Assembly: GCA_032358255.1 (NCBI GenBank)
Contig: JAULBX010017081.1
Span: forward strand, 25,519-89,518
DNA: 64,000 nt
Direction: 5' to 3'
Source of the DNA: Heterotrichella gracilis
Lineage: Eukaryota > Sar > Xanthophyceae > Tribonematales > Xanthonemataceae
Below, piece after piece: positions 1 to 64,000 of the stretch. Every line of letters begins with the position of its first letter. The first letter of the stretch is position 1. Under the pieces are notes generated by a model that saw only the letters and a program-made list of their open reading frames with translations, was not told the origin of the DNA and did no database searches. Made by a program: the position numbers and the translations under genes.

Positions 1-1718
1 TGGTGCCGCATGAACAAGTTTCGCCGCAAAGAGGTATAGGTAACCGGCAGCAGTCAGCGCTACTTGGTTATAACGGTCATGCACGACTATGGCCTTGATA
101 TATATGTAAAGCCGTTACAGCTCGTTTTATAAACCGACCTTGTCACTAACACGCTGGCTTAGGTGGCTTTATATAGGACTTCTTCAAGAACCGGTCGGGA
201 GCGACACCGGTTTGGCGACAAGGGACCACGTTGCACACGGTCACACGTGGCGTACTCCTACAAAACTTCGACACATGGACCTTCACGGTTGGCAACTTGT
301 TGCTCAAATTCTCGAGTCAAAACGCGCGCGCAACCTGCCGTTGAAGTGCTCTGGGTGCGAGTACTTGATCTTATTTATATCCGAGCTACAGTTGCAGTGA
401 TACAGGCGAATCCCAGCGCAACAAGCAAGTGGCTGGGTTTGAGTCTCCGGTGGACCGCAGCATACAGAACCGGACAGTAGCGGACACCAACAGGCGCTTG
501 GTGAACGGCACTACGGTATGTGAGCTTGCGTAAGAGGTCGCCAGGTTCTTAAACCCGGTGTGGTTTAGCCTAGAGGCAGACGCATGGATGCCAGCTAGCT
601 AGCTATAGCTGTGGCTGTGGCTACTGAAGGGGTGGCTACAAAAAATGCCAGTTTCCCAGCCACAGTCTCTTTGCGTTGCAAGCTCGTGGTGCTCAACGCA
701 ACCTAGATTACCTAGTCAGCTCACCTGATAAGATACGCTCCTGGAGCCCAGCACCATCTGCAGCTGGAGTTTCCCCCTCTCACACCCTGCCCCGGCCCCA
801 GCCAAGCTTACTCTAGGGTACTGGTGAGTGGCAGCTTAGTGGCAGGCAGGCACGTATCTTGTGCTTCTCAACGCAACAGTCACCCTGTAGGCGTTAATGC
901 AACTGGAGCGCATTTAAAACAGCCATACAACGCAGGCTGCAGGAGTTGCGCAGGCATGCATGTGTCCAGGGCAAGGCAAAGCGCTTCTAGCCATCTTGTA
1001 CCTAAGCCTAGACATACCCAAGGTGCCCTGTCTGCCTGGCCATGACCTGCTGTGGACAAAACCTCCCATTGAAATGTCCCAATCGGGTCGTGGCATGATG
1101 GCAACTGATGGCAAGGGTCAAGCAGATCAGCTGTGCCATGAGGTCTTCCACCGTTGAGGCCTCTGGGATTGCCAAATGTAACAAACTATCTCTCCAATGT
1201 GACTGTCAAATAAATATTGTAAACCTTGTAATGGGACACACGAAGTACTAGAAGTACAAGAAGGCGGAGTTAGGGGGCACAAGTGCAAGCCAAAGGGGCT
1301 CAATATTTTGACAACCTTATTACAATCCAGTTATAGAATAATAATGAGCCCCGCGCTTCTCAAAGAGACATAGGCTACACGCTGGACAGGGGCGGGCTTG
1401 CCCAGGCAGGCAAACCCTAAACCCTAATTGGACTCCAATTATTGGAGTGTAAACTCTTGGGATGGGTGCTGGCCATGGGATCCCCAGTGATTTGTCTTGT
1501 GTAAGAAAAAATCCACGTGTGCCCAGTGGACAAACTCTTTACTTGTTCGCCTTGCAACCTATTTACCTTGCCTATCTTTCAGTCCGCAGCCACATCTGAA
1601 CGCCTTTGAGACCCCTTCCTAAAGGGTGTGAGTCTATCACTGTTACAGGAGGCTCCGGCATTCCCATTTTTGCACGTGCCCTCACCACCCTTTACGCAAG
1701 TTGGCTGAATACCAAACC
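1..1718. other. Upstream flank, no gene recognised
   Basis: I see no protein family, RNA gene or mobile element here. It holds a short AGCTAGCT/GTGGCT run near 595-625, one CCCTAAA pair near 1415 and a 17-bp near-palindrome (ACTCCAAT-T-ATTGGAGT) at about 1431. The last 100 to 150 bases are presumably promoter and 5' UTR of the dehydrogenase gene. Confidence 0.5.
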
Positions 1719-4700
1719 ATGGCAGTGCCACACCGCCAGCTGTTCATCAACGGGGGCTGGGTGCCTCCGGTGCAAGGCAAACGCCTCGACATCATCAACC
1801 CGGCAACAGAGAAGGTGATCGGGAGCATCCCCGCCGCGACCAGCCAAGATGTGGACATGGCCGTGCAGGCTGCTCGCCACGCCTTCAAGCGTGGAAGCCC
1901 TTGGAGGAACACCACTGGAACCCAAAGAGCCGTATATCTCAGAGCGATCGCTGAGAAGGTAAACCTTCTACCCTGGTTGCTACTTGGTTTTTCCTTTCGA
2001 GGCATCCATGCATCAGGGTTTTCCACACAAGACTGGCCAGCTGTACCAGATGCCAGTCAGTCTTCACTCCCTGTTCTTCTTTGTCTTACACGCTGTATTT
2101 CGTTTCAGGTGAAGGAGAAGAAAGCTGACCTGGCAAGGCTCGAGACGATGGATATGGGCAAGTCTATCGGCGAGGCGGAATGGGACATGGATGATGTGGC
2201 TGGGTGCTTCGAGTACTATGCTGACCTGGCCGAGAAGCTGGACGCGTCCCAGGACGAGCCCATCGAAGTGGGCATGGAGGAGTTCAAGGTCACGTTGAGG
2301 CGGGAACCCATAGGCGTGGCAGCCCTCATCACACCGTGGAACTACCCCATGCTCATGACCACTGTAAGTGTAGGGTTTAGGGTTTCCACAACCCACCCAT
2401 CCTGTGCAGGCTGCCTGCTAGCACAGCTGAAGTGTGCCTCCTGTTAGGCTCCACTCCATGCAGGCTGCAGCTGCGTAAACCCTAAACCTCAGGCTGTAAA
2501 CCCTAAACCCTAAACATCTTTTCCCTTGTTCCTGCAGTGGAAGGTGGCCCCCGCGCTGGCTGCCGGCTCCACCTGTGTGCTCAAGCCCCAAAGCCTAGAC
2601 CTAAAAACGTACAGCCCTTACCCCCTTCTTCCCTCGTTTCCCTGCAGTGGAAGGTGGCCCCTGCCCTGGCTGCGGGGTGCACCTGCGTGCTCAAGCCCTC
2701 TGAGCTGGCCAGCATGACCTCCCTGGAGCTGGCAGCCATTGCTCAGGAGGTGGGACTGCCAGCCGGCGTGCTCAACGTGATCACGGGACTGGGCGGGGAC
2801 GCGGGGGCGCCCTTGAGGTGCGTGAGTTAACTGCCTGCATTTTAGCAATTCAGGCAGGTTAGCAGTCGGTGTTGCACATGCGGCGCCAAGCAGTTAGTTC
2901 TTGGCAGTGTTTATACCATTACCTATAATTATGGGCATCAGCCAAGGTGGGCCTGCCAGCTGGCGTGCTGAACGGGGCTGGGAAGGACGCTGGGGCGCCC
3001 TTGAGGTGCGTGAGGGAAATAGACACGGGGTAGACGTCCCTGTGCTGCCCTATTCTGGCGGCATTGTGGGTGCATACAAACCAGAAAAGGGTAGCCACGG
3101 CTGGTAGATGCATGTCCCCTGGGGTACACCGTGCCAAGCGCGTCACGTTCCCCAAACCCTTCCTCGGGGTTTTTCACGCGCCTCTCAAATCCTCACATGC
3201 CACATGCAGCTCGCACACCGGTGTGGACAAGGTGGCATTCACCGGCAGCGTGGCCACTGGGAGGGCAGTGGCGCTGTCTGCGGCCGCCAACATCAAGCCA
3301 TGCACCACCGAGCTGGGCGGCAAGTCGCCGCTCATTGTGTTTGAGGATGCGGACATTGAGAAGGCGGTGGAGTGGGCCATGGTGCGGCGCATTGCAAGAC
3401 ACTAATATTCATGACCTTTTGAATTTTACTGTGGGATTTTCATTCATGTTTTGGCACAGGTAATATACTATCGCAATGTAAAGGAGAAGAAGTATATCTC
3501 ATTACCATTGCATGGCTAGGCATTGCACGGTATTGGAATGGATGGGATAGAGCAGCTCATGCAATGCAATGGCACACTGCCCTCGCAGGCTGGCACCTTC
3601 TAGATCGCACCACCTTTACGCCTGCTGCTGCACGCGCCGAAGCCTTTTTGCGCAATATTCAAACGCCATCCGCCACCACAACATGCCCATTCAGAATCGA
3701 AACTAGCACCTCATGTGATTACGCGAGGCGGCCTCCTCAGCCACCCACCCCCTCACCCACCCCCGCAGTTTGGCATCTTCTGGACCAACGGCCAGATCTG
3801 CTCCGCCACCTCCCGCCTGCTGCTGCACGCGCCAATTGCCGAGGCCTTCCTGCGCCAGCTCAAGCTGCGAGCGGAGCAAATCAAGATCTGTGACCCCCTT
3901 GCCCCGGATGCGCGCATGGGGCCCCTGGTCAGCAAGGGCCAGTACGAGAAGGTCATGGGCTTTGTCAAGGTAGGAAGCGTAGGTTTTGGCTCAGGGTTGA
4001 GGGCAGCAAATGTTACAGTGACCTAGCATGGATGATTCCACCAGCACCCCCCACCCCACCCCACCCCCCACCGCAGGCGGGCGTCGCCGAGGGCGCCACC
4101 CTCCTCACCGGCGGCAAGCGGCCCCCCCACCTGCCCACCGGCTACTTCCTGGAGCCCACCGTATTTGTGAATGTCACCCCCGAAATGCGCATCTTGCGTG
4201 AGGAGATCTTTGGCCCCATCCTGTGCGTGATGACGTTCGGCACCGAAGAGGAGGCCATTGAGCTGGCCAACAACTCGGAGTTTGGGCTGGCAGCGGCTGT
4301 CATTTCGAACGATGAGGCGGTGAGTGGAGGGTTGGGTGGGGGTGTTTGGCTGTAGTGGTGGCGGTGGTGGGGTGGGTGGGGATGGGGGTGGTGTCATGGG
4401 GTGAAGATATCCGGCTCCTCTGTGGATGACCTTGGTGGGGTGGAAATTGTGCTGGTCAGCAACTTGCAGCTTTGGGCTAGCAGCTGCTTTGCTATCAAAG
4501 AATGAGACAGTGAGAGCATTCTATGAAGGTGTAGCCCTCCCCTCTTCAGCGCATGCATCCAAATGATACTTTACAATATCATACAAAATTTATATATAAA
4601 TTAGACACATTTTACCAACCGCTGAATCACCTTTCCCCTCAATCCTCTTTTCCACCCCGCAGCACCATACGTCTTCCGACATATGGTTGAGGCCATGGAG

Positions 4701-5033
4701 TGCAGCATCAACTGCTCAATCCTCTTTGAACCCTAAGCATACCCTAAACCCACCTCGCTGCCGCCTCTTTATACCCTAGGCAGAGCCCTAACCCCCCTCT
4801 CTCCGCAGCGGTGCAAGCGCATGGTTGAGGCGATGGAGTGCGGCATCACATGGATCAACTGCTCCCAGCCCACCTTCTGCCAGGCGCCATGGGGGGGCAG
4901 GAAGAACAGCGGGGTGGGGAGGGAGCTGGGCCCCTATGGGCTCAGCAACTACCTGTCACCTAAGCAAGTCACCACCTACTTGTCGCCCAACAAGTGGGAC
5001 TGGTACCCGGAGGCACCCAGCGCCAAGCTGTAA
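1719..5033 (+). CDS. BADH: Betaine-aldehyde / aminoaldehyde dehydrogenase (ALDH10), 7 exons
   Basis: NAD-dependent oxidation of betaine aldehyde or omega-aminoaldehydes, as in plant ALDH10 enzymes that make glycine betaine or degrade polyamines. Exons are 1719-1958, 2109-2363, 2648-2817, 3210-3381, 3769-3969, 4077-4319 and 4809-5033. All are GT-AG, phases add up, and the product is 501 aa, the usual family length. The N-terminus [12 protein letters not shown] is typical of ALDH10. The general-base Glu is in ELGGKSP (about residue 256) and the catalytic Cys in GQICSATSR (about 290), the normal 34-residue spacing. ITPWNYP and the FGP motif are also present. The start is the ATG just before AVPHRQLF; an upstream in-frame TTG is ignored. 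The protein ends in AKL, a PTS1-like tripeptide, so a peroxisomal location is inferred. Decayed duplicate exon edges lie in four introns and after the stop; they are not in the model. Confidence 0.96.
2525..2605 (+). pseudogene. Relic copy of BADH exon 3 start
   Basis: An acceptor CCTGCAG plus about 60 nt almost identical to the start of exon 3 ([10 protein letters not shown]), placed about 110 bp upstream of the real one and preceded by CCCTAAA repeats. Reading runs off into unrelated sequence, so the copy at 2648 is the functional exon. The copy keeps a usable acceptor and could cause mis-splicing. Confidence 0.85.
2944..3020 (+). pseudogene. Relic copy of BADH exon 3 end with donor
   Basis: Repeats the end of exon 3 (GLPAGVLN and GAPL regions) and its GTGCGTGAG donor, with a small internal deletion. 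It lies inside intron 3, downstream of the exon it copies. Confidence 0.85.
3581..3656 (+). pseudogene. Relic copy of BADH exon 5 start with acceptor
   Basis: CTCGCAG followed by a diverged copy of the first 65 to 70 nt of exon 5. The WTNGQIC codons are disrupted and contain a stop (TAG). It lies upstream of the true exon 5 acceptor. Confidence 0.8.
4655..4718 (+). pseudogene. Relic copy of BADH exon 7 start
   Basis: CCCGCAG plus a decayed copy of the exon 7 start (MVEAMEC then INCS, with the middle deleted). CCCTAAA tracts separate it from the real exon 7. Confidence 0.85.
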
Positions 5034-5111
5034 GTGGTGGAGGGAAACAAGGTGTTTTTGTTGGGACGGCGGGGAGGGGGCGGGGTAGAAGGGGGGGAAG
5101 GGGTGGGATAT

Positions 5112-5176
5112 TAAACAAGTGGGGATTGGGTATCTGGAGGCACCCAATGCTTAGCTGTCAGTGGTGCAGCGGGGGT
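5112..5176 (+). pseudogene. Relic copy of the BADH 3' end, past the stop
   Basis: About 60 nt repeating the last codons and the bases after the stop (NKW, EAPSAKL region). The stop and PTS1 codons are altered. This shows that the local duplication is not limited to introns. Confidence 0.75.
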
Positions 5177-7197
5177 GGAAGGGTCGGGTGGGTAGGGGTG
5201 TGACTCGGGAATATACAGTCTGGGAGGGGGCCCGTGCCCAGGCAGGGAGCTGTGCGTTAATTGTTTCAATTTTTAAGATTTTTCTTGCCTTGTTGGCTGC
5301 CCGTTTCCAGTGTGGGCGTGGTCTTGGGCTGAGCCACTGCATGACGTTTCTTGCTCTTGGGCTGAGCCACTACATGACGTTCCTTGCACAGCTTAGGGAT
5401 TTTGGCCATATTCGAGCTTTTGGTCTTGCTTTCCTTTCGTTTTTTCTTGTTATTGTTTTGTGTACTCACACCAGGCGTTCCCATTCACCAGGAATGGCGT
5501 GTGATCACAAGTGGTGGGCCGCCGGCTGGCGGGTTAATGTGTAGACAGAGGGGTGGATGGGAAGGGGATGCGCCATGCGCAGGCATCTGGGTGCGGGTTC
5601 AGATTCTGAGGAGGGAGGCACAATGTATGCAGGATAGCTTACACCGCACCCCTAAGTGTTACAGTGACATTCCTGCGGCAGCGTTTTATCCCTAGTTGTG
5701 AGGGCATGTTATGGAATGTCATTTTATTGCGGGCCATGGGCATGCATGTTGACTGTTGCGCTGTATTTGCCCAGTATTGTGCCAGTGTGGATATTCATCC
5801 CGACCTTCAAATAATTTAAAGTTGCGGTGACAGTCATGATCCGTAACCTTTGCAACAATACATGCCGTTGACAGTGTGTGTGTAACTTGCAATTTAAAGC
5901 AGGTCACTGACCTTTGGATGCATCCTTTGACTGAGCTGGGTCATCACAGATTGGCCACCAGTAGCATGTACACCAATCCAAGAGTCCATTGCCCACCAAC
6001 GCTATCCCCCATTAGTTCCAGCCAATCCCCGCTGGTGGTGGTGCAATGCATGCATGCATATGGCATACAAGAGGCAGCCGTGCGGAATGCACGCAGAGTG
6101 AAAAGAGAACAGTGCACTAAAAGGAAGCACCGTATTCGAAGCAGCAGTTTTGTGCGTACACGTTGCATTGGCACGGTATGCGTTGCATTGACTTTCTCGG
6201 TTTGAACCATCCTCCAGTGCCTGCTTCATAAACTACAGTCTATAGAGCCTCCCCGCCTTCGTATCAACAACTTTATCGACGCCGAATAAACCTCCCAGTG
6301 TTTAACTACTCCAGGCCACTGTCATTGTCAATGCATCAAGGTTGTTGAGGCACGAAGCAGGCATATGCATGCATGCATGCATCTGCAGCCTAAGCTAGCC
6401 ACAAGCTAGCAGCCGCTTGGTAAACCCAGTGCTGCTATACTACTAAGAAGTTGCATGAGTTTGCGCAAGCAACACAGGGCCGTGGCAGCGAGGGCATCAG
6501 CCCTTTAAGTCGTCCGCAATTGCCTCGCTGTCACCTGTAGCTACCTCGTGTGCCAACAGCAATGCGGCAACTCGCCTCGCTATCGCTGCCGCATGGCTGC
6601 AGCGCTGTTCGTACGACAAGGGCATACGAACGTGTCCCACATGCGTGCCCACTGCCAGTGCGATGTTTGCACACCGGTTGGGCAACAGAAGGGCCTCGCC
6701 AGGCGTACAGGTGGGTCAAAAGGGTGAGGCCTTCTCTCCTTCCGGAACCCTGGAGGGTTCGATTTCCTGGTGCCGTTGGTCCAACCAAGTAGTAGTTGCC
6801 CAAGCCTTTTGTATGTCCCCACTGGGCCCATGTGTGCCACTTGTGTGAAATTGAAGTATGGTGCTACTGCTTTTGCTATGGCAGGCCACTGGCAGGCCCC
6901 GTCCTGCCTCTGTCTTCTGGAGGTGTCGTCTTGGTGTTTGTTTGCTTGACTTCCCCCCTTGCACTTGCATTCACAAACCACAGATGAAATTCTTTTTGTG
7001 TGGTGCCTGGCCCGCCGCCCACCACTGTCCGCCTGTTGCCTCCAGCTCCGTTCAACCTGTGTGAACACCCTAAACCCTAAACCCTTAACCCTAAACCTCC
7101 GTCTGGTTTGACTGGGGAAGCAACCCGCCTGCCCGGCGGGTCCTCGCTATTATTATTCTTGTTTCTTATTCCTGCCCCTCCTTTCGCTCCGCTGCAG
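5177..7197. other. BADH 3' flank and intergenic DNA
   Basis: No gene is recognised. It holds a direct repeat of about 33 bp in two adjacent copies at 5322-5387 (the two TTGGGCTGAGCCAC units) and a CATG-rich stretch near 6360. TGTAA, the usual chlorophycean poly(A) signal, occurs at about 5880, but I cannot tie it to BADH. CCCTAAA repeats at about 7067-7097 mark the start of the next repeat-rich gene region. Confidence 0.45.
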
Positions 7198-7846
7198 GTC
7201 GCTGCCCCACCCCAACCTGTGCACAGTGCAGCCAGCAAGCGCCTCAGCAGGAAAGCATGGGGCAGCAGCGGGGGCCGGCCTGGTATCCCAGCCTGTGCCA
7301 CCACCCCAGATCCTGTGCGTGACCCTAAACCATAAACTCTAAAACCCTAAATCCTGCGGGGGGCGGCGTGCTGTCCTAGCTGTCCCCGCCACCACACCTG
7401 ATCCTGTGCGTTTTCCATACCCTAAACCCTAAATCTTGCCACCCACGCGCACCCTACCAACAGTCTGCAGGTGCGCCTCTAGGTGGGAGACTGCCCAAGC
7501 CCGATGCTGTGCTGCAAGTATGTTCTAAACACCACACCCTAAACCCTAAAACTTGCCACCCACGCGCACTTTGCCACCAGTCCTCAGGTGCGGACCAGGA
7601 GTTGAGACTGGCCCAACTTGATGCTGAGTAGAGTGCCTGGTCCAAACCCTAAATCCTAAACCTTGCCACACACGCGCACCCTACCTACAGTCTGCAGGTG
7701 CGCCTCCGGATGGGAGACTGGCCAAGCTTGATGCTCAGATCAGAGCCGTGTTTACTCAACGAAGGGCAGCACTCGCCAGGATGATTGCGGCTGACCCTGG
7801 GAGTGTTGCAAGGCGGGCGGCAGGAGAAGACTTGAAGTTAGTCTAA
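7198..7846 (+). CDS. Unknown two-exon gene fragment (3' end)
   Basis: Not recognised. Two exon-like stretches are supported by splice sites and matching phase: 7198-7314 (acceptor GCTGCAG, donor GTGCGTGA) and 7698-7846 (acceptor TCTGCAG, stop TAA). Joined, they read a Cys/Gln/Pro-rich part and then a basic Ala/Arg-rich helix-like end (GRLAKLDAQIRAV, RRAALARMIAAD). No 5' end is seen. Partial copies of both exon edges surround the second exon, the same pattern as in recognised genes, which is part of the case for calling it a gene. It may belong with the downstream kinase-like gene, but the stop argues against that. Confidence 0.4.
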
Positions 7847-8060
7847 ATTGTGATTGACAACCTGCAAGGCGCATGGGTACGGTTGTCTGCAGGTGCGCAT
7901 TTAGATGGGAGACTGGCTCAGTGTGATGCTGAGTTGAAACCCTGGTCTAAACCCTAATCCTTAACCCTAAACCCTAAACCTTGCCACCCATGGGTACCTG
8001 CAGGTGCACCTCTTGGTGGGAGACTGGCCCAGCTTGATGCCGAGCTAAAACCCTGGTTTA
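7372..8060 (+). repeat. Array of exon-edge copies with CCCTAAA tracts
   Basis: One decayed copy of the first exon end (about 7372-7412) and four partial copies of the second exon start: about 7460-7527, 7577-7645, 7886-7950 and 7993-8060. Each carries an acceptor-like C(T)GCAGGTGCG and the GGGAGACTGG core. CCCTAAA tracts separate them. Copies lie on both sides of the complete exon. Only the complete copy keeps an open frame. Confidence 0.8.
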
Positions 8061-8497
8061 AACCCTAAACTTTGAACCCTAAACCCTAAACCTAAACCTT
8101 GCCACCCACGGGCATCTGCATTACAAACATCCTAGGGCCTGTTTAGGGTTTAGGGTTTAGGCTGGCTTACCACCAGGCCACCAGGCCAGCGCACCCCAAC
8201 CAGCCTGGAATCCACAACCTGTAACTAGTTTGCAAACCACCACTCATATATACCCCTCACCAGTGCACCCCACATCATGCCTGAAACCACAACCTGAAAC
8301 CATCATGCATCCCTTGCCGGCGGACCACAGACCGAACCATGGCATGCTCCCCCCCTCCTGGATCCGCAGGCCACTCAGCACGCACGTGAAGCTACACAGC
8401 AGGTAGCCCATGTGACACAGCGTCACGTGCATCATATGCATGCCGAGTCATCATTGCTGACTGGTCATAAAGTAAAAAACAAAATTGTGTTACATCC

Positions 8498-9976
8498 ATG
8501 ATGCTCCCGCCCATCCTGGATGCGCAGGCCCCTGCCCTGCAGACCCTCGAGGAGGCGGGTGTGGAGCACGTGGTGCGTCTGATTCACAGGGGAACCCACA
8601 AGCAGCACCAGTTTTTGGTGCTGCAGCCCTTTGCGCCGCCCATATCCGTGGACCACCACAACCCCGCAACAGTGGCTGCCCTGTTTGGACAGCTGGCACG
8701 CACGCTGCGCGCCATGGCGGAAAAGGCACGAAGGCCCCTAAACTCTACACCCTATACCCTAAACATAAGTTGGTATCTTGCTAAACCCTAATCCCCAAAC
8801 CCTACACCCTACATTGGCACTCACGCTGCTCGCCATGGCACGCAAGGCATGAAGGCACCCTACATCCTGAACCTAAAACCCTAAACCCTGCTCGGGGACC
8901 TGGCGCTCACGTTGCGCGCCATGGCGGAACAGGCATGAAGGCACCCTAAACCATGAACCCTACACCCTAAGTCCTGTTTGGACAGCTGGCACGCACGCTG
9001 CGCGCCATGGCGGAAAAGACACGAAGGCACTTTAAACCCTAAACCCTAATCCCTAATCCCTAAACCCTGAGTTGGCACTCGCGCTCCGCGCCATGGCCCA
9101 CAAGGCTTGAAGGCACCCTAAACCCTAAACCCTTAAGTCGCACGCACGCTACTGGCCATGGCGCACAAGGCATGAAGGCGCCTTAAACCCTAAACCCTAA
9201 ACCCTAAGTAAGCACTCGCATTGCGCGCCATGGCCCAGCAGGCCGGCATGCTCCATGGCGATATCTCCCTTATTCCTAAACCCTAAACCCCGCTCTCGCT
9301 GCGCGCCATGGCGCACAAGGCATGAAGACACTCTAAACCCTAAACCCCGTGTGCAACAGGCGGGCATGGTCCATGGCGACATCTCCCGGGGCAACGTGCT
9401 CATCCACAACAACCACCTCTGCCTAATTGACCTCCAAGGGTCTTGCAGCCTCGATAGCGACACCCCAAGGCTGGTAACCCACCGCTACTCAGCGGTACTG
9501 GTCGACCAGGGCCCCTCACTGGCCGGGGATTTGGAGGCATCCCTGTACACGCTCATGGACATCGCCTCCAACGGGAGGCTGCACTGGAGGCATGCCTTGG
9601 GCGCAAGGTGGGTCAGTAATCATAATAATTTACATGCAATCCAGCAAGAAAGCCAGATCAGCAATCTAATGCCTTGCACAAGCGTGCGCCACCCAGCCCT
9701 TCCTGACATTGCTTGTACCATTTTTGTAGGGGGGTGAAAAAGGATAAGATCTACGCCATGACGTGGGAATTTGAGCAGCAGCTGCGGAAATGCAAGAAAC
9801 CCTACCAGGGGTTAATCAGGCGCCTGGCCGCGCTGTTTTGGACGGAAAACACCTGGGAGGGGGTCCCCCGCCGGGCGCCCCAGGGACTGGAGGCCAATGT
9901 GGGGATTGCGGAGGAGTTTGCCGCGATCTGCGACGATGAGGCCAGCAAGCTCAAAACCCTAAACCCTAAACCCTAA
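8498..9976 (+). CDS. Protein-kinase-fold protein, C-terminal lobe
   Basis: Exons are 8498-8725, 9360-9607 and 9730-9976; phases fit and the modelled product is 240 aa. HGDISRGN (about residues 81-88) is a catalytic-loop motif of the HGD type and LIDLQG (98-103) stands in for DFG. The order resembles FunK1-like or small-molecule kinases more than classic Ser/Thr kinases. The ATP-binding N-lobe is missing, so 5' exons probably exist upstream; a GCGCAG acceptor at about 8527 could start the exon instead of the ATG. Intron 1 has a GC donor (AAG|GCACGA) and an AACAG acceptor. The last codons before the stop come from CCCTAAA repeat DNA (TLNPKP end), so the natural C-terminus is uncertain. Substrate unknown. 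Confidence 0.65.
8726..9359 (+). repeat. Intron 1 of the kinase-like gene, built of exon-tail copies
   Basis: About seven copies of the last 40 to 50 nt of the preceding exon, each with its GCATGA/GCACGA donor, alternate with CCCTAAA tracts. They start near 8815, 8892, 8974, 9071, 9138, 9211 and 9288. The copy at 9211-9270 runs straight from the end of exon 1 into the start of exon 2 (RAMAQQAGMLHGD) with no intron between. Almost no other sequence is present. Confidence 0.85.
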
Positions 9977-9977
9977 C

Positions 9978-10149
9978 TTGGGGATTGCGGAGAGTTGGCC
10001 GCCATCTGCAACGATGTGGCCAAGGAGCTCAAAACCCTAAACCCTAAACCCTGACATGGGGATTGCGGAGGAGTTTCACGCCATTTGCAACTACTGTATG
10101 TGGCCAAGGAGCTGCGCGCGGCAGCGAGGCCCTCCAGCTGGCGGCAGCT
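9978..10149 (+). pseudogene. Two relic copies of the kinase-like last exon end
   Basis: Two partial copies of the GIAEEFAAIC-encoding end of the last exon (about 9980-10035 and 10057-10149), each after a CCCTAAA tract. They carry a coding continuation (KEL, RAAA-like) that the present gene end lacks, so the ancestral protein may have been longer. Confidence 0.7.
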
Positions 10150-13090
10150 AGGGTATTGCAGCTAGGGTATTGCAGCTAGGGTGCTGCAGCAGGCGTCGCT
10201 TTGGGATGGGGCGGATGGTGGCGGCTGTATGCATGCCATGGGATGCGGGGCAAGCAGCCGGTGGAGGTGCGGTGGAGAGGGTGTAGGGCTTGCGGAGGGG
10301 TTGGATATGGAGCGTAGTGGGTGGGGCATGCAGCGGGAAGGGCTTAGGGTGAAGCAGGGAGGGTTTGCGGTTTAGGGTTTATGGCATGGGGTTGCAACAG
10401 GGAGGGATAGGGGTGAGTATGCAGCGTGCACTCCCATTCAGGGGCCAGGGGGTGGACGTATATGTCAGATGCAGGAATGCTCTGGATGACATATTAGCGC
10501 ATTTGCAAGCAGCCATCCTCCTGCCGCAGCATCAGTGGGGTTGTAGGGTTTTAGGGTTTAGCACATTTGCAAGCAGCCATCCTCCTGCCGCAGCATCAGT
10601 GGGGGCTTTGGCACTAACGTTGCTGTAGTGAATGGCATGTTGAAGCGCAATCAGACCCCAGTGGAGTGGTAGAGGCAGCTGAGGTTGGATAACGCAACTT
10701 CCTATCTGGTTGTTGTATTCAAACTCAGCTGGCGTTAACATTCCGCTAGATTCTGATTGGTGTACAGTATTGATTGTTTTCTCCATTTTCTCTGACATTC
10801 TTGTGTGGGGCGCCATGTGGGGATTGAGGTCCACAGCATTTTCTGAGATGGTGTGCTACGCTACCGGCATCGTATGGCATTGGCTGGCAAGTGTCCCACA
10901 CTGCCCTAATTGGTTTACCCTGAATATGCAAAAATAGCCTGGCACTTGAACGGCATTCATGCCGTTGAAGTGCCAAACTATTTTTGTATTCAAGGTAATC
11001 TGAGGACTCATGCTCAGAGCGCACTGCGGGGAACTTGCAAGCCAATAGTTTTACGTTGGTAGCCTAGCGGAGTACACCAATTTGTCAAATGCTACGACAG
11101 TGTAATAATGAAGTTCATGTCTTGTATAGCCTGGAATGCATGGCATTGCCTTGCATAGCAGCGGCTGGTGACGATGGATGCATGGATGGAGCTGTGCATG
11201 CTGTTTGCTACGATAATCACTGCAGGCAAGAAACTGCTGCAGTACAGGAGTTGCATTAGTGAGTAACGCTGTTGATTAGACATGAACCCCATTGGCAAGT
11301 CATGCCATTTCCACCTGCACTGAAGCCTGCAGGAGCTATTAGAAGTGGTATGCGTGCAGACCGGTGGTTTACATGTCTTATCGTCAAACTGCGCAGGAGA
11401 TTAAATCCCCATGTAATCCCTGGGAGTACTCAGGACGTCCCTACCTCACTTAAATCCTAGGAGCCTCGACCAAGCGGGATACTGCATGCACGGGAAGGCT
11501 TTTCGGCCCCAACGTCTTCTGTAAAGTGCAATGCAATGCACAGGGCCTGACCCTCGTGGGCAATCCTCAGGAGGCTGCTGGCCCTGGGGCGGTTGTTGAT
11601 GTCCATGGTCAGTCCACACAATTGTTTTTATTGAAATTCCGTTCGAAACATGTAATGGGTTTTCAAACCAGCACTTTAAAGGTTTATGGTTTAGGGTTTA
11701 CCTGACAGTACAGTGTACTGTGGCACCAACCTGAGGTTGACAATGACAAGGACATAATGCAACATCATGTTATCACGAGTCATTTATGAACACTCTCACA
11801 GGCTGCAATAGTCACTTTACGGTATTACGCTCTATGATTGGAACTCCAAACAGCACCCAAAGACGCACTGGGATGGTCAGACAGACTGCCTATGGTATCT
11901 ACACGCGCGCTCACATTTGCTAGTGTACAAGGAAGAACAACGAGCGGACTGATAGCAGAAACACAGTTTTGTCTCAGACACCTCGCAGCGATGTTCACAG
12001 CAAAATGAAAGTATCCCCTCGCAGGCCCTAGTTGGTGGAGGGGAAGCAGTGCAAGCTTGAGAGTGCTCCCCAGCTTTAAAAGACGCCGAGTACACACAAC
12101 ATGTTGAGGTATGATACCAACTTTCAGGTTTGGCTAGGAAAATGGATACAATGGACGTTGGAACCCCCGTGCAACTGGCTTGCACACCCCAGGCTATAAT
12201 AAAGAGGGAGTGTCGGGGGCAGCCTAGATTCTGAGAAATAGCCAACTTTAAAGGTCCCCAATACACGCCCAGCATGCATTCAGTGCTGTGGCCGATATGG
12301 TACAACAAGTATTCGAGCCGCACATGCAGCAGGCTAATCCCAGCTGATCCAAATAAAAACCCCACATGTAACAAGCCGCAAAAGCACCAAGTGGCCATGC
12401 ACGGGAATGCTCGTTGAAATGTAAGGAACCCTATCAGCAGTGGATTAGGGGGGAAGGGGGCAAACCTAAGCCAAATGCTCGACACCCACATGACACCCAT
12501 CCACATTGTAAGGGGAGGGAAAGGCAAATTCTCCCAGAAAAATCCCCATGCACTGCACTGCAAAGGCAAATTCTCCCTTGAAAATCCCCACGAAAATCCC
12601 CATGCACTGCACTGCAAAAGCAGCCAGGGTGAACGCTCCTGGTACACACGCCGGGTAGTGGGCAGCCCCCCAAAAGCAAGGTTACACCCTACAAGAAGAA
12701 AACGCGAAAATTCCAAATTGCAGTTCAGCACGTGGTATTACCTGGCAATACGCCAACGATTGGCAATTATCATCTCTGCAACTGTTGGAAATGCTCCCCC
12801 GCCAGGCCACTGTGCCTCGCTGCACCCCCTTTCCACACTACCTGTACAATCCGTGCTCCCCCCAACAGCTGGTATCGGTCTCCCCCCAAGCCCCCATCGC
12901 CTCTCACTCCCCATGATGAACCCCATCCCCTCACAATCTGCTTCACGTGTGCAACCAGGATGGGCGAGCGCCAGGATGAACAACCAGTGTCCCCTCACAG
13001 CTGTTTTTGTGTACAACCCCCCTCCCCTCCCTCTCACCCTCCCCGCGTTTTCACCCAACCCACCCCCCTCCCACCTACAGCGCCCCACCC
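10150..13090. other. Intergenic DNA between kinase-like and MATE genes
   Basis: No gene is recognised. Long open stretches at 11877-12731 (-) and 12475-13131 (+) lack family features. Three tandem TATTGCAGCTAGGG-like units lie at 10150-10190. A partial direct repeat of about 40 bp (CCCCATGCACTGCACTGC core) lies at about 12515-12620. Pyrimidine-rich DNA fills 12790-13120, next to the MATE 3' end. Confidence 0.5.
10497..10604. repeat. 44-bp direct duplication with a telomere-type tract at the junction
   Basis: Positions 10497-10540 and 10561-10604 match at all but one or two bases. The 20 bases between them are essentially TTTAGGG-type repeat. This is the simplest and youngest-looking example of the duplication pattern, and it lies outside any recognised exon. 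Confidence 0.9.
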
Positions 13091-16000
13091 TCAAAGCTGT
13101 TTCCTGTCCGGCCCCCCCTCCTCGACCTTGACCGGCAGCAAGGGGGGTACAGGACTGTCTGGGGAGTGGTAGCGCCACAGCAGGGTGGCTGCTCGCCCCC
13201 CCATGAGCAGCGCCAGGGCCAGCCACACCCCTTGCAGACCCATGCCCGTGCCCTCCACCCCCAGGAGCGCGGCTACAGTGGCGGTGGCAGCCAGCAGCAT
13301 GGCACCTGGGACAGGGGAAATGGGGCGAATTAGGGTTTTAGACTAGGGGTTCTGCACATGAGGTTTTGAACAGCATTTATGGCGCAATGGTGCGAATGGG
13401 ACTGGGGTTTCACATTCCGGCATGTGGTGGCTTTATGAGCTCTAATCTTGATATAGATTGCCCGGGGGAGAGAAACCAATGCCACCTTTCAATGCCGGTA
13501 CCGACAGGCTCCAAGACCGCCATCCCAACCCACCTACCACGCACTTGAAGTGCAATGCCCCTACCATCCAGCACAAAAAAACTGCATGTGACCACTACCC
13601 AGGCAGCATTGGTCACCGTCAGCAGCAGGCAGCAGAAAAATACCCCATCCTCCACCACCACTACCACAGCCACCACCACCACCAACCACCTGCCACAACA
13701 ATTGACGTCAGACGCACCCACCAGCACCCCATCCAGCACATAGACCACAGCATTCACCGCCACCCTGGCCATCACTAGCGGCAACAGCAACAACACATCT
13801 CATCCTCCACCACCACCACCAAGCCACCACCACCACCACCCACCTGCCAGGAACTTGAAGTCCGAGGCCCCAACCAGCACCCCATCCAGCACATACACCA
13901 CCGCGTTCACCGGCAGCATCGCCACCGCCAGCGGCAGCAGCGAAAACACCATCGCATCCACCGCGGCATCGTCCGTGAAAATGGTGGGGATCAGCGGCGC
14001 AGCCGCCGCGTAGCCCAGCGCCAGCGCCACACCCATGGCTACCCCCAACTCAAGGAGTCGGTCCGAGACTGCGCGTGCGCGGTCGGGGCGGCCCTGGCCG
14101 AGGTTGGCGGCCACGAGGGTTTGGCCGGAGATGGCGAGGGAGTCGACCACCATGGAGGAGAGCAGCCACAGCTGCATGAGGATCTGGTGGCTGCCCGCAG
14201 GGACCGCACCCAGCCTGCAAGAAATAAGTTCTTCAGTGTTTAGGGTACTGCGGGGAAGGGTGGCATTGCCAAGTGGAAGCAGTGTGCGGGGCAAAATGCT
14301 TGGTATGGGTTTAGGGTGTAGGGTTTAGGTGAGGGAGTCCACCACCATGGAGGAGAGCAGCCACAACTGCATGAGGATCTGGTGGCTGCCGGCGGGGACC
14401 GCACCCAGCCTGCAGGCAGATGTAAGGGTTTAATGCTCAGGCCATTGTGCGACGAAGAGGGGTGCAGTGCCAGGGGGTTGGGTGTGGGAAAGGGTGGGAG
14501 GGTGTGTGTGGGTACTATGCATAGGGGGTAGGCAAGCCACTCAGCCACACAGGCGGTCAGCAGCAAGGCTAGGGTTTTCGCACCTTGTGGCGGTGGCCGC
14601 AGCTAGGGTTTTCGTCCCCAGCAGGAGCGCGGTGCGCATGAGGACAGCCCCCCCTGCCTTGAGCAGCGGCGCATACTCCTCGTATAGCTTGTCCAGTTGG
14701 ACCGATGGCGGGGGCCACATCACTGCGCGAGCCATGGGTGCGGCTTAGGGTTTGCTACGTAGGTACAGGGTATAGGGTTTAGGGTTTAAGGTGAACAGAG
14801 GTTGGGGTCACGTCGCTTTGACAGCCAGGCGTGGTAATTCAATTTGGGCATGGTAGTTCAATTTGCAAAATGTGCAGCCCACAGTGCGAGGGTGATGCCG
14901 CACAAACCCCAAACCCTACACCCTACACCAAGAACCCTACAATTCTACACGCCAATTTGCTCCTGCTTTGCCTAAGATGAGCATACCGTCCCGTGTGCAT
15001 GCCTGCAACGCACGATGCACACCAAAACCCTAAACCCTAAACCCTACAACTCAACGCACCTATTTGCTCCTGCTTGGTGGTCAGGATGGCCAGATAGGCA
15101 ATGGCAGCCACCCACTCGGCAGTGGTGGTGGCGATGGCGGCGCCGTTGGGCCCGTACCCCCACCCAAAGATGAGCAGGCAGTCGAGTGCCAGGTTGATCA
15201 GGTTGGCGCCCACGGTGATGTAGAGCGGCGTGCGCATGTCTGAAAGCCCCCGGAACAAGCCCTGGCCTACTGTCATGAGGAGCACCGCGGGCGCCGCTAT
15301 CGCCCTGCATGGGGAGTACAGAGAATCACATTTTAGCAGGCAGGGCTAGGGTGTTGAGCAGATACAAGTCCTGCCCACATACAGGGGTACACTGCGTCAA
15401 CCCTTTAGGGTTTAGGGTTTAGGGTCAAGCTCATGTCCGACAGATCCCGGAACAGGCCCTGGCCTACCGTCATGAGGAGTACCGCGGGAGCCGCTATCGC
15501 CCTGCATGGAAAGGGCATACGGTTTAGGGTTGTGCACGTCTGACTGCTAATCTGGCTGAATTGCTGGAATGCATATAACCAACTAACTAACATAACCAAA
15601 CGGTTCCGCGGCTTATCAGACATGCGCATGCTTAGACCCTAAACCAAACCCTAAACCCTAACAGGGTGGGCGTTTATGGGCAGAACTTGTAACCTGCGCA
15701 GCAAACTCGCCCCGCTTGCTGACTCTGACTGTAAAAGGCAACCTAGTATATCCTTGTGGAACATCTCTTGGTAACACACTCCTTGCCTGTATTGGAGGCA
15801 TTTCCGGGACCCTGGTGCAGACCGCATGCACCCACACCCCGAACCCCGAATCATAGACCCTACACCCCTTGCCAGTACTGCTTGTACTCTGCCTGCAGAC
15901 CTCCCCGTCCCCACCACTACCCCCACACCCCCACGCCCTCAACCCTACATCCCCCCTTGCCTGTATTGGAGGAACTCCAGGGACACTTCGTGCAGGCTGC

Positions 16001-18100
16001 CTGTCTCCACCCCCGCCCCCATCAAGCTCAGCGCGCCATCCGCCCAAAATGTGAGGGCTCCCGTCAGGCCAAACCCCAACACGAGGGCTAGCCCGAGGGC
16101 CTGGTAGGCGATCCGGCCCGCCTGGGCAATACCAAGGACAACGTGTTGAGTGGAGGGTCAACCAGTGGGTGCCAGGCTATAATCGGCAAAGCCGCTGTTT
16201 CCAGTGCCGAGCAAATGTCTTGCACAGGCTCAACGCTGCTTAGAAGCGTCGTGCAAAGGTTCCCCAACACCGCCAGATGGTGTAACCGGTGCCACAGATG
16301 TTATGACCAGTGCATTGGGCCGCAAGTGGCATGAAAATATTGTGGCGTATCCAGATGTTGCACAGGCGCTTACAACCGGTGCCATAGATGGTATGTAGGA
16401 GAGTTCAACACCATCGTGCTTGGGGCCGCATGTGCAAGGCTGGCTGCTCACATGGACGCATGGATGGGAGTGCGTGGAGCCGCTACCTAGCTCTAATAGA
16501 CGGTGTCATGCTTTTTTGGTGGGTGGGTGCAAAACTGTGGCTCACCTGCTCCCGCTGGTTGCCCGCCGCTGCCGCTGCCACAAGCGGCGTGGTTGCTGTC
16601 GCCAGGAAGTTGAAAACCACAAACGCAAAAGTGAACAGCGCCGTGTTCACTCCCAGCGCAGCCTGCATTGCACAGCTTTGTCAGTACATTAACATACCAC
16701 TACAGTTGCATGCGTGCCTCGGGGAGGATGAAACAACCAACCACGCCATCCTGCAGGAATGTGGCGTGCGGCATCAAGTTCTTGAGCTAGAATGGCTCTG
16801 TCAATACTGCAGCGACGGCTATTGTGTGCGATGAGTCAGGTCCCTCTGACTGCATAGCGCAAGGGCAGAAGCTGGGGTCACTGAGCCACTGTGCACGGTA
16901 TCGCTGCAGGTGGGATCCTGCTGGGCCAAGTCAGCCCTTATGGGGTGCAATATATAACCTGATTGGCGCCGCGCATGCAAAGCCAGTTGAATCACTTGAT
17001 TGTATCTGCCCTGATGCATGTAATAAACTGACTACAGTTGGGTTTTAGGGTGAAACCACGCTGCTGCACAGCACTCACCAGGGCGTTGGGTCCTAGCCGG
17101 CCCACAAACGCGGTGTCCACCATCGATAACAGGGGGTCAGCTGCCAGCGCAAGCACTGAGGGGATGGCGAGCGCAAAGATGGCTGGGTCATGGGGGCTTT
17201 GCAGCCAGCGCTTCCACTTGGGCGGCTCCTGGGTTGGTGTGCTGACTTGGACCTCCACCAGCACAGCTGCTGCCTTTTTGCACACATCGCGCTGCTTGCT
17301 TGACCTGGGCCGCTGGACCCCCGGCAGGGCTGAAAACGTTTCTACAAGGTAAGGATGAATTGAGGGTTGGAAGCAAGGGTCTAGGGCCTAGGGCCTCAGG
17401 GCTGAGGCAACAGGAGGGTTTCAGTTAACCCCTTTTGTAGGCACACAGGTTAAGCGACCTAAGGCACCCATAAAACATTAGGAAAAATTGTAAAGCGTTT
17501 CTGCAAGGTGGAGGTGCAAATTCAATAGGACTGGACTAGAGGTAAAGGGCTGTGACAACTGGGGTTTCAGAGTTGGCACCCAAGGTGTTCCATCATGCCA
17601 CACAACTTACGCCCACTCAACCACCCACAAAACACAAGAACACTGCACCAGGTCCACTACTTTCATACACAGCTTCTAATCGCCTCCATGCATACGTGAT
17701 CTGTGGATGCAGATCTCCCGTTCAAACCCCAAAATCCAGATGAACCGAGATGCCATCGTTCCATAGAGAGGAGCCCTTTCCACTCTGAAGTGCATCGGTT
17801 TTCCGAAACGAGGTTTTTCTGTGTGTACCCACCTTTTGGTTCTGTCCCTTGCGGTCTCAAGTCCGACGCTGCTTTCACTGACCCAGCTGGACGAGAGGGT
17901 AACGAGGCTGGACCCTGTTGGGGCAAACACCGAAAGTGCAGACGACTGTGGCCGAGCCTGGAGCTCTTTGCGGGGATTCTCTGCAGTTGGTAACGGTTGG
18001 AGTGGGCAGGGCTGGCTGGCGTTTCTCCAGAGGCCCTCAACGGAGAGCACGACGGAGTTGGGGTTGTATACAACATGTTACGGGTCGGACATAGGGCCAT
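13091..18100 (-). CDS. MATE-family efflux transporter, plastid-type, 8 exons
   Basis: Multidrug and toxic compound extrusion (DTX-type) antiporter. Exons in gene order are 17833-18100, 17079-17329, 16546-16662, 15961-16121, 15060-15304, 14584-14722, 13844-14214 and 13091-13305; all phases fit (588 aa). The first 90 or so residues are rich in Ser, Pro, Arg and Ala with few acids, a chloroplast transit peptide by inference. Then come IFALAIPSVLALAADPLL and VDTAFVGRLG (MATE TM1-2), TATTPLVAAAAAG, a GQGLFRGLSD motif, GWGYGPNGAAIAT, and the second half with GQTLVAANLGQG and the last helices. The intron after exon 4 has a GC donor (CAG|GCAAGG), fixed by phase and homology. The first ATG in the 5' exon frame was chosen as start; exon 1 is the least certain part. 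Substrate unknown. Divergent from the copper ATPase. Confidence 0.9.
13690..13795 (-). pseudogene. Relic copy of MATE exon 7 end
   Basis: A diverged copy of the end of exon 7 (VNAVVYVLDGVLVGASD) lying downstream of it in gene sense. Microsatellite (CCA)n runs at 13657-13700 and 13803-13845 flank it. Confidence 0.85.
14326..14413 (-). pseudogene. Relic copy of MATE exon 7 start
   Basis: Near-identical copy of the first 80 or so nt of exon 7, including the CTGCAG acceptor, upstream in gene sense and next to a TTTAGGG tract. Confidence 0.85.
14945..14990 (-). pseudogene. Relic copy of MATE exon 5 end
   Basis: A short decayed copy of the end of exon 5 (the AATTTGCTCCTGCTT core on the + strand), downstream of that exon in gene sense. 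CCCTAAA tracts lie between it and the exon. Confidence 0.65.
15420..15512 (-). pseudogene. Relic copy of MATE exon 5 start
   Basis: Copy of the exon 5 start with its ATGCAG acceptor (AAPAVLLMTVGQGLFR coding). It then breaks into a TTTAGGG tract. Confidence 0.85.
15778..15905 (-). pseudogene. Two relic copies of MATE exon 4 end
   Basis: The better copy (about 15778-15836) repeats the exon 4 end and its GC donor (TACAG|GCAAGG in gene sense). A weaker one follows at about 15866-15905. That the GC donor is copied too argues it is not a sequencing error. Confidence 0.7.
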
Positions 18101-18662
18101 ATGTTGCGACCACAACCTTGACAGGTCAGTGACTGCCTGCTTCGCCTTACACGGGTGGATGTCAGGTGGTTCAGCGGTTGTTACTTTGCACACAATCCCT
18201 AGGTGGGCGCAACGTCCAAGCGTTTTTAAAGTTTGGCTGCAACACCCACGCCACAAGGGGTAGTGCGTGAAGTCAAGCGAAACACGGGAGGAAGGAGAAT
18301 TTAAATAGGATTAAATTTGTTATCAATCGATTTTTGCTTCGAAAAGCTAGGAATTATGTAAAGGCGCCACCTGGCAGCACTTTTTCGATCAATCACGTGC
18401 CAAGATAGCCTCCTTGCGATAGGCCCAGGAAGAAGGCTTGACAACAGCCTTCTAAACCCCGAAAAGAAGCTACAAGCAAAGCCCAAGTCCCCATTATTGT
18501 CCAGCGTTGGGTTCTTGCTCCTCCCAGTGAACGCCACATCGTTCGTAGGCTGTGCCGAACTGCACGACGGTCCTCCACACCCACATAGCAACCAGGGCAT
18601 GTACCCAGCGCTACCCTCGTAACCCATAGTTTTCCCTTCGCATCCCTGGGTTATGTAACGCC
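18101..18662. promoter_or_regulatory. Shared intergenic region of divergent MATE and copper-ATPase genes
   Basis: 562 bp separate the two start codons, so both promoters and 5' UTRs must lie here or in 5' exons not detected. I see no certain TATA box and no copper-response GTAC cluster, and no CCCTAAA repeats. Shared control is only a possibility from the layout. Confidence 0.4.
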
Positions 18663-21600
18663 ATGACAGCGCTGGCCAGCCTGCTGACGAGGCCCAGCAC
18701 GCTCACGCACTGCGGCAGGGCAGTCTCTGGCACCAGTCGACGCAGCTTGGCCCCCAGGCCCCTGCTGCAATGCCCCCCCGAGCTCCTGCGTTCGTGGCCC
18801 GTCAAGCTTGGGATGAGGTCTCTTCGGGCGAGCCAGCTGAGGCCGATGCTCCTTGCATCGAGGTGTACCGCTTGCCATGAGCCCACCGCGAATGGGAAAC
18901 CCCATGCCCACGCCCATGGGCCCCATACACACACACCGTCCTGCTTTCAAAGCATGCGCAGCGCTGCAAGGAACTGGTCAAGGAGCTTCAGCATCGCGGC
19001 GGTGGGGGGTGGCGGTGGCAGCGTGGGGATTGGGAACGGCTTTGGTGGGGGCGGGGACGGTGGGGGCGGTGGGGCAGGTGCCAGTGCAGAGGGTGTGGAG
19101 GCAACCACTGCCCTGCCTCTGGATGTTGACAAGGCCATGGAGGAGGTGGTCCTGCTGGATGTGTCAGGTAAGAAAGCCTTGCATTTTCATTACGATGCTC
19201 TGCTTAAGCTGGATGCTGCACCTACCAAGTGGTTATGTTGGATTTGGTGTTGGGTGAAGCTTACAGCGCCAGCAGTTGGCGCTAAGGTCAGGGCCACGCG
19301 GGCTGACATCACCCAGTAGGACCTTGAATGCGCAAACATCAGCATGCTGTAAGTTAGGACCAGGGCACATCCTTTTTTTGCGCGGCTTTTGCATAGCTGG
19401 CTGCCATCTGGCTGTGCTGACGGAACGCATTGGTTACAATGCGTTGGATTTTTCCTGTACACATGCGTGGCGGTGGTGGGTGTTATTGCGGTATCGTGCA
19501 CCGCCTTGCACACCCCAGTGCCTAACCCAGCCCCCCTGGTGCAGGCATGAAGTGCGGGGGCTGCGTGAGCCGCGTGCGGCGCATACTGGAGGAGCAGACG
19601 ATGGTGAAGCAGGTGCGAGGCGTTTTGAACCCTAAACAATTACCCCTAAACCTAAACCCTCGCACCCCCTGCATACCGGAGGAGCAGACACTGGTGAAGC
19701 AGGTGAGAGGCATAGCAACCCATGGCGCGGCCGCATTGGGCATTGAACCCTAAACCTAGACCCTCGTAGCCACCCATGGCAAGCGTGGACCAGGTGGGGC
19801 CAACCAGGCCATTAACCCCTAAACCCTAATTCTCCCGCCCCCTGCATACTGGAGGAGCAGAACATAGTGAAGCAGGTGTAGCAACCCGTTGCGTGCGGGA
19901 CCAGGCGGGTCCCGACCTGGCCAACCTGGTCATTTAAACCCTTCAAGGCTGCTGTTAAGCTCAACCCATGACACTGCATGGCAATGTGTCACAGCGTTGT
20001 GGTTGTGCCATAAAACCCTGACGCTAAACCCTCCCGCCCTCTGCAGGCTGCGGTCAACCTGGCCACCGAAACCGCGCTGGTGCGCGTTCTGATGCCTCCT
20101 GGGGCGCCTACCGGCAAGCAGGTGGATGGTGCGCTGGCCACAGTGGGGCAGTCACTCGCAGAGGTAAGGAGAGCATGACAAATCCCCAGGAGTTGGCATA
20201 TTAAAGAGGCAGGAATGCATGCACATGGGGTGTCGGCTCGTGGTGCGCTGCATTAAACGAGGCTCGTGGGGTTGGAATAACAAGCTTTTGGTGAAACTGA
20301 GGAGGTTTTGCCGGAGGTGATTTCATTTATCCCCTCTGGACGCCTATGATAACGTTCCTTAAAATGTATAAACCATACACTATAATAATATCTAGACATG
20401 CGCGAACGAGTGGCGTTGACTTGCAGCCCGAAAGTAGTGTGGGTACAAAGCAAAGGGTTCGGTGGAGTTTGCCAGTAGGGATAGGGTTTGCCACGAGGGT
20501 TTAGGGTTGGGCACCAGGGGCACAGGGTTTGCTGTGCTGGTTTAGGGTTTTGCCGAGGTCGGCAACGTTTTTCCATCTTTTGGTGCGTGTTGGAGTTTTG
20601 AAGTGTGGATTTCTGGGTTTTCGGGGAGTTGTGTTGACGTTTTGGATGGGGCATGGCACAGGTGCTGACGGGGTCTGGTTTCAAGTCGGGTGTGCGGTGC
20701 GTGGGGGTGACCCAGGCGCTGCTGGCGCAGACGGGGCATAGCCTGGCATAGGCAGGGCATAGCCTGGTGCTGGCAGGGCAAAGCCTGGTGTAGATGAGGC
20801 ATGTGGACATGGCTTGACATGACGGGGCATAGCATGCGGGCGTGGCTTGCCATAGACGGGGCATAGCATGCGGGCGTGGTTTGCCATGGACGGGGCATAG
20901 CATGCGGGCGTGGTTTGCCATAGACGGGGCATAGCATGTGGGCGTGGCTTGGCATGGACGGGGCATAGCATGCGGGCGTGGCTTGCCATAGACGGGCATG
21001 CCTTGGTGTGGGCTGGGCGCATGTGGTGCTGGCTGGTATCGCTGGGGCATAGCCTGGCATGGGCGGGGCATAGCTTGGCAGAGGGAGGGCGTAGCTGGGC
21101 CATGGTTAAGGTCCCCGGACATCTGCTTAGGGGCAGCACAGACTTGCCTGGCATAGTAATGGCAATGGCTTTTCCCAGAGAGTGATATCGTTCGGGGCAA
21201 GGACCCCGTGCGATTTGGGCCCCTGCCAGGTGTCAGGCACTAACCTTGACGGCATGCCCTGAATAAACACTTGCGGTTTGTTTTGGATGAACATTAGGGA
21301 GTGGCGCGGGGCGCCGCTGGCACAGAAGGGCCATATTGGACTTGCATTTTGCATGGTTGACTGGCAGCGTCAGTGTCTAGGTAGGCGTTTGCACAGTGGC
21401 AGCACGCATGTAGCGCATGTATCGAGGGTGAGCTAATTAGGAGTGTGCAAGCGGAAGTGGGCCACTGCATAGGGGGCCTTGCACCCACATGTGAAGGGGC
21501 TGGGTCTGTGCAATTTGATGTCCTTGTAATGGCTCCAGCAAGCCGCCTGGAAGTCTGGTCGTCGGTCAAGAAAGGCTTTTGTGGTGGTTTGGCGAGGAGA

Positions 21601-24600
21601 CTGCCACGCGGTCACCAGGGAACGCAGGCTGTTGATGCCATGTGCATTTGGTCAGGGTCATGACGCCGGTTTATATTATGTTGAATCTCAAAATCCTACC
21701 AAGATATGCACAGCAACCCGTGTAGCCCTGTGCGCACCGCGCATCACAGGTCCATTGCCTACAGTCCCCCTCTCTGCAACAATCGCAAACCACTTGCAAG
21801 CCAACACCGGCTGTCCAATATGAGGAAGAAAATAACCAACAAGAAAAGTTAAATCTACACAATGGTTAAAATTATACTACATCTCTAAAACAAACGCGAC
21901 TGATATAGACTCAGACAAGTCCCCTTCATCCTCGTGAGGCCATTTTGGCCATATCCACCTCGTATTAGATGGTATTAGATGGTACTAAATGGCATTAAAT
22001 GGCCCATCCCCGCAGGTCCTCACCGCCAATGGATTCTCTAATAGTTGTTTTAGTAATGAAGTCCATTAAGATGTGATTTCATTTGCAAATGCAGGTGCTC
22101 ACAGCCAACGGATTCTCCTCCAAGATGCGCAGCCTGACGGACGCCACGGGCGCCTCCAACGCCATCGTGCGCCGCAAGCGGGAGGAGCGGGAGCGGCGCC
22201 TGGCTGCCGCCACTGGGCGCCTGGTCACTGCCTGGTTGCTGGCTGCCGCGTGCTTTGTGGGCCACATGTCTCACATGTGGGCGGGCATGCCCATGTGGCT
22301 GCACTGCATGGGCCACACGCCCGTCAGTGCGTCATTGTCCGCCATCGCGCTGCTAGGTGGGTGAGGGCGGGAATTTTGTGGCATTAGTCAATAAGAAAAT
22401 CCATTAATTTCGGTCACCGGCCGAGTAGGGATGGCCTGGTTGTAGTGTGCTTTGTGGACCATATGTCTCACATGTGGGCGGGTAAGCCCATGTGGCTGCA
22501 CTGCATGGGGCACACGCCGGTCAGCGCGTCTCTCTCCGCCATCACGCTTCTTAGTGGGTGGGTGCGGGCGGGATGTTTGTGACAAATATCAGGGAAATTC
22601 ATTAGTTGCGGCCACCGGTCGAGTAGAGATGGCCTGGTTGTAGTGTGTTTTGTGGGCCACGTGTCTCAACACTGCCACACACCCACCCCCCATCCCACAC
22701 CCCGCAGGCCCCGGCCGAGAAATCCTAACGGAGGGTTTCCAAGCCCTGCGCATGCGCCAACCAGACATGAACAGCCTGGTAGGCCTGGGCGCCACCGCTG
22801 CGTTTGGGGTATCGACGGTAGCTGCGTTGCTTCCCGGGCTGGGTTGGACCACCTTTTTCGAGGAGCCCGCCATGCTGCTAGGGTTTGTGCTGGTGGGGCG
22901 GGCGCTGGAGGAGCGGGCCAAGCTGCAGGCGTCGGCGGATATGGTGGCGCTGCAGGTAAGGTGGCCTTCAATGGTGTTTATGGGCCAGGGACATTTTCTT
23001 GGCCATTTGTTTCAGTACAGAATTTTAACTCTGCTGCAAGGAATTGTTTGTCGCACCTTGTAACCCATCCTTATGGTCTCGTCACCCTATGTTAGGGTAA
23101 TTATTGACACACTGTAAACCCTACCGTAGGGTCTCCTCCCCGCGCGCGCCCGCCTGCTGCTCAAGGACGAGGAATGGCGGGAGGTGCCCTCCGAGGCCAT
23201 CAGTCCCGGGGATTTGCTGGTGGTGCTGCCCGGGGACAGGATTCCTGTGGATGGCCTGGTGGTGAATGGGCGCAGCTCGGTGGATGAGTCGACACTCACT
23301 GGGGAGCCGCTCCCCGTCAACAAATTTGAAGGTGAGGTTGCCAAAAGGTTGAAAAAGGTGACCAATATAGAAATAGAAATAGAATAATAATGTGACCAGT
23401 ATATGTAGTATTGTGGATACCAGTCCCGGGGATTTGCTGGTGGTGCTGCCCGGGGATTTCTGTGGACGGCCTGGTGGTGAATGGGCGCAGCTCGGTGGAT
23501 GAGTCCACACTCACTGGAGAGCCGCTCCCTGTCAACAAATTCGAAGGTGAGGGCAGCAGAAGGGGCCACAAAGCTGACCAGGAATTGTTACATGGAATTC
23601 ATGGGTACCAGTGTGGGGGGTTTGCTGGTGGTCCTGAGGGATTGTATCATGTGCATGGCCTGGTGGTGGTTAGGGCCACCACCGTAATTACCCAAACCCC
23701 AAGCAACTCACCACAGAAACCCCACACAAAAACACCACAAAGACAATCCACTGACCTACAAATTCCCACGCCAGGCCACAAGGTAGCCGCAGGCAGCGTC
23801 AACTACGACGGCAGGCTCACCGTGCCGGCCGAAGCTGCGGGCAATGCCACCGCCATACCCTAATTCCTATATTGTCTTAATCCCTAAACCCTAAACCGCC
23901 ACCGCCATAGCCGACATTGTGCGCATAGTGGAACCACTTTGCCCCCTTGCAAATCACCACTGCAACTATACAAAAAACCCTACAAAAACCCTACACAAGC
24001 CAGTCCACTGACCCATAATCCCTCGCCAGGCCACAAGGTAGCCGCAGGCAGCGTCAACTACGACGGCAGGCTCACCGTGCGGGCCGAGGCAGCGGGCAAC
24101 GCCACCGCCATTGCAGACATTGTGCGCATGGTGGAGACCGCACAGGCCCGCACCGCGCCTGTGCAGCGGCTGGCGGATCAGATCGCGGGGCGGTTTGCAT
24201 ACGGTGTGATGGGGGTTTCGGGGGTCACGTTTGCGTTCTGGGCCACGATCGGGACCAAGCTTTTCCCTCAGGTGAGGGGCTGGGGGGGTTTTGAGGTGGT
24301 GGTGGGGGAAATGTGTGGAGGGGCGGATGAGCGGGATTGTTGTGGTGGTGTGTGGGATGTAGAGTGTGCAGCGGTTTGCTTGCCAGATCATTGAGCGGTT
24401 TGCATATGGCGTGATGGGGGTTTTGGGGGTGACGTCTGCATTCTGGGCAACCATTGGGACCAAGCTGTTCCCTCAGGTGCGGGACTGGGGCAGTTGAGCG
24501 TGTGATGGGGGAGTGGTGTGGAGTCTTGGGGTGGTGGTGGGGGGTGGGGGGTGTGGTCGCGCAGTAACGGGCGGCAGGATTGCGGGGCGACTTGCAGTGA

Positions 24601-27600
24601 GCATTGTAACTTTCAAGCAAACGGACAAAAGGATGTAGTGGAAAAAGAGTACAAACAGAAGAATGTTAGGGTTAAAACAAGCATTGTTTCATTATCATTT
24701 AAAGGAAGGAGCCATCAGGAGAAGTATACCATTAAACTATTATTTCCCTTGAGAGTAGTTGTCACTGAATAAGCCCATTCCCCGCAGGTGTTGAGTGCGG
24801 GCGCGGGCAGCGGCGCGGCGGTGTTGCTGGGCCTGCAGCTTGCATGTAACGTGCTGGTGGTGGCCTGCCCCTGCGCGCTGGGGCTTGCGGCACCCACTGC
24901 GGTACTGGTGGGAACTTCGGCGGCTGCGCGGAGGGGGCTGTTGATACGGTGAGAGGAAATGGGGAGGGGAGAGGTTGTTGTTCACCCAATGTTATTATAT
25001 CATGTTTATCATGATTTGGTTACGATTAGTTTCCACCCACCAGCCCAGGTGAGCTTGGAATGATGGGAAAAGCCAATGCAGAGAGCCATCATTACCCCGA
25101 GAAACCCAGACTGGCAAAGCCCCGTCCACACCCACTCATTGCCGAAGTCATATCCTCATGTGCTAATCCATCTCATTTGCAGAATCATCCCTTTCGATAA
25201 TTTCTCACATGGAGACACCATCGTGTGTGACAAGGCCAGCACCCTAAACCCTAACCCAGCCCCTAAACCCTTGCGTGGTTCCCACAGGGGCGGCGACATT
25301 CTTGAAACCACCTCCCACATCGACACCATCGTGTTTGACAAGACCGGCACGCTGACTGTGGGTCGGCCCTTGGTCACGCGGGTAGCACCCATTCAGGCAG
25401 ACATGAGCGAGCAGGATGTGCTGATGGTGGCTGCGGCGGTGGAGCGCCAGACCACGCACCCCATTGCGCGGGCTATTGTGGCGGCTGCGGACAGCGCAGG
25501 TGGGCTTCTTTTTGGCTTTGGGAGAGGGGGATTGGCTTGCGGGAGTGCAGAGTTGAGGGTTTAGGGTATGACACGCGTGGCACCACTGCACTGTCTATTG
25601 TGGTGGCGCCGGGGAGCGCAGGTAGTGATGGGGCATGGGTGTGGGGGTGAAGGGGAAGTCAGGGAGTACAACGGGAGCCAGGCACCAGGGAAGGGGCTAA
25701 AGTACTCCGAATTAAACCTCTACATGTGCAAAAACAAATATAAACAGTTAGTATTAATTCAAAGGAAAGCGCCATCTCTTTGCCATAATCCCGACGCATT
25801 TGCAACTCTGTTTGCGCAGGCGGCCCCAGCCTGGCCATAGACCCCGACGAGGCCTTTCAACAGGAACCAGGCAGCGGAGTGCGCGCCAACGTGGGGCAGG
25901 TGGCGGTGGTGGTGGGTACTGCAGACTGGCTGCAGCGGCAGGGGGTGACCGGCACCCCCTCCACCCCCAACCAGGTGGACGCGCTACTGAAAACGCAGGG
26001 GGGGGGACGCAGGAGTGGGGGGTACAGCAGCGTGACGACGGTGTTTGTGGGGGTGGGGGGGCGGTGCGTGGGGGTGGTGGAGATGGCGGACGAGGTGCGG
26101 GAAGGGGCTGCGGAAACTGTGGCGGGGCTGAGGAAGGCTGGCGTGGAGGTGGTGATGCTGTCAGGTGCGAATATTATGCGATGGTGGTGGGGAGGAGGGG
26201 ACAGGAGAGGGGGGATGTTGTGGGGGTGGTAGTGGTGACTTGGGTGGCTTTTGTGTGAGGGTGTAGGGTATTTTTGGGGCAAGGCTGCTGCTATATATAA
26301 TCCCAACCCTGCACCTCGACCCCCATTTGCTGATAAACAAAATCCAAAAACCCTGGGTGGTGAAAGTCCTAAAACCTAACCCCTACACCCCACCCTCCAC
26401 AGGCGATCAGGAGTCTTCAGCCCACATGATCGCGGCCGCGGTGGGTATCGACCCCCACCGGGTTCTAGCCAATGTCAAGCCAGCGGGCAAGGCTACTGCT
26501 ATTTTACCCCAGACCCTATACCTCAACCCCCACCTGCTGCTAAACAAACGCCAACAACCCTGGTGGTCAAACCCTAAACCCTACACCCCCCCCCACAGGC
26601 GACCAGGAGTCTTCAGCCCACATGATCGCAGCCGCAGTGGGTATCGACCCCCACCGGGTGCTTGCCAATGTCAAGCCAGCAGGCAAGGCTGCGGCAGTGG
26701 CTGCGCTACAGGCGGAGGGGCGGAGGGTGGCCATGGTTGGCGATGGGGTGAACGACGCGGCTGCGCTGGCGCAGGCGGACGTGGGGGTGGCGATGGGGGG
26801 AGGCGTGGATGCAGCGAGCGAGGTGGCTGATATTGTGCTGCTGGGGGACAGGATTCCGCAGGTGGGTGGTGGTGGTGGGTGGTGGTGGTGGGTGGGGGGG
26901 TGGATGGTCGGGTGTGGTGGTGTACGGATTGGTGATGGGGGGTAGGGTGGTTGCGGCATGACAAGGTGGCGGATGTCGTGCTGCTGGGCGACAGGATTCT
27001 ACAGAGGTGGGTGGGATTGGGTGTTTGAATTTTGATAGCACTTAAACAGATAGGCAGGTGGGATTTATGTGGCAGGAGTGCTGGGAGTACGTGATATGGG
27101 CCTTTGCATACCCATGTACTACCAATTGTGAAAGCGCGTCTGGTTGCCAGGGCCTCCCGCCTCACCTGAACCCAAAACCCTTGCTTCCCCATCCATAGGT
27201 CCTGGATGTCACCCACATGTCCAAAGTCACCGTTGCCAAGACTTGGCAAAACCCTACAAAATACCCTCTCAATCCTCCCTTTCCACCCTCTTCATAGGTT
27301 CTAGATGCCATCCACATGTCCAAGGTAACATTTGCCAAGATCCGGCAAAACCTGATGTGGGCTTTCGCATACAACCTGGTGGGGATACCGCTGGCCGCCG
27401 GCGCCCTCCTCCCCAGCACCGGAATAGCGCTCACCCCCTCGATCTCGGGGGCTATGATGGGCATGTCATCGCTGGCTGTGATGGCAAACTCGCTGCTACT
27501 GCGGCTGGAGGGGGGCAAGGGGGATGCGATAATGGGGGGAGAGAAAAAGGTGAGGGAGGCGGGTGGTGGGGGGGAATGATGGTGTGGTGGTGTTTTGGGT

Positions 27601-27978
27601 GGGGAGTTGGGGGCTATGATGGGCATGTCACCACTGGCTGTGTTAGCAAGGTCCCTGCTGCATGCGGGGGTAATGGGGGTGCGCGAAGGGGGGGGGAAGT
27701 TGTACGTGGGGGGCTGTGAATTGGTGCAAGGGGACTAAACACCGCGTACTTGCAGTGCGCTCACATCACATGCAGAAAATGCGATTTTACAAATGTTGTG
27801 GCCATATCCTGTTATAGGGGGTGTTGAATGTGTTTCTCCCTTCTTGCAGAAGGACCCCCCCCAGCAGGGTGGGTACCGCCAGACAGTGGAGTACGACCTG
27901 GAGGCGCAACAGCCGCTCTTGCGCCAGCAGGCGCCACCTGGCGCGATGCCACAGGTGCTGCCGGCAGAGCAGCGCTGA
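18663..27978 (+). CDS. PAA1: P1B copper-transporting ATPase, chloroplast PAA type, 13 exons
   Basis: ATP-driven Cu(+) pump of the chloroplast envelope or thylakoid, feeding plastocyanin and other copper proteins. Exons: 18663-19167, 19545-19612, 20047-20163, 22095-22356, 22708-22955, 23130-23331, 24030-24271, 24788-24948, 25288-25499, 25820-26164, 26599-26861, 27298-27549, 27850-27978; phases all fit, 1001 aa. A Ser/Arg-rich transit-type N-terminus and a Gly-rich linker precede one metal-binding domain with GMKCGGC (about 169-175). Then come the actuator motif TGEP, the metal-site CPC (about 575-577) in [17 protein letters not shown] with phospho-Asp about 619, the HP locus [19 protein letters not shown] (about 835) and the Cu-type YN and MxxSS residues of the last helices. 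PAA1 and PAA2 cannot be separated by eye. Most introns hold decayed copies of the flanking exon edges; the model uses the only set that keeps frame. Confidence 0.96.
19650..19882 (+). pseudogene. Two relic copies of copper-ATPase exon 2 end
   Basis: Both repeat the GGAGGAGCAGA.. TGAAGCAG|GT end of exon 2 with its donor (about 19655-19705 and 19835-19882), each next to a CCCTAAA tract. Confidence 0.85.
20735..21085. repeat. Minisatellite in copper-ATPase intron 3
   Basis: About six to eight imperfect tandem units of about 34 bp built around CGGGGCATAGCATG and GCGTGGCTTG, within the largest intron (1.9 kb). It produces long spurious open frames on the other strand. A shorter run of four ATTAGATGGT-like units lies at about 21962-22003. 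Confidence 0.9.
22008..22046 (+). pseudogene. Relic copy of copper-ATPase exon 4 start
   Basis: CGCAG acceptor plus the LTANGFS-coding start of exon 4, about 80 bp upstream of the real exon. Confidence 0.8.
22425..22672 (+). pseudogene. Two relic copies of copper-ATPase exon 4 end
   Basis: The first (about 22425-22566) repeats the membrane segment [12 protein letters not shown] to the end of exon 4 with a GTGGGTG donor. The second (about 22610-22672) is shorter. They are fairly young, with only scattered substitutions. Confidence 0.85.
23417..23672 (+). pseudogene. Two relic copies of copper-ATPase exon 6
   Basis: The first copy (about 23417-23556) repeats most of exon 6 ([10 protein letters not shown] to [12 protein letters not shown], with a GTGAGG donor) and a small deletion after the PGD codons. 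A third, poorer copy is at about 23604-23672. Confidence 0.85.
23768..23945 (+). pseudogene. Relic copies of copper-ATPase exon 7 start
   Basis: About 95 nt including the CCAG acceptor and [15 protein letters not shown] codons, near-identical to the real exon 7, then a CCCTAAA tract. A second fragment (about 23895-23945) continues the exon ([11 protein letters not shown]). Confidence 0.85.
24372..24482 (+). pseudogene. Relic copy of copper-ATPase exon 7 end
   Basis: Repeats RFAYGVMG to KLFPQ and the donor, inside intron 7. Confidence 0.85.
25178..25245 (+). pseudogene. Relic copy of copper-ATPase exon 9 start
   Basis: Decayed copy of the [10 protein letters not shown] region with the phosphorylation codons altered (CDKAST). 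It is followed by a CCCTAAA tract and then the real acceptor. Confidence 0.8.
25567..25632 (+). pseudogene. Relic copy of copper-ATPase exon 9 end
   Basis: Short copy of the AIVAA..AG end of exon 9 with its AG|GT donor, after a TTTAGGG tract. Confidence 0.7.
26394..26505 (+). pseudogene. Relic copy of copper-ATPase exon 11 start
   Basis: About 105 nt, near-identical to the exon 11 start ([18 protein letters not shown]) with a CACAG acceptor. The flanking intron is copied as well, so the repeat unit here is about 190 bp. Confidence 0.9.
26953..27252 (+). pseudogene. Relic copies of exon 11 end and exon 12 start (copper ATPase)
   Basis: About 26953-27010 repeats [11 protein letters not shown] and a donor; about 27190-27252 repeats the exon 12 start ([10 protein letters not shown]) with a CATAG acceptor. 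Each lies on the side of the intron nearest to its parent exon. Confidence 0.85.
27596..27662 (+). pseudogene. Relic copy of copper-ATPase exon 12 part
   Basis: Repeats the [11 protein letters not shown] membrane segment with substitutions (GMSPLAV), inside the last intron. Confidence 0.8.
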
Positions 27979-29557
27979 TCCGCCTGGCCCTGGCCCGCCT
28001 GTACCTAATTCACCTGTGCCTGGGCTGACGCTGCCAGGGAGCGAGCTTTGCTGTGGGCAAGCAGGGCAATTTGGGGTTTAGGGTCTGGACTTTCAACACT
28101 CTAAACAGCCACTCATTGTCACTGTGGGCGCGCGGGCGTTGGGAAGTATGCTCTGCCTGTGGCTGGGAGCAGCTTTTGGATGGTTAGGGATTGGTTTTGC
28201 AAGGCCGGGTTCTGGGAAATGAGTGTGGTTTCCCGGCAGCGTTGGCCCAACCCCAGGAAGGGGCAGGAGGAATGGGGTGTGTGAAGCAACAATGCCGTCC
28301 GGACGGCCGCAGGTGTTCCGCCCAGCAAGCTTTTTTGGGTAGCTTGATGGGTATGGGTTGGATTATATTTGAAAGGGTGTGGTGAGAGGAGAGGTGGGCG
28401 TGGTATTGTGTATGGATGGCACTGTGTGCAATAACAGCCAGTGCTGTGAATCATTGTCCAATTTTCCCATTGACAGCCGCTTTCATGGGACCATCTCCAA
28501 TTCAATTGTGCACAGTTAACTGGCCACATCACATTGAGTGCACTGATGACATAGAATGCGGCAGTGGGCGCAGTGCAGGAATAAGTCCCATATTTTTCAG
28601 TGACACGCTGTTTTCGTGACACGCTGTTTTCGTTGCGTGTGGCACGATGTGTAAAGCGGTGGTTCACCGTTGTCCACTTCAGCTTGTTATGGAAAATTTT
28701 CATTGTATTGTTATGTACGCTTCTGTTAATGTAACAGTTATCTTGGGCACCAGTAAAATTGGTGATACAAAACATACGCAAGGTTGGTATTACTGATACT
28801 ATACCGGCAGTGACTTTTGACAGCATGTCACACATTGCGACACTATAATAATTGTTGCGCACAAACATCTTGGGTGATTCATCCAGGATGTGAAATTCAA
28901 TGTGCATAATATGCATAGAAGTTGCCCGGGCATGGCACGTATTTACAGAAATCATCGTTAGGCCGATGGGTATGACGGGCAAAATACAGAAGGTTCCAGA
29001 CTGGCATGCATGCATTTGCTGGTCACCGTGAAAACGTACGGCCCCGATTGGCAGGCTTGATCTCACAAGAGAAGGTTGCAAGTTTACTGATTTGAACAGT
29101 TGTTGAGAGTTCTCTTTCAACCTTTTCTGGTAAAATCAAACCTGCCTGTTGATGCCGTACGTTCGACATCCATGCACGCGCAAACTACGGTAACACCTTT
29201 ACCCTGCATGCAAGTGCACTGGCCCTTCCCCAAAAGCTCGACACCATGATTGCCGCGCGCAGCCCCATCGTCGGGTAGTGCCACATGCATGCATTGAGCG
29301 CGCGTGTGCGCTGATATAAATTTCTGAGATTGGACCAGGGGTACACTATTAGTAACCTGGACTAAAAGCATGCAAAATACTTGCGAGATATCCATGACGT
29401 GCTAATGGGAAGTGCTGTTCAAGAAGTGTTCTCAAGGGAGAGCTTTCCATCTCGGCAAGCTGTGCATCAGGGCAGGCATGAGGACCGTTCACTCACCAGG
29501 TCTGCATTACCTGGCAGCTTTTCCTGGAAATATGGGGGTCCCCTTATGCCACTGGCC
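27979..29557. other. Copper-ATPase 3' flank and intergenic DNA
   Basis: Includes the 3' UTR. A 333-aa open stretch on the minus strand (28119-29120) shows no family features and I do not call it. A dispersed repeat copy lies at 29151-29335. An imperfect inverted repeat of about 30 nt (29513-29542 with 29608-29640) spans the end of the next gene. Confidence 0.5.
29151..29335. repeat. Dispersed repeat, copy 1
   Basis: Shares GCCGTACGTTCGA, GCATGCA-rich, GTGCACTGGCCC and TGCGCTGA blocks in the same order with 39523-39735. Similarity is patchy. Both copies read a short common peptide end (VERTA.TG) on the minus strand, so they may derive from one old gene or element. Confidence 0.6.
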
Positions 29558-32083
29558 TTAGGGAGAGGTCAGCTTCACCCTGCAGGGCTCCACAAGCACC
29601 ACATTTGTGACCCCCATATTCCCCGCAAATACTGCCAGCTGATCCAGCCCTGGCGACTTCCCCTTCCCCCTGATTGGCAGCTTAACAATCCGCACGCCCG
29701 CCCTGATGCGCAGCTCGCCGCTCCTGCCCGAGAGGGGAACCCCTCCCTTGACCACAGCAGTGACAGTGAGGGGCTGCTTGCTGATGCTGATAGGGTCTAG
29801 ATCGCGGGCCGCCATCCAGTAGAACCCCCTCCAGTCCGCGCCCGATGTCCCGGCAAGGTGCGACAGCGTCCCGTCGCGGCGCAGGTGCACCTCCAGGGCG
29901 GTGTCCACGCCCACTGGCCCAAGAAAAGCCTGGCCCCGATCGGGCGCAGCCCAACACATGCTTGGAACCCCCGTGCCAGCAAAGCTGGGAATGCTGGTTG
30001 TGCCTGTCGTGGGCGCCTGCGGGGGAGCCTCCAGCGTGGGAATGGCGAACACATGCTTCAGGTGGCGGTGGCCGCAGGCCCTCTGTGTGATGGCCTCAAA
30101 TACCAGACCCTCTGGCTGGCGCTGCGGCTGATGAGGCTGATTAGGCTGATTGCAATCCATGGCCAGCTCGAGGTGCACAGCCCAGGAGTCCACCACGGCG
30201 CAGGTGCAGTTGAGCGCGTCTTGCTTGCAGCCGCTGCATTTCTCCTGAGACACCGGCTTGACTGTGCAGCTGATCCTGTGGAGCCTGATGCGCACCTGCA
30301 CCATACGTCCATCAGTCCACACACAGAGACAACAGTACCGTTGCATGTGTCAGGGAGTTTAAATGATGAAAATGATGTAATAGCTACATGCACGATAGAC
30401 ATTTGTTACAATGCATTTCATCTTTTGTACCCAAACCACGACCCATGGCGTTCCACAGGCAGTGATGGTGTCAGTCAACTGCAAGGTTAAGTTTCGATTT
30501 GCAACACGTACATTACCATGTGACTGCGCCAATCAGCGCTGTACCCGCTGTGAAAAATGCGCCACCCGCCTCAAAACACGCTGCCTACCTGTGTTCCTTG
30601 CACGCAACACACATCCAGTGTCGCCCCCCAATCCACCGTGCCTTGTACTGCTGTGGGTTGCATGGTGATACTCTCCGAGAGTTGCAGCAGGACAGGCTGT
30701 GTACCGGGGCCACGTGCAGGCTCCGAGACAAGCTCAAGCGGGGCAGGTTAGCACTCCTCCCCAGGTACCCCTGCACCACAGCAGGGGTGTGATTTTTGCA
30801 GAAACACTGTTGGCATGGCTAATGATTCCAAACCCTGGAAATTTTTTGAAACAGAACTCAAGATGGCCAAAATAACATCTTGAACATGCATTCAAGCAAC
30901 GTTTTGTCAGAGCAGCAGCAGCCTTGCAATGCAGCGCAAGCGGTCCTGAAATCCCTGCATGAGGCGATGATTGCAACCAGTTCAAATCGATGTGGGTTCT
31001 GATACAGGGTTTTGGGTAGCCACAGCATCACCCAGGCCCCTGCCCTGACCAGCGGTGCCCCCAGCGGGTTGCTGCTGCTCTGCTGCCTCAGCGGCAGCTC
31101 CCTCGGCAGCTGGACCAGAGCGCACCCTCCACCCTGCACCAGCAGGGTCCTAATTAAGCATGGGTGGAACTGGTGCTGGCTTTGTTGGCAGCAGGGTTTA
31201 GGGTTTTCTTCTGTTTAGTGCTTAGGGTTTGGGGTTTTATCACATAGAGGCAGGCACACCAGCCTATAAGTAAATATATAAATTTACATACACAATTGAG
31301 TAGTCAAGCTGCCTGTCCTTGAACAGGGCGCGTTGCTTAAGAAGAGGATTTCGTAAAGACAAGGGCATGGCCTTCCTGCCCACATTTCCCCTGTCACTCC
31401 AACTCAGTCACAGATGCGCACACACTTCAACCGCAGTGCCCACCACCTCACCCATGGGCGCGTAGTAGACCAGCTCGCCCCTGCCCACCACCTGCACAAG
31501 CCCTAGGGTATCCACCAAGTCTAGGAGCATTGGAAGCTGTTCCATAGAGGGTCGTGAGAAGGCGATGACGGGTGTCGCACCCTCCGCAGCACGTGTGGCA
31601 AGCTGCTGTTGTACCCAGCTACACATATCGTCTCGCCCTGTGTGCGGACACTGCAAGCGAGAACAATCAGTGGATTGACCATTGACACAACCCAGTGAAG
31701 GTGCGCCAAGGGATACCCATATGCAAAGTACACGTATTTGGCTTTGTTTTAGCACGGATACACCAAAACCGCCCAGTGCAAACTTAACACTGTTTTAGGG
31801 TTTAGGATTGGGGTTTCGGGCTTAGGATAACTCATGCACGTGCTCTGTGTTTGAACCAAGTAAATATGTCCCCTCAGGCCGAGTCAGGTTCGGTCAGGAT
31901 TTAAAAAGGGAAATGGGAAAAAGGGAAAAGTGTGCAGAGGGGAAGGCAGCCTTAGTTACCCTAGTGCAAAGATGCGTGATGAGCTTGTACGTACCGCGAT
32001 CAACTCATCATCATCGGCCTTTTGGTGCCCCTTTATCGCCAGCTCAGCAGCTGGCTCAGCAGCTGGCTCAGTCCCAGGTCCAG
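29558..32083 (-). CDS. Unknown protein, 5-exon model, 5' end not found
   Basis: Not recognised. Exons in gene order: 31995-32083, 31452-31650, 31032-31126, 30589-30732, 29558-30295, with compatible phases. The first exon is Glu/Ala-Pro rich and ends KADDDELIA before a GTACGT donor. The second holds CPHTGRDDMCSW and an amphipathic stretch (EQLPMLLDLVDTLGL). The fourth reads LQLSESITMQPT and WGATLDVCC. The long last exon has a Cys cluster (ISCTV, CSGCKQDALNCTC, MDC) and a beta-rich end (LTVTAVVKGG, IRAGVRIVKLPI). No signal peptide or membrane segment is seen, but the N-terminus is missing. The last two exons are the best supported. The boundary of the third and the acceptor of the first (GCGG where all relic copies have GCAG) are weak. 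It could be a secreted Cys-rich protein. Confidence 0.5.
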
Positions 32084-32315
32084 CCGCACGGATAGGGTTT
32101 AGCATGTAGGGTTTTAGCTGACCCAAGGTCCCGCTGCACAGATAGGGTTTAGCATTTAGGGTTTTAGCTGACCCAGGTCCAGCTGCACAAATAGGGTTTT
32201 GGATTTAAGACTTCAGCTGACCCAGGTCCAGCTGCACATGTAGAGATTAGCATTTAGGGTTTTAGCTGACCCAGGTCCAGCTGCACAAATAGGGTTTAGG
32301 ATTTAGGGTTTCACC
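32084..32315 (-). repeat. Four tandem copies of an exon edge with TTTAGGG tracts
   Basis: Tandem units of 50 to 60 bp, each an exon-start copy (gene sense GTGCAG|CTGGACCTGGGTCAG) plus a CCCTAAA tract, upstream in gene sense of the first exon of the unknown minus-strand gene. All four copies keep a better acceptor than the exon itself. Confidence 0.8.
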
Positions 32316-32779
32316 TTAGACCTGTGTCAGGTGCATACACAGTTGCAATGAGGTGTTCTGTAAGCAAGCCTGCCTCAAAACACAAGCGCAGCATACACCA
32401 ACCGCCAGCAGGAGAACGGTTAGGGTTTAGGGTTCAGGGTGGGCAAACCAGTGGGCATGCCGCAAGCAGGCAAGGTTGGGCCAGCACGCACTGGAGTTCA
32501 AATGCACTGTGATATTGCCGCAAGGTTACAGGAAGGGCAAAGTAGAGGATTTGGCATATGTGTGAGATACGTTGGACCTGAGGGTACTTGTACACAGTTG
32601 CACCTTGCCATGGTGGCAAGTTAGGCCCTGCTATCAGCTTTCAGGGCACTGGTCCCCTCAAACGAAGCAGTTGGCAACCAAAAACAAAGGTGGGCAGTGC
32701 AGGAGGGACTGTAGCAGCACTCTTGCAAGATTCATGTGACACGCAGCGCTGAAAACCACCTTGGCGAAATGAAGTTGGC

Positions 32780-33005
32780 AGCACTCCACGAGACAGGTTA
32801 CCATACACTGCTGTGTCGTGCCGATGCTCCTATCGTTCACCGCTCCGCTCTGCATCGGGAGGTTCCCAGGGGCAGTGGGGGTGTGAAGCGCATCGGACAT
32901 CACCCCACAGTCCATGGGAACCCTCCCCATACAAAGCGGAGAGGTGAATGCTAGGAGCTTTGGCACGACAGAGCGAGGTATGGTAACCTTACTGGTGAAG
33001 TCCCT
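32780..33005. ncRNA. Long imperfect hairpin (possible miRNA or siRNA precursor)
   Basis: Arms 32796-32870 and 32914-32988 are complementary at about 80 percent over 73 to 75 nt. The inner bases (GTGGGGGTG with CATCACCCCAC) close the loop, so almost all of 200 nt can fold as one stem. It contains no recognised coding sequence and has no TA or other target duplication that I can see. Strand cannot be told. Either a small-RNA precursor or a foldback element. Confidence 0.5.
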
Positions 33006-33393
33006 CACCCTCTGTCTTGAAGTCTGCAGGGTGGCGTGCCTGGGTGCTGCATTACCTTCCACTGGGTGATGGAGGGTGAGCAACGCAGCCAAAGTAAAGG
33101 TCGCCGTAAATTTGTGGGGAGGGGTTGACGTTGAAAGCAAAGGTACAACGCTCCGGGTTCACTTTTACAGGAACACTATGGAACAGCCGCTCTTAAAGCG
33201 AGTATCCATGGATACCCACTGCAGGCATGACGTCAATTTAACTGTCCAGCAGCTTCACAACAGTTGCCACTAAAAACCACTACCTCGACTTTGGAAACAA
33301 CGAGGACGGGCTCCGCCCTTGTAGACTTGTAGTGGGTTTTGACTGTAAGGTCGTCTAGACGTTTTTGTCCATATGCATGCAATGCATGCATGA
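33006..33393. other. Intergenic stretch, no gene recognised
   Basis: No conserved features. A minus-strand open frame (33233-33562) overlaps the start of duplicated block A; its middle part is shared with the second copy, which is frameshifted. Confidence 0.4.
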
Positions 33394-33783
33394 TATGCGC
33401 CGGGGATAGGTGATCGGGAACCGGGGATTTCACGTCGGTTTTGAAGAAAATAGGCCATTTGAATCCAATCCCTGTAGGTAGCTTCACTACCTGCACCTTG
33501 TCAATCACCTGTGAGTACACTGGGCCACTTACTTTCTTTTCCTTTTCAGCAGCATGGGACAATTGAACTAGGCCTGGCGTGATCTGAATGGGGCCGGCGT
33601 TTAGCGCCCATTGGTGTAGGGTTCAGGGCTTAGGGTTTAGGGCTCATCGTGCACGGAGCCGGTGTTTATGTCTAGGTTCTAGCGTGTTGGGCCCGGCCCA
33701 ACTGAACGCTAGTAGGGTTCAGCTCATGTGCATGTGTGGCTGGTACCGTGTTGCATTTGGAGGTGGAGCCATGGCTATATGAC
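33394..33783. repeat. Duplicated block A, copy 1
   Basis: Aligned with 38327-38683 over its full length at roughly 85 percent. It includes AGGTGATCGGGAACCGGGG, CACCTGTGAGTACACTGGGCC and a TTTAGGG-interrupted tail. On the minus strand this copy reads a protein-like segment (EKEKKVSGPVYSQVIDKVQV, then GFKWPIFFKTDVKSPV). The other copy has a 4-bp loss that breaks it. Confidence 0.85.
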
Positions 33784-34491
33784 AATTTATGACATGAATT
33801 TTGGGGACCTAGCGCCCGTGTGATGAAGGGGAACATAGTTCCGTCATACGCCATACGCTTTTTCCATACGCCATACGCCATACGGGTATTATACGGGTAT
33901 GGAAAAAATGGGCTGCAAAAATACGGGTTCCATGCGGGATCTATACGTTGCATACGGGTATGGATCATGGGCAGAGGGTGAGAAATACGTGATGCATTTG
34001 TACGCAAAGCCCATGAATGCCCAAGATAACCCTCGGCAGCATTGCACTGGCACCAAATAATGCAGCATTTGCACAAAGCTCCAACTTTAGCAATGTCTTT
34101 TACCTGTCCTAGGGTTTTGTTCAGAAATAGGCCCTCAGATGAGAACCCTAAGTTAGGGTCCTGCTCCTAGGTATAGCTGCTCGGTTATTTTTGCAGCTCG
34201 ATTGCCTTCTTGCTCGTCTATTGAGCACCCGCTGATTCGAGAACACTTTGAATGAGTTTTTCGGTCCTCTTTTAGGTCGTTCGAGTCGTTCGCCCACTTC
34301 GGGCCGTGTCTGCCCGCATGACATCAAGCCGGCGACGACATCGGCGTCGTTGCAGCGCAAAACTATGTATACGAAGCGTGGTGCACGACGAGTTTAACCA
34401 CGAAATTTGCAAGGAGTTGCAGTGTAATTTTGAACGCCCACAGGACTTATTAGGACATTTTTTTGGGAAAAGGGGGTAAAATACGCACGTA
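33784..34491. other. Insert between blocks A and B, with CATACG microsatellite
   Basis: This stretch is absent from the second copy of the A-B duplication. Clustered CATACG/ATACGGGTAT units lie at about 33840-33965. No gene is recognised. Confidence 0.55.
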
Positions 34492-35263
34492 CAGTGGGAG
34501 CCACGCAACTGAGTAAGGTTTCAGTCAGCTGTCTCAGGTCCCCGTGTCGTGCCGTACACACCTCTCCCTATCAGGGCCTGCTTACGTGGCTAATTTGGTT
34601 CCTATTGGCCCCCCAGATAGGCCGCGACTTGATAGGCACAGTTTGAAATGGTCAACCAAAGTCAAGCACCTCCTAGAGCCATGCCCATAAAAAGGATGTG
34701 AATGGGGCGCGAGGCGTAGCGGAGCGCAGCAACGCACTTAGCACTTTGCACTTTGCACCTTTGCACCTTAACCCAAAACCCAAAGGGGTACGGCCCAAGT
34801 TAAACGTCTGTGGTGTGTGCAGTCACGCCGGTGATGCAGGGTGCCTTTCAATGGCCTCAATGGTTGTTGACTGCAAAAATGGGTCCGTCAAGATGTGCAC
34901 AATGCGTTCTCCACACTCTACCATAGGCTGCAAAACCGGTTTAGAACTGGAGTTAGGTATGTAACATAATTTCTGAAAGCAGGTGGGCTGGCCAATTGGT
35001 TCTCTAAGCGTCACTGCAACTTACTTTTTGCAGGTTTTAGGCCAGGCATGTGCCAGCAGCTGACCGTGCCTGGCCAGTACTGCCTCGAACCCAGCAACTC
35101 TCAGCCAGCAGTAGGCAAACTTAGCAGCTGCACTGACCCGGAAACCAAGGACTGATATGTAAAGAGTCTTTCACTTGTGTAGCGACCCAACGTGTCGTGG
35201 GCATCAAAGTGCCCCCCCCGTTTCTGCTGACTGAAACCTTACTCAGTTGCGTGGCTCCCACTG
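34492..35263 (+). mobile_element. TIR element (Tc1/mariner-like, non-autonomous), 772 bp
   Basis: Perfect 37-bp terminal inverted repeats (34492-34528 and 35227-35263) start CAGTGGGAGCC. A TA dinucleotide flanks both ends (34490-34491, 35264-35265), the target duplication expected of Tc1/mariner-type transposition. No transposase is encoded, so it would need one in trans. Perfect TIRs suggest recent movement. Family assignment rests only on TIR ends and TA; the interior matches no transposon protein I recognise. Confidence 0.85.
34840..35155 (+). pseudogene. Spliced Cys-rich gene fragment inside the TIR element
   Basis: Two exon-like parts, 34840-34956 and 35034-35155, with GATGCAG acceptor, GTATGT donor, TTTTTGCAG acceptor, matching phases and a stop (TGA). 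The joined peptide of about 78 residues has seven Cys (MASMVVDCKNG, STIGCKTG, PGMCQQLTVPGQYC, LSSCTDPE). There is no start or 5' exon, so it is probably the captured 3' end of a host gene for a small secreted or domain-repeat Cys-rich protein. Family not recognised. Confidence 0.6.
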
Positions 35264-35350
35264 TATAAGACGCGTATGGATCAAATTTCTGAAAAAGACG
35301 GTATTTTACAGTATGGAAAAACAAAAGGCAACGTATTCCGGAACTATGAA

Positions 35351-35762
35351 GGGGAAACCCTGCATCCTAAACTCCTACTCTCAAACTCTATACCCTGGTG
35401 CAACCCTCTCCAGGGCCTGCCAGGAATAGAATTGTGTGTGGGATATTTATATGTCTGATGTGGATAGGTGTACAATTGTTTAGGGTTTAGGGTATCGCTT
35501 CCTGGCAGGCTTTCAGGCGGCCAGCAGGAGTTGGACACCCCCTCCCAGGGTCAAGAGAGTTTGCAGCGCACGGACCATTGGCTGCAGCAGCGATTGATGG
35601 AGGTGGTGCACTGCTGCACCCAGCCCATGCAGTTAAATGAGCGTGGGCCCATGCCCCGGGGTGGCGACTACGCTAGCGCGGGGTGTGTATTACTGTGGTT
35701 GTGGAGGTGTTGGATGGCGATGCGGGGCCTAGCGCTGCTCTGGCTGCAGTGATCCAGATGGA
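35351..35762 (+). repeat. Duplicated block B, copy 1
   Basis: Matches 38709-39141 along its length. It contains a coding-like stretch (LQQRLMEVVHCCTQPMQL, GPMPRGGD) and VVVEVLDGDAGPSAALAA, which here sit in different frames. Probably a decayed copy of part of a gene, family not recognised. Confidence 0.8.
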
Positions 35763-36500
35763 GGGGGGCATAGGAAATGCGCTGACGAGATTTCCATCAC
35801 ACCACATCGTTGCATGCCATGCGAGCAATTTATTGTACCGAGTCCCCTTGGGCATCATTGCATGAGCGCTAAATGGATACCGTAGTGGCACGAACCCACT
35901 GCGCCTAGGGCACTGCGCAGGACGAAAATAATTAACTAAAAATGACTGCGCAGGCCAAATTTATTCCCCCTGCGCAGCCATTTGGCGAGTGGCCCTGCGT
36001 GTCAAACGGTATCTGGCTGCTTGTCCTGCGTGTACTGCAGTGGCAGCAGACCTGTGGCTGTTCACCATCAGTGATTGCCACAGTAGTATCACTTTGTCAA
36101 GGAGGATTTTTATTGTCATGTTGGTATTCTTCCCACGATCCATACACAGGCATTGAACTGCACTATGGTTAGATGCTAATAAGCCTTAGGGTGGTAAGCA
36201 CAAAATTAAATGGGCTCCAAATCGTGTTTACATGTAAATAAATATTTTAGCCAAAATACACAAGCATAAAGATAAATGCGTTGATGGGCCGAGGAGAAAA
36301 ATAACCCTAAAAGTTGCCCTAAAAATAACAATATATCCACAAACAGTGCAAATTCCTGTTGAAAAAAATCCAATACTAATTTGTAAGGATAATAATAAAT
36401 GGCCCTAGAAAAATAGAGATAAGCATAAATGGCTAGTTAATTTATTGCCCTTCACAGCTCAACTAGAATAGATAAAACTCGCCATTCGAAATGGCCCATT
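35763..36500. other. Intergenic, AT-rich in 36170-36480
   Basis: No gene is recognised. Base composition shifts to clearly AT-rich just beyond the 3' end of the minus-strand glycosyltransferase-like gene, with many AATAAA/ATAAAT runs. No telomere-type repeats in this part. Confidence 0.5.
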
Positions 36501-37739
36501 TCAGAGTCCCGACCATACTGTGCCAAGTGACATCAAGTTGTCACTGTGCTTAGGTGTGCACGGATATTTGCCTCGTGGTACTGTATATACGTTGTCCCAA
36601 TTCACAAAACGTTTCGCCGCACTCACACCGTAACCACTCATCCATGTCACTATGTGGACGTCTGCCAAACTCAACAGCCAGTGCTCGGAAGCGATGTCAA
36701 AAACGTGGTCCTGCCCAAGGTTTGCTTTCAAGTGTTTTACCGGCTTTAATTCAGAAATGACTTTTGAAGTCCCACCTTCTAGCTGTTGAAAAAGGCGCTT
36801 AGCTTGCGCACTGTCAGACGCCACGAACCATCGCACTGTCTTGCCAACATAAGCAGTGGCATTCTCCAACTGTTGTGCACAGACAAAAAAATCCTTGACT
36901 TCTTTTTCTTCTTTTTCGCTCAGTGCAAGGGTGACATTTGACATATGTTTGTCACCCAAACGCATGTGTATGCCAATGATGAACGTGTTTGGGTCCGATA
37001 TTATCTGAAAATCCTCAAACCGAGGTTGCAAAACTTCTTCTCTGGGAACGAAAAGAAACTGTGAAGCACAGCTGAATGCGACATGCCCATACAAACTTTG
37101 GCTCATGAACCATGGTTTGTGGAAAGGGTTGCTTGCTAAGTACATTGTGACAGAACGATCCAAAGAAAATTGCAACACCCTGAATGCGCTCAGCTGCGAC
37201 ATAGTATGTGTTATATTTGCCTTTTGAAAGTTCCATGGATGCGTATCGTTTGACAGAGCTTTGTCCCAGTCAAATGAGTGGGTCACCAACGAAATCTGAT
37301 GGATTTCCCCCTTGTCCACTTCAGGTGGCTCATCCCAGGCAATACGGTTGGCTGCAAACGCTTGGAGACCACCTTGCTCGTCAGATACAAAGAGGACTCG
37401 TTCAGACAGAACCGCTAGATAAAAAGCAGAAATAAAACCTTTTATGTGATCTCCCAAGCCGCGACCGGGGACCGGGTGATACACGAGCAGCCGCTGGTCG
37501 GTTGTCCCTTGCATCTGCCTGGTTTCATCGTGAAATTTTTGGTAGTCTGTAAATATGGGTTGCCCACAAAAGCTCTCAAAGGCGCCGCGCAGGTGGTCTA
37601 TATGCTGGCAGTAGACACTCTTGCCTCCTGGCTCAGTGACGTTTGAGCATACCCCGTCGGGATCTCCAGCCCAACTGCAAAGGCACAGTTGCTGTAGCTG
37701 AGTGAGTGTAGTCAATATTGGGAAGGATCTGATTTTCAA
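36501..37739 (-). CDS. Glycosyltransferase-like protein (fucosyltransferase-type fold), 5' end open
   Basis: One uninterrupted 412-codon frame without introns. GRGLGDHIKGFISAFYLA resembles the donor/acceptor-site start of fucosyltransferase-like enzymes. IGIHMRLGD matches the H-x-R-x-GD signature, WFVASDS and SEHWLLSLADVHIV followed by SGYGVSAA the C-terminal sugar-nucleotide part. It would act in the Golgi lumen on glycans. No ATG lies at the 5' end: the frame opens after a stop at about 37752, and a GTTTGCAG-type acceptor (CTTTGCAG|TTGGGC in gene sense, about 37673) could begin the exon at WAGDPDGVC. So a 5' exon with the signal anchor is missing. It differs from its neighbours in being AT-richer and free of relic copies and CCCTAAA tracts. 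GT family not certain. Confidence 0.6.
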   Translation of the reverse strand: MKIRSFPILTTLTQLQQLCLCSWAGDPDGVCSNVTEPGGKSVYCQHIDHLRGAFESFCGQPIFTDYQKFHDETRQMQGTTDQRLLVYHPVPGRGLGDHIKGFISAFYLAVLSERVLFVSDEQGGLQAFAANRIAWDEPPEVDKGEIHQISLVTHSFDWDKALSNDTHPWNFQKANITHTMSQLSAFRVLQFSLDRSVTMYLASNPFHKPWFMSQSLYGHVAFSCASQFLFVPREEVLQPRFEDFQIISDPNTFIIGIHMRLGDKHMSNVTLALSEKEEKEVKDFFVCAQQLENATAYVGKTVRWFVASDSAQAKRLFQQLEGGTSKVISELKPVKHLKANLGQDHVFDIASEHWLLSLADVHIVTWMSGYGVSAAKRFVNWDNVYTVPRGKYPCTPKHSDNLMSLGTVWSGL

Positions 37740-38326
37740 AGCAATGCACTACAGGTGGTCCCACCATGCTACACTTCAGTCTGTCACAATACACACTACT
37801 AGACTGGAAAACCGCTGGACGCCAGCGTGTTAGTGACTTGCTGGTCAAACAACACGGTCAGGAAGGTGCTTAGGGTAGAGTGGGTGGCATGGGTGGGTGG
37901 GTGGGATGCACGATGGTATACACATGCACTGCAGGTGATCTGGCATGGCGTGAGATTGCAGGCATCGCCCGGTCCGAGCTTCTGACATACCTAGCAGACG
38001 GCGCAAAGCCCCTTGCAAGCAGGGCCAGTGCGAACCATATTCGTAACGACCCCATTGCCAACGCTCATGTGCGCACGTGCTGCATGGCGCAAACAGGGTT
38101 CGAGGCTTCACGGACGGAACTATAGAGGTTTTCGATAGCCGCCGCGGCGCAGAGGTCCAAATAAACTAGCTATAGCGATCACTTTGCAGGACAGGAGTGT
38201 TGTGTAGACGATACACACCACCAGCTACTACTATGGGCCTTCACCCCTTCGGGAAAGTTGTGCTTTGTGTGCTCGATCTCTGACGTAATGTGTAACTGGT
38301 CTCGGTGGAACTTACGTCATTCAATG
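37740..38326. other. Region 5' of the glycosyltransferase-like gene
   Basis: Should contain its first exon and promoter, which I cannot place. A (GGGT)n-like run lies at 37880-37910. No other gene is recognised. Confidence 0.4.
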
Positions 38327-39141
38327 TATGCGCCGGGGATAGGTGATCGGGAACCGGGGATTTCACGTCGGTTTCGCAGAAATTGGGCCATTTGAATCCT
38401 ATCCCTGTAGCTTCACTACCTGCACCTTGTCCATCACCTGTGAGTACACTGGGCCATTTACTTTCTTTCCCTTTTCAGCAGCATGGGACAATTGAACTAG
38501 GCCTGGGCTACCTTGGCGTGTATGGGGCCGGCATTTAGTTCAGGGCTTAGGGTTAAGGGCTCAGCGCGCATGGAGCCTGTGTTTATGTCTAGGTTTTAGC
38601 GTCTAGGGTCTAGGGCTCAGCTCAGATGCATGTGTGGCCGGTACCATGTTGCACTTGGAGGTGCAGCCACGGCTACATGACATCTGTGGAGTCAGCGCCG
38701 CGTGGTCAAGGGAAACCCCTTTCTCCTAAACTCCTACTCTCAAACTCTATACCCTGCTGCAACCCTCTGCAGGGCCTGTCAGGAAGTGAGCTGTATGTGG
38801 GAAAGGATAGGTGCATCTGCTGTGGATAGATACACACTTTAGGGTTTAGGGTTTAGGGTATCGCTTCCGGCAGGCTGTCAGCCCTCCCAACGGGAGTTGG
38901 GCAACCCCCTCCCTGGGTCAAGAGTGTTTGCAGGGCACGGGCCATTAGCTGCAGCAGCGGCTGATGGAGGTGGTGCTCTGCTGCACCCAGCCTATGCAGT
39001 TAAGTGAGCATGGGCCCATGCCCCGGGGTGGCGACCAAGCACGCGCGCGCGGGGGGTGCCGCAATAGTAAGGTTGTGGTTGCGGAGGTGTTGGATGGCGA
39101 TGCGGGGCCTAGTGCTGCTCTGGCTGCATTGATCCAGATGT
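38327..39141. repeat. Duplicated blocks A and B, copy 2 (contiguous)
   Basis: Block A (38327-38683) and block B (38709-39141) lie only 25 bp apart here, while in copy 1 they are 1.57 kb apart. In block B the frame is continuous from LQQRLMEVVLCC through GPMPRGGD to VVVAEVLDGDAGPSAALAALIQM. So this copy keeps the older reading frame there, although the upstream part has a stop. Confidence 0.8.
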
Positions 39142-40157
39142 GGGTGGCTGGGCAGGTGGACAGGGAGGGGGAAGGGGGTGAGGGGGGTAGGGTTAAGGGT
39201 TTAGGAAGGGAAAGCAGCTCCTCGAGGAAGGTTGAACAGGGAGTGGCAGAGGCCTAGGCTGGTGGGTAGGAGAGAAGGGAGTTGCTTCTATCTAAACCGG
39301 CAATGGGTAATTGCAGTCAAGAGGGGGAAGAGGGGTATGAGTGTTCACAGTTCGTTACTGTACTGCAGACAGAAAGTGGTGACGTCAGGCTGCAGCTGGG
39401 AAAATGTTGGGCGTCAGGCTGCATGCACAGGAGATGCCATTGTACAGCGATCCACAGTTTGCGTGGATGGGTATGACACGCAAGACACAGACTACTTTCT
39501 CAACCGTCGCTTGTGAGACCAGTCGGTGCCGTACGTTCGACCCGGGTGCATGCATGCATGCGAATACTTTTGCCTGCATGCATGTGCACTGGCCCACTCC
39601 CCGACACTTCAACCCAAAGTTTGCCGCGCGCAAGCAAGCTGCTGGTGAAACCGGGTTGCAACCCCTTTGGAAAGTAGCGCCATATGCATGCATAGGAGCG
39701 CACGTGCGCTGACATCGATTTGGCGAGATGGCGTGAGAAGCGCGTCGAAGCCGGGCCGAGCCGAGGTGGCCGTGGAGTTTCAAGCTCGGGCACTGGCCCA
39801 TTGCACTACATATCAGCAGTTGCTGTCCTGACGGCCATAAAGTAGCGCCCACTCGTGCGTTCAACAACAGTTGCTCTCGTTGCTATTACTCTGGTACCGG
39901 TGCGTGGTCGTCAACTTGCAGGTTTCAAACGTCCCCCATACAACGATATCGCAAGAACTCTGGTATTACTAACCTCCCTCTGCGACTGAAGCCTGGCTTA
40001 CCTGGCTTGGCAGCTCCGTCTGACAGTTTTATTGGAAAGCCTTTGTGATCAGAGCTGTTTTAACCCATTGAAAGGTCGTGGGATCCCGCTGCAATACGGG
40101 TAGCGAAAAGTTTTGAAGTGGGTACAACTGATCTGAGCTACAGGTCGCAACCCGTCT
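39142..40157. other. Intergenic with dispersed repeat copy 2
   Basis: 39523-39735 is the second copy of the repeat at 29151-29335, rich in GCATGCATGCATGC. The rest shows no gene. A 160-codon minus-strand frame (39385-39867) overlaps the repeat and is not called. Confidence 0.5.
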
Positions 40158-40601
40158 TTGATTCCACTCCGAGAAGGGCCCACACTACCCACGCATGGTA
40201 GCCGAAGCGTAGAGACTGAAGCCCTTCTACGCTTTCACGGCGACGATGAAGATTCTAACGCTCAACACCGACGCTGTCGCTGTACGTGCGCCTGGTATCG
40301 AGCTACGTGGAGGTATGTGCAGTTGTGTGCAAGTTGGAAGCACCCAGTGGACACCTTTTGCCTGTTTACCCGTTGCCAACGCCCACCAGCAAAACACCCA
40401 CTGCAGGATATGCCCAAGCGGCCTCAGGGCCCCATCGCTGCAGCTGTTTGCATGCATGCAAGTGCTGAGTATGCTGAGCAGCTAGAGCAGCTCTGTAGCT
40501 GCTGTGACGAGCTAAAACCAATCAAACCCATGCTTCACCTTGTAGAAAGCTGCCCAGGTCAATATACCCACGTTACCTGTTGCTTTGGCTGTGTATGCTA
40601 G
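40158..40601 (+). CDS. Open frame of 147 codons, doubtful
   Basis: Reads a Cys-rich peptide (QHRRCRCTCAWYR, LEQLCSCCDEL, VTCCFGCVC) with no known domain. Three overlapping frames are open in the same place and codon use gives no clear winner. It could be a 5' exon of the gene starting near 41.9 kb, a separate small gene, or chance. Confidence 0.15.
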   Translation: MIPLREGPTLPTHGSRSVETEALLRFHGDDEDSNAQHRRCRCTCAWYRATWRYVQLCASWKHPVDTFCLFTRCQRPPAKHPLQDMPKRPQGPIAAAVCMHASAEYAEQLEQLCSCCDELKPIKPMLHLVESCPGQYTHVTCCFGCVC

Positions 40602-41390
40602 TGATGAGATATCTTCAGTAGCTACAGTAGCTCTAGAATGTCTTTAGTGTCCCGATAGATGGCCAAGGGCAGGGACACCAGTGCTGTTTGAGTTGGACGT
40701 GTTAGACGTATAGGTGGTTTTTGGCTGTATCCAGACACTTGAACGTGTGTGGCATATCCATATGCCTTACCATCACCACTTGGGTGCGCCACCATTGCAT
40801 CAGTAACCATACATGCATATATGGAGGCGAGTCTAGAGCCTACCAAAGCTTGGTACACACCGCTGTAAGCTGAACAGCCCTTGCTTTCCTAGGAGGCCTT
40901 GCTTGCCCCTCACCTCTTGACACCAAACCTGATTGCCCTTGCGCACAGGCCCCCCAAACCCTACACCATAAACAGCTACGCTTTAAACCCTTGTGGCTGT
41001 GGCACAACTGTGGCACACAGTGTTAGACCTTTTCCCCTTTGTTGCAAAGACCTTCAACCCACTAAAGTCTCTACAGTCATCCCCTTGTCGCACAGGGTCC
41101 TTTACCTGCCACCCTAAACCCTAGGCCAGCCTGACTATGTCGAGTCCCGGAATCAGAATATCAAGTCCCCGGATTCGAGAATATCGAGTCCCGGAATCAC
41201 ATACCGAGTCCCAGAACCTAAATACTATACTTACCCTAAACCCTCAGCAGCTACACCAATATATCCCCCTGTACCCCCTGTCGCACAGAGCTCTTTACCC
41301 TAAACCCAAATCCCAGCACCATAAGGTCGAAACCCTAAACCCTTTCGCGTTGTCCCAGACCCTCCAGACCTTCTAGACGTGTTCCCGATG
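40602..41390. other. Upstream region with weak exon-start relics
   Basis: Short GCGCACAG/TCGCACAG-GGTCC-like copies at about 40944, 41094, 41286 and 41352, each next to CCCTAAA tracts, look like old copies of the acceptor and first bases of the exon at 41899. Four near-repeats of a GAGTCCCGGAATC unit lie at 41138-41215. The 5' exon(s) of the 41.9-45.1 kb gene should be here or upstream but cannot be placed. Confidence 0.45.
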
Positions 41391-41580
41391 GTGCGCCAAT
41401 ATCAGTGGAGTGGCCTCTGGCACCTCACGATCATTGTTGTTTACGAACAATATGAATGTTTTGTGGATGGTCACTGGGCAAAGCAGCGAGCTAGCGAGCA
41501 CATACACATCTCCTTCATCTTGAGCGCGAACACTGACGGTCAGGGAGGCGGCAGAGGCCACTCCACTAACACTGGCGTAC
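41391..41580. ncRNA. Inverted-duplicate hairpin matching the neighbouring exon
   Basis: Arms 41391-41475 and 41495-41580 are complementary. The first 33 nt pair with few mismatches (GTGGAGTGGCCTCTG core) and the rest at roughly two thirds. The centre (GCGAGCTAGCGAGC) closes with almost no loop. Read outward, both arms encode diverged versions of the exon at 41899: minus arm IHKTFI then EATPLILAH, plus arm HIHISFI then (shifted) EATPLTLA, exon IHKTFI then VATPLTLER. So two exon copies lie head to head in what should be an intron of the same gene. Confidence 0.7.
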
Positions 41581-41654
41581 CTACACACCCTGCAACTGCA
41601 CCTAAACCCTTGTTATGAGGGCCACAGGCCTACGCTCTAAACCCTAAACCCTTT

Positions 41655-41898
41655 CCCCTTGTTGCGCAGGGTCCCAGACCTTCCAGGTGGTCCTCACCAA
41701 CAGCGGCGAGCACACACACCACATACTCCAGACACTACACCCTAACCTTTAAACCCCAAACCCTAAACCATTTCTCCTTGTCGCGCAGGGTCCCAGGCCT
41801 TCCAAGTAGTCCTCACCAACAGCAGTGAGCACGCACACCACATACTACACCCTAAACCCTATATCCTGAACCCTAAACCCTTTCCCATTGTCGCGCAG
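41655..41898 (+). pseudogene. Two direct relic copies of the following exon start
   Basis: About 41663-41735 and 41781-41850 repeat GCGCAG|GGTCCCAG and the FQVVLTNS-coding start. Each ends in a CCCTAAA tract. The real exon follows at 41899. Confidence 0.9.
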
Positions 41899-44800
41899 GG
41901 TCCCAGACCTTCCAAATTATCCTCATGAACAGCAGCACCCACATCCACAAGACGTTTATCACGCAAACGGAGCCCAACCTGCACGACGTGGCAGTGGCAA
42001 CCCCTCTGACCCTGGAGCGCGCACTGCACCCCGAGCGGTTTCCAAAGCTGTTCTACACGGCCCACACCACAACCCTGAGGCTGGCGGCTGGCAGGGAAGC
42101 TAGCGTGGGTCAGCTGGTGACCATCAGCATCCCCATGCTGGCGGTGGTCCACAGGCGGAACAGCCTGCAACCGCGGTACACCCTGCAGGCAGGTCCCCAT
42201 AACCCTAAACCCTAAAACTCTAAAAACCCTAAAACCATGTAGCATCTCCGCGCTGGCGGTGGCCTGCAGGAGGGAAACCCTGAAGCTGCGGTACACCCTA
42301 CTGGCAAGGTCCCCAAAACCCTTATAACTAAACCCTAAAAGCATGTAGCGTCCCCGCACTGGCTGTGTCGGTCACAGGGGGAACAGTCTGCAGCCGCTAT
42401 ACGACACGCTGCAAGCAGGTCCAAAAACCCTAGATTATAAACCCTACTTCACTACTCACAGCCACGTTACACCCTGCAGTAAGGTCTCTAAGCAATAAAC
42501 ATTGAAATCCTCAGCAATAAAAATAAAACCAAACCCTATACCCTAAACCCTAACCCCAGCCTTGCCCCACGCTGCAGGAGGTCCAGGGCGGCTTCCTGCT
42601 CTACCTGCGGTCACTCCAGTCTCACAACATGCCAAGCAAGGCAACAACCAGCCCCTCCCCCCTGCCATCAACAACACCCACCCGGGACCAGTCAAGCAAG
42701 TCCAGCGACGCAGCACCCACCCTCCAGATATCCGTGTGCGCAAGCTCTCAGACTACACAGCCCCTTGCCTGGGGTTCAGCCATCCAGTGCGCCAGCACCC
42801 AGCAGCTCGCCAGGCATCCAGGGCTTGTCAGCGTCCAGTGCCAGGCGCTGGCGCCAACCCCAAGCCTGGGGACAGCGCAAGGAGGAAACGGTAAGGGACC
42901 CTAAATCCTAACTCTAAACCCTACACCTAAACCCTAAACCCTAAACCCCAGGTGCTCGCCAGCGCGCAGCGCCAGCTGCTGGCGCCCACCCAAAGCCTTT
43001 CGACAGCCCAAAGGTTAAGGAGGAAACGGTACCCTGTAGCCTAAGATATAAACCCTAAACCCTTATCCCTGAGCCCCAAGCCTCTTGGCAGCCCGAGGAG
43101 CGCAAGGAGGGGATGGCAAGGGACACAGTGGGCAATGGGAGATGCGCATGGCTTCTGTTTTCACCCCTTTATTGCTACGCCTTTTTCCTGCCCCATTTTG
43201 CAACTCCATTTTGCTACGCATTTTTGTTTCCTTTGCTCAACCAGCGCGCTTGTTCAGGGACAGGCTGCATGTTTTGGCGTTGATTATCACCTGTGTATTC
43301 ATTTATTTGTTCATATTACTGAATTTATAATTGGATAAATGACAGGGGGGAAGCTCAAGGCGCCCTGCGGCAAGGCCAGGCGACTGGCGGGAGTGCAGCA
43401 ATGGCTGGCAACACTGCTGAAGATGGCACAGCAGACAGGAGCGGGGGCACAGGTGGTGCGGAGGTTCCTCGCATTCCTGTGCAAGGTGAGGGTATAGGGT
43501 TTTGGGGTTTATGTGTTGAGAATCGCGCAGCAGACGGGCGCAGGAGGACAGGCGATGCGGAGTTTCCTTCAATTCCTGTGCAGGGTGAGGCTTTAGGGTT
43601 TTACGTGTAGGGTTTAGGGTTTGTGCTTGAGGGTCGCACAGCAGGAGGGTGCTGCGGAGGATCCTGTGCCAGGTGAACGTTTTGGGTTTATGGATAGGGT
43701 TTAGGGTTAGTGTCTCGAGGGTTATGCGGTAGGCGGGCGCGGGGGCACAGGCGCTGCGGAGGTTCCTTCAATTCCTGTGCAGGGCGAGGCTAGGCGCAAT
43801 TGCATGGATGAGCAGGGAATCCTGGTGGCTAGGCTGCTGAAACTGTAAACATCTATAGGTGCTTGAGGAAGTTTTGGGTTTGGCTGAGCCATGCGTGCGG
43901 TTTAGGGTTTGGGGGTTAGGGTTTAGGAGCACCAAGTGTGCCAGTGGCCTTCCTTGGCACTGTGTTCCCTGGCTGCTTACACACCACACCGTACCATAAA
44001 CCCTAAACCTTACACCCTGAACCCTAAACCCAGAGCCCTAAACCCTAAACAGTGCTGTTGTTAACGCACCGCCTCGCCCCCCGGCAGCTCCCCCGCTTCT
44101 GCCTGGTTGCGCTGTGAGCTAACGGTTTAGGGTTTGGGATCCAGGGTTTAGGGTTTTAGGTGGGCGCCATGCAGTCAGCATCATGTTCACTGGTCTCACC
44201 TGGCACCCCTTCCTGTTTGGTATATAACACACAACTCCCCCCCCTTGCGGCTATCTCGCTATACTGCAGGAAGCATGAAACTAAGTAACCTTCCCCCCTT
44301 GCAGCTCCCGCGGTTCTGCCTGGGTGCAATCGTCACGCCATGCAGCGGGCCCCGCGCACACATCCGTGCGCCCCCCACCAAGCCCCCCACCGACTGGTGC
44401 GCCGTGATCGAAGCAGACTTGGACAAGGCAAGGCAGGCAATGCTGGCCAACCAGTACACACCAGGCGCGGTGTTTGGGACCCCATACACACTGGACTTCG
44501 TCTGCGTGATCGACATGCACCCCCAGCCCACCGCCTCCACGCCCGCAAAACCCTCCAAGAACCTTGTCGCCAGCCCAACAGTGATCGTGGAGGAGGCCGC
44601 AATCCCAGACGCCATCCCCAGCCCCTGTCCCAGCGGAATCCCCATCCCCAGCGCCATCCTCGGCAATATCCCCAGCCCCATCCCCAGCCTCATCCCGGTC
44701 CCCAGCTCCATCCTTATCCCAACGCCCATCCCCACCCTCGTCCCCAGCCCCAGCGCCAGCCTGGTGTCCATCCCCACCCCCATCTTCATCCCCAGCCCCG

Positions 44801-45078
44801 TCCCCAGCCGTATCCTCAGCATTCCAGGGGTGGTGGCGGCAGCGGACGCGGGGGGGGAGGCGGCCAAGGTGGTGGGGGAGGTGGCGGACGTGGTGGCCAT
44901 GATGGTTGACGCGCCAGTGGTGTGGAAGGTGGCGGAGGTGGCCAAGCGGGTGGCAAAGGTGGCCAAGGTTGCCAGGGCGGTGGCCAAGGTGGCGGAGGTG
45001 GCGGCGTCCTTGCGCGCCCCCTACTGGGTGCAGGCCATTGGTATCCACTGCGGGAGCCACATCAGCAGCTGGTGCTGA
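41899..45078 (+). CDS. Unknown protein with Pro-Ile repeat and Lys/Val/Ala repeat tail (5' partial)
   Basis: Not recognised. Exons are 41899-42188, 42578-42890, 43346-43485 and 44305-45078, phases consistent, about 506 codons, 5' exon missing. Exon 1 is beta-rich (FQIILMNSST, TTTLRLAAGREASVGQLVTI). Exon 2 goes from EVQGGFLLYLRS to a Ser/Thr-rich part. Exon 3 is a basic helix (RRLAGVQQWLATLLKMAQQ). Exon 4 starts LPRFCLGAIVTPC. It then has about 90 residues of Pro every second or third position with Ile, Leu, Val and Ser (IPSPIPSLIPVPSS type), then Ala/Val/Lys heptad-like repeats (VAKVAKVARAVAKVAEV), ending SSWC. The intron after exon 1 has a GC donor (CTGCAG|GCAGGT). The repeat tails suggest a structural or surface role; nothing proves location. 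Confidence 0.65.
42240..42495 (+). pseudogene. Relic copies of exon end (IPMLAVVHRRNSLQPRYTLQ part)
   Basis: Three decayed copies (about 42243-42312, 42352-42425 and 42465-42490) of the end of the exon at 41899, each with AAG/CAG|G(C)..GGTCC donor-like bases and CCCTAAA tracts. Confidence 0.8.
42948..43125 (+). pseudogene. Relic copies of exon 2 end of the unknown gene
   Basis: About 42948-43032 repeats QQLARHPG..QCQALAP..SL to GGN and the donor with indels. About 43073-43125 is a shorter copy. Confidence 0.75.
43497..43800 (+). pseudogene. Relic copies of exon 3 end of the unknown gene
   Basis: Three copies (about 43510-43588, 43630-43678 and 43715-43795) of the AQQTGAGAQ..RRFL.FLC(K) end, each with an AG|GTGA-like donor and TTTAGGG tracts. 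A short relic of the exon 4 start (CTCCCCCGCTTCTGCCTGG) lies at about 44084-44115. Confidence 0.8.
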
Positions 45079-45300
45079 GCATCATGGAGTTTTACAGTCC
45101 CCATCATGGATCCATCCCCATCATGGATGCGAATCCTGGGATTTGCCATTATGGAGTCCTGGAGTTTCCACCGTGGAGCCCTGGAGTCCCCATCATGGAG
45201 GCTTGGAGTCCCCATCATGGATCTCCAATCATGGTGGGGAAGGTGGCCAAATGGGTGGCAGAGGTGGCGGAGGTGGCGGAGGTGGCATCTGCACAATGCA
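45079..45300. repeat. Minisatellite CCCATCATGGA and GGTGG-rich run
   Basis: Variants of CCCCATCATGGA(G/T) recur about seven times at 45092-45235, then GTGGCGGAGGTGGC units at 45240-45290, just after the stop of the unknown gene. Probably in its 3' UTR. Confidence 0.8.
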
Positions 45301-48300
45301 GCAGTGGCTGCAGGCCATCAGCGCCACTGCCATCCCGGGACTCTGTTTATCGTCAGCCATGTAAGTCGAACGGCCACAGGCGGGTGGTGCATGGCTGCAT
45401 ACACCATGCCATGACGCCTAGTGTAGGGTGGAGGTAGCGGAGGCCGAAGTGCGCCTGAACGAAATGATTTTATAGATAGTAGGCTAGGTGGGGTGGGGTA
45501 GGGCTCCTAGTGACGATGCGCATCTGTTTCGTAGTCAGGCACCGTATTGTGATGGCACACAGACTCTGGCAATGAAACCTCATTTTGGTTGAGATGAAGT
45601 CTCTGACGTGTACTTTTCCTGTTTTGTGAGTGGAATAAATTGTTGTTGTTTATTTTTGCATTTGCTTACCTGGTTACATGCACCGGGTCATCGCTTTCTG
45701 TACGTTTTCTCCATAAAAACAATTTTGACTCATACTTTTAATGTTAACATCCATATAGCTCGTGATTGTATCCTGCTGTCACCGTGCCGATTTCTGAGTG
45801 CTATGCAAAGCACTACGTAGATTGCTGAGGATCATAGGCATGGATGCCTAAGGCATCCACAAATTTTGGATTTTATTTTATTAGTGTGATTATTGAATTC
45901 ATTAGCATACGCGGACCATAGTGCATGGGCACTAAAGGCCCATGCGCATGACTACTTTAGGGAAATTTCAGGTATATTTTAGACATAAATCAGGCTATCT
46001 AGGCAGGACATATACTCTGAGTCGCTACGTGTTGTTGACTACGCCTTTGGCGTGCTTTTCCTTTTTTTCCCTTTCTTGGGCTCAGCTGGAGCGTGCGAAA
46101 AGTGTGAATAATGGTTTACAAGTCCTTGAACTTGGAAGTGTGAGGTTCATGATGTGAGCATCTGTAAATGCCAAATCATCATGGGATTTGCCCACAATCT
46201 TGTCCATTGCACGAATGCCGCAAGTCATGTGAACCACGAATAACGCACCACAGATTGCAAAGGCATCCAGGCAGTCCATGATGACGTTGTCTACCAGGCA
46301 AGAGAGTCAGGGGGGACATGCCTACTTGCTACCCTCAGACCCCACAGTCCTACCCTGGGCTAGGGTTTTTCTGCAGCTGCCCCTGCGCCGAGCCACACCC
46401 TGGGCTAGGGGTTTCCCTTCTACAACAGCCATAGGCTAGGGATGCCACCCCTTCCAGAAGCCCTAGGCTAGGGTTTCCTAAAGTGGCGCAAGCAGATGGG
46501 AGGGGAAAGGCGCGCAGGGGTGGGGGCAGACCCCAAAGGAGTGCACGCAAACCCTAAGGGCGTTTGCTATTACCTTGGCGCCGGTCAGTGCGGTGCTGCA
46601 GATGCCCCACTGCCTGCACGTCAGAGCATGAGTGGCAGGGGCTGGCAGGAAATGGAGTGCAGGGCAAGTCATGCACACCTTGTGTGCATCCAACCGTGCG
46701 TGCACCAGCCTCCTCCCCTCATTGGGGTTTTGGGCAACCCTGACAGCTCGTGCCCGTAGGTGCGCGATATAGCTCAAATAGCTATATTTTACACCAATTT
46801 GTGTGCACGGATCCAGGGTCCAACAATAGGGTGCGGGGTGAGGGAAGCGGGTGCACCAGAGGGCCTTGCACATACAAACTCTTGCGTATGGAGTGCTGGC
46901 TGGCCAAGTGGCAGTGCGTGTACTCTGATAACCCGCCTTGTGTGTAGATAGCAAAGCAACTCAAGTCAGAAGGCGCCCCATTCGAACAACTTGAGGCAAT
47001 AACAGGAGGCTGGTTTGGCTGGCCACGCATGCATATAAGCCCACACTTTGAGTATAGTACCCCTCCTGGCCAGTTGGGGTACCCAGGTTAGCCCTACTGC
47101 AGTTCTGCTCGGTATCACCGTCGCGTGGTATACCGCACGGCCTGCACTAAGATAGGTCTTTAACTTGAAGTTCAAGTCCCTTGTTGTATAGGAACAATAG
47201 CCAGTGGGCATGACCCTAACCCCAGGCATGCCGAGGCAAAACAGCGCTTCGGGCGTTCTACAATTCCAACGCTGAAATATACGTATCCCGCCGGCGCAAG
47301 TTGAAAAAGGTACGGTATTAAGGGCCCTTGCGCAAGGGTTTTGCCTTGCTGCACCGCCGTGTGTGAATTTTATGGGTGGCATGTTGCCCAAACAGCATGC
47401 CTGTCGCCTCGCACCCTCTGAGCACATGCTGTAGCCAGTATGCACTACGCTGCACAGGGCTCTAGGACATAGTTAAGGACAGCTTTCGAACAATATACAC
47501 GGTCTGCATAGCTTCTCTGGAGCCTGGTCTGCCCATCTTGTTTGTCTATCTCCACCTGTCCAGCCTGCCAGTACTGCTGCAAGCTTTCGTGACGCCCACC
47601 GAAACCAGCTACATACCCAAAACCCACCAGTTCTGGAACACCTACGCAGGAACCATACGCAACCACTGGCGTTCAACACGTTGGTGGTTAACGTTGCGGA
47701 GCTACCAGCGTGATCACGTGAGGGGCACAGGTGAGACGGTGTGTGTGATGGCTTCGCCTGTGTGCATGCACATTGCAGTACAGTATAGTACACGTGTAGA
47801 CTGCTGCTGTGCACAGGAGGCCGTCTCACCTGTCCTGTATATTTACCGCCGCTTGGGTCCCGATGTGCACGTTTATGTGGGCGCCATGCAGTTCACTGTG
47901 GCCATGACTTTGGTGCGTGGATTTCACACGGGCCCCAATGAGCCTAATGGGTTCTGCAGGTCCAATCCTGGGCACTCAGGACTACAAAACCATTGGCACC
48001 CTTTACTAAGCGTGCCAATGGGCAATCTATACAGAACCAGCTAGTGGCTTCAGGGCATAGGACTCAGGGCATCACATAGAAGAGCAATTTGGGTGCAGGG
48101 GGGGTGGCTTTGTGCTGAAGGGTGTCCCTTGGTCAAGTGGTCGTACTAAGCTTTGCCCAACAAGGGATTGTGTCCAACAAGGCCTTACTTGGTGCAATTG
48201 TTCATGTTTCCTGTCGTTCCTCACCGTCTGTGCGAGTTTTTAGGGTTCATGGTTGGGGATGGAGGGTTTAGCGTTGCCTTGACGCCTGCCACCGTGTGTT

Positions 48301-48611
48301 CTGTTGGTGCAGGAGCTTCCATCACTTGGTGCAAAAGAACCGCACCCCAAGGCCCTACTAGGTCACGTCGCTGCTATACCGCGGCATAGCCTAGGCCAAA
48401 GGCAAATCGGGCCAGCGTGCAAAGCCGTGGGCTACAAGGGCATTTCTGCAACCAAGCGCCAGCAAGCACAGCCATGGATCAGGTGTGGCTCATAGCCGGC
48501 AGGCCTGCACTTGTTTGCCATACAAGGCACTGGCAACGTTAGGGTTTAGAGATTAGGGTTTAGGGTTTAGTGCGCCATTGCCATGCGTGGCGCACTAAAC
48601 CCTAAACCCTA
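45301..48611. other. Intergenic DNA
   Basis: 45440-46250 is AT-rich and holds nothing recognisable. 46350-46480 has four or five spaced copies of TAGGCTAGGG(T)TTT-like units. A plus frame at 47538-48044 (168 codons) has protein-like parts (FVTPTETSYIPKTHQFW) but no family or splice support. Short inverted repeats (CAGGTGAGACGG with CCGTCTCACCTG) lie at about 47728 and 47820. A palindromic CGCACTAAACCC junction lies at about 48540-48610, just before the U-box gene. Confidence 0.45.
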
Positions 48612-51600
48612 ATGCCTAATGGCACCAAGAAGCATTCCGCATCGAACAAACCCGCTTGCCCCGTGATCCACTTCCCTTTTTTTCTTATGATGCAGGCCCC
48701 AGCCACCCCAGCAGTGGCGCAGCAAGATGACCCGCAACCCCCCGACATGTACAAGTGCCCCATCACCTCCTGTGTCATGTGGGACCCCGTGCTGGCCCAG
48801 TCAGGCAGGATCTACGAGCGCGCAGCCATCCACAAGCATTTCACACTAAACGGGCCCACCTGCCCAATCACGCGCCAGCGCCTCGACCCCACGGTGCTCA
48901 CCCCGGTGTACCAGCTGCGTACTGCCTGCCGGGAGTGGATTGAGGCGCACCCAGACCACCTCGACAACCCCCCGGAGGAGCTGCGGGTTGAAGGGGAGTC
49001 TGCCCTGGGCCCCACCAGGGCCCAGCCCCAGTCGCGCAGGCCCAACCAGACCACCTTCTCCAACCCCATCGGCCCCTTCACCATCATATTTGTAGTGTGC
49101 TGGGTCACGTGGCTGGTGGTGGTGGTGGCCCAGTGGGTGGCTGCCTTGTTTGAGCAATTGGATGCCTACCTGGCTCCTGCTTCAGCCAATGGGGGGCGCC
49201 AACGGCGCACCCAGCATACGGCTGTGAACGGAGCAGAGGGGCAAACCCTAACCGACCAAGGGGAAACCCCTCGGGAGACGCAGGGGGGGGCGCGGGGTGC
49301 ATCTAGTACATCCCCAGTGGGCCCCGCAATAGCGCCCCATGAGTGGATGGCCTTATTCTCCACGCTGGCTACCGTGTTTTTCATGCGATGGGCCCTCGGG
49401 AGTTGGCTTCGCACCCTGCTGGCAGTGCTTGGCCTCTTGGTCCCGGGGTTACTTCAGAGGGTTGCTGTGTGGTGGAGGACTGGCCCAGCCAATGCAGGGG
49501 TTGTGGATGCCGCAGGACGCGCAGTCGTGGATGAAAGGTGCGTGCAATCTACATGTACAAAAGGATGCATTGCAACTACATGTGACAACTCACGCGTTTA
49601 CATTTACCTTTGACAATTGAATGTGACAATTACAAATGACAATTGCACGTGACAACTACATGGGACAATTACATGTCACAATGATTGAAAATGCCAATTA
49701 TCAATGAAGGGTTGCAGGCACAATGGGATAGTTGGAAGGAAAGGCTAAGCCCTAAAGTGACGTTCACACTCCACACTCGATTAAGGGCCTGGTGCTTAGC
49801 GAGGAGGGTTTGGGCCTTAGTTGAATGTCACCACATGTTGCCTTCGGTGAAACGTCTTAGCATGACCGAAAAATGCGTCTTTACAGGAGCGTGCTGTTGG
49901 ACCTGGCAGAAGCGGTGGACCCAGGTGGCTCCAGGCTGGCCTGAAACCCTAAGCCCTAAACCCTAACCCCAAAGAAATGTGCGCCTTTACAGGAGCGTGA
50001 TGTTGGATCTGGCAAGGGCGGTGGACCCAGGTGGCTCCAGGCTGGGCTGGCCCTCAACCATCAACCCTGTACCCTAGTGCATGGAGCACATTCCCTGTGC
50101 TAAGGTTTCCTGGCAGCCACCCAGTCAACACAGCCCTTGAACATATGCTAACAGAATGTGTCTTTACAGGAGCGTGATGTTGGATCTGGCAAGGGCGGTG
50201 GACCCAGGTGGCTCCAGGCTGGGTTGGCGGGATGATCTGCCACTGGAGGAGTGGGACGGAGTGATTTTGGAGGACGGCCTCGTGGTGGAAATCAAGTAAG
50301 ATGCAGCATAGACTTTTTACATATTTTCATTTTTTATGTAGAAAACAAAAACAAGAAAAATTACTGATTAATAACTTTGAGTGTGAAGCCTGTACATGCC
50401 TAGCTGTGTTGATGATGCACATGGGTGGATTGCCTTGCATGTGTGTTGATGTTGTCGTGGTCAGGTACATGGCAGAGCAACAGGCATGGCGTGCTCAGAT
50501 GAAAATGTGGTTTTTGCAGGTGGGGAGGCAAGCGCCTCCCCGGGGTTCTCCATGCCTTCCCTGAAGGCCTTGCCTACCTGCCGGCGCTGCGCACCCTGTA
50601 CGTATCATAAACCCTAAATCCCTAACCCTGAACCCTAAATCTGTAAGTATGGCACAGATGGACTGTGCACATAGGACTGTGCGCATGACCACAAGCTACA
50701 TGCATACATGCTGCCATTCATTCTATGGACATTAACATTATAACAGGAATTAATATAATTTTTTATTATGGCGAATGAGCGCTTGCCCATCGATGGAATT
50801 GGCACCACGCATTAGGGTGTAGGGTGTAGGCCATCATTGATCTTAGCCGCGCTCACCGCCTCTTTTACCACCCTTGTAGGTGGCCCCATGAAAACCAGTT
50901 CTTTGGGCCGCTGCCGTCTGCGTGGGGCAGGCCAGGGGCGTTCCCGCAGCTGAAGGATCTGTGAGTTTCCACTTGGCCAACCCTAAACCCTATTTCAAAA
51001 CCCGAATGCATGGTGTCTGCGTGGGACAGGCCAGGGGCGTTCCCGCAGCTGAAGGAGCTGTGAGTACTAATTTGGATAACCGTTAACGCTATACCTTAAT
51101 GCATGGTGCCCTGCGTGGGGAATGCCAGGGGGTTTCCGGAGCTGAAGGTGCTGTGAGTAGCCATGCATGGGGGCTCCTATTATGCCACACCCCAATGCAC
51201 ACCACTCCTGCCATGTGCTGCTCACCAGCCCTCGCCCATGTACACCCTTGCTCACCGCCTCCAAGGTGGCCCTTGCGAGTGGTGTACAGAAAAATAAGTT
51301 AGGGTTTAGAGTTGAGGCCTTCATGTGCCATGTCTCACCACCACCTGTACTGACCCTTGCTGGTGGTTTTTAGAGGAGATTCAGGGTTTAGGGTTTAGGG
51401 TTTGGTCCTCACCCGTGTCCACCGCGCTCACCACCTACACCACCCCCTGGGGTGCCGTGTCCCATGCAGCTGTGTACAACAATGAGTTGGGGTTTAGGGT
51501 TTAGGGTTTAGGTCCTCACCCATGTCCTCCCCGCTCACCACCACCTGGGTCACCTTGCAGGCTGCTGGATCACAACATCCTGAGTGGGCCGCTGCCTGCT

Positions 51601-54600
51601 GCGTGGGGCAGTGAAGGGGCCTTTCCACAGCTGGAGAAGATGTGAGTGGCTGCTTAGGGTTTAGGGTTCAGGGTTTAGGGTATTTTCAGCTGCAGCCCAG
51701 ATGCGTTTCCACAGCTGGAGAAGATGTGAGTGGCGATGCATGGTGACGCCCAATACTCAACTATGCCACCCTTGAGCACATCACCCCTGCCGTGTCCACC
51801 ATCCTCACCACACGCAGGGTCCATCTCGCAGGTGGCTCCATTGCAGCCGCCTGTGTGGGCAGCTGCATGCTTAGGGTTCAGGTTTTAGGGTTTAGGGTTT
51901 TCGTTCCTGCAGCAGATGCGAGTGGCCATGCAAGGCGTCTCCCACTCATGCGCCGCGCCTGCCATGCATTGCTCGTCAATCCTCACCCACGGGCCCCTCA
52001 TTCTCACCACCACTGGGGTGGCCCTTGCAGGTGGTTCCATTGCAATCGCCTGAGTGGGCAGCTGCCGGCTGCGTGGGGCGGGCCAGGGGTGTTTCCACAG
52101 CTGCAGAAGATGTGAGTGGCTGTTTAGGGTTTAGGGATTAGGATTTAGGGTTTTTTCAGCTGCAGCCCTGGGGTGTTTCCACAGCTGCGAGGGTGAGTGG
52201 CTGTTTAGGGTTTAGGGTTTAGGGTTTCCGCAGCTGCAAAAGGTGTGAGTAGCTGTTGAGGGTTTATAGTGTCCACAGCTGCAAAAATTGTGAGAAGCTG
52301 TTTAAGATGTAGGGTTTAGGAGTTAGGATTCCTTCAGCTGGAGCAGATGTGAGTGGCCATGCATGATGTCTCATAGCATGCCAAAACATTTATATATATA
52401 ATCAATAACTAATTAAATATCATGCCGCCCTGATGCATCACCACCTGCCAAGCATTGCTATTCAACTCTCACCCATGCCCGCCATTTCTCACATTACCGG
52501 GGCCAACCTCGTAGGTGGCTGTATGGTATCCAGCTGAATGTGTAGGGTTTTGGGGGGTAGCGGGTAGGGGGTAGGGGGTAGGGTTTAGGCCCTCACCCAT
52601 GTCCACCGCGCTCACCGCCTCCGGTGCCATCCTTCCACCAGAGTTGTCATCTCAAGTACTTATTTCGTTTTTGCAGGTGGCTGTATGGTAACCAGCTGAA
52701 TGGGCCGCTGCCGGCTGCGTGGGGCAGCGCAGGGGTGCTGCCACATCTGCAGGAGCTGTGAGTACCCACTTGGCTAACCCTGAACCCTAAACCCTAAACC
52801 TTCAACCCTAATCCATGGTGTCTGTGTGGGGCAACGCAGGGGCATTTTCGCATCTGAAGAAGATGTTTCCACTTTTAGAGGAACCGTGAGTGTCCACTTG
52901 GCTCCCCCTGGACCCGAATGCATGGTGTCTGCCATAATGGCGACCCAGTGCATCACCCCTGCCGTGTGTTGATATCCAGCCCTTGCCCGCATCCACCAAG
53001 TTCACCTTCTGAGTCAGCACATTGGCGGGCAGCGATGTCTTCACAGCACTTTGAGCTGTTTAGGGTAGTTAGGGTTTAGGGTTGCTGAGCTCAAAGGCTT
53101 GTTTAGGGTTTGACGTTTAGGGTTTTGGGTTGCTGGAAATCGAAATGCTGGAATGGGCAATGTCTCTAAACTCACATCCCTAAACCCTAAGCATGGCAAG
53201 AATGAGCCATGTCCACTCAAAACCCTTAATCCCTAAACCCTAAACCACTGGGGTCAGTGAGACTTCTAATGTTGTGAGTTGCCCATCAACTCATACCCAC
53301 GCAGAGGTGGGCCGTATCTTCAAACCCTAAACCCTAAATACCAAATGAGCCGTGCCCACTGTATCAACTTTGCTTGGGTCATTCTTGCAGGCTGCTCTCT
53401 GAGAACCAGCTGAGTGGGGAGCTGCCTGCTGCGTGGGGCAGCCCCGGGGCATTCCCGCAGCTATATCAGCTGTGAGTGGCCATTTGGCAACCCTAAACCC
53501 TAACCCTAAACCCTGATGCATGGTGTGTGCGTGGGGCAGGCCAGGGGCGCTTCCACAGCTATATCAGCTGTGAGTAGCCCTTGGCCAACCCTAAACTCTA
53601 ACCCTAAACCCTGATGCATGGTGTCTGTGTGGGGCAGGCTAGGGGCATTCCCACAACTCCTTAAGCTGTGAGTAGCCATGCATAGTGCCTCCCATGATGC
53701 AACCCCCAATGCATCACCGCCTGCCATGTGTGCCATGTGGTACTTGCCAACCTTCACCCATGCCCACCATGCCCAACACCACCAGGGCCACCTTACAGAT
53801 AGGAGCTAGGGTTTAAGCTGTAGGGTTACAGAAAAGAGGTAGGGTGAAGGCAGCAGGGTTCAGCCCTCGCCCATGTTAACCATTCTCACCATTACCATGG
53901 CCACCTATGCAGGTGGCTTCACCAGAACCAGCTGAGTGGGCTGCTGCCTGCTGCGTGGGGCAACCAAGGGGCGTTTCCACGACTACAGCAGATGTGAGTA
54001 GCATTGGGGTTTAGGGTTTAGGGTTTAGATTCCTCAGCCCAGGGGCGGTTTCGCGGCGACAGCGGATGTGAGTAGCTGTTAGTGTTCATGTTTTAGGGTT
54101 TAGGGTTTAGGATTCCTCAGCCCAGGGGCGTTTCCACGGCTACAACAGATGTGATTAGCGTTGGGGTTTAGGGGTTTGGGTTTTAGTTCCTCAGCCCAGG
54201 GGCGTTTGCGCGGCGACAGCGGATGTGAGTAGCTGTTAGGGTTCATGTTTTAGGGTTTAGGGTTTAGGATTCCTCAGCCCAGGGATGGTTTCGCGGCGAC
54301 AGCAGATGTGAGTAGCTGTTAGGGTTTAGAGTTTAGGGTTTAGGGTTTAGCTTCCTCAGCCCAGGGGCGTTCCGCGGGTACATCAGATGTGAGTAGCATT
54401 AAGGGTTCATGTTTTAGGGTTTAGGGTCTACGTATTCAGCCCAGGGGCGTTTTCTCGGCTACAGCAGAGTGAGTAGGCATGCATGGTTGTGCCCAGCACG
54501 CAACGTCATACCTGTTGTGTTCCTGAGCAGAATCTGTTGTGCTCCAAATAAAGCAGATTTTTTGGAATGTTTCCGGGCAATTTGCATTTTTATAGGTCAT

Positions 54601-55011
54601 GTTGCCGTAGAGATAATATTGTGCCTTCGGTACCTCATTTCGCATTTCTGACGTGGAGTGAATTATATGATCAGCCAATGATATACCGTGTATACAAAAT
54701 GATGTACAATGATACTTTGTCGTGATGCATTGAAGTCCTCTGCCGTAAAGCTTCTGACTTTACTTCTGCACCATCTGCATGTTTTCAGAAGGTTGAAGGG
54801 CAACACGTCCACCACCTTCAAATCAAATAAAATGCTAAATTAATTATAAGCAGTTTATTTATATGTAAAATTGAATAACCTGTCCATTTTCAGGAGGTTG
54901 AAGGGCAACGCATTCACCAAGCTCAGGAAGGGAGGCCTGCTGTCACGCTACACCATGTACCCACTGGAATGGCGAGGGAGCGAGGGGCTGAAGGCGAGGT
55001 GCTTCGACTGA
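48612..55011 (+). CDS. U-box E3 ligase with transmembrane segments and an LRR domain, 10 exons
   Basis: Exons: 48612-49537, 50170-50295, 50520-50597, 50880-50960, 51561-51641, 52031-52111, 52677-52757, 53391-53471, 53913-53993, 54894-55011. Introns are all phase 2 and the model is 577 aa. A U-box (about residues 45-117: MYKCPITSCVMWDPV, GRIYERAAIHKHF, CPITRQRLDP, LRTACREWIEAHPD) would bind an E2 enzyme and transfer ubiquitin. Hydrophobic segments follow (FTIIFVVCWVTWLVVVV; LLAVLGLLVPGLLQ). Then comes an LRR cap (EEWDGVILEDGLVVEI) and seven or so LRRs of 27 residues with consensus L.L..NQLSG.LPAAWG. Six consecutive LRR exons are exactly 81 nt. The start is uncertain: the second in-frame ATG (48687) sits in a strong acceptor (TTTCTTATGATGCAG), so an upstream exon is possible. 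The joining of U-box and LRR parts rests on phase and splice sites. Confidence 0.8.
49880..50050 (+). pseudogene. Two relic copies of the LRR-cap exon start
   Basis: Both repeat CTTTACAG|GAGCGTG and the SVMLDLARAVDPGGSRL codons (about 49884-49945, 49984-50045). CCCTAAA tracts and intron bases are copied with them. Confidence 0.9.
51003..51165 (+). pseudogene. Two relic copies of an LRR exon end (exon 4)
   Basis: About 51008-51070 and 51103-51160 repeat the SAWGRPGAFPQLK end and the CTGTGAGT donor. Both are close in sequence to the parent. Confidence 0.85.
51700..51880 (+). pseudogene. Relics of LRR exon 5 end and exon 6 start
   Basis: About 51704-51732 repeats the exon 5 end with donor. About 51822-51870 repeats the exon 6 acceptor and first 35 nt. 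They flank the intron centre on the expected sides. Confidence 0.75.
52115..52550 (+). pseudogene. Relics of LRR exon 6 end and exon 7 start
   Basis: Three to four short copies of GTTTCCACAGCTGC..GTGAGTGGCTG with TTTAGGG tracts (52150-52350), then a copy of the exon 7 start (CTCGTAG|GTGGCTGTATGG) at about 52508-52545 that stops at TAG. Confidence 0.75.
52808..52895 (+). pseudogene. Relic of LRR exon 7 end
   Basis: Repeats GTGGGGCA.CGCAGGGG and the end of exon 7, with an AAGATGTTTCC duplication and a GTGAGTG donor. Confidence 0.75.
53515..53680 (+). pseudogene. Two relics of LRR exon 8 end
   Basis: About 53519-53572 and 53617-53672 repeat the GCGTGGGGCAG.CCAGGGGC to CTGTGAGTAGC end, each after a CCCTAAA tract. 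Confidence 0.85.
53994..54480 (+). repeat. Five to six relic copies of LRR exon 9 end in tandem
   Basis: Units of 70 to 90 bp, each CAGCCCAGGGGCG.TTTC.CGG..ACA.CAGATGTGAGTAGC plus a TTTAGGG tract. The unit count and regular spacing suggest later tandem expansion of one relic. Confidence 0.85.
54780..54818 (+). pseudogene. Relic of last LRR-gene exon start
   Basis: TTTTCAG plus AAGGTTGAAGGGCAACACG, a copy of the exon 10 acceptor and first 20 or so nt, about 110 bp upstream of the real one. No telomere-type tract lies between the two copies. Confidence 0.85.
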
Positions 55012-56931
55012 AGCAAGATGGGTTTTGACTGAAGTCAAGATGCTCCTTAGGGAGAAGGTTAGGGTTGAGGGTTGAGGGTCAAGCTGCTTCTTAGGGAGAA
55101 GTTTAGGGTTTAGGGTTTAATGTGGTGCCCATCGGGGTAGGTATGAAGTGACCTTGGTAAGCTTATTGGTGCCTCGTGCACGTACTGCAGTATACTGGGG
55201 ACTGCATCGATTGCTCTGAGAAAACATTCTGAGAAAAAATGAGCCAATTGTACAGCTGCGCTCGCGTTTTATACAAAGAGCCCCTGGGACGCGTACAACT
55301 GCGTTTTTTGAACTCTGCGCTCAACCCCGTGTGTCCAAATCCAGCTCGCCATACCTGGAGGCCAGCTGATCCACTCTGCCTGCGGAGCCATGTATTCCTT
55401 TTCGCTGTGTATGCTCATTGATGCACAGGACACCCGGTTCATTCAAGAGGAATTGATATTCCCAGTTTTGCCTTAGACAACCAGGGGTAGACTCCTGGGA
55501 TGGCGTAATTGAGACACCGAGATTGTGTTATTTCAAATGTAGTACATGTTTTATGTGGATTACATTATCTTATTGGAAATAGCTTCCAACACATGTTTCA
55601 ACAACAAGTAATTTGTTGTTGTCACTCTTATTTCAGTTGCGCCTGGGGTCCCATTGCGAATTGATGTTCAATTTTTTTGTGTCCCCTTCCTTTAAAATTT
55701 ATTGCAAACCCATGGATGTTTAATATTATTGGGCGGCCCACTGTGACATTTGATTCAGAAATTGTGCTTTTCCTTGATAATGGATTTCCGGGCCTGAGCA
55801 GCTATTATCATATTGAATTCATAGTGTGACGATGCTGGCTAAATACCAGACAATGGTTCAATCATCATGGCGGATCATAATGACTGTGCATGCCGCCGGC
55901 AAAGGTTGGACTCTGGGTTGGACTTGCAGCCCTAGACTTTAAGACCTCTTTGCAAAACCGCTTATCAATCTGTAACAAAGAGAGTTCTTTGACACCCCAC
56001 CCTGCTACTTCCACCATTGCCCCTCATTTACCAATATGTTATGTACCAATATATATGGGTATACCTGACGCCATTCACATCCCCATCTCAGTGCTCCCGC
56101 CTCCTTATCCGAACTTCAAGATGGCATCGCCACTTTTTCCTCCTGTACGACCTTTTGCCATCCCACCGTGGAATTTCTTTACAGTTGTCCCTGAGGGCCC
56201 TGAGAGGCTCCCACACTCCTCCACTGTCCCAAGACCCTGCATTTTAATTATGACACATGGGCGTTATCACGCGGTGGGATGGGGCCGACATCGGGTCCCT
56301 GTTGATTTGTTGAATTTTGAGCAGGTGACCAGGTCCCAGCCAGCTGCAGGTCCAACCAGTGCAGTGCGCACTTGACCCTTCACCAGAAAGGCGACCTGGA
56401 GGGTCGAGAGCAAAGGACGTTCTGGACGTCTTGGATAGCAGCAACATAAAACCTGGCAGGCTCCACGGTTGTAACTGACAATAGATTTGCGTTGCTTTGC
56501 TTCAGACTTTGCTTGCTGCTTGTGTCTCCGCTCAGCGGATAAAGTTTTTTCCGGGGCAATTGTGCTTGGCAGTATACTCACTGGAACGAAATAGTCAGGT
56601 ATGATCACACGGGTTGTACGCAACTCGCCTTTCTCGAGTACCCTGGTGTCCCTTTCATGCCCAGGATGATGTGCATTTCATGGTACTTCAGCTGGCGTTG
56701 TTGGTGTTGATGGGGCATGCTATCACAAATGAGCACTGTACCTGCTGCCACTGAACAGTAGCAGCTAGTGTTGTAAGTGCACTTGTAAGCCACCTAGGTT
56801 CATTCAGTGGTTTGTAGCCATTGAGCAAGGGTCATCCTCAGCCCTCCCCCTGTACATCACATTCCTCTTGCTCTCCTCTAAAACGCTCCCACTCAAGCCA
56901 CCCTCCTGTATGGTACAGGGAATTGTACAGT
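55012..56931. other. Intergenic DNA, AT-richer
   Basis: A 161-codon plus frame (55890-56375) has no recognisable features. Free of exon relics. Telomere-type repeats occur only just after the LRR-gene stop (near 55060-55120). Confidence 0.5.
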
Positions 56932-58224
56932 ATGGCCCGTGGCGCCCGCATTCAATGCCAAGCCCTGCTACTGGTAGCTGGTCTCATGGTGGCAGTAGGT
57001 AATGCGCGCACCCACTTGGTTCTGCGCGCATGTGATCTTGTAGCCACAGACTGGTTGATTGTGTTTTAATGGCTTCAATAATGAAGGGGTACAGCATGTT
57101 ACATGCAGTATTGGGTACTGCTTGAAGCCCGGACCGGCCAATTGGCTTAAAAAAGGTTGTATTAGGTACTACTCTCCTGGACAGTGTTCAAAGTCTTTAT
57201 CCTTGTATTGATCCCACTGTAGTGTAACGCACACGAGGAATGCATTGGTCCTGACCCTGCGCCTCAATTCCATTTCATTCTGTACGCGCGGCTAAATGTG
57301 GTAGAACCAGTGGACAGGAGGGCAGTGTCCTCCTCTTTGCTAAATCCACCCAACCAATGCGCATGTTCAAGGGCAGGCCGCGTAGATACTCATTCACTTA
57401 TTTGTTTGTGCAGGCGGGGCCCTGTGCAGCGCCGCCCCAAGGCAGCTGGCTGATCAGGGGGCTGTGATGGGTTGCAAGCTGGCCCAGGCAGGGATGAGCC
57501 CCCCTGCATCAGACATGGCTGGTGTTGTTGGAGCACCAGGGTGCACTACCTGGGATGCCACGCTTGCCAAATATCCAGAGCTGTCGAGATTCAGGGGATA
57601 CTTGTCGGTGCGGATTATGAGATCATGGCCTTTGTGATAATTATGAAGGCTGTAATTATGAGATCATGGCCTTGGGCACAAAATCCGTGTGTGCTAGCCA
57701 ATGCATTGGATGCAGTATACTTATGTGCGCACATAACAGATATACAGGAATTTACAGGAAATCTGAGACACTTATATAACCGTACAGTTGGTAAATATGC
57801 AATCATGTTAGTACCGTGTGATAGAATTAAGACTGACAATGCCTTTTTTGTGACATGAACCTTGCAACATGCAAGTAGTTTGTTCTTTACTCTCCTCAAT
57901 TGAATCCTTGGCCCTCTGCATTACGTGTTGACCCATGTGATTTGTAATCCATTTCCTTTTCACACTGGCCATAATCTCTTAATTACATCCTTCATAATTA
58001 TCGTAATTGCAGTTTTAGGCATATGTATACGCCACTTTTGCTATCCACACCTAGATCTCCCACCCCCCAGCACATGGTGTACCCTTACCACACTTTCCCC
58101 TTCTCCTAGGTTGCGAATACTCAAGGCATAGTTGCAAACACGTTGTTTGTACCCACGGATGCCGCCTTTGCAGCGGTGGATGGTTTGTACACTGTCCCAG
58201 AGCTGATGCAGGAACTGGGTTTGG

Positions 58225-58265
58225 GGTTTAGGATTTAGGGTGAAAGAACTAATGCAGGTACTGGT
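58225..58265 (+). pseudogene. Relic copy of FAS1 exon 3 end
   Basis: GAACTAATGCAG|GTACTGG repeats the exon 3 end after a TTTAGGG tract. This copy has the GT that the exon itself has lost. Confidence 0.65.
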
Positions 58266-58849
58266 AAAACTTGAAACTCCATCTAATTTGCGCATGTGTG
58301 GCAAAAAATATTTACTTGATTGCTGAGCATTTCCACTGCAGCGTATTTTAAATGTTCATTTGGTCCAAGCAACCTGTTAGGCGTTCAATGTTTGTGCGAC
58401 CACTCACTTGTGGCCTCCCAATTCCCCCGCCCCAGCTTGTACCCTACCATTTTGTCGCAACGAAATGCAAAATGCATTGGTCGAGGGAGCAGTCCTGCCA
58501 ACATCGATGAAGGACCCCACCTCGGGTGCACCACTTGCGCTCAAGGTAGGCGATGAGAGGGCGGTGACAGGGGTAAATATAAACGCCCCAACAAGTTCTG
58601 CACGCACGCATATATGTGCAACACTTTATTCAACACCTCACAACTGCCCTGCCTTGCTAAGTACTCATTTTATATTGCTACCCCTGTTATGCTATAAAAC
58701 ATTGGCCACTGCGCATCCCACTTGGCCTGCAACCAAAACCCTAAAGAGCCCTAAATTCGTTCCTCGGCTCCCGTATATGTCAACCAGCACCCTAAATCCT
58801 AACCCCATAGTAATATTAACATTCATATTTATAATTAGTTCAATGCGCA

Positions 58850-59290
58850 CCCACGTGCAGGCTGACCTGCATTCTGAACCCAAACCCCATTGCAAAACCC
58901 TCCTGAGTGCCAAATTGTGCCCTCAACAACTCTATTGTAACCCACAGTCTGCCATGAGGGGGACAGTGGACAAAAGAGCACTTCCTCCTTTTCCTTAAAT
59001 CCTCTCCTTAACCATCGTGCCTGTTCAAGAACAGGATCCCAGGTATTCATATATTTTTTCAACTATATATTTGGTCTGCCCCCCTGCAGATTGACCTGCG
59101 CTCCATCTCCATCCCCGGAAAAACGCTCATTGTGTCCCGGGGAGCTCAATTGCATGAACCCTAAACGCATCGCTCCACTCCCTTGAATTTCAACCACCAC
59201 CCTCAACCCTAACCCGAATGCGCACCCCACCCTGCAATTGACCGCACCCTGAGCCCAAATAGCCCAAACCCCATTGCAAAACCCTCGTGA
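58850..59290 (+). pseudogene. Relic copies of FAS1 last exon start
   Basis: Copies at about 58857-58885, 59085-59160 and 59230-59260. The one at 59085 has a good CTGCAG acceptor and the IDLRSISIPGKTLIVS codons. The intron bases around them (CAAAACCCTC.TGAGTGCCAA) are copied too. Confidence 0.75.
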
Positions 59291-59515
59291 GTGCCAACTT
59301 GCGCCCTTGAAACACCTGTGTGTGCCCCCCTGCATGTTGACCTGCACTCCACGCCCGGAAAAACTCTTATTGTGCCCTCTGGAGGTCACCCGGCCTCAGT
59401 TGCTAGGCACATCACCGACCCAGCAGATCAGAATATTACCAACACGGATTGTGCGGCTTACATATTTGCGATTGACACAGTTCTGATCCCTTCTGGGTTC
59501 CCATTCAACCCCTAG

Positions 59516-60559
59516 GCAGCTCAGGCTGGGACTTGTGGTGGTATAACCTGTACCTCTATCAGCAACCTTCAAGATCCCCACACAAAGTTTGTATGATTGG
59601 GCAGCCAATGTTATGTACTGTTGCATGAGCAGTTGTTAAATTGCATACTATATTCAGGGTCCAGGATGGGCTTAGATATGGTTAGTGGTGATCTGTGAAC
59701 CCTCATGCTTGTGACATTCTTGTGCCCAGCAGTTTAGACCCAAGTTTGTCGACGTTGGCTCAGCCGAGATAGTGTCTATGCAGTGGTAATGCATCATTAG
59801 TGCAAGTTGAACCGCAATGATCCTGGTCATCATATGATGTCAAGCACACCCCTGATGTTTCCTCCACTGTAAACACACGCAAACCCCTGGCGCATTCAGG
59901 CACAAGTAACACAACTTGTAACAGCTGTTGCACACCCCTGCCCTCGCATTCATGCTCCCTCTTTGCACCGGAGTTACTGTGCCTCCCCTGCCCCACCGCT
60001 GCTGCCCTCCCCTGCACCACTATTGCTGTGCCCCCCCTGACCCGCCAAGTGGCGCCTGAGCCACCACCTCCTCCACTGCCTGCCAGATGATGTATCGTTG
60101 TTGAATACTCCCCCTCCAAATTAATAGTAACATCAACTCCTCTTCCACTGCCTGCCAGATGCTGCTGGCCCCTTCGCCGTCAACCGTCATGCAGGCAGGG
60201 TTGCAGCCAGAATGTTGCGCAGCTGATGTAATTTGGTTGATCACCCTGCCCGCCACCAAGCATAACCCTTGACCCTTTGCTGCCCCAAACACTGTGCGTT
60301 TAAAACAAAGAGTGAGCACATATGTCGAGGATCTCAGAGTGTTAACAACGTCCTCCACTGATGACAACATCCAGAATCACTTGGACACCTGATTACGTAC
60401 AGTCCAGTTGGGAGTGTGTTACCAGCACGTGCCCGTTCTACCTTTGGCAAATGCCCAAGGACAGCAGCTTGAATTGCAAGTAAAATATCGTGGCCTGCCT
60501 ATGATTATCCAAGATGCTGCCGTGACTTTGCACATAAACATGCCATGGTCACTGGATGA
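59516..60559. other. Intergenic DNA
   Basis: No gene is recognised. A 22-bp unit (CACTGCCTGCCAGATG core) occurs twice, at about 60074 and 60149. C/T-rich stretch at 59930-60070. Minus-strand frames here (59760-60119 and 60020-60370) lack family features. Confidence 0.4.
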
Positions 60560-61530
60560 TCACCCTGTACGTATCCTAAACCCTATATCCCTAACCCTAA
60601 ACCCTAATTTGAAGCATGTTATGAAGGCCTTGCGTATCCCAAACCCTAATTCCCTAACACTAAACCCTATTCCCTGTAAGTATGGCACAGATGGACTGTG
60701 TGCATAGGAGTGTGCGAGTGCTACATGCTACATGCATACATGCTGCTGCAATTCGCACGCTTGCCCATCGGTGGAATTGACCCTGAGGTCAATGCCCACC
60801 TCGTTTTGTTAGCTGTTACCATTACCATCCATGCGTAGTGACTCCCACCCCAATGCATCATGATCACCGCATGGCAGTGCCGCACTGGGCCATGTATGCC
60901 ATGTGCTCCTCGCCCTCCGTCACTCATGCCCACCTAGTCCACCGCGTCCCACCACCACCGGTGTGACCCTTGCAGGGGGTTTACAGTATTTGCAGAGGAG
61001 AGGTAAGGGCTAGGCTGTAGGGTTTTGGCCCTCACTGCTGCCCACCCAGCCCCCCACCAACGGGGTCACCCTTGCAGATGGCGTCACCAAAACCAGCTGA
61101 GTGGCCCCGAGGTAGCTGCAAGCTGAGTTGGGCAGCCCTGGAGCGTTTCCTCGGCAGCACGATGTAAGAGACTCCCAAAAACGAAAATTGTCCGGTTGGT
61201 AATTACTATGGACATATACTTCCCACATATATTTTCCATTTTGTTACTTTCCGTTACACAGGAGCTGTGAGTAGCCATGGCATGACTGACTGCACCCAAC
61301 ACACCACACGTACCACATGTACCACACCGCAGCTGCAGCGGATGTGAGTGGCTAGAGTGGCCAGGCATGGTGTACATGGTGTCTCCCACCATGCCAAATA
61401 AGTATATAAATTATAAATTTGAATGACTAGCTATCATGTTACCTAGATGCGGTATTGCCTGCCATACACTGCTCGTTGATTCTCAACCACAGCCACCATT
61501 CTCACCACTACTGGGGTCGATGTGGCAACC
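60560..61530 (+). pseudogene. Decayed duplicate of part of the U-box-LRR gene
   Basis: 60565-60770 aligns with the intron after exon 3 of the LRR gene (50595-50800: CCTGTACGTATC, TAAGTATGGCACAGATGGACTGTG, CGCTTGCCCATCG.TGGAATTG). 61070-61170 is a broken LRR exon (TCACCAAAACCAGCTGAGTGG, then the end and a GATGTAAG). 61375-61510 aligns with intron bases at 52370-52500. Frame is lost and the 5' part is absent. The FAS1 gene lies between parent and copy. Confidence 0.8.
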
Positions 61531-61989
61531 CTAAACCCTAAACTCTATGCTCAGCCCTGGTAGCGGGAGTTCATTCCATTTTTAATGCTTTTAAGCTGAT
61601 ATCAGTGATTATAAAGGTGCCTGGTTTGTGTGGTGTGCAAAGCGTTTGGGTGGACCGCCCAGTACTCAGTAGCCCACTTTGGCGCTCCCTGTTTATCTGG
61701 ACCACAAGCTTTTAGGTGTTAGTTTCCTGGCACTTGTCAGCAGTGTTTACAATATAATGCACGATGTACATTAAAGGATGGTAAGTTTGCTCAAGGACCT
61801 TACTTCAATGGTCACGTGTTGAAGTCAGGCTGCTTGTGCTCGTGGTCTGGCTCTGCCAGATGCTGCACTGGCTTTACAGCCCTGCCTGAACTGGGCTGGC
61901 AGAATTTTACCACAGTGGTACCAATTCTGCCACGCGGCTAGCCCCGCCGCAGTAAAATTTCACATTGTCACAGGGTTTGCAGCCGAATG
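61531..61989. other. Intergenic DNA
   Basis: No gene is recognised. A short hairpin (GGCAGAATTTTACCACAG to GGTACCAATTCTGCC) lies at about 61898-61935. Confidence 0.4.
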
Positions 61990-62200
61990 AGAGGACACCA
62001 TAGATGCCACCACCATGGTTGGCCGTATATAATGTGCATTGCACAAGCCTCTTGGATTTACCCACAGTATGCGCCTCCAACCATGAAAACATCAAGTTAA
62101 GCCTGGCCATTAACTCAATGTTTCATGATGAGAGGCGCATACCGTGGGTGAATGCAAGAGACTTCTGCCAACCACTTCTGGCCTTTCCGGCTTTTAGACT
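61990..62200. ncRNA. Long imperfect hairpin (possible miRNA or siRNA precursor)
   Basis: Arms 62048-62100 and 62110-62160 are about 80 percent complementary over about 52 nt around a 9-nt loop (GGCGCAT and TGGGT cores). The stem can be extended outward past a bulge by GGTTGGC (62015) with GCCAACC (62167). Right arm and left-arm complement read related peptides (INSMFHDE, LNLMFSWL), so the two arms probably come from an inverted duplication of coding DNA. Parent gene not in this window. Confidence 0.5.
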
Positions 62201-63225
62201 TCAAGTTGATATAGGGTTTAGCAGATAGGTTTTGCAGGTAGGGTGTTAGGAGGGTTGTTTTTTGGTGGGTTTAGGTGGACTGTAATCTGCGAGAGATGCC
62301 ATGCCATACTTAACATGTGGTCAATGTGTATGTTATTTGTGGCTGTTGATTTGCGGCTTCAATTCTGGAGGGAGGGTAACACTTGTGCTTTTGAGCCTTA
62401 TTTGGCTTCAATATGGGAGCCATTTCTGTGACTTTAGTGCCAGAACATAACCTGCGATTAATCTAACGCGTGCGTTATGCCAAAAGGACGAAAAGGATAA
62501 AATATAAACTTCAGATTTCCTCTCTGCTAAATTGCTCACATGGAAGACCTGCATGAGTGGCGAGTGCTGTATGAGCGCTACTTTATCCAACATACAACGT
62601 TTGTTTCATTTTATTAAGGCCAGAATAATAAGTCTTGTAAATCTTGTCAGTCTACCACGCTGGCAGAAAATCAATGGAATTTGGACTTTTGAGTCATTCT
62701 CCCCGTAACGTTGGCAGAAATCTGCATATTCTGCCCAGGTACAGTTCCAACTAAGTACGCTGCTGTACGATGCGGTGCGCATTTCCACCTATAGCTAGGT
62801 CAAAGCAGCGGTACTCTATCTTGACGTTGGAAATATCGTCTACACTTGTGCCCGCCTCAATGAAATTTCCCGACTCGCATGCACACATGCAAGGTGTCTA
62901 AGATGGCGGCCGATGGCAGCAGTTCATAGGATATAAGCCACGCGTTAGCGCAGAATACCGTACATATGTCTGCGACGAGGTAGCTACCTCGCCGAGGTGC
63001 CACCGGTGACCGAGTAGACCGAGGTAGCTATTGCTATATGGCCTATATAGCTGAGGTTTAAAACTTACAATTGTTCTACTTGTTCAAGCGGCACCATGGT
63101 GCTAATCCAGAGCTCCGTGGGTTGTACGAAAAGTCCTCATCACGCAGCTGCCACCTAGGAGCCTTAGCGCTGTTGAATGGCCTTGGTTGAGCGGGTGTGA
63201 ACCTCCGCAGGCTCTGGGTCCAGCG
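62201..63225. other. Intergenic DNA and 5' flank of the wall-protein gene
   Basis: No gene is recognised. GAGGTAGCTACCTCG palindromic bases and a second CCGAGGTAGCT copy lie at 62977-63035. An oligo-GATATAA-like stretch (CATAGGATATAAGCC) at about 62925 could be a TATA element for the wall-protein gene, about 300 bp from its ATG; this is weak. Confidence 0.35.
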
Positions 63226-64000
63226 ATGCGGCGCGCGGCACTGACCTGGCTGATTAGCCTTCTCCTGCTGGCCGCCTGCGCCTCTCCCTCGTTGGCGGCA
63301 CGCAGGTGAGAACAGAACGCCGCCAAAAGTTTCTGCTTGATACTCCCTGACGTGGAATACGTGGAAAACAGGATGCAACGCTGGCTGTCATCGCCTTTTT
63401 TGCTTGTGTAACCACCTGCCTGATTAAATAAGGCAACCTGAGACTGTTCTGTCCTCATGGGAACTAATTCCTCTTTTCTCAGGTCCCCACCCAGAAGACG
63501 CAAGTCACCACCCAGGCGCAAGCCATCACCCAAGCCACTTCCCAAGCCAGTACCCAAGCGCAAGCCACCACCCAAGCTACCCAAGCTACCATCACCAAAC
63601 CCACCACCAAAAAAACGCCCACCACCAAAAAAACGCCCACCACCAAAACGCCCAACATCAAAGCCGCCATCACCAATACCGCCATCACCACACCCTCCAT
63701 CCCCAAAACCTCCATCACCACACCCGCCATCCCCAAAACCTCCATCACCACACCCGCCATCCCCGGCACTTCCAGTGCCCACGCCACCTTCGCCAGCGGC
63801 ACCATCCCCCACTCCATCACCACCATCCCCTTCACTATCGCCCCCACCTCCACCATCCCCATCATCACCGCCGCCGCCCTCCCCATCGCCCCCACCTCCA
63901 CCATCCCCTTTTACTCCTTCCCCATCGTCCCCACCTCCACCATCCCCTTCACCACCGCCGCCGCCCTCCCCATCGCCCCCACCTCCACAATCTCCTTCCC
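63226..64000 (+). CDS. Hydroxyproline-rich (SP)n/SPPPP cell-wall glycoprotein, 3' cut by window
   Basis: Exon 63226-63305 encodes a signal peptide (MRRAALTW, LLLLAAC, ending SLAA). The intron is 63306-63482 (GTGAGAAC to TTTCTCAG), then an open exon to the window edge, phase consistent. After the signal comes a basic stretch with PPRRRKSPPRRK, then K/R-rich PPPK repeats, PPSPHPPSPKPPSPH, and finally SPPPPPSPSPP runs. Such Pro/Ser blocks are the rod of volvocine wall glycoproteins and pherophorins, made in the ER/Golgi, hydroxylated and arabinosylated, and exported to the extracellular matrix. The globular domain that would tell pherophorin from other HRGPs lies past the end. DNA repeats give long shadow frames on the other strand. 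Confidence 0.88.

Follow-up and report, generated by a model that had tools for sequence, protein, structure and literature searches.

Copies of exon edges in adjoining introns, with telomere-type repeats at the joints

Exon edges have been copied into the introns that adjoin them in the stretch of 64,000 nucleotides analysed here (the window), and we confirm that this copying is real and extends beyond it. The copied unit, X, consists of about 20-130 bp of an exon end or exon start together with its splice signal. Original and copy are separated by a spacer, S, which is mostly some tens of base pairs long and in half of the cases contains a telomere heptamer. The layout is exon-X-S-X-intron on the donor side and intron-X-S-X-exon on the acceptor side. 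An initial annotation, made from the letters of the window, had described such copies between positions 1719 and 61530, a fair outline of the phenomenon. New here are the abrupt stop of donor copies at the splice signal, the missing repeat of the intron part in 9 of 19 closely matching pairs, and the outward direction of TTTAGGG in the spacers. Many such copies, often with telomere repeat between them, point to faulty DNA-break repair as a route of intron growth.

Exon edges and their copies

Exon borders were set independently of the repeats. Those of the ALDH and P-type ATPase genes came from alignment to solved structures, and those of CCT/TCP-1 genes, elsewhere in the genome, from Pfam matches. 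Of 46 homology-guided intron models 38 were kept (the homology set); eight were dropped for a score below 3, a deviation above 6 or, in the ATPase, by choice. The start and end of the ALDH-like gene are those of a gene finder, which had placed the end of the first exon at 1862 instead of 1958. The features of the window are as follows; percentages give the identity of copy and source.

1719-5033, + strand: aminoaldehyde/betaine-aldehyde dehydrogenase-like gene, 7 exons, spliced model (phmmer 3iwj_A, E 7.6e-163, seven collinear stretches)
1719-1958, 2109-2363, 2648-2817, 3210-3381, 3769-3969, 4077-4319, 4809-5033, + strand: exons of the ALDH-like gene
2480-2514, + strand: CCCTAAA tract (positions 2480, 2501, 2508), directly upstream of the next copy
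2521-2588, + strand: acceptor-type copy (intron end and exon start) of 2629-2698, 87%, 5' of its exon
2945-3014, + strand: donor-type copy of 2748-2826 (exon end and 9 bp), 80%; no repeat of the intron part found
4446-4514, + strand: donor-type copy of 4257-4324 (exon end and 5 bp), 75%
4683-4710, + strand: copy, in the upstream intron, of exon-start interior 4821-4848, 93%
8815-9332, + strand: array of decayed copies of 8680-8735 with CCCTAAA tracts between them, in a kinase-like gene; splice site not homology-set
9236-9269, + strand: copy of exon start 9354-9387; by eye, 9222-9269 spans a presumed exon-exon junction
14331-14414, - strand: acceptor-type copy of 14136-14219, 95%, MATE-like gene; a telomere tract ends the spacer
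15429-15509, - strand: acceptor-type copy of 15232-15312, 89%, MATE-like gene; (TTTAGGG)3 in the spacer at 15404-15424
19671-19711, + strand: donor-type copy of 19581-19621, 90%, with a second copy at 19844-19878; gene-finder exon only
22095-27549, + strand: copper-type P-type ATPase gene, exons partly homology-set, others from the gene finder
22708-22955, 23130-23331, 24030-24271, 26599-26861, 27298-27549, + strand: ATPase exons wholly or partly homology-set
22436-22584, + strand: donor-type copy of 22239-22383, 83%, intron part repeated too
23421-23552, + strand: donor-type copy of 23201-23337 (exon end and 6 bp), 92%; third, older copy at 23616-23668
23740-23856, + strand: acceptor-type copy of 23997-24111, 91%; CCCTAAA in the spacer at 23882-23895
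24365-24523, + strand: donor-type copy of 24160-24320, 80%
26390-26494, + strand: acceptor-type copy of 26586-26690, 92%, whole unit repeated; CCCTAAA at 26572
26930-27014, + strand: donor-type copy of 26788-26869 (exon end and 8 bp), 79%
27194-27241, + strand: acceptor-type copy of 27293-27340, 83%
42241-42422, + strand: two donor-type copies (42241-42315, 42347-42422) of 42126-42199; gene-finder exon only
43514-43590 and 43736-43792 (within 43514-44110), + strand: donor-type copies of 43415-43494; gene-finder exons only
44077-44110, + strand: acceptor-type copy of 44294-44327; gene-finder exons only
51600-54476, + strand: LRR-like stretch with long arrays at 53429-53679 and 54010-54476, made of copies of exon end plus donor, with TTTAGGG/CCCTAAA tracts; gene type and exon borders by eye

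Of the 38 donor edges with homology-set borders, 10 had a copy in the adjoining intron (score at least 36), and of the 38 acceptor edges 9 did; for either kind of edge, 0 of 190 introns shuffled under a first-order model had one. In two of the nine copied acceptor edges the match was confined to the exon interior. In a larger set of 180 introns, 26 donor and 18 acceptor junctions were copied, with 0 of 360 in shuffles. This set joins the 38 homology-set introns with introns predicted by a small gene finder, leaving out predictions that overlapped the former or fell outside 60-1500 bp. Another 4 edges had exon-interior copies only.

Junction copies are present in 38 of the 162 introns of the main organism, about one quarter, with identities from 72 to 100%. 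Within the window 12 of the 22 introns that could be modelled carry them, at 15 junction-spanning edges; further arrays in LRR-like, MATE-like and kinase-like stretches were seen by eye or as pairs only. The copies also lie where the initial annotation had put them, exon starts 5' and exon ends 3' of the exon. For 138 exons, each between two used introns, 36 copies are on the expected side (13 starts upstream, 23 ends downstream) and 2 on the wrong side, one of each kind.

The pairs are direct and local. When the window was compared with itself after telomere masking (score at least 44, distance up to 1.5 kb), 131 direct pairs stood against 4 inverted ones; at spacings of 5-6.5, 10-11.5, 20-21.5 and 30-31.5 kb there were 0, 3, 0 and 0 pairs. 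Twenty other loci contained no inverted pairs. The arbitrary loci L021-L028 lie on contigs chosen for having a telomere match.

An assembly artefact is a most improbable source of the pattern: the copies are of every age, to judge by their identities, they sit on the correct side of the exon, and none were found in 18 introns from three loci of this assembly that differ in composition. Three photosynthesis-gene loci (LHC, RBCS; L039-L041) had no edge copies; two direct pairs there had neither a telomere joint nor, as far as inspected, a splice edge. The LHC and RuBisCO small-subunit families are present in the assembly, the best small-subunit chains being 1ir2, 9hvm, 7jfo and 1gk8, presumably mostly from Chlamydomonas, which makes a chlorophyte the probable source; the RuBisCO large subunit was not found in the assembly. 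A search for the ALDH family was dominated by intronless, probably bacterial genes. Within the window, the open reading frame at 36501-37748 had no match at E <= 0.001 in a protein search, and comparison with plasmid records gave no match.

The copied unit and its limits at the splice signal

Donor copies stop abruptly. In 18 of 26 the intron part is 2-9 bp long, and in the other 8 it reaches 14-58 bp; the exon part has a median of 70 bp, and source exon parts overall span 16-131 bp. Acceptor copies are less sharply limited, with 2-60 bp of intron (median 19 bp). Telomere masking shortens some of these intron overhangs. One such case is the exon end at 4659 of locus L014, where a 98%-identical pair stops 4 bp beyond the splice site and the spacers are unrelated.

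Is S repeated along with X? Spacers below 20 bp (3 of 44) were left out of this test. Among the 41 testable pairs S was repeated in 12 (p<0.01) and not in 22 (p>0.05). Where X is at least 85% identical, the corresponding counts were 7 and 9 of 19, with 3 intermediate. Simulated tandem units, by comparison, retain a detectable S in 40 of 41 pairs at 8% divergence and 39 of 41 at 15%. The repeat of S is clear at L020 5760 and at window positions 26598 and 22357.

These counts bear on whether the copies stem from plain tandem duplication, be it through slippage, through unequal exchange or through blunt repair. On this account duplication would strike everywhere, but only exon-edge cases would be tolerated and long visible; selection would keep one copy while the intron part decayed fast or was overwritten, and telomere repeats would merely be common in introns. 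The pairs with S repeated agree with it, as do the LRR-like arrays, which repeat exon end and intron part jointly, and duplications inside exons would presumably be purged. The closely matching pairs in which S is not repeated disagree with the simulation, however, and so does the 98%-identical donor copy. Intron-only pairs, moreover, were found in just 7 of 180 introns, though such pairs decay on both sides and are harder to detect. We consider plain tandem duplication possible but rather unlikely as the whole explanation. The initial annotation's repeated tandem duplication across exon-intron borders stands as to its being repeated, local and direct; its plain form fits only part of the data.

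In a variant of this account the tandem duplications are old, and gene conversion from the exon keeps the exon part alike as the intron parts diverge. This would give abrupt limits where the constrained region ends, and S would be similar in some pairs and not in others. Yet the high-identity copy at 23421-23552 has its own frame-breaking 5-base deficit. At L020 5760 the copies seem to descend from copies, because both have common differences from the exon (by eye). We regard gene conversion as improbable.

U1 and U2AF leave footprints at splice sites. Copies would end at such sites if repair were templated by nascent pre-mRNA, with fragments protected by splicing factors copied into a break of the same intron, and the limits of donor and acceptor copies fit this. 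But the copies are direct and local, inverted pairs being nearly absent, and an exon-joining copy was found in 0 of 182 intron models (one possible case, at 9222-9269, was seen by eye at a junction outside the set). This route is very improbable. The same absence of read-through copies led us to reject intron birth by the AGGT model. Mobile filler common to the spacers was rejected as well: the 40 spacers compared have only G-rich simple sequence in common. Nor do introner elements find a counterpart in this comparison of spacers.

Telomere repeats between the copies

CCCTAAA occurs 96 times and TTTAGGG 71 times in the window, where dinucleotide frequencies predict 4.2 and 4.6. Eight-unit arrays are present on 11 contigs, 6 of which carry them no farther than 138 bp from the contig start, so that TTTAGGG is very probably the true telomere repeat here. 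Across the assembly (CCCTAAA)2C is found at 4222 places and a reversed control at 4.

The tracts gather between copies, as the initial annotation had it. In the window 77 of 167 heptamers fall in inter-copy spacers, compared with 12.7 expected from circular shifts; in the 20 other loci the figures are 19 of 88 and 2.75. Heptamers are found in 29 of the 38 introns that have junction copies and in 46 of the 124 that lack them (p 3e-5). This enrichment holds among introns of at least 250 bp (p 3e-4), which argues against a mere general abundance of telomere repeats in introns. A sample of 18 (CCCTAAA)2-3 sites was chosen by hand among the first contigs in the list and includes two about 560 bp apart. 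Of these sites 5 lie between direct copies and 13 had no straddling copies; for random points the count between copies is 136 of 4000 (p 3e-4).

The repeats in the spacers also have a direction. Read outward from the exon, 40 of the 44 spacers (those below 14 or above 160 bp left out) have TTTAGGG in 17 cases, CCCTAAA in 4 and the reversed motifs in none; outside the window the first two counts are 12 and 2 of 26. Among 242 copy-free edges, 19 have TTTAGGG no farther than 60 bp away (p 2e-7 against spacers), 12 have CCCTAAA, and 13 and 4 have the reversed motifs. TTTAGGG starts no more than 8 bp from the splice end in 11 of 17 spacers, a modest excess over the 6.65 given by rotation (p 0.016). 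The runs begin in any register and tend, weakly, to finish in TTT. Direction alone is not diagnostic, because across introns it follows a skew in base composition that the reversed motifs show as well: those of the GGGATTT type lie near 7 donors and 0 acceptors. Orientation across all introns was therefore dropped as proof of priming; copy-free introns give no significant direction effect (p 0.39).

The initial annotation had also suggested slippage between interstitial telomere repeats. Such slippage, or unequal recombination, would duplicate the DNA between two tracts, and tracts do flank many array units. As the origin of a first copy it is unlikely, since the source has its inner end within an exon, and exons are poor in heptamers (0.73 per kb, against 13.8 in introns and 9.3 in the rest). 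Moreover, 20 of the 40 spacers have no telomere heptamer. It could enlarge an existing array; as the general explanation it is quite improbable.

A proposed staggered-break model and its precedents

What mechanism would give splice-bounded ends, copies on one side of the exon and directed telomere repeats, with whole units repeated at some loci? The reading we tentatively prefer, at a little short of an even chance, starts from staggered breaks at exon edges. Nicks on opposite strands, one just past the splice signal and one inside the exon, would leave complementary 3' overhangs spanning X. Fill-in of both overhangs would double X, and end joining would follow. The 3' tip leaving the exon, rich in G (GTGAGG..., or a C-rich acceptor read on its complementary strand), might receive TTTAGGG repeats before fill-in; this addition would not be required, because half of the spacers lack the heptamer. 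X-S units could later multiply by tandem duplication, giving the cases in which S is repeated. Events at exon edges would survive because one intact splice site stays on the exon. We infer the nicks, the fill-in, the repeat-adding enzyme and the selection. Several results speak against the model: the loosely bounded acceptor copies, the 8 donor copies with longer intron parts, the 12 of 41 pairs with S repeated, the 13 sampled telomere sites that no copies straddle, and the photosynthesis-gene loci free of edge copies. Break repair with capture of telomere repeats, put forward by the initial annotation, is supported as a good candidate.

Separate steps of this model have precedents. Mammalian interstitial telomeric sequences have been linked to staggered breaks and telomerase (PMC2246262, PMC7215372), with flank duplication at telomere insertions in primates and rodents (PMC2246262) and at staggered breaks carrying telomere repeats in the horse (PMC7215372). 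Such duplication concerns 4.6% of 130 rodent, 16% of 25 primate and 4.5% of 66 horse loci (PMC2246262, PMC7215372). The tracts described here resemble these sequences in their short, exact internal runs far above chance, their filler and their direct duplication of the target. They differ in that 5 of 18 sites lie between copies and the flank is mostly an exon edge, whereas the relevant passages on mammals present flank duplication as the less common result and do not tie it to exon edges.

Fill-in of complementary 3' overhangs by CST-Pol alpha-primase, followed by end joining, produces small tandem duplications (PMC8355091). Like the copies here, which are direct, adjacent and tens of base pairs long, these are direct, local, of similar size and sequence independent, and the machinery is that of telomere fill-in. 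They arose at induced breaks in mammalian cells, and the passages describing them mention no telomere spacer (PMC8355091).

In the potato RdRp gene (PMC4974935), as here, a tandem duplication spans one intron-exon border; it is a single locus with a new intron and, in the passage concerned, no telomere repeats, whereas existing introns appear to grow here. AGGT-type intron gain likewise doubles exon sequence beside a splice signal, but that model expects exon-exon read-through copies. Plant telo boxes are short telomere motifs within genes, mainly in 5' regions, that act in expression (PMC3022908); here too the motifs are short and lie in genes, but many tracts stand between intron repeats. 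The splice-edge pattern itself did not appear in the literature we searched, which agrees, weakly, with the initial annotation's remark that no such process is described in green algae.

Intron lengthening and the contribution of break repair to it have mostly been inferred from few loci and faded traces (PMC4974935). Here about one quarter of the examined introns retain a trace, with a known source segment and, in many joints, a direction mark from the telomere strand. Because the trace is widespread and of many ages, the way in which intron growth is tied to break repair and telomere addition can be counted in one genome and tested in culture. Gene finding is affected too, as copied splice signals, some of them intact, lie near real ones. 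A bolder form of the model, which we consider unlikely, makes splice borders hot spots of breakage whose G-rich 3' tips are handled as short telomeres: telomerase would extend them with TTTAGGG, the telomere fill-in machinery would copy the second strand back as far as the exon, and end joining would close the break. If it were true, introns would grow outward from exons by a side reaction of telomere maintenance, and the richness in G at their starts and in C at their ends would come from it too.

Copies of exon edges in the adjoining introns

The window sits in contig C172 of an assembly of 68.5 Mb in 903 contigs. Within it, alignment to solved structures located the exons of the dehydrogenase and P-type ATPase genes; outside it, Pfam matches located those of CCT genes. 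Splice sites for the resulting 38 homology-set introns were chosen by frame and consensus. A donor copy comprises the exon end and the intron start and lies 3' of its exon, and an acceptor copy comprises the intron end and the exon start and lies 5' of it. Ten donor edges and nine acceptor edges, two of the latter matching within the exon only, are copied into the adjoining intron of this set; 190 shuffled introns yielded none. A small gene finder seeded with the 38 introns, which returns 32 of them exactly (not an independent test), enlarged the set to 180; most of its predicted introns lack homology confirmation, so the rates are estimates. In the larger set, copies that span the junction occur at 26 donor and 18 acceptor edges, copies of the exon interior alone at two more of each, and intron-only pairs in seven introns. 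None of 360 shuffled comparisons matched. The copying of exon edges proposed in the initial annotation thus holds against both controls, and edges outside the window are copied too. Its sidedness is confirmed as well: among 138 exons, ends are copied downstream in 23 cases and starts upstream in 13, with one wrong-side copy of each kind.

Local repetition is direct. With telomere units masked, self-comparison of the window gave 131 direct pairs and 4 inverted pairs no more than 1.5 kb apart; at separations of 5-6.5 and 10-11.5 kb the counts are 0 and 3. Twenty further loci (193 kb), 12 picked for CCT genes and 8 arbitrary ones taken from contigs already known to carry a telomere match, gave 64 direct pairs, no inverted pairs and 5 at 3-4.5 kb; copies are denser in the window than in this sample. 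The window also contains a 34-bp tandem repeat (20799-20996; 5.9 copies, 90% match) whose consensus has no telomere unit.

Three sampled loci, L009, L011 and L019, cluster at one end of the main trinucleotide-composition axis, and a fourth, L023, lies far out at the opposite end. Before acceptors the three have less C and more T, and their 18 introns contain no copies and one telomere heptamer. They may represent another eukaryote in the assembly or a differing part of the same genome. Among the remaining introns, those of the main organism, 12 of 22 in the window and 26 of 140 outside it have a junction copy. The assembly probably includes bacterial contigs as well, since it has aldehyde dehydrogenase genes without introns. 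Other genes noted were:

Window 36501-37748, minus strand: intronless reading frame of 415 aa with a weak xyloglucan fucosyltransferase match, under the family cut-off; the protein collection yielded no relative at E <= 0.001
Window 48606-49613, plus strand: reading frame with a U-box domain (E 2.1e-17)
Contigs C1, C68, C111 and C222 of the assembly (G000): intronless aldehyde dehydrogenase genes, on probably bacterial contigs

Telomere repeats and their direction

CCCTAAA occurs 96 times and TTTAGGG 71 times in the window (4.2 and 4.6 expected). Arrays of eight units are found on 11 contigs, six of which have theirs no more than 138 bp from the start, and TTTAGGG is very likely the true chromosome-end repeat of this genome; the internal perfect runs in the sampled sequence, counted from 14 bp upwards, are up to 29 bp long. 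Telomere tracts had been claimed at the joints between copies, and there they are concentrated: 77 of 167 units in the window lie inside between-copy spacers, against 12.7 by circular shift, and 19 of 88 in the 20 other loci, against 2.75. Of the 162 main-organism introns, 38 have junction copies, and 29 of these contain a heptamer; of the other 124, 46 do (p 3e-5). The enrichment persists when the comparison is restricted to introns 250 bp or longer (p 3e-4). Direct copies enclose five of 18 hand-picked (CCCTAAA)2-3 sites and 136 of 4000 random points, which were drawn from exons as well. Half of the spacers (20 of 40) have no heptamer.

Read outward from the exon, TTTAGGG occurs in 17 of 40 spacers, CCCTAAA in 4 and the reversed motifs in none; outside the window the counts are 12 and 2 of 26. 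Within 60 bp of 242 copy-free edges, TTTAGGG is found at 19, CCCTAAA at 12 and the reversed motifs at 13 and 4. In 11 of the 17 spacers with TTTAGGG, no more than 8 bp separate the splice end from the start of the tract (6.65 by rotation, p 0.016). The four C-strand tracts lie 2, 7, 10 and 40 bp from the inner end. Across introns at large, motif direction is not diagnostic, because base composition shifts along the intron, from a G-rich start to a C-rich end (in the homology set, G makes up 34% of the first third and C 35% of the last).

In the window and loci, the 112 perfect runs that measure 14 bp or more start in about even register and end preferentially at TTT (32 of 112; 26 of 90 ends without a telomere motif close behind), although runs within one array are not independent. 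Such a bias might arise at a template boundary or from slippage to TTTTAGGG.

Limits of the copies

Where do the copies end? Donor copies include a median of 70 bp of exon and little intron: 18 of the 26 take no more than 9 bp, and the remaining 8 take 14-58 bp. In acceptor copies the intron share is 2-60 bp, with a median of 19 bp. In one CCT-gene pair, 98% identical, the limit lies 4 bp past the exon, and the flanking spacers are unrelated. Plain tandem units would be expected to show the spacer again behind the second copy. Among the 19 pairs at or above 85% identity, the spacer recurs (p<0.01) in 7 and does not (p>0.05) in 9; among the 22 older pairs the counts are 5 and 13. In simulated tandem units the repeated spacer stays detectable in 40, 39 and 30 of 41 at 8, 15 and 20% divergence per copy. 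Two geometries therefore exist: whole-unit tandem duplication, and an exon edge doubled alone around a spacer. Repeated local duplication over exon-intron borders, as the initial annotation had it, is supported, and in the form of plain tandem units it suits only some of the pairs.

In an intron of a kinase-like gene (window 9222-9269), one copy spans the presumed exon-exon junction uninterrupted, in frame LRAMAQQAGMLHGDIS. It looks as if the intron was formerly absent or a spliced copy was inserted. No copy read through an exon-exon junction in 182 intron models tested.

Precedents and a possible route

Among titles and abstract openings, with most subscription papers outside this range, no account was found of genome-wide exon-edge copies with telomere joints. 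Related cases are a potato gene in which duplication over an intron-exon border yielded a new intron (PMC4974935), and newly gained Daphnia introns with short repeats, which have been tied to break repair (PMC3488318). Also described are telomere repeats inserted at double-strand breaks in mammals, occasionally with flank duplication ascribed to staggered breaks (PMC2246262, PMC7215372), and fill-in of complementary 3' overhangs by CST-Pol alpha-primase, giving small tandem duplications in human and mouse cells (PMC8355091).

The anatomy of the copies fits both telomere insertion at breaks and 3' overhang fill-in, each documented separately. A 3' overhang with a G-rich tip would be a plausible substrate for telomere-repeat insertion and for fill-in by CST-Pol alpha, which is telomere fill-in machinery as well. 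Here the tip could be supplied by the donor, or by the complement of the C-rich acceptor. Such a scheme would order four facts: the direct adjacent copy, the one limit at a splice signal, the G-strand outward and the rare C-strand, near the inner end in three of its four tracts. We infer that a route of staggered break, telomere addition and fill-in is the most likely one at work.
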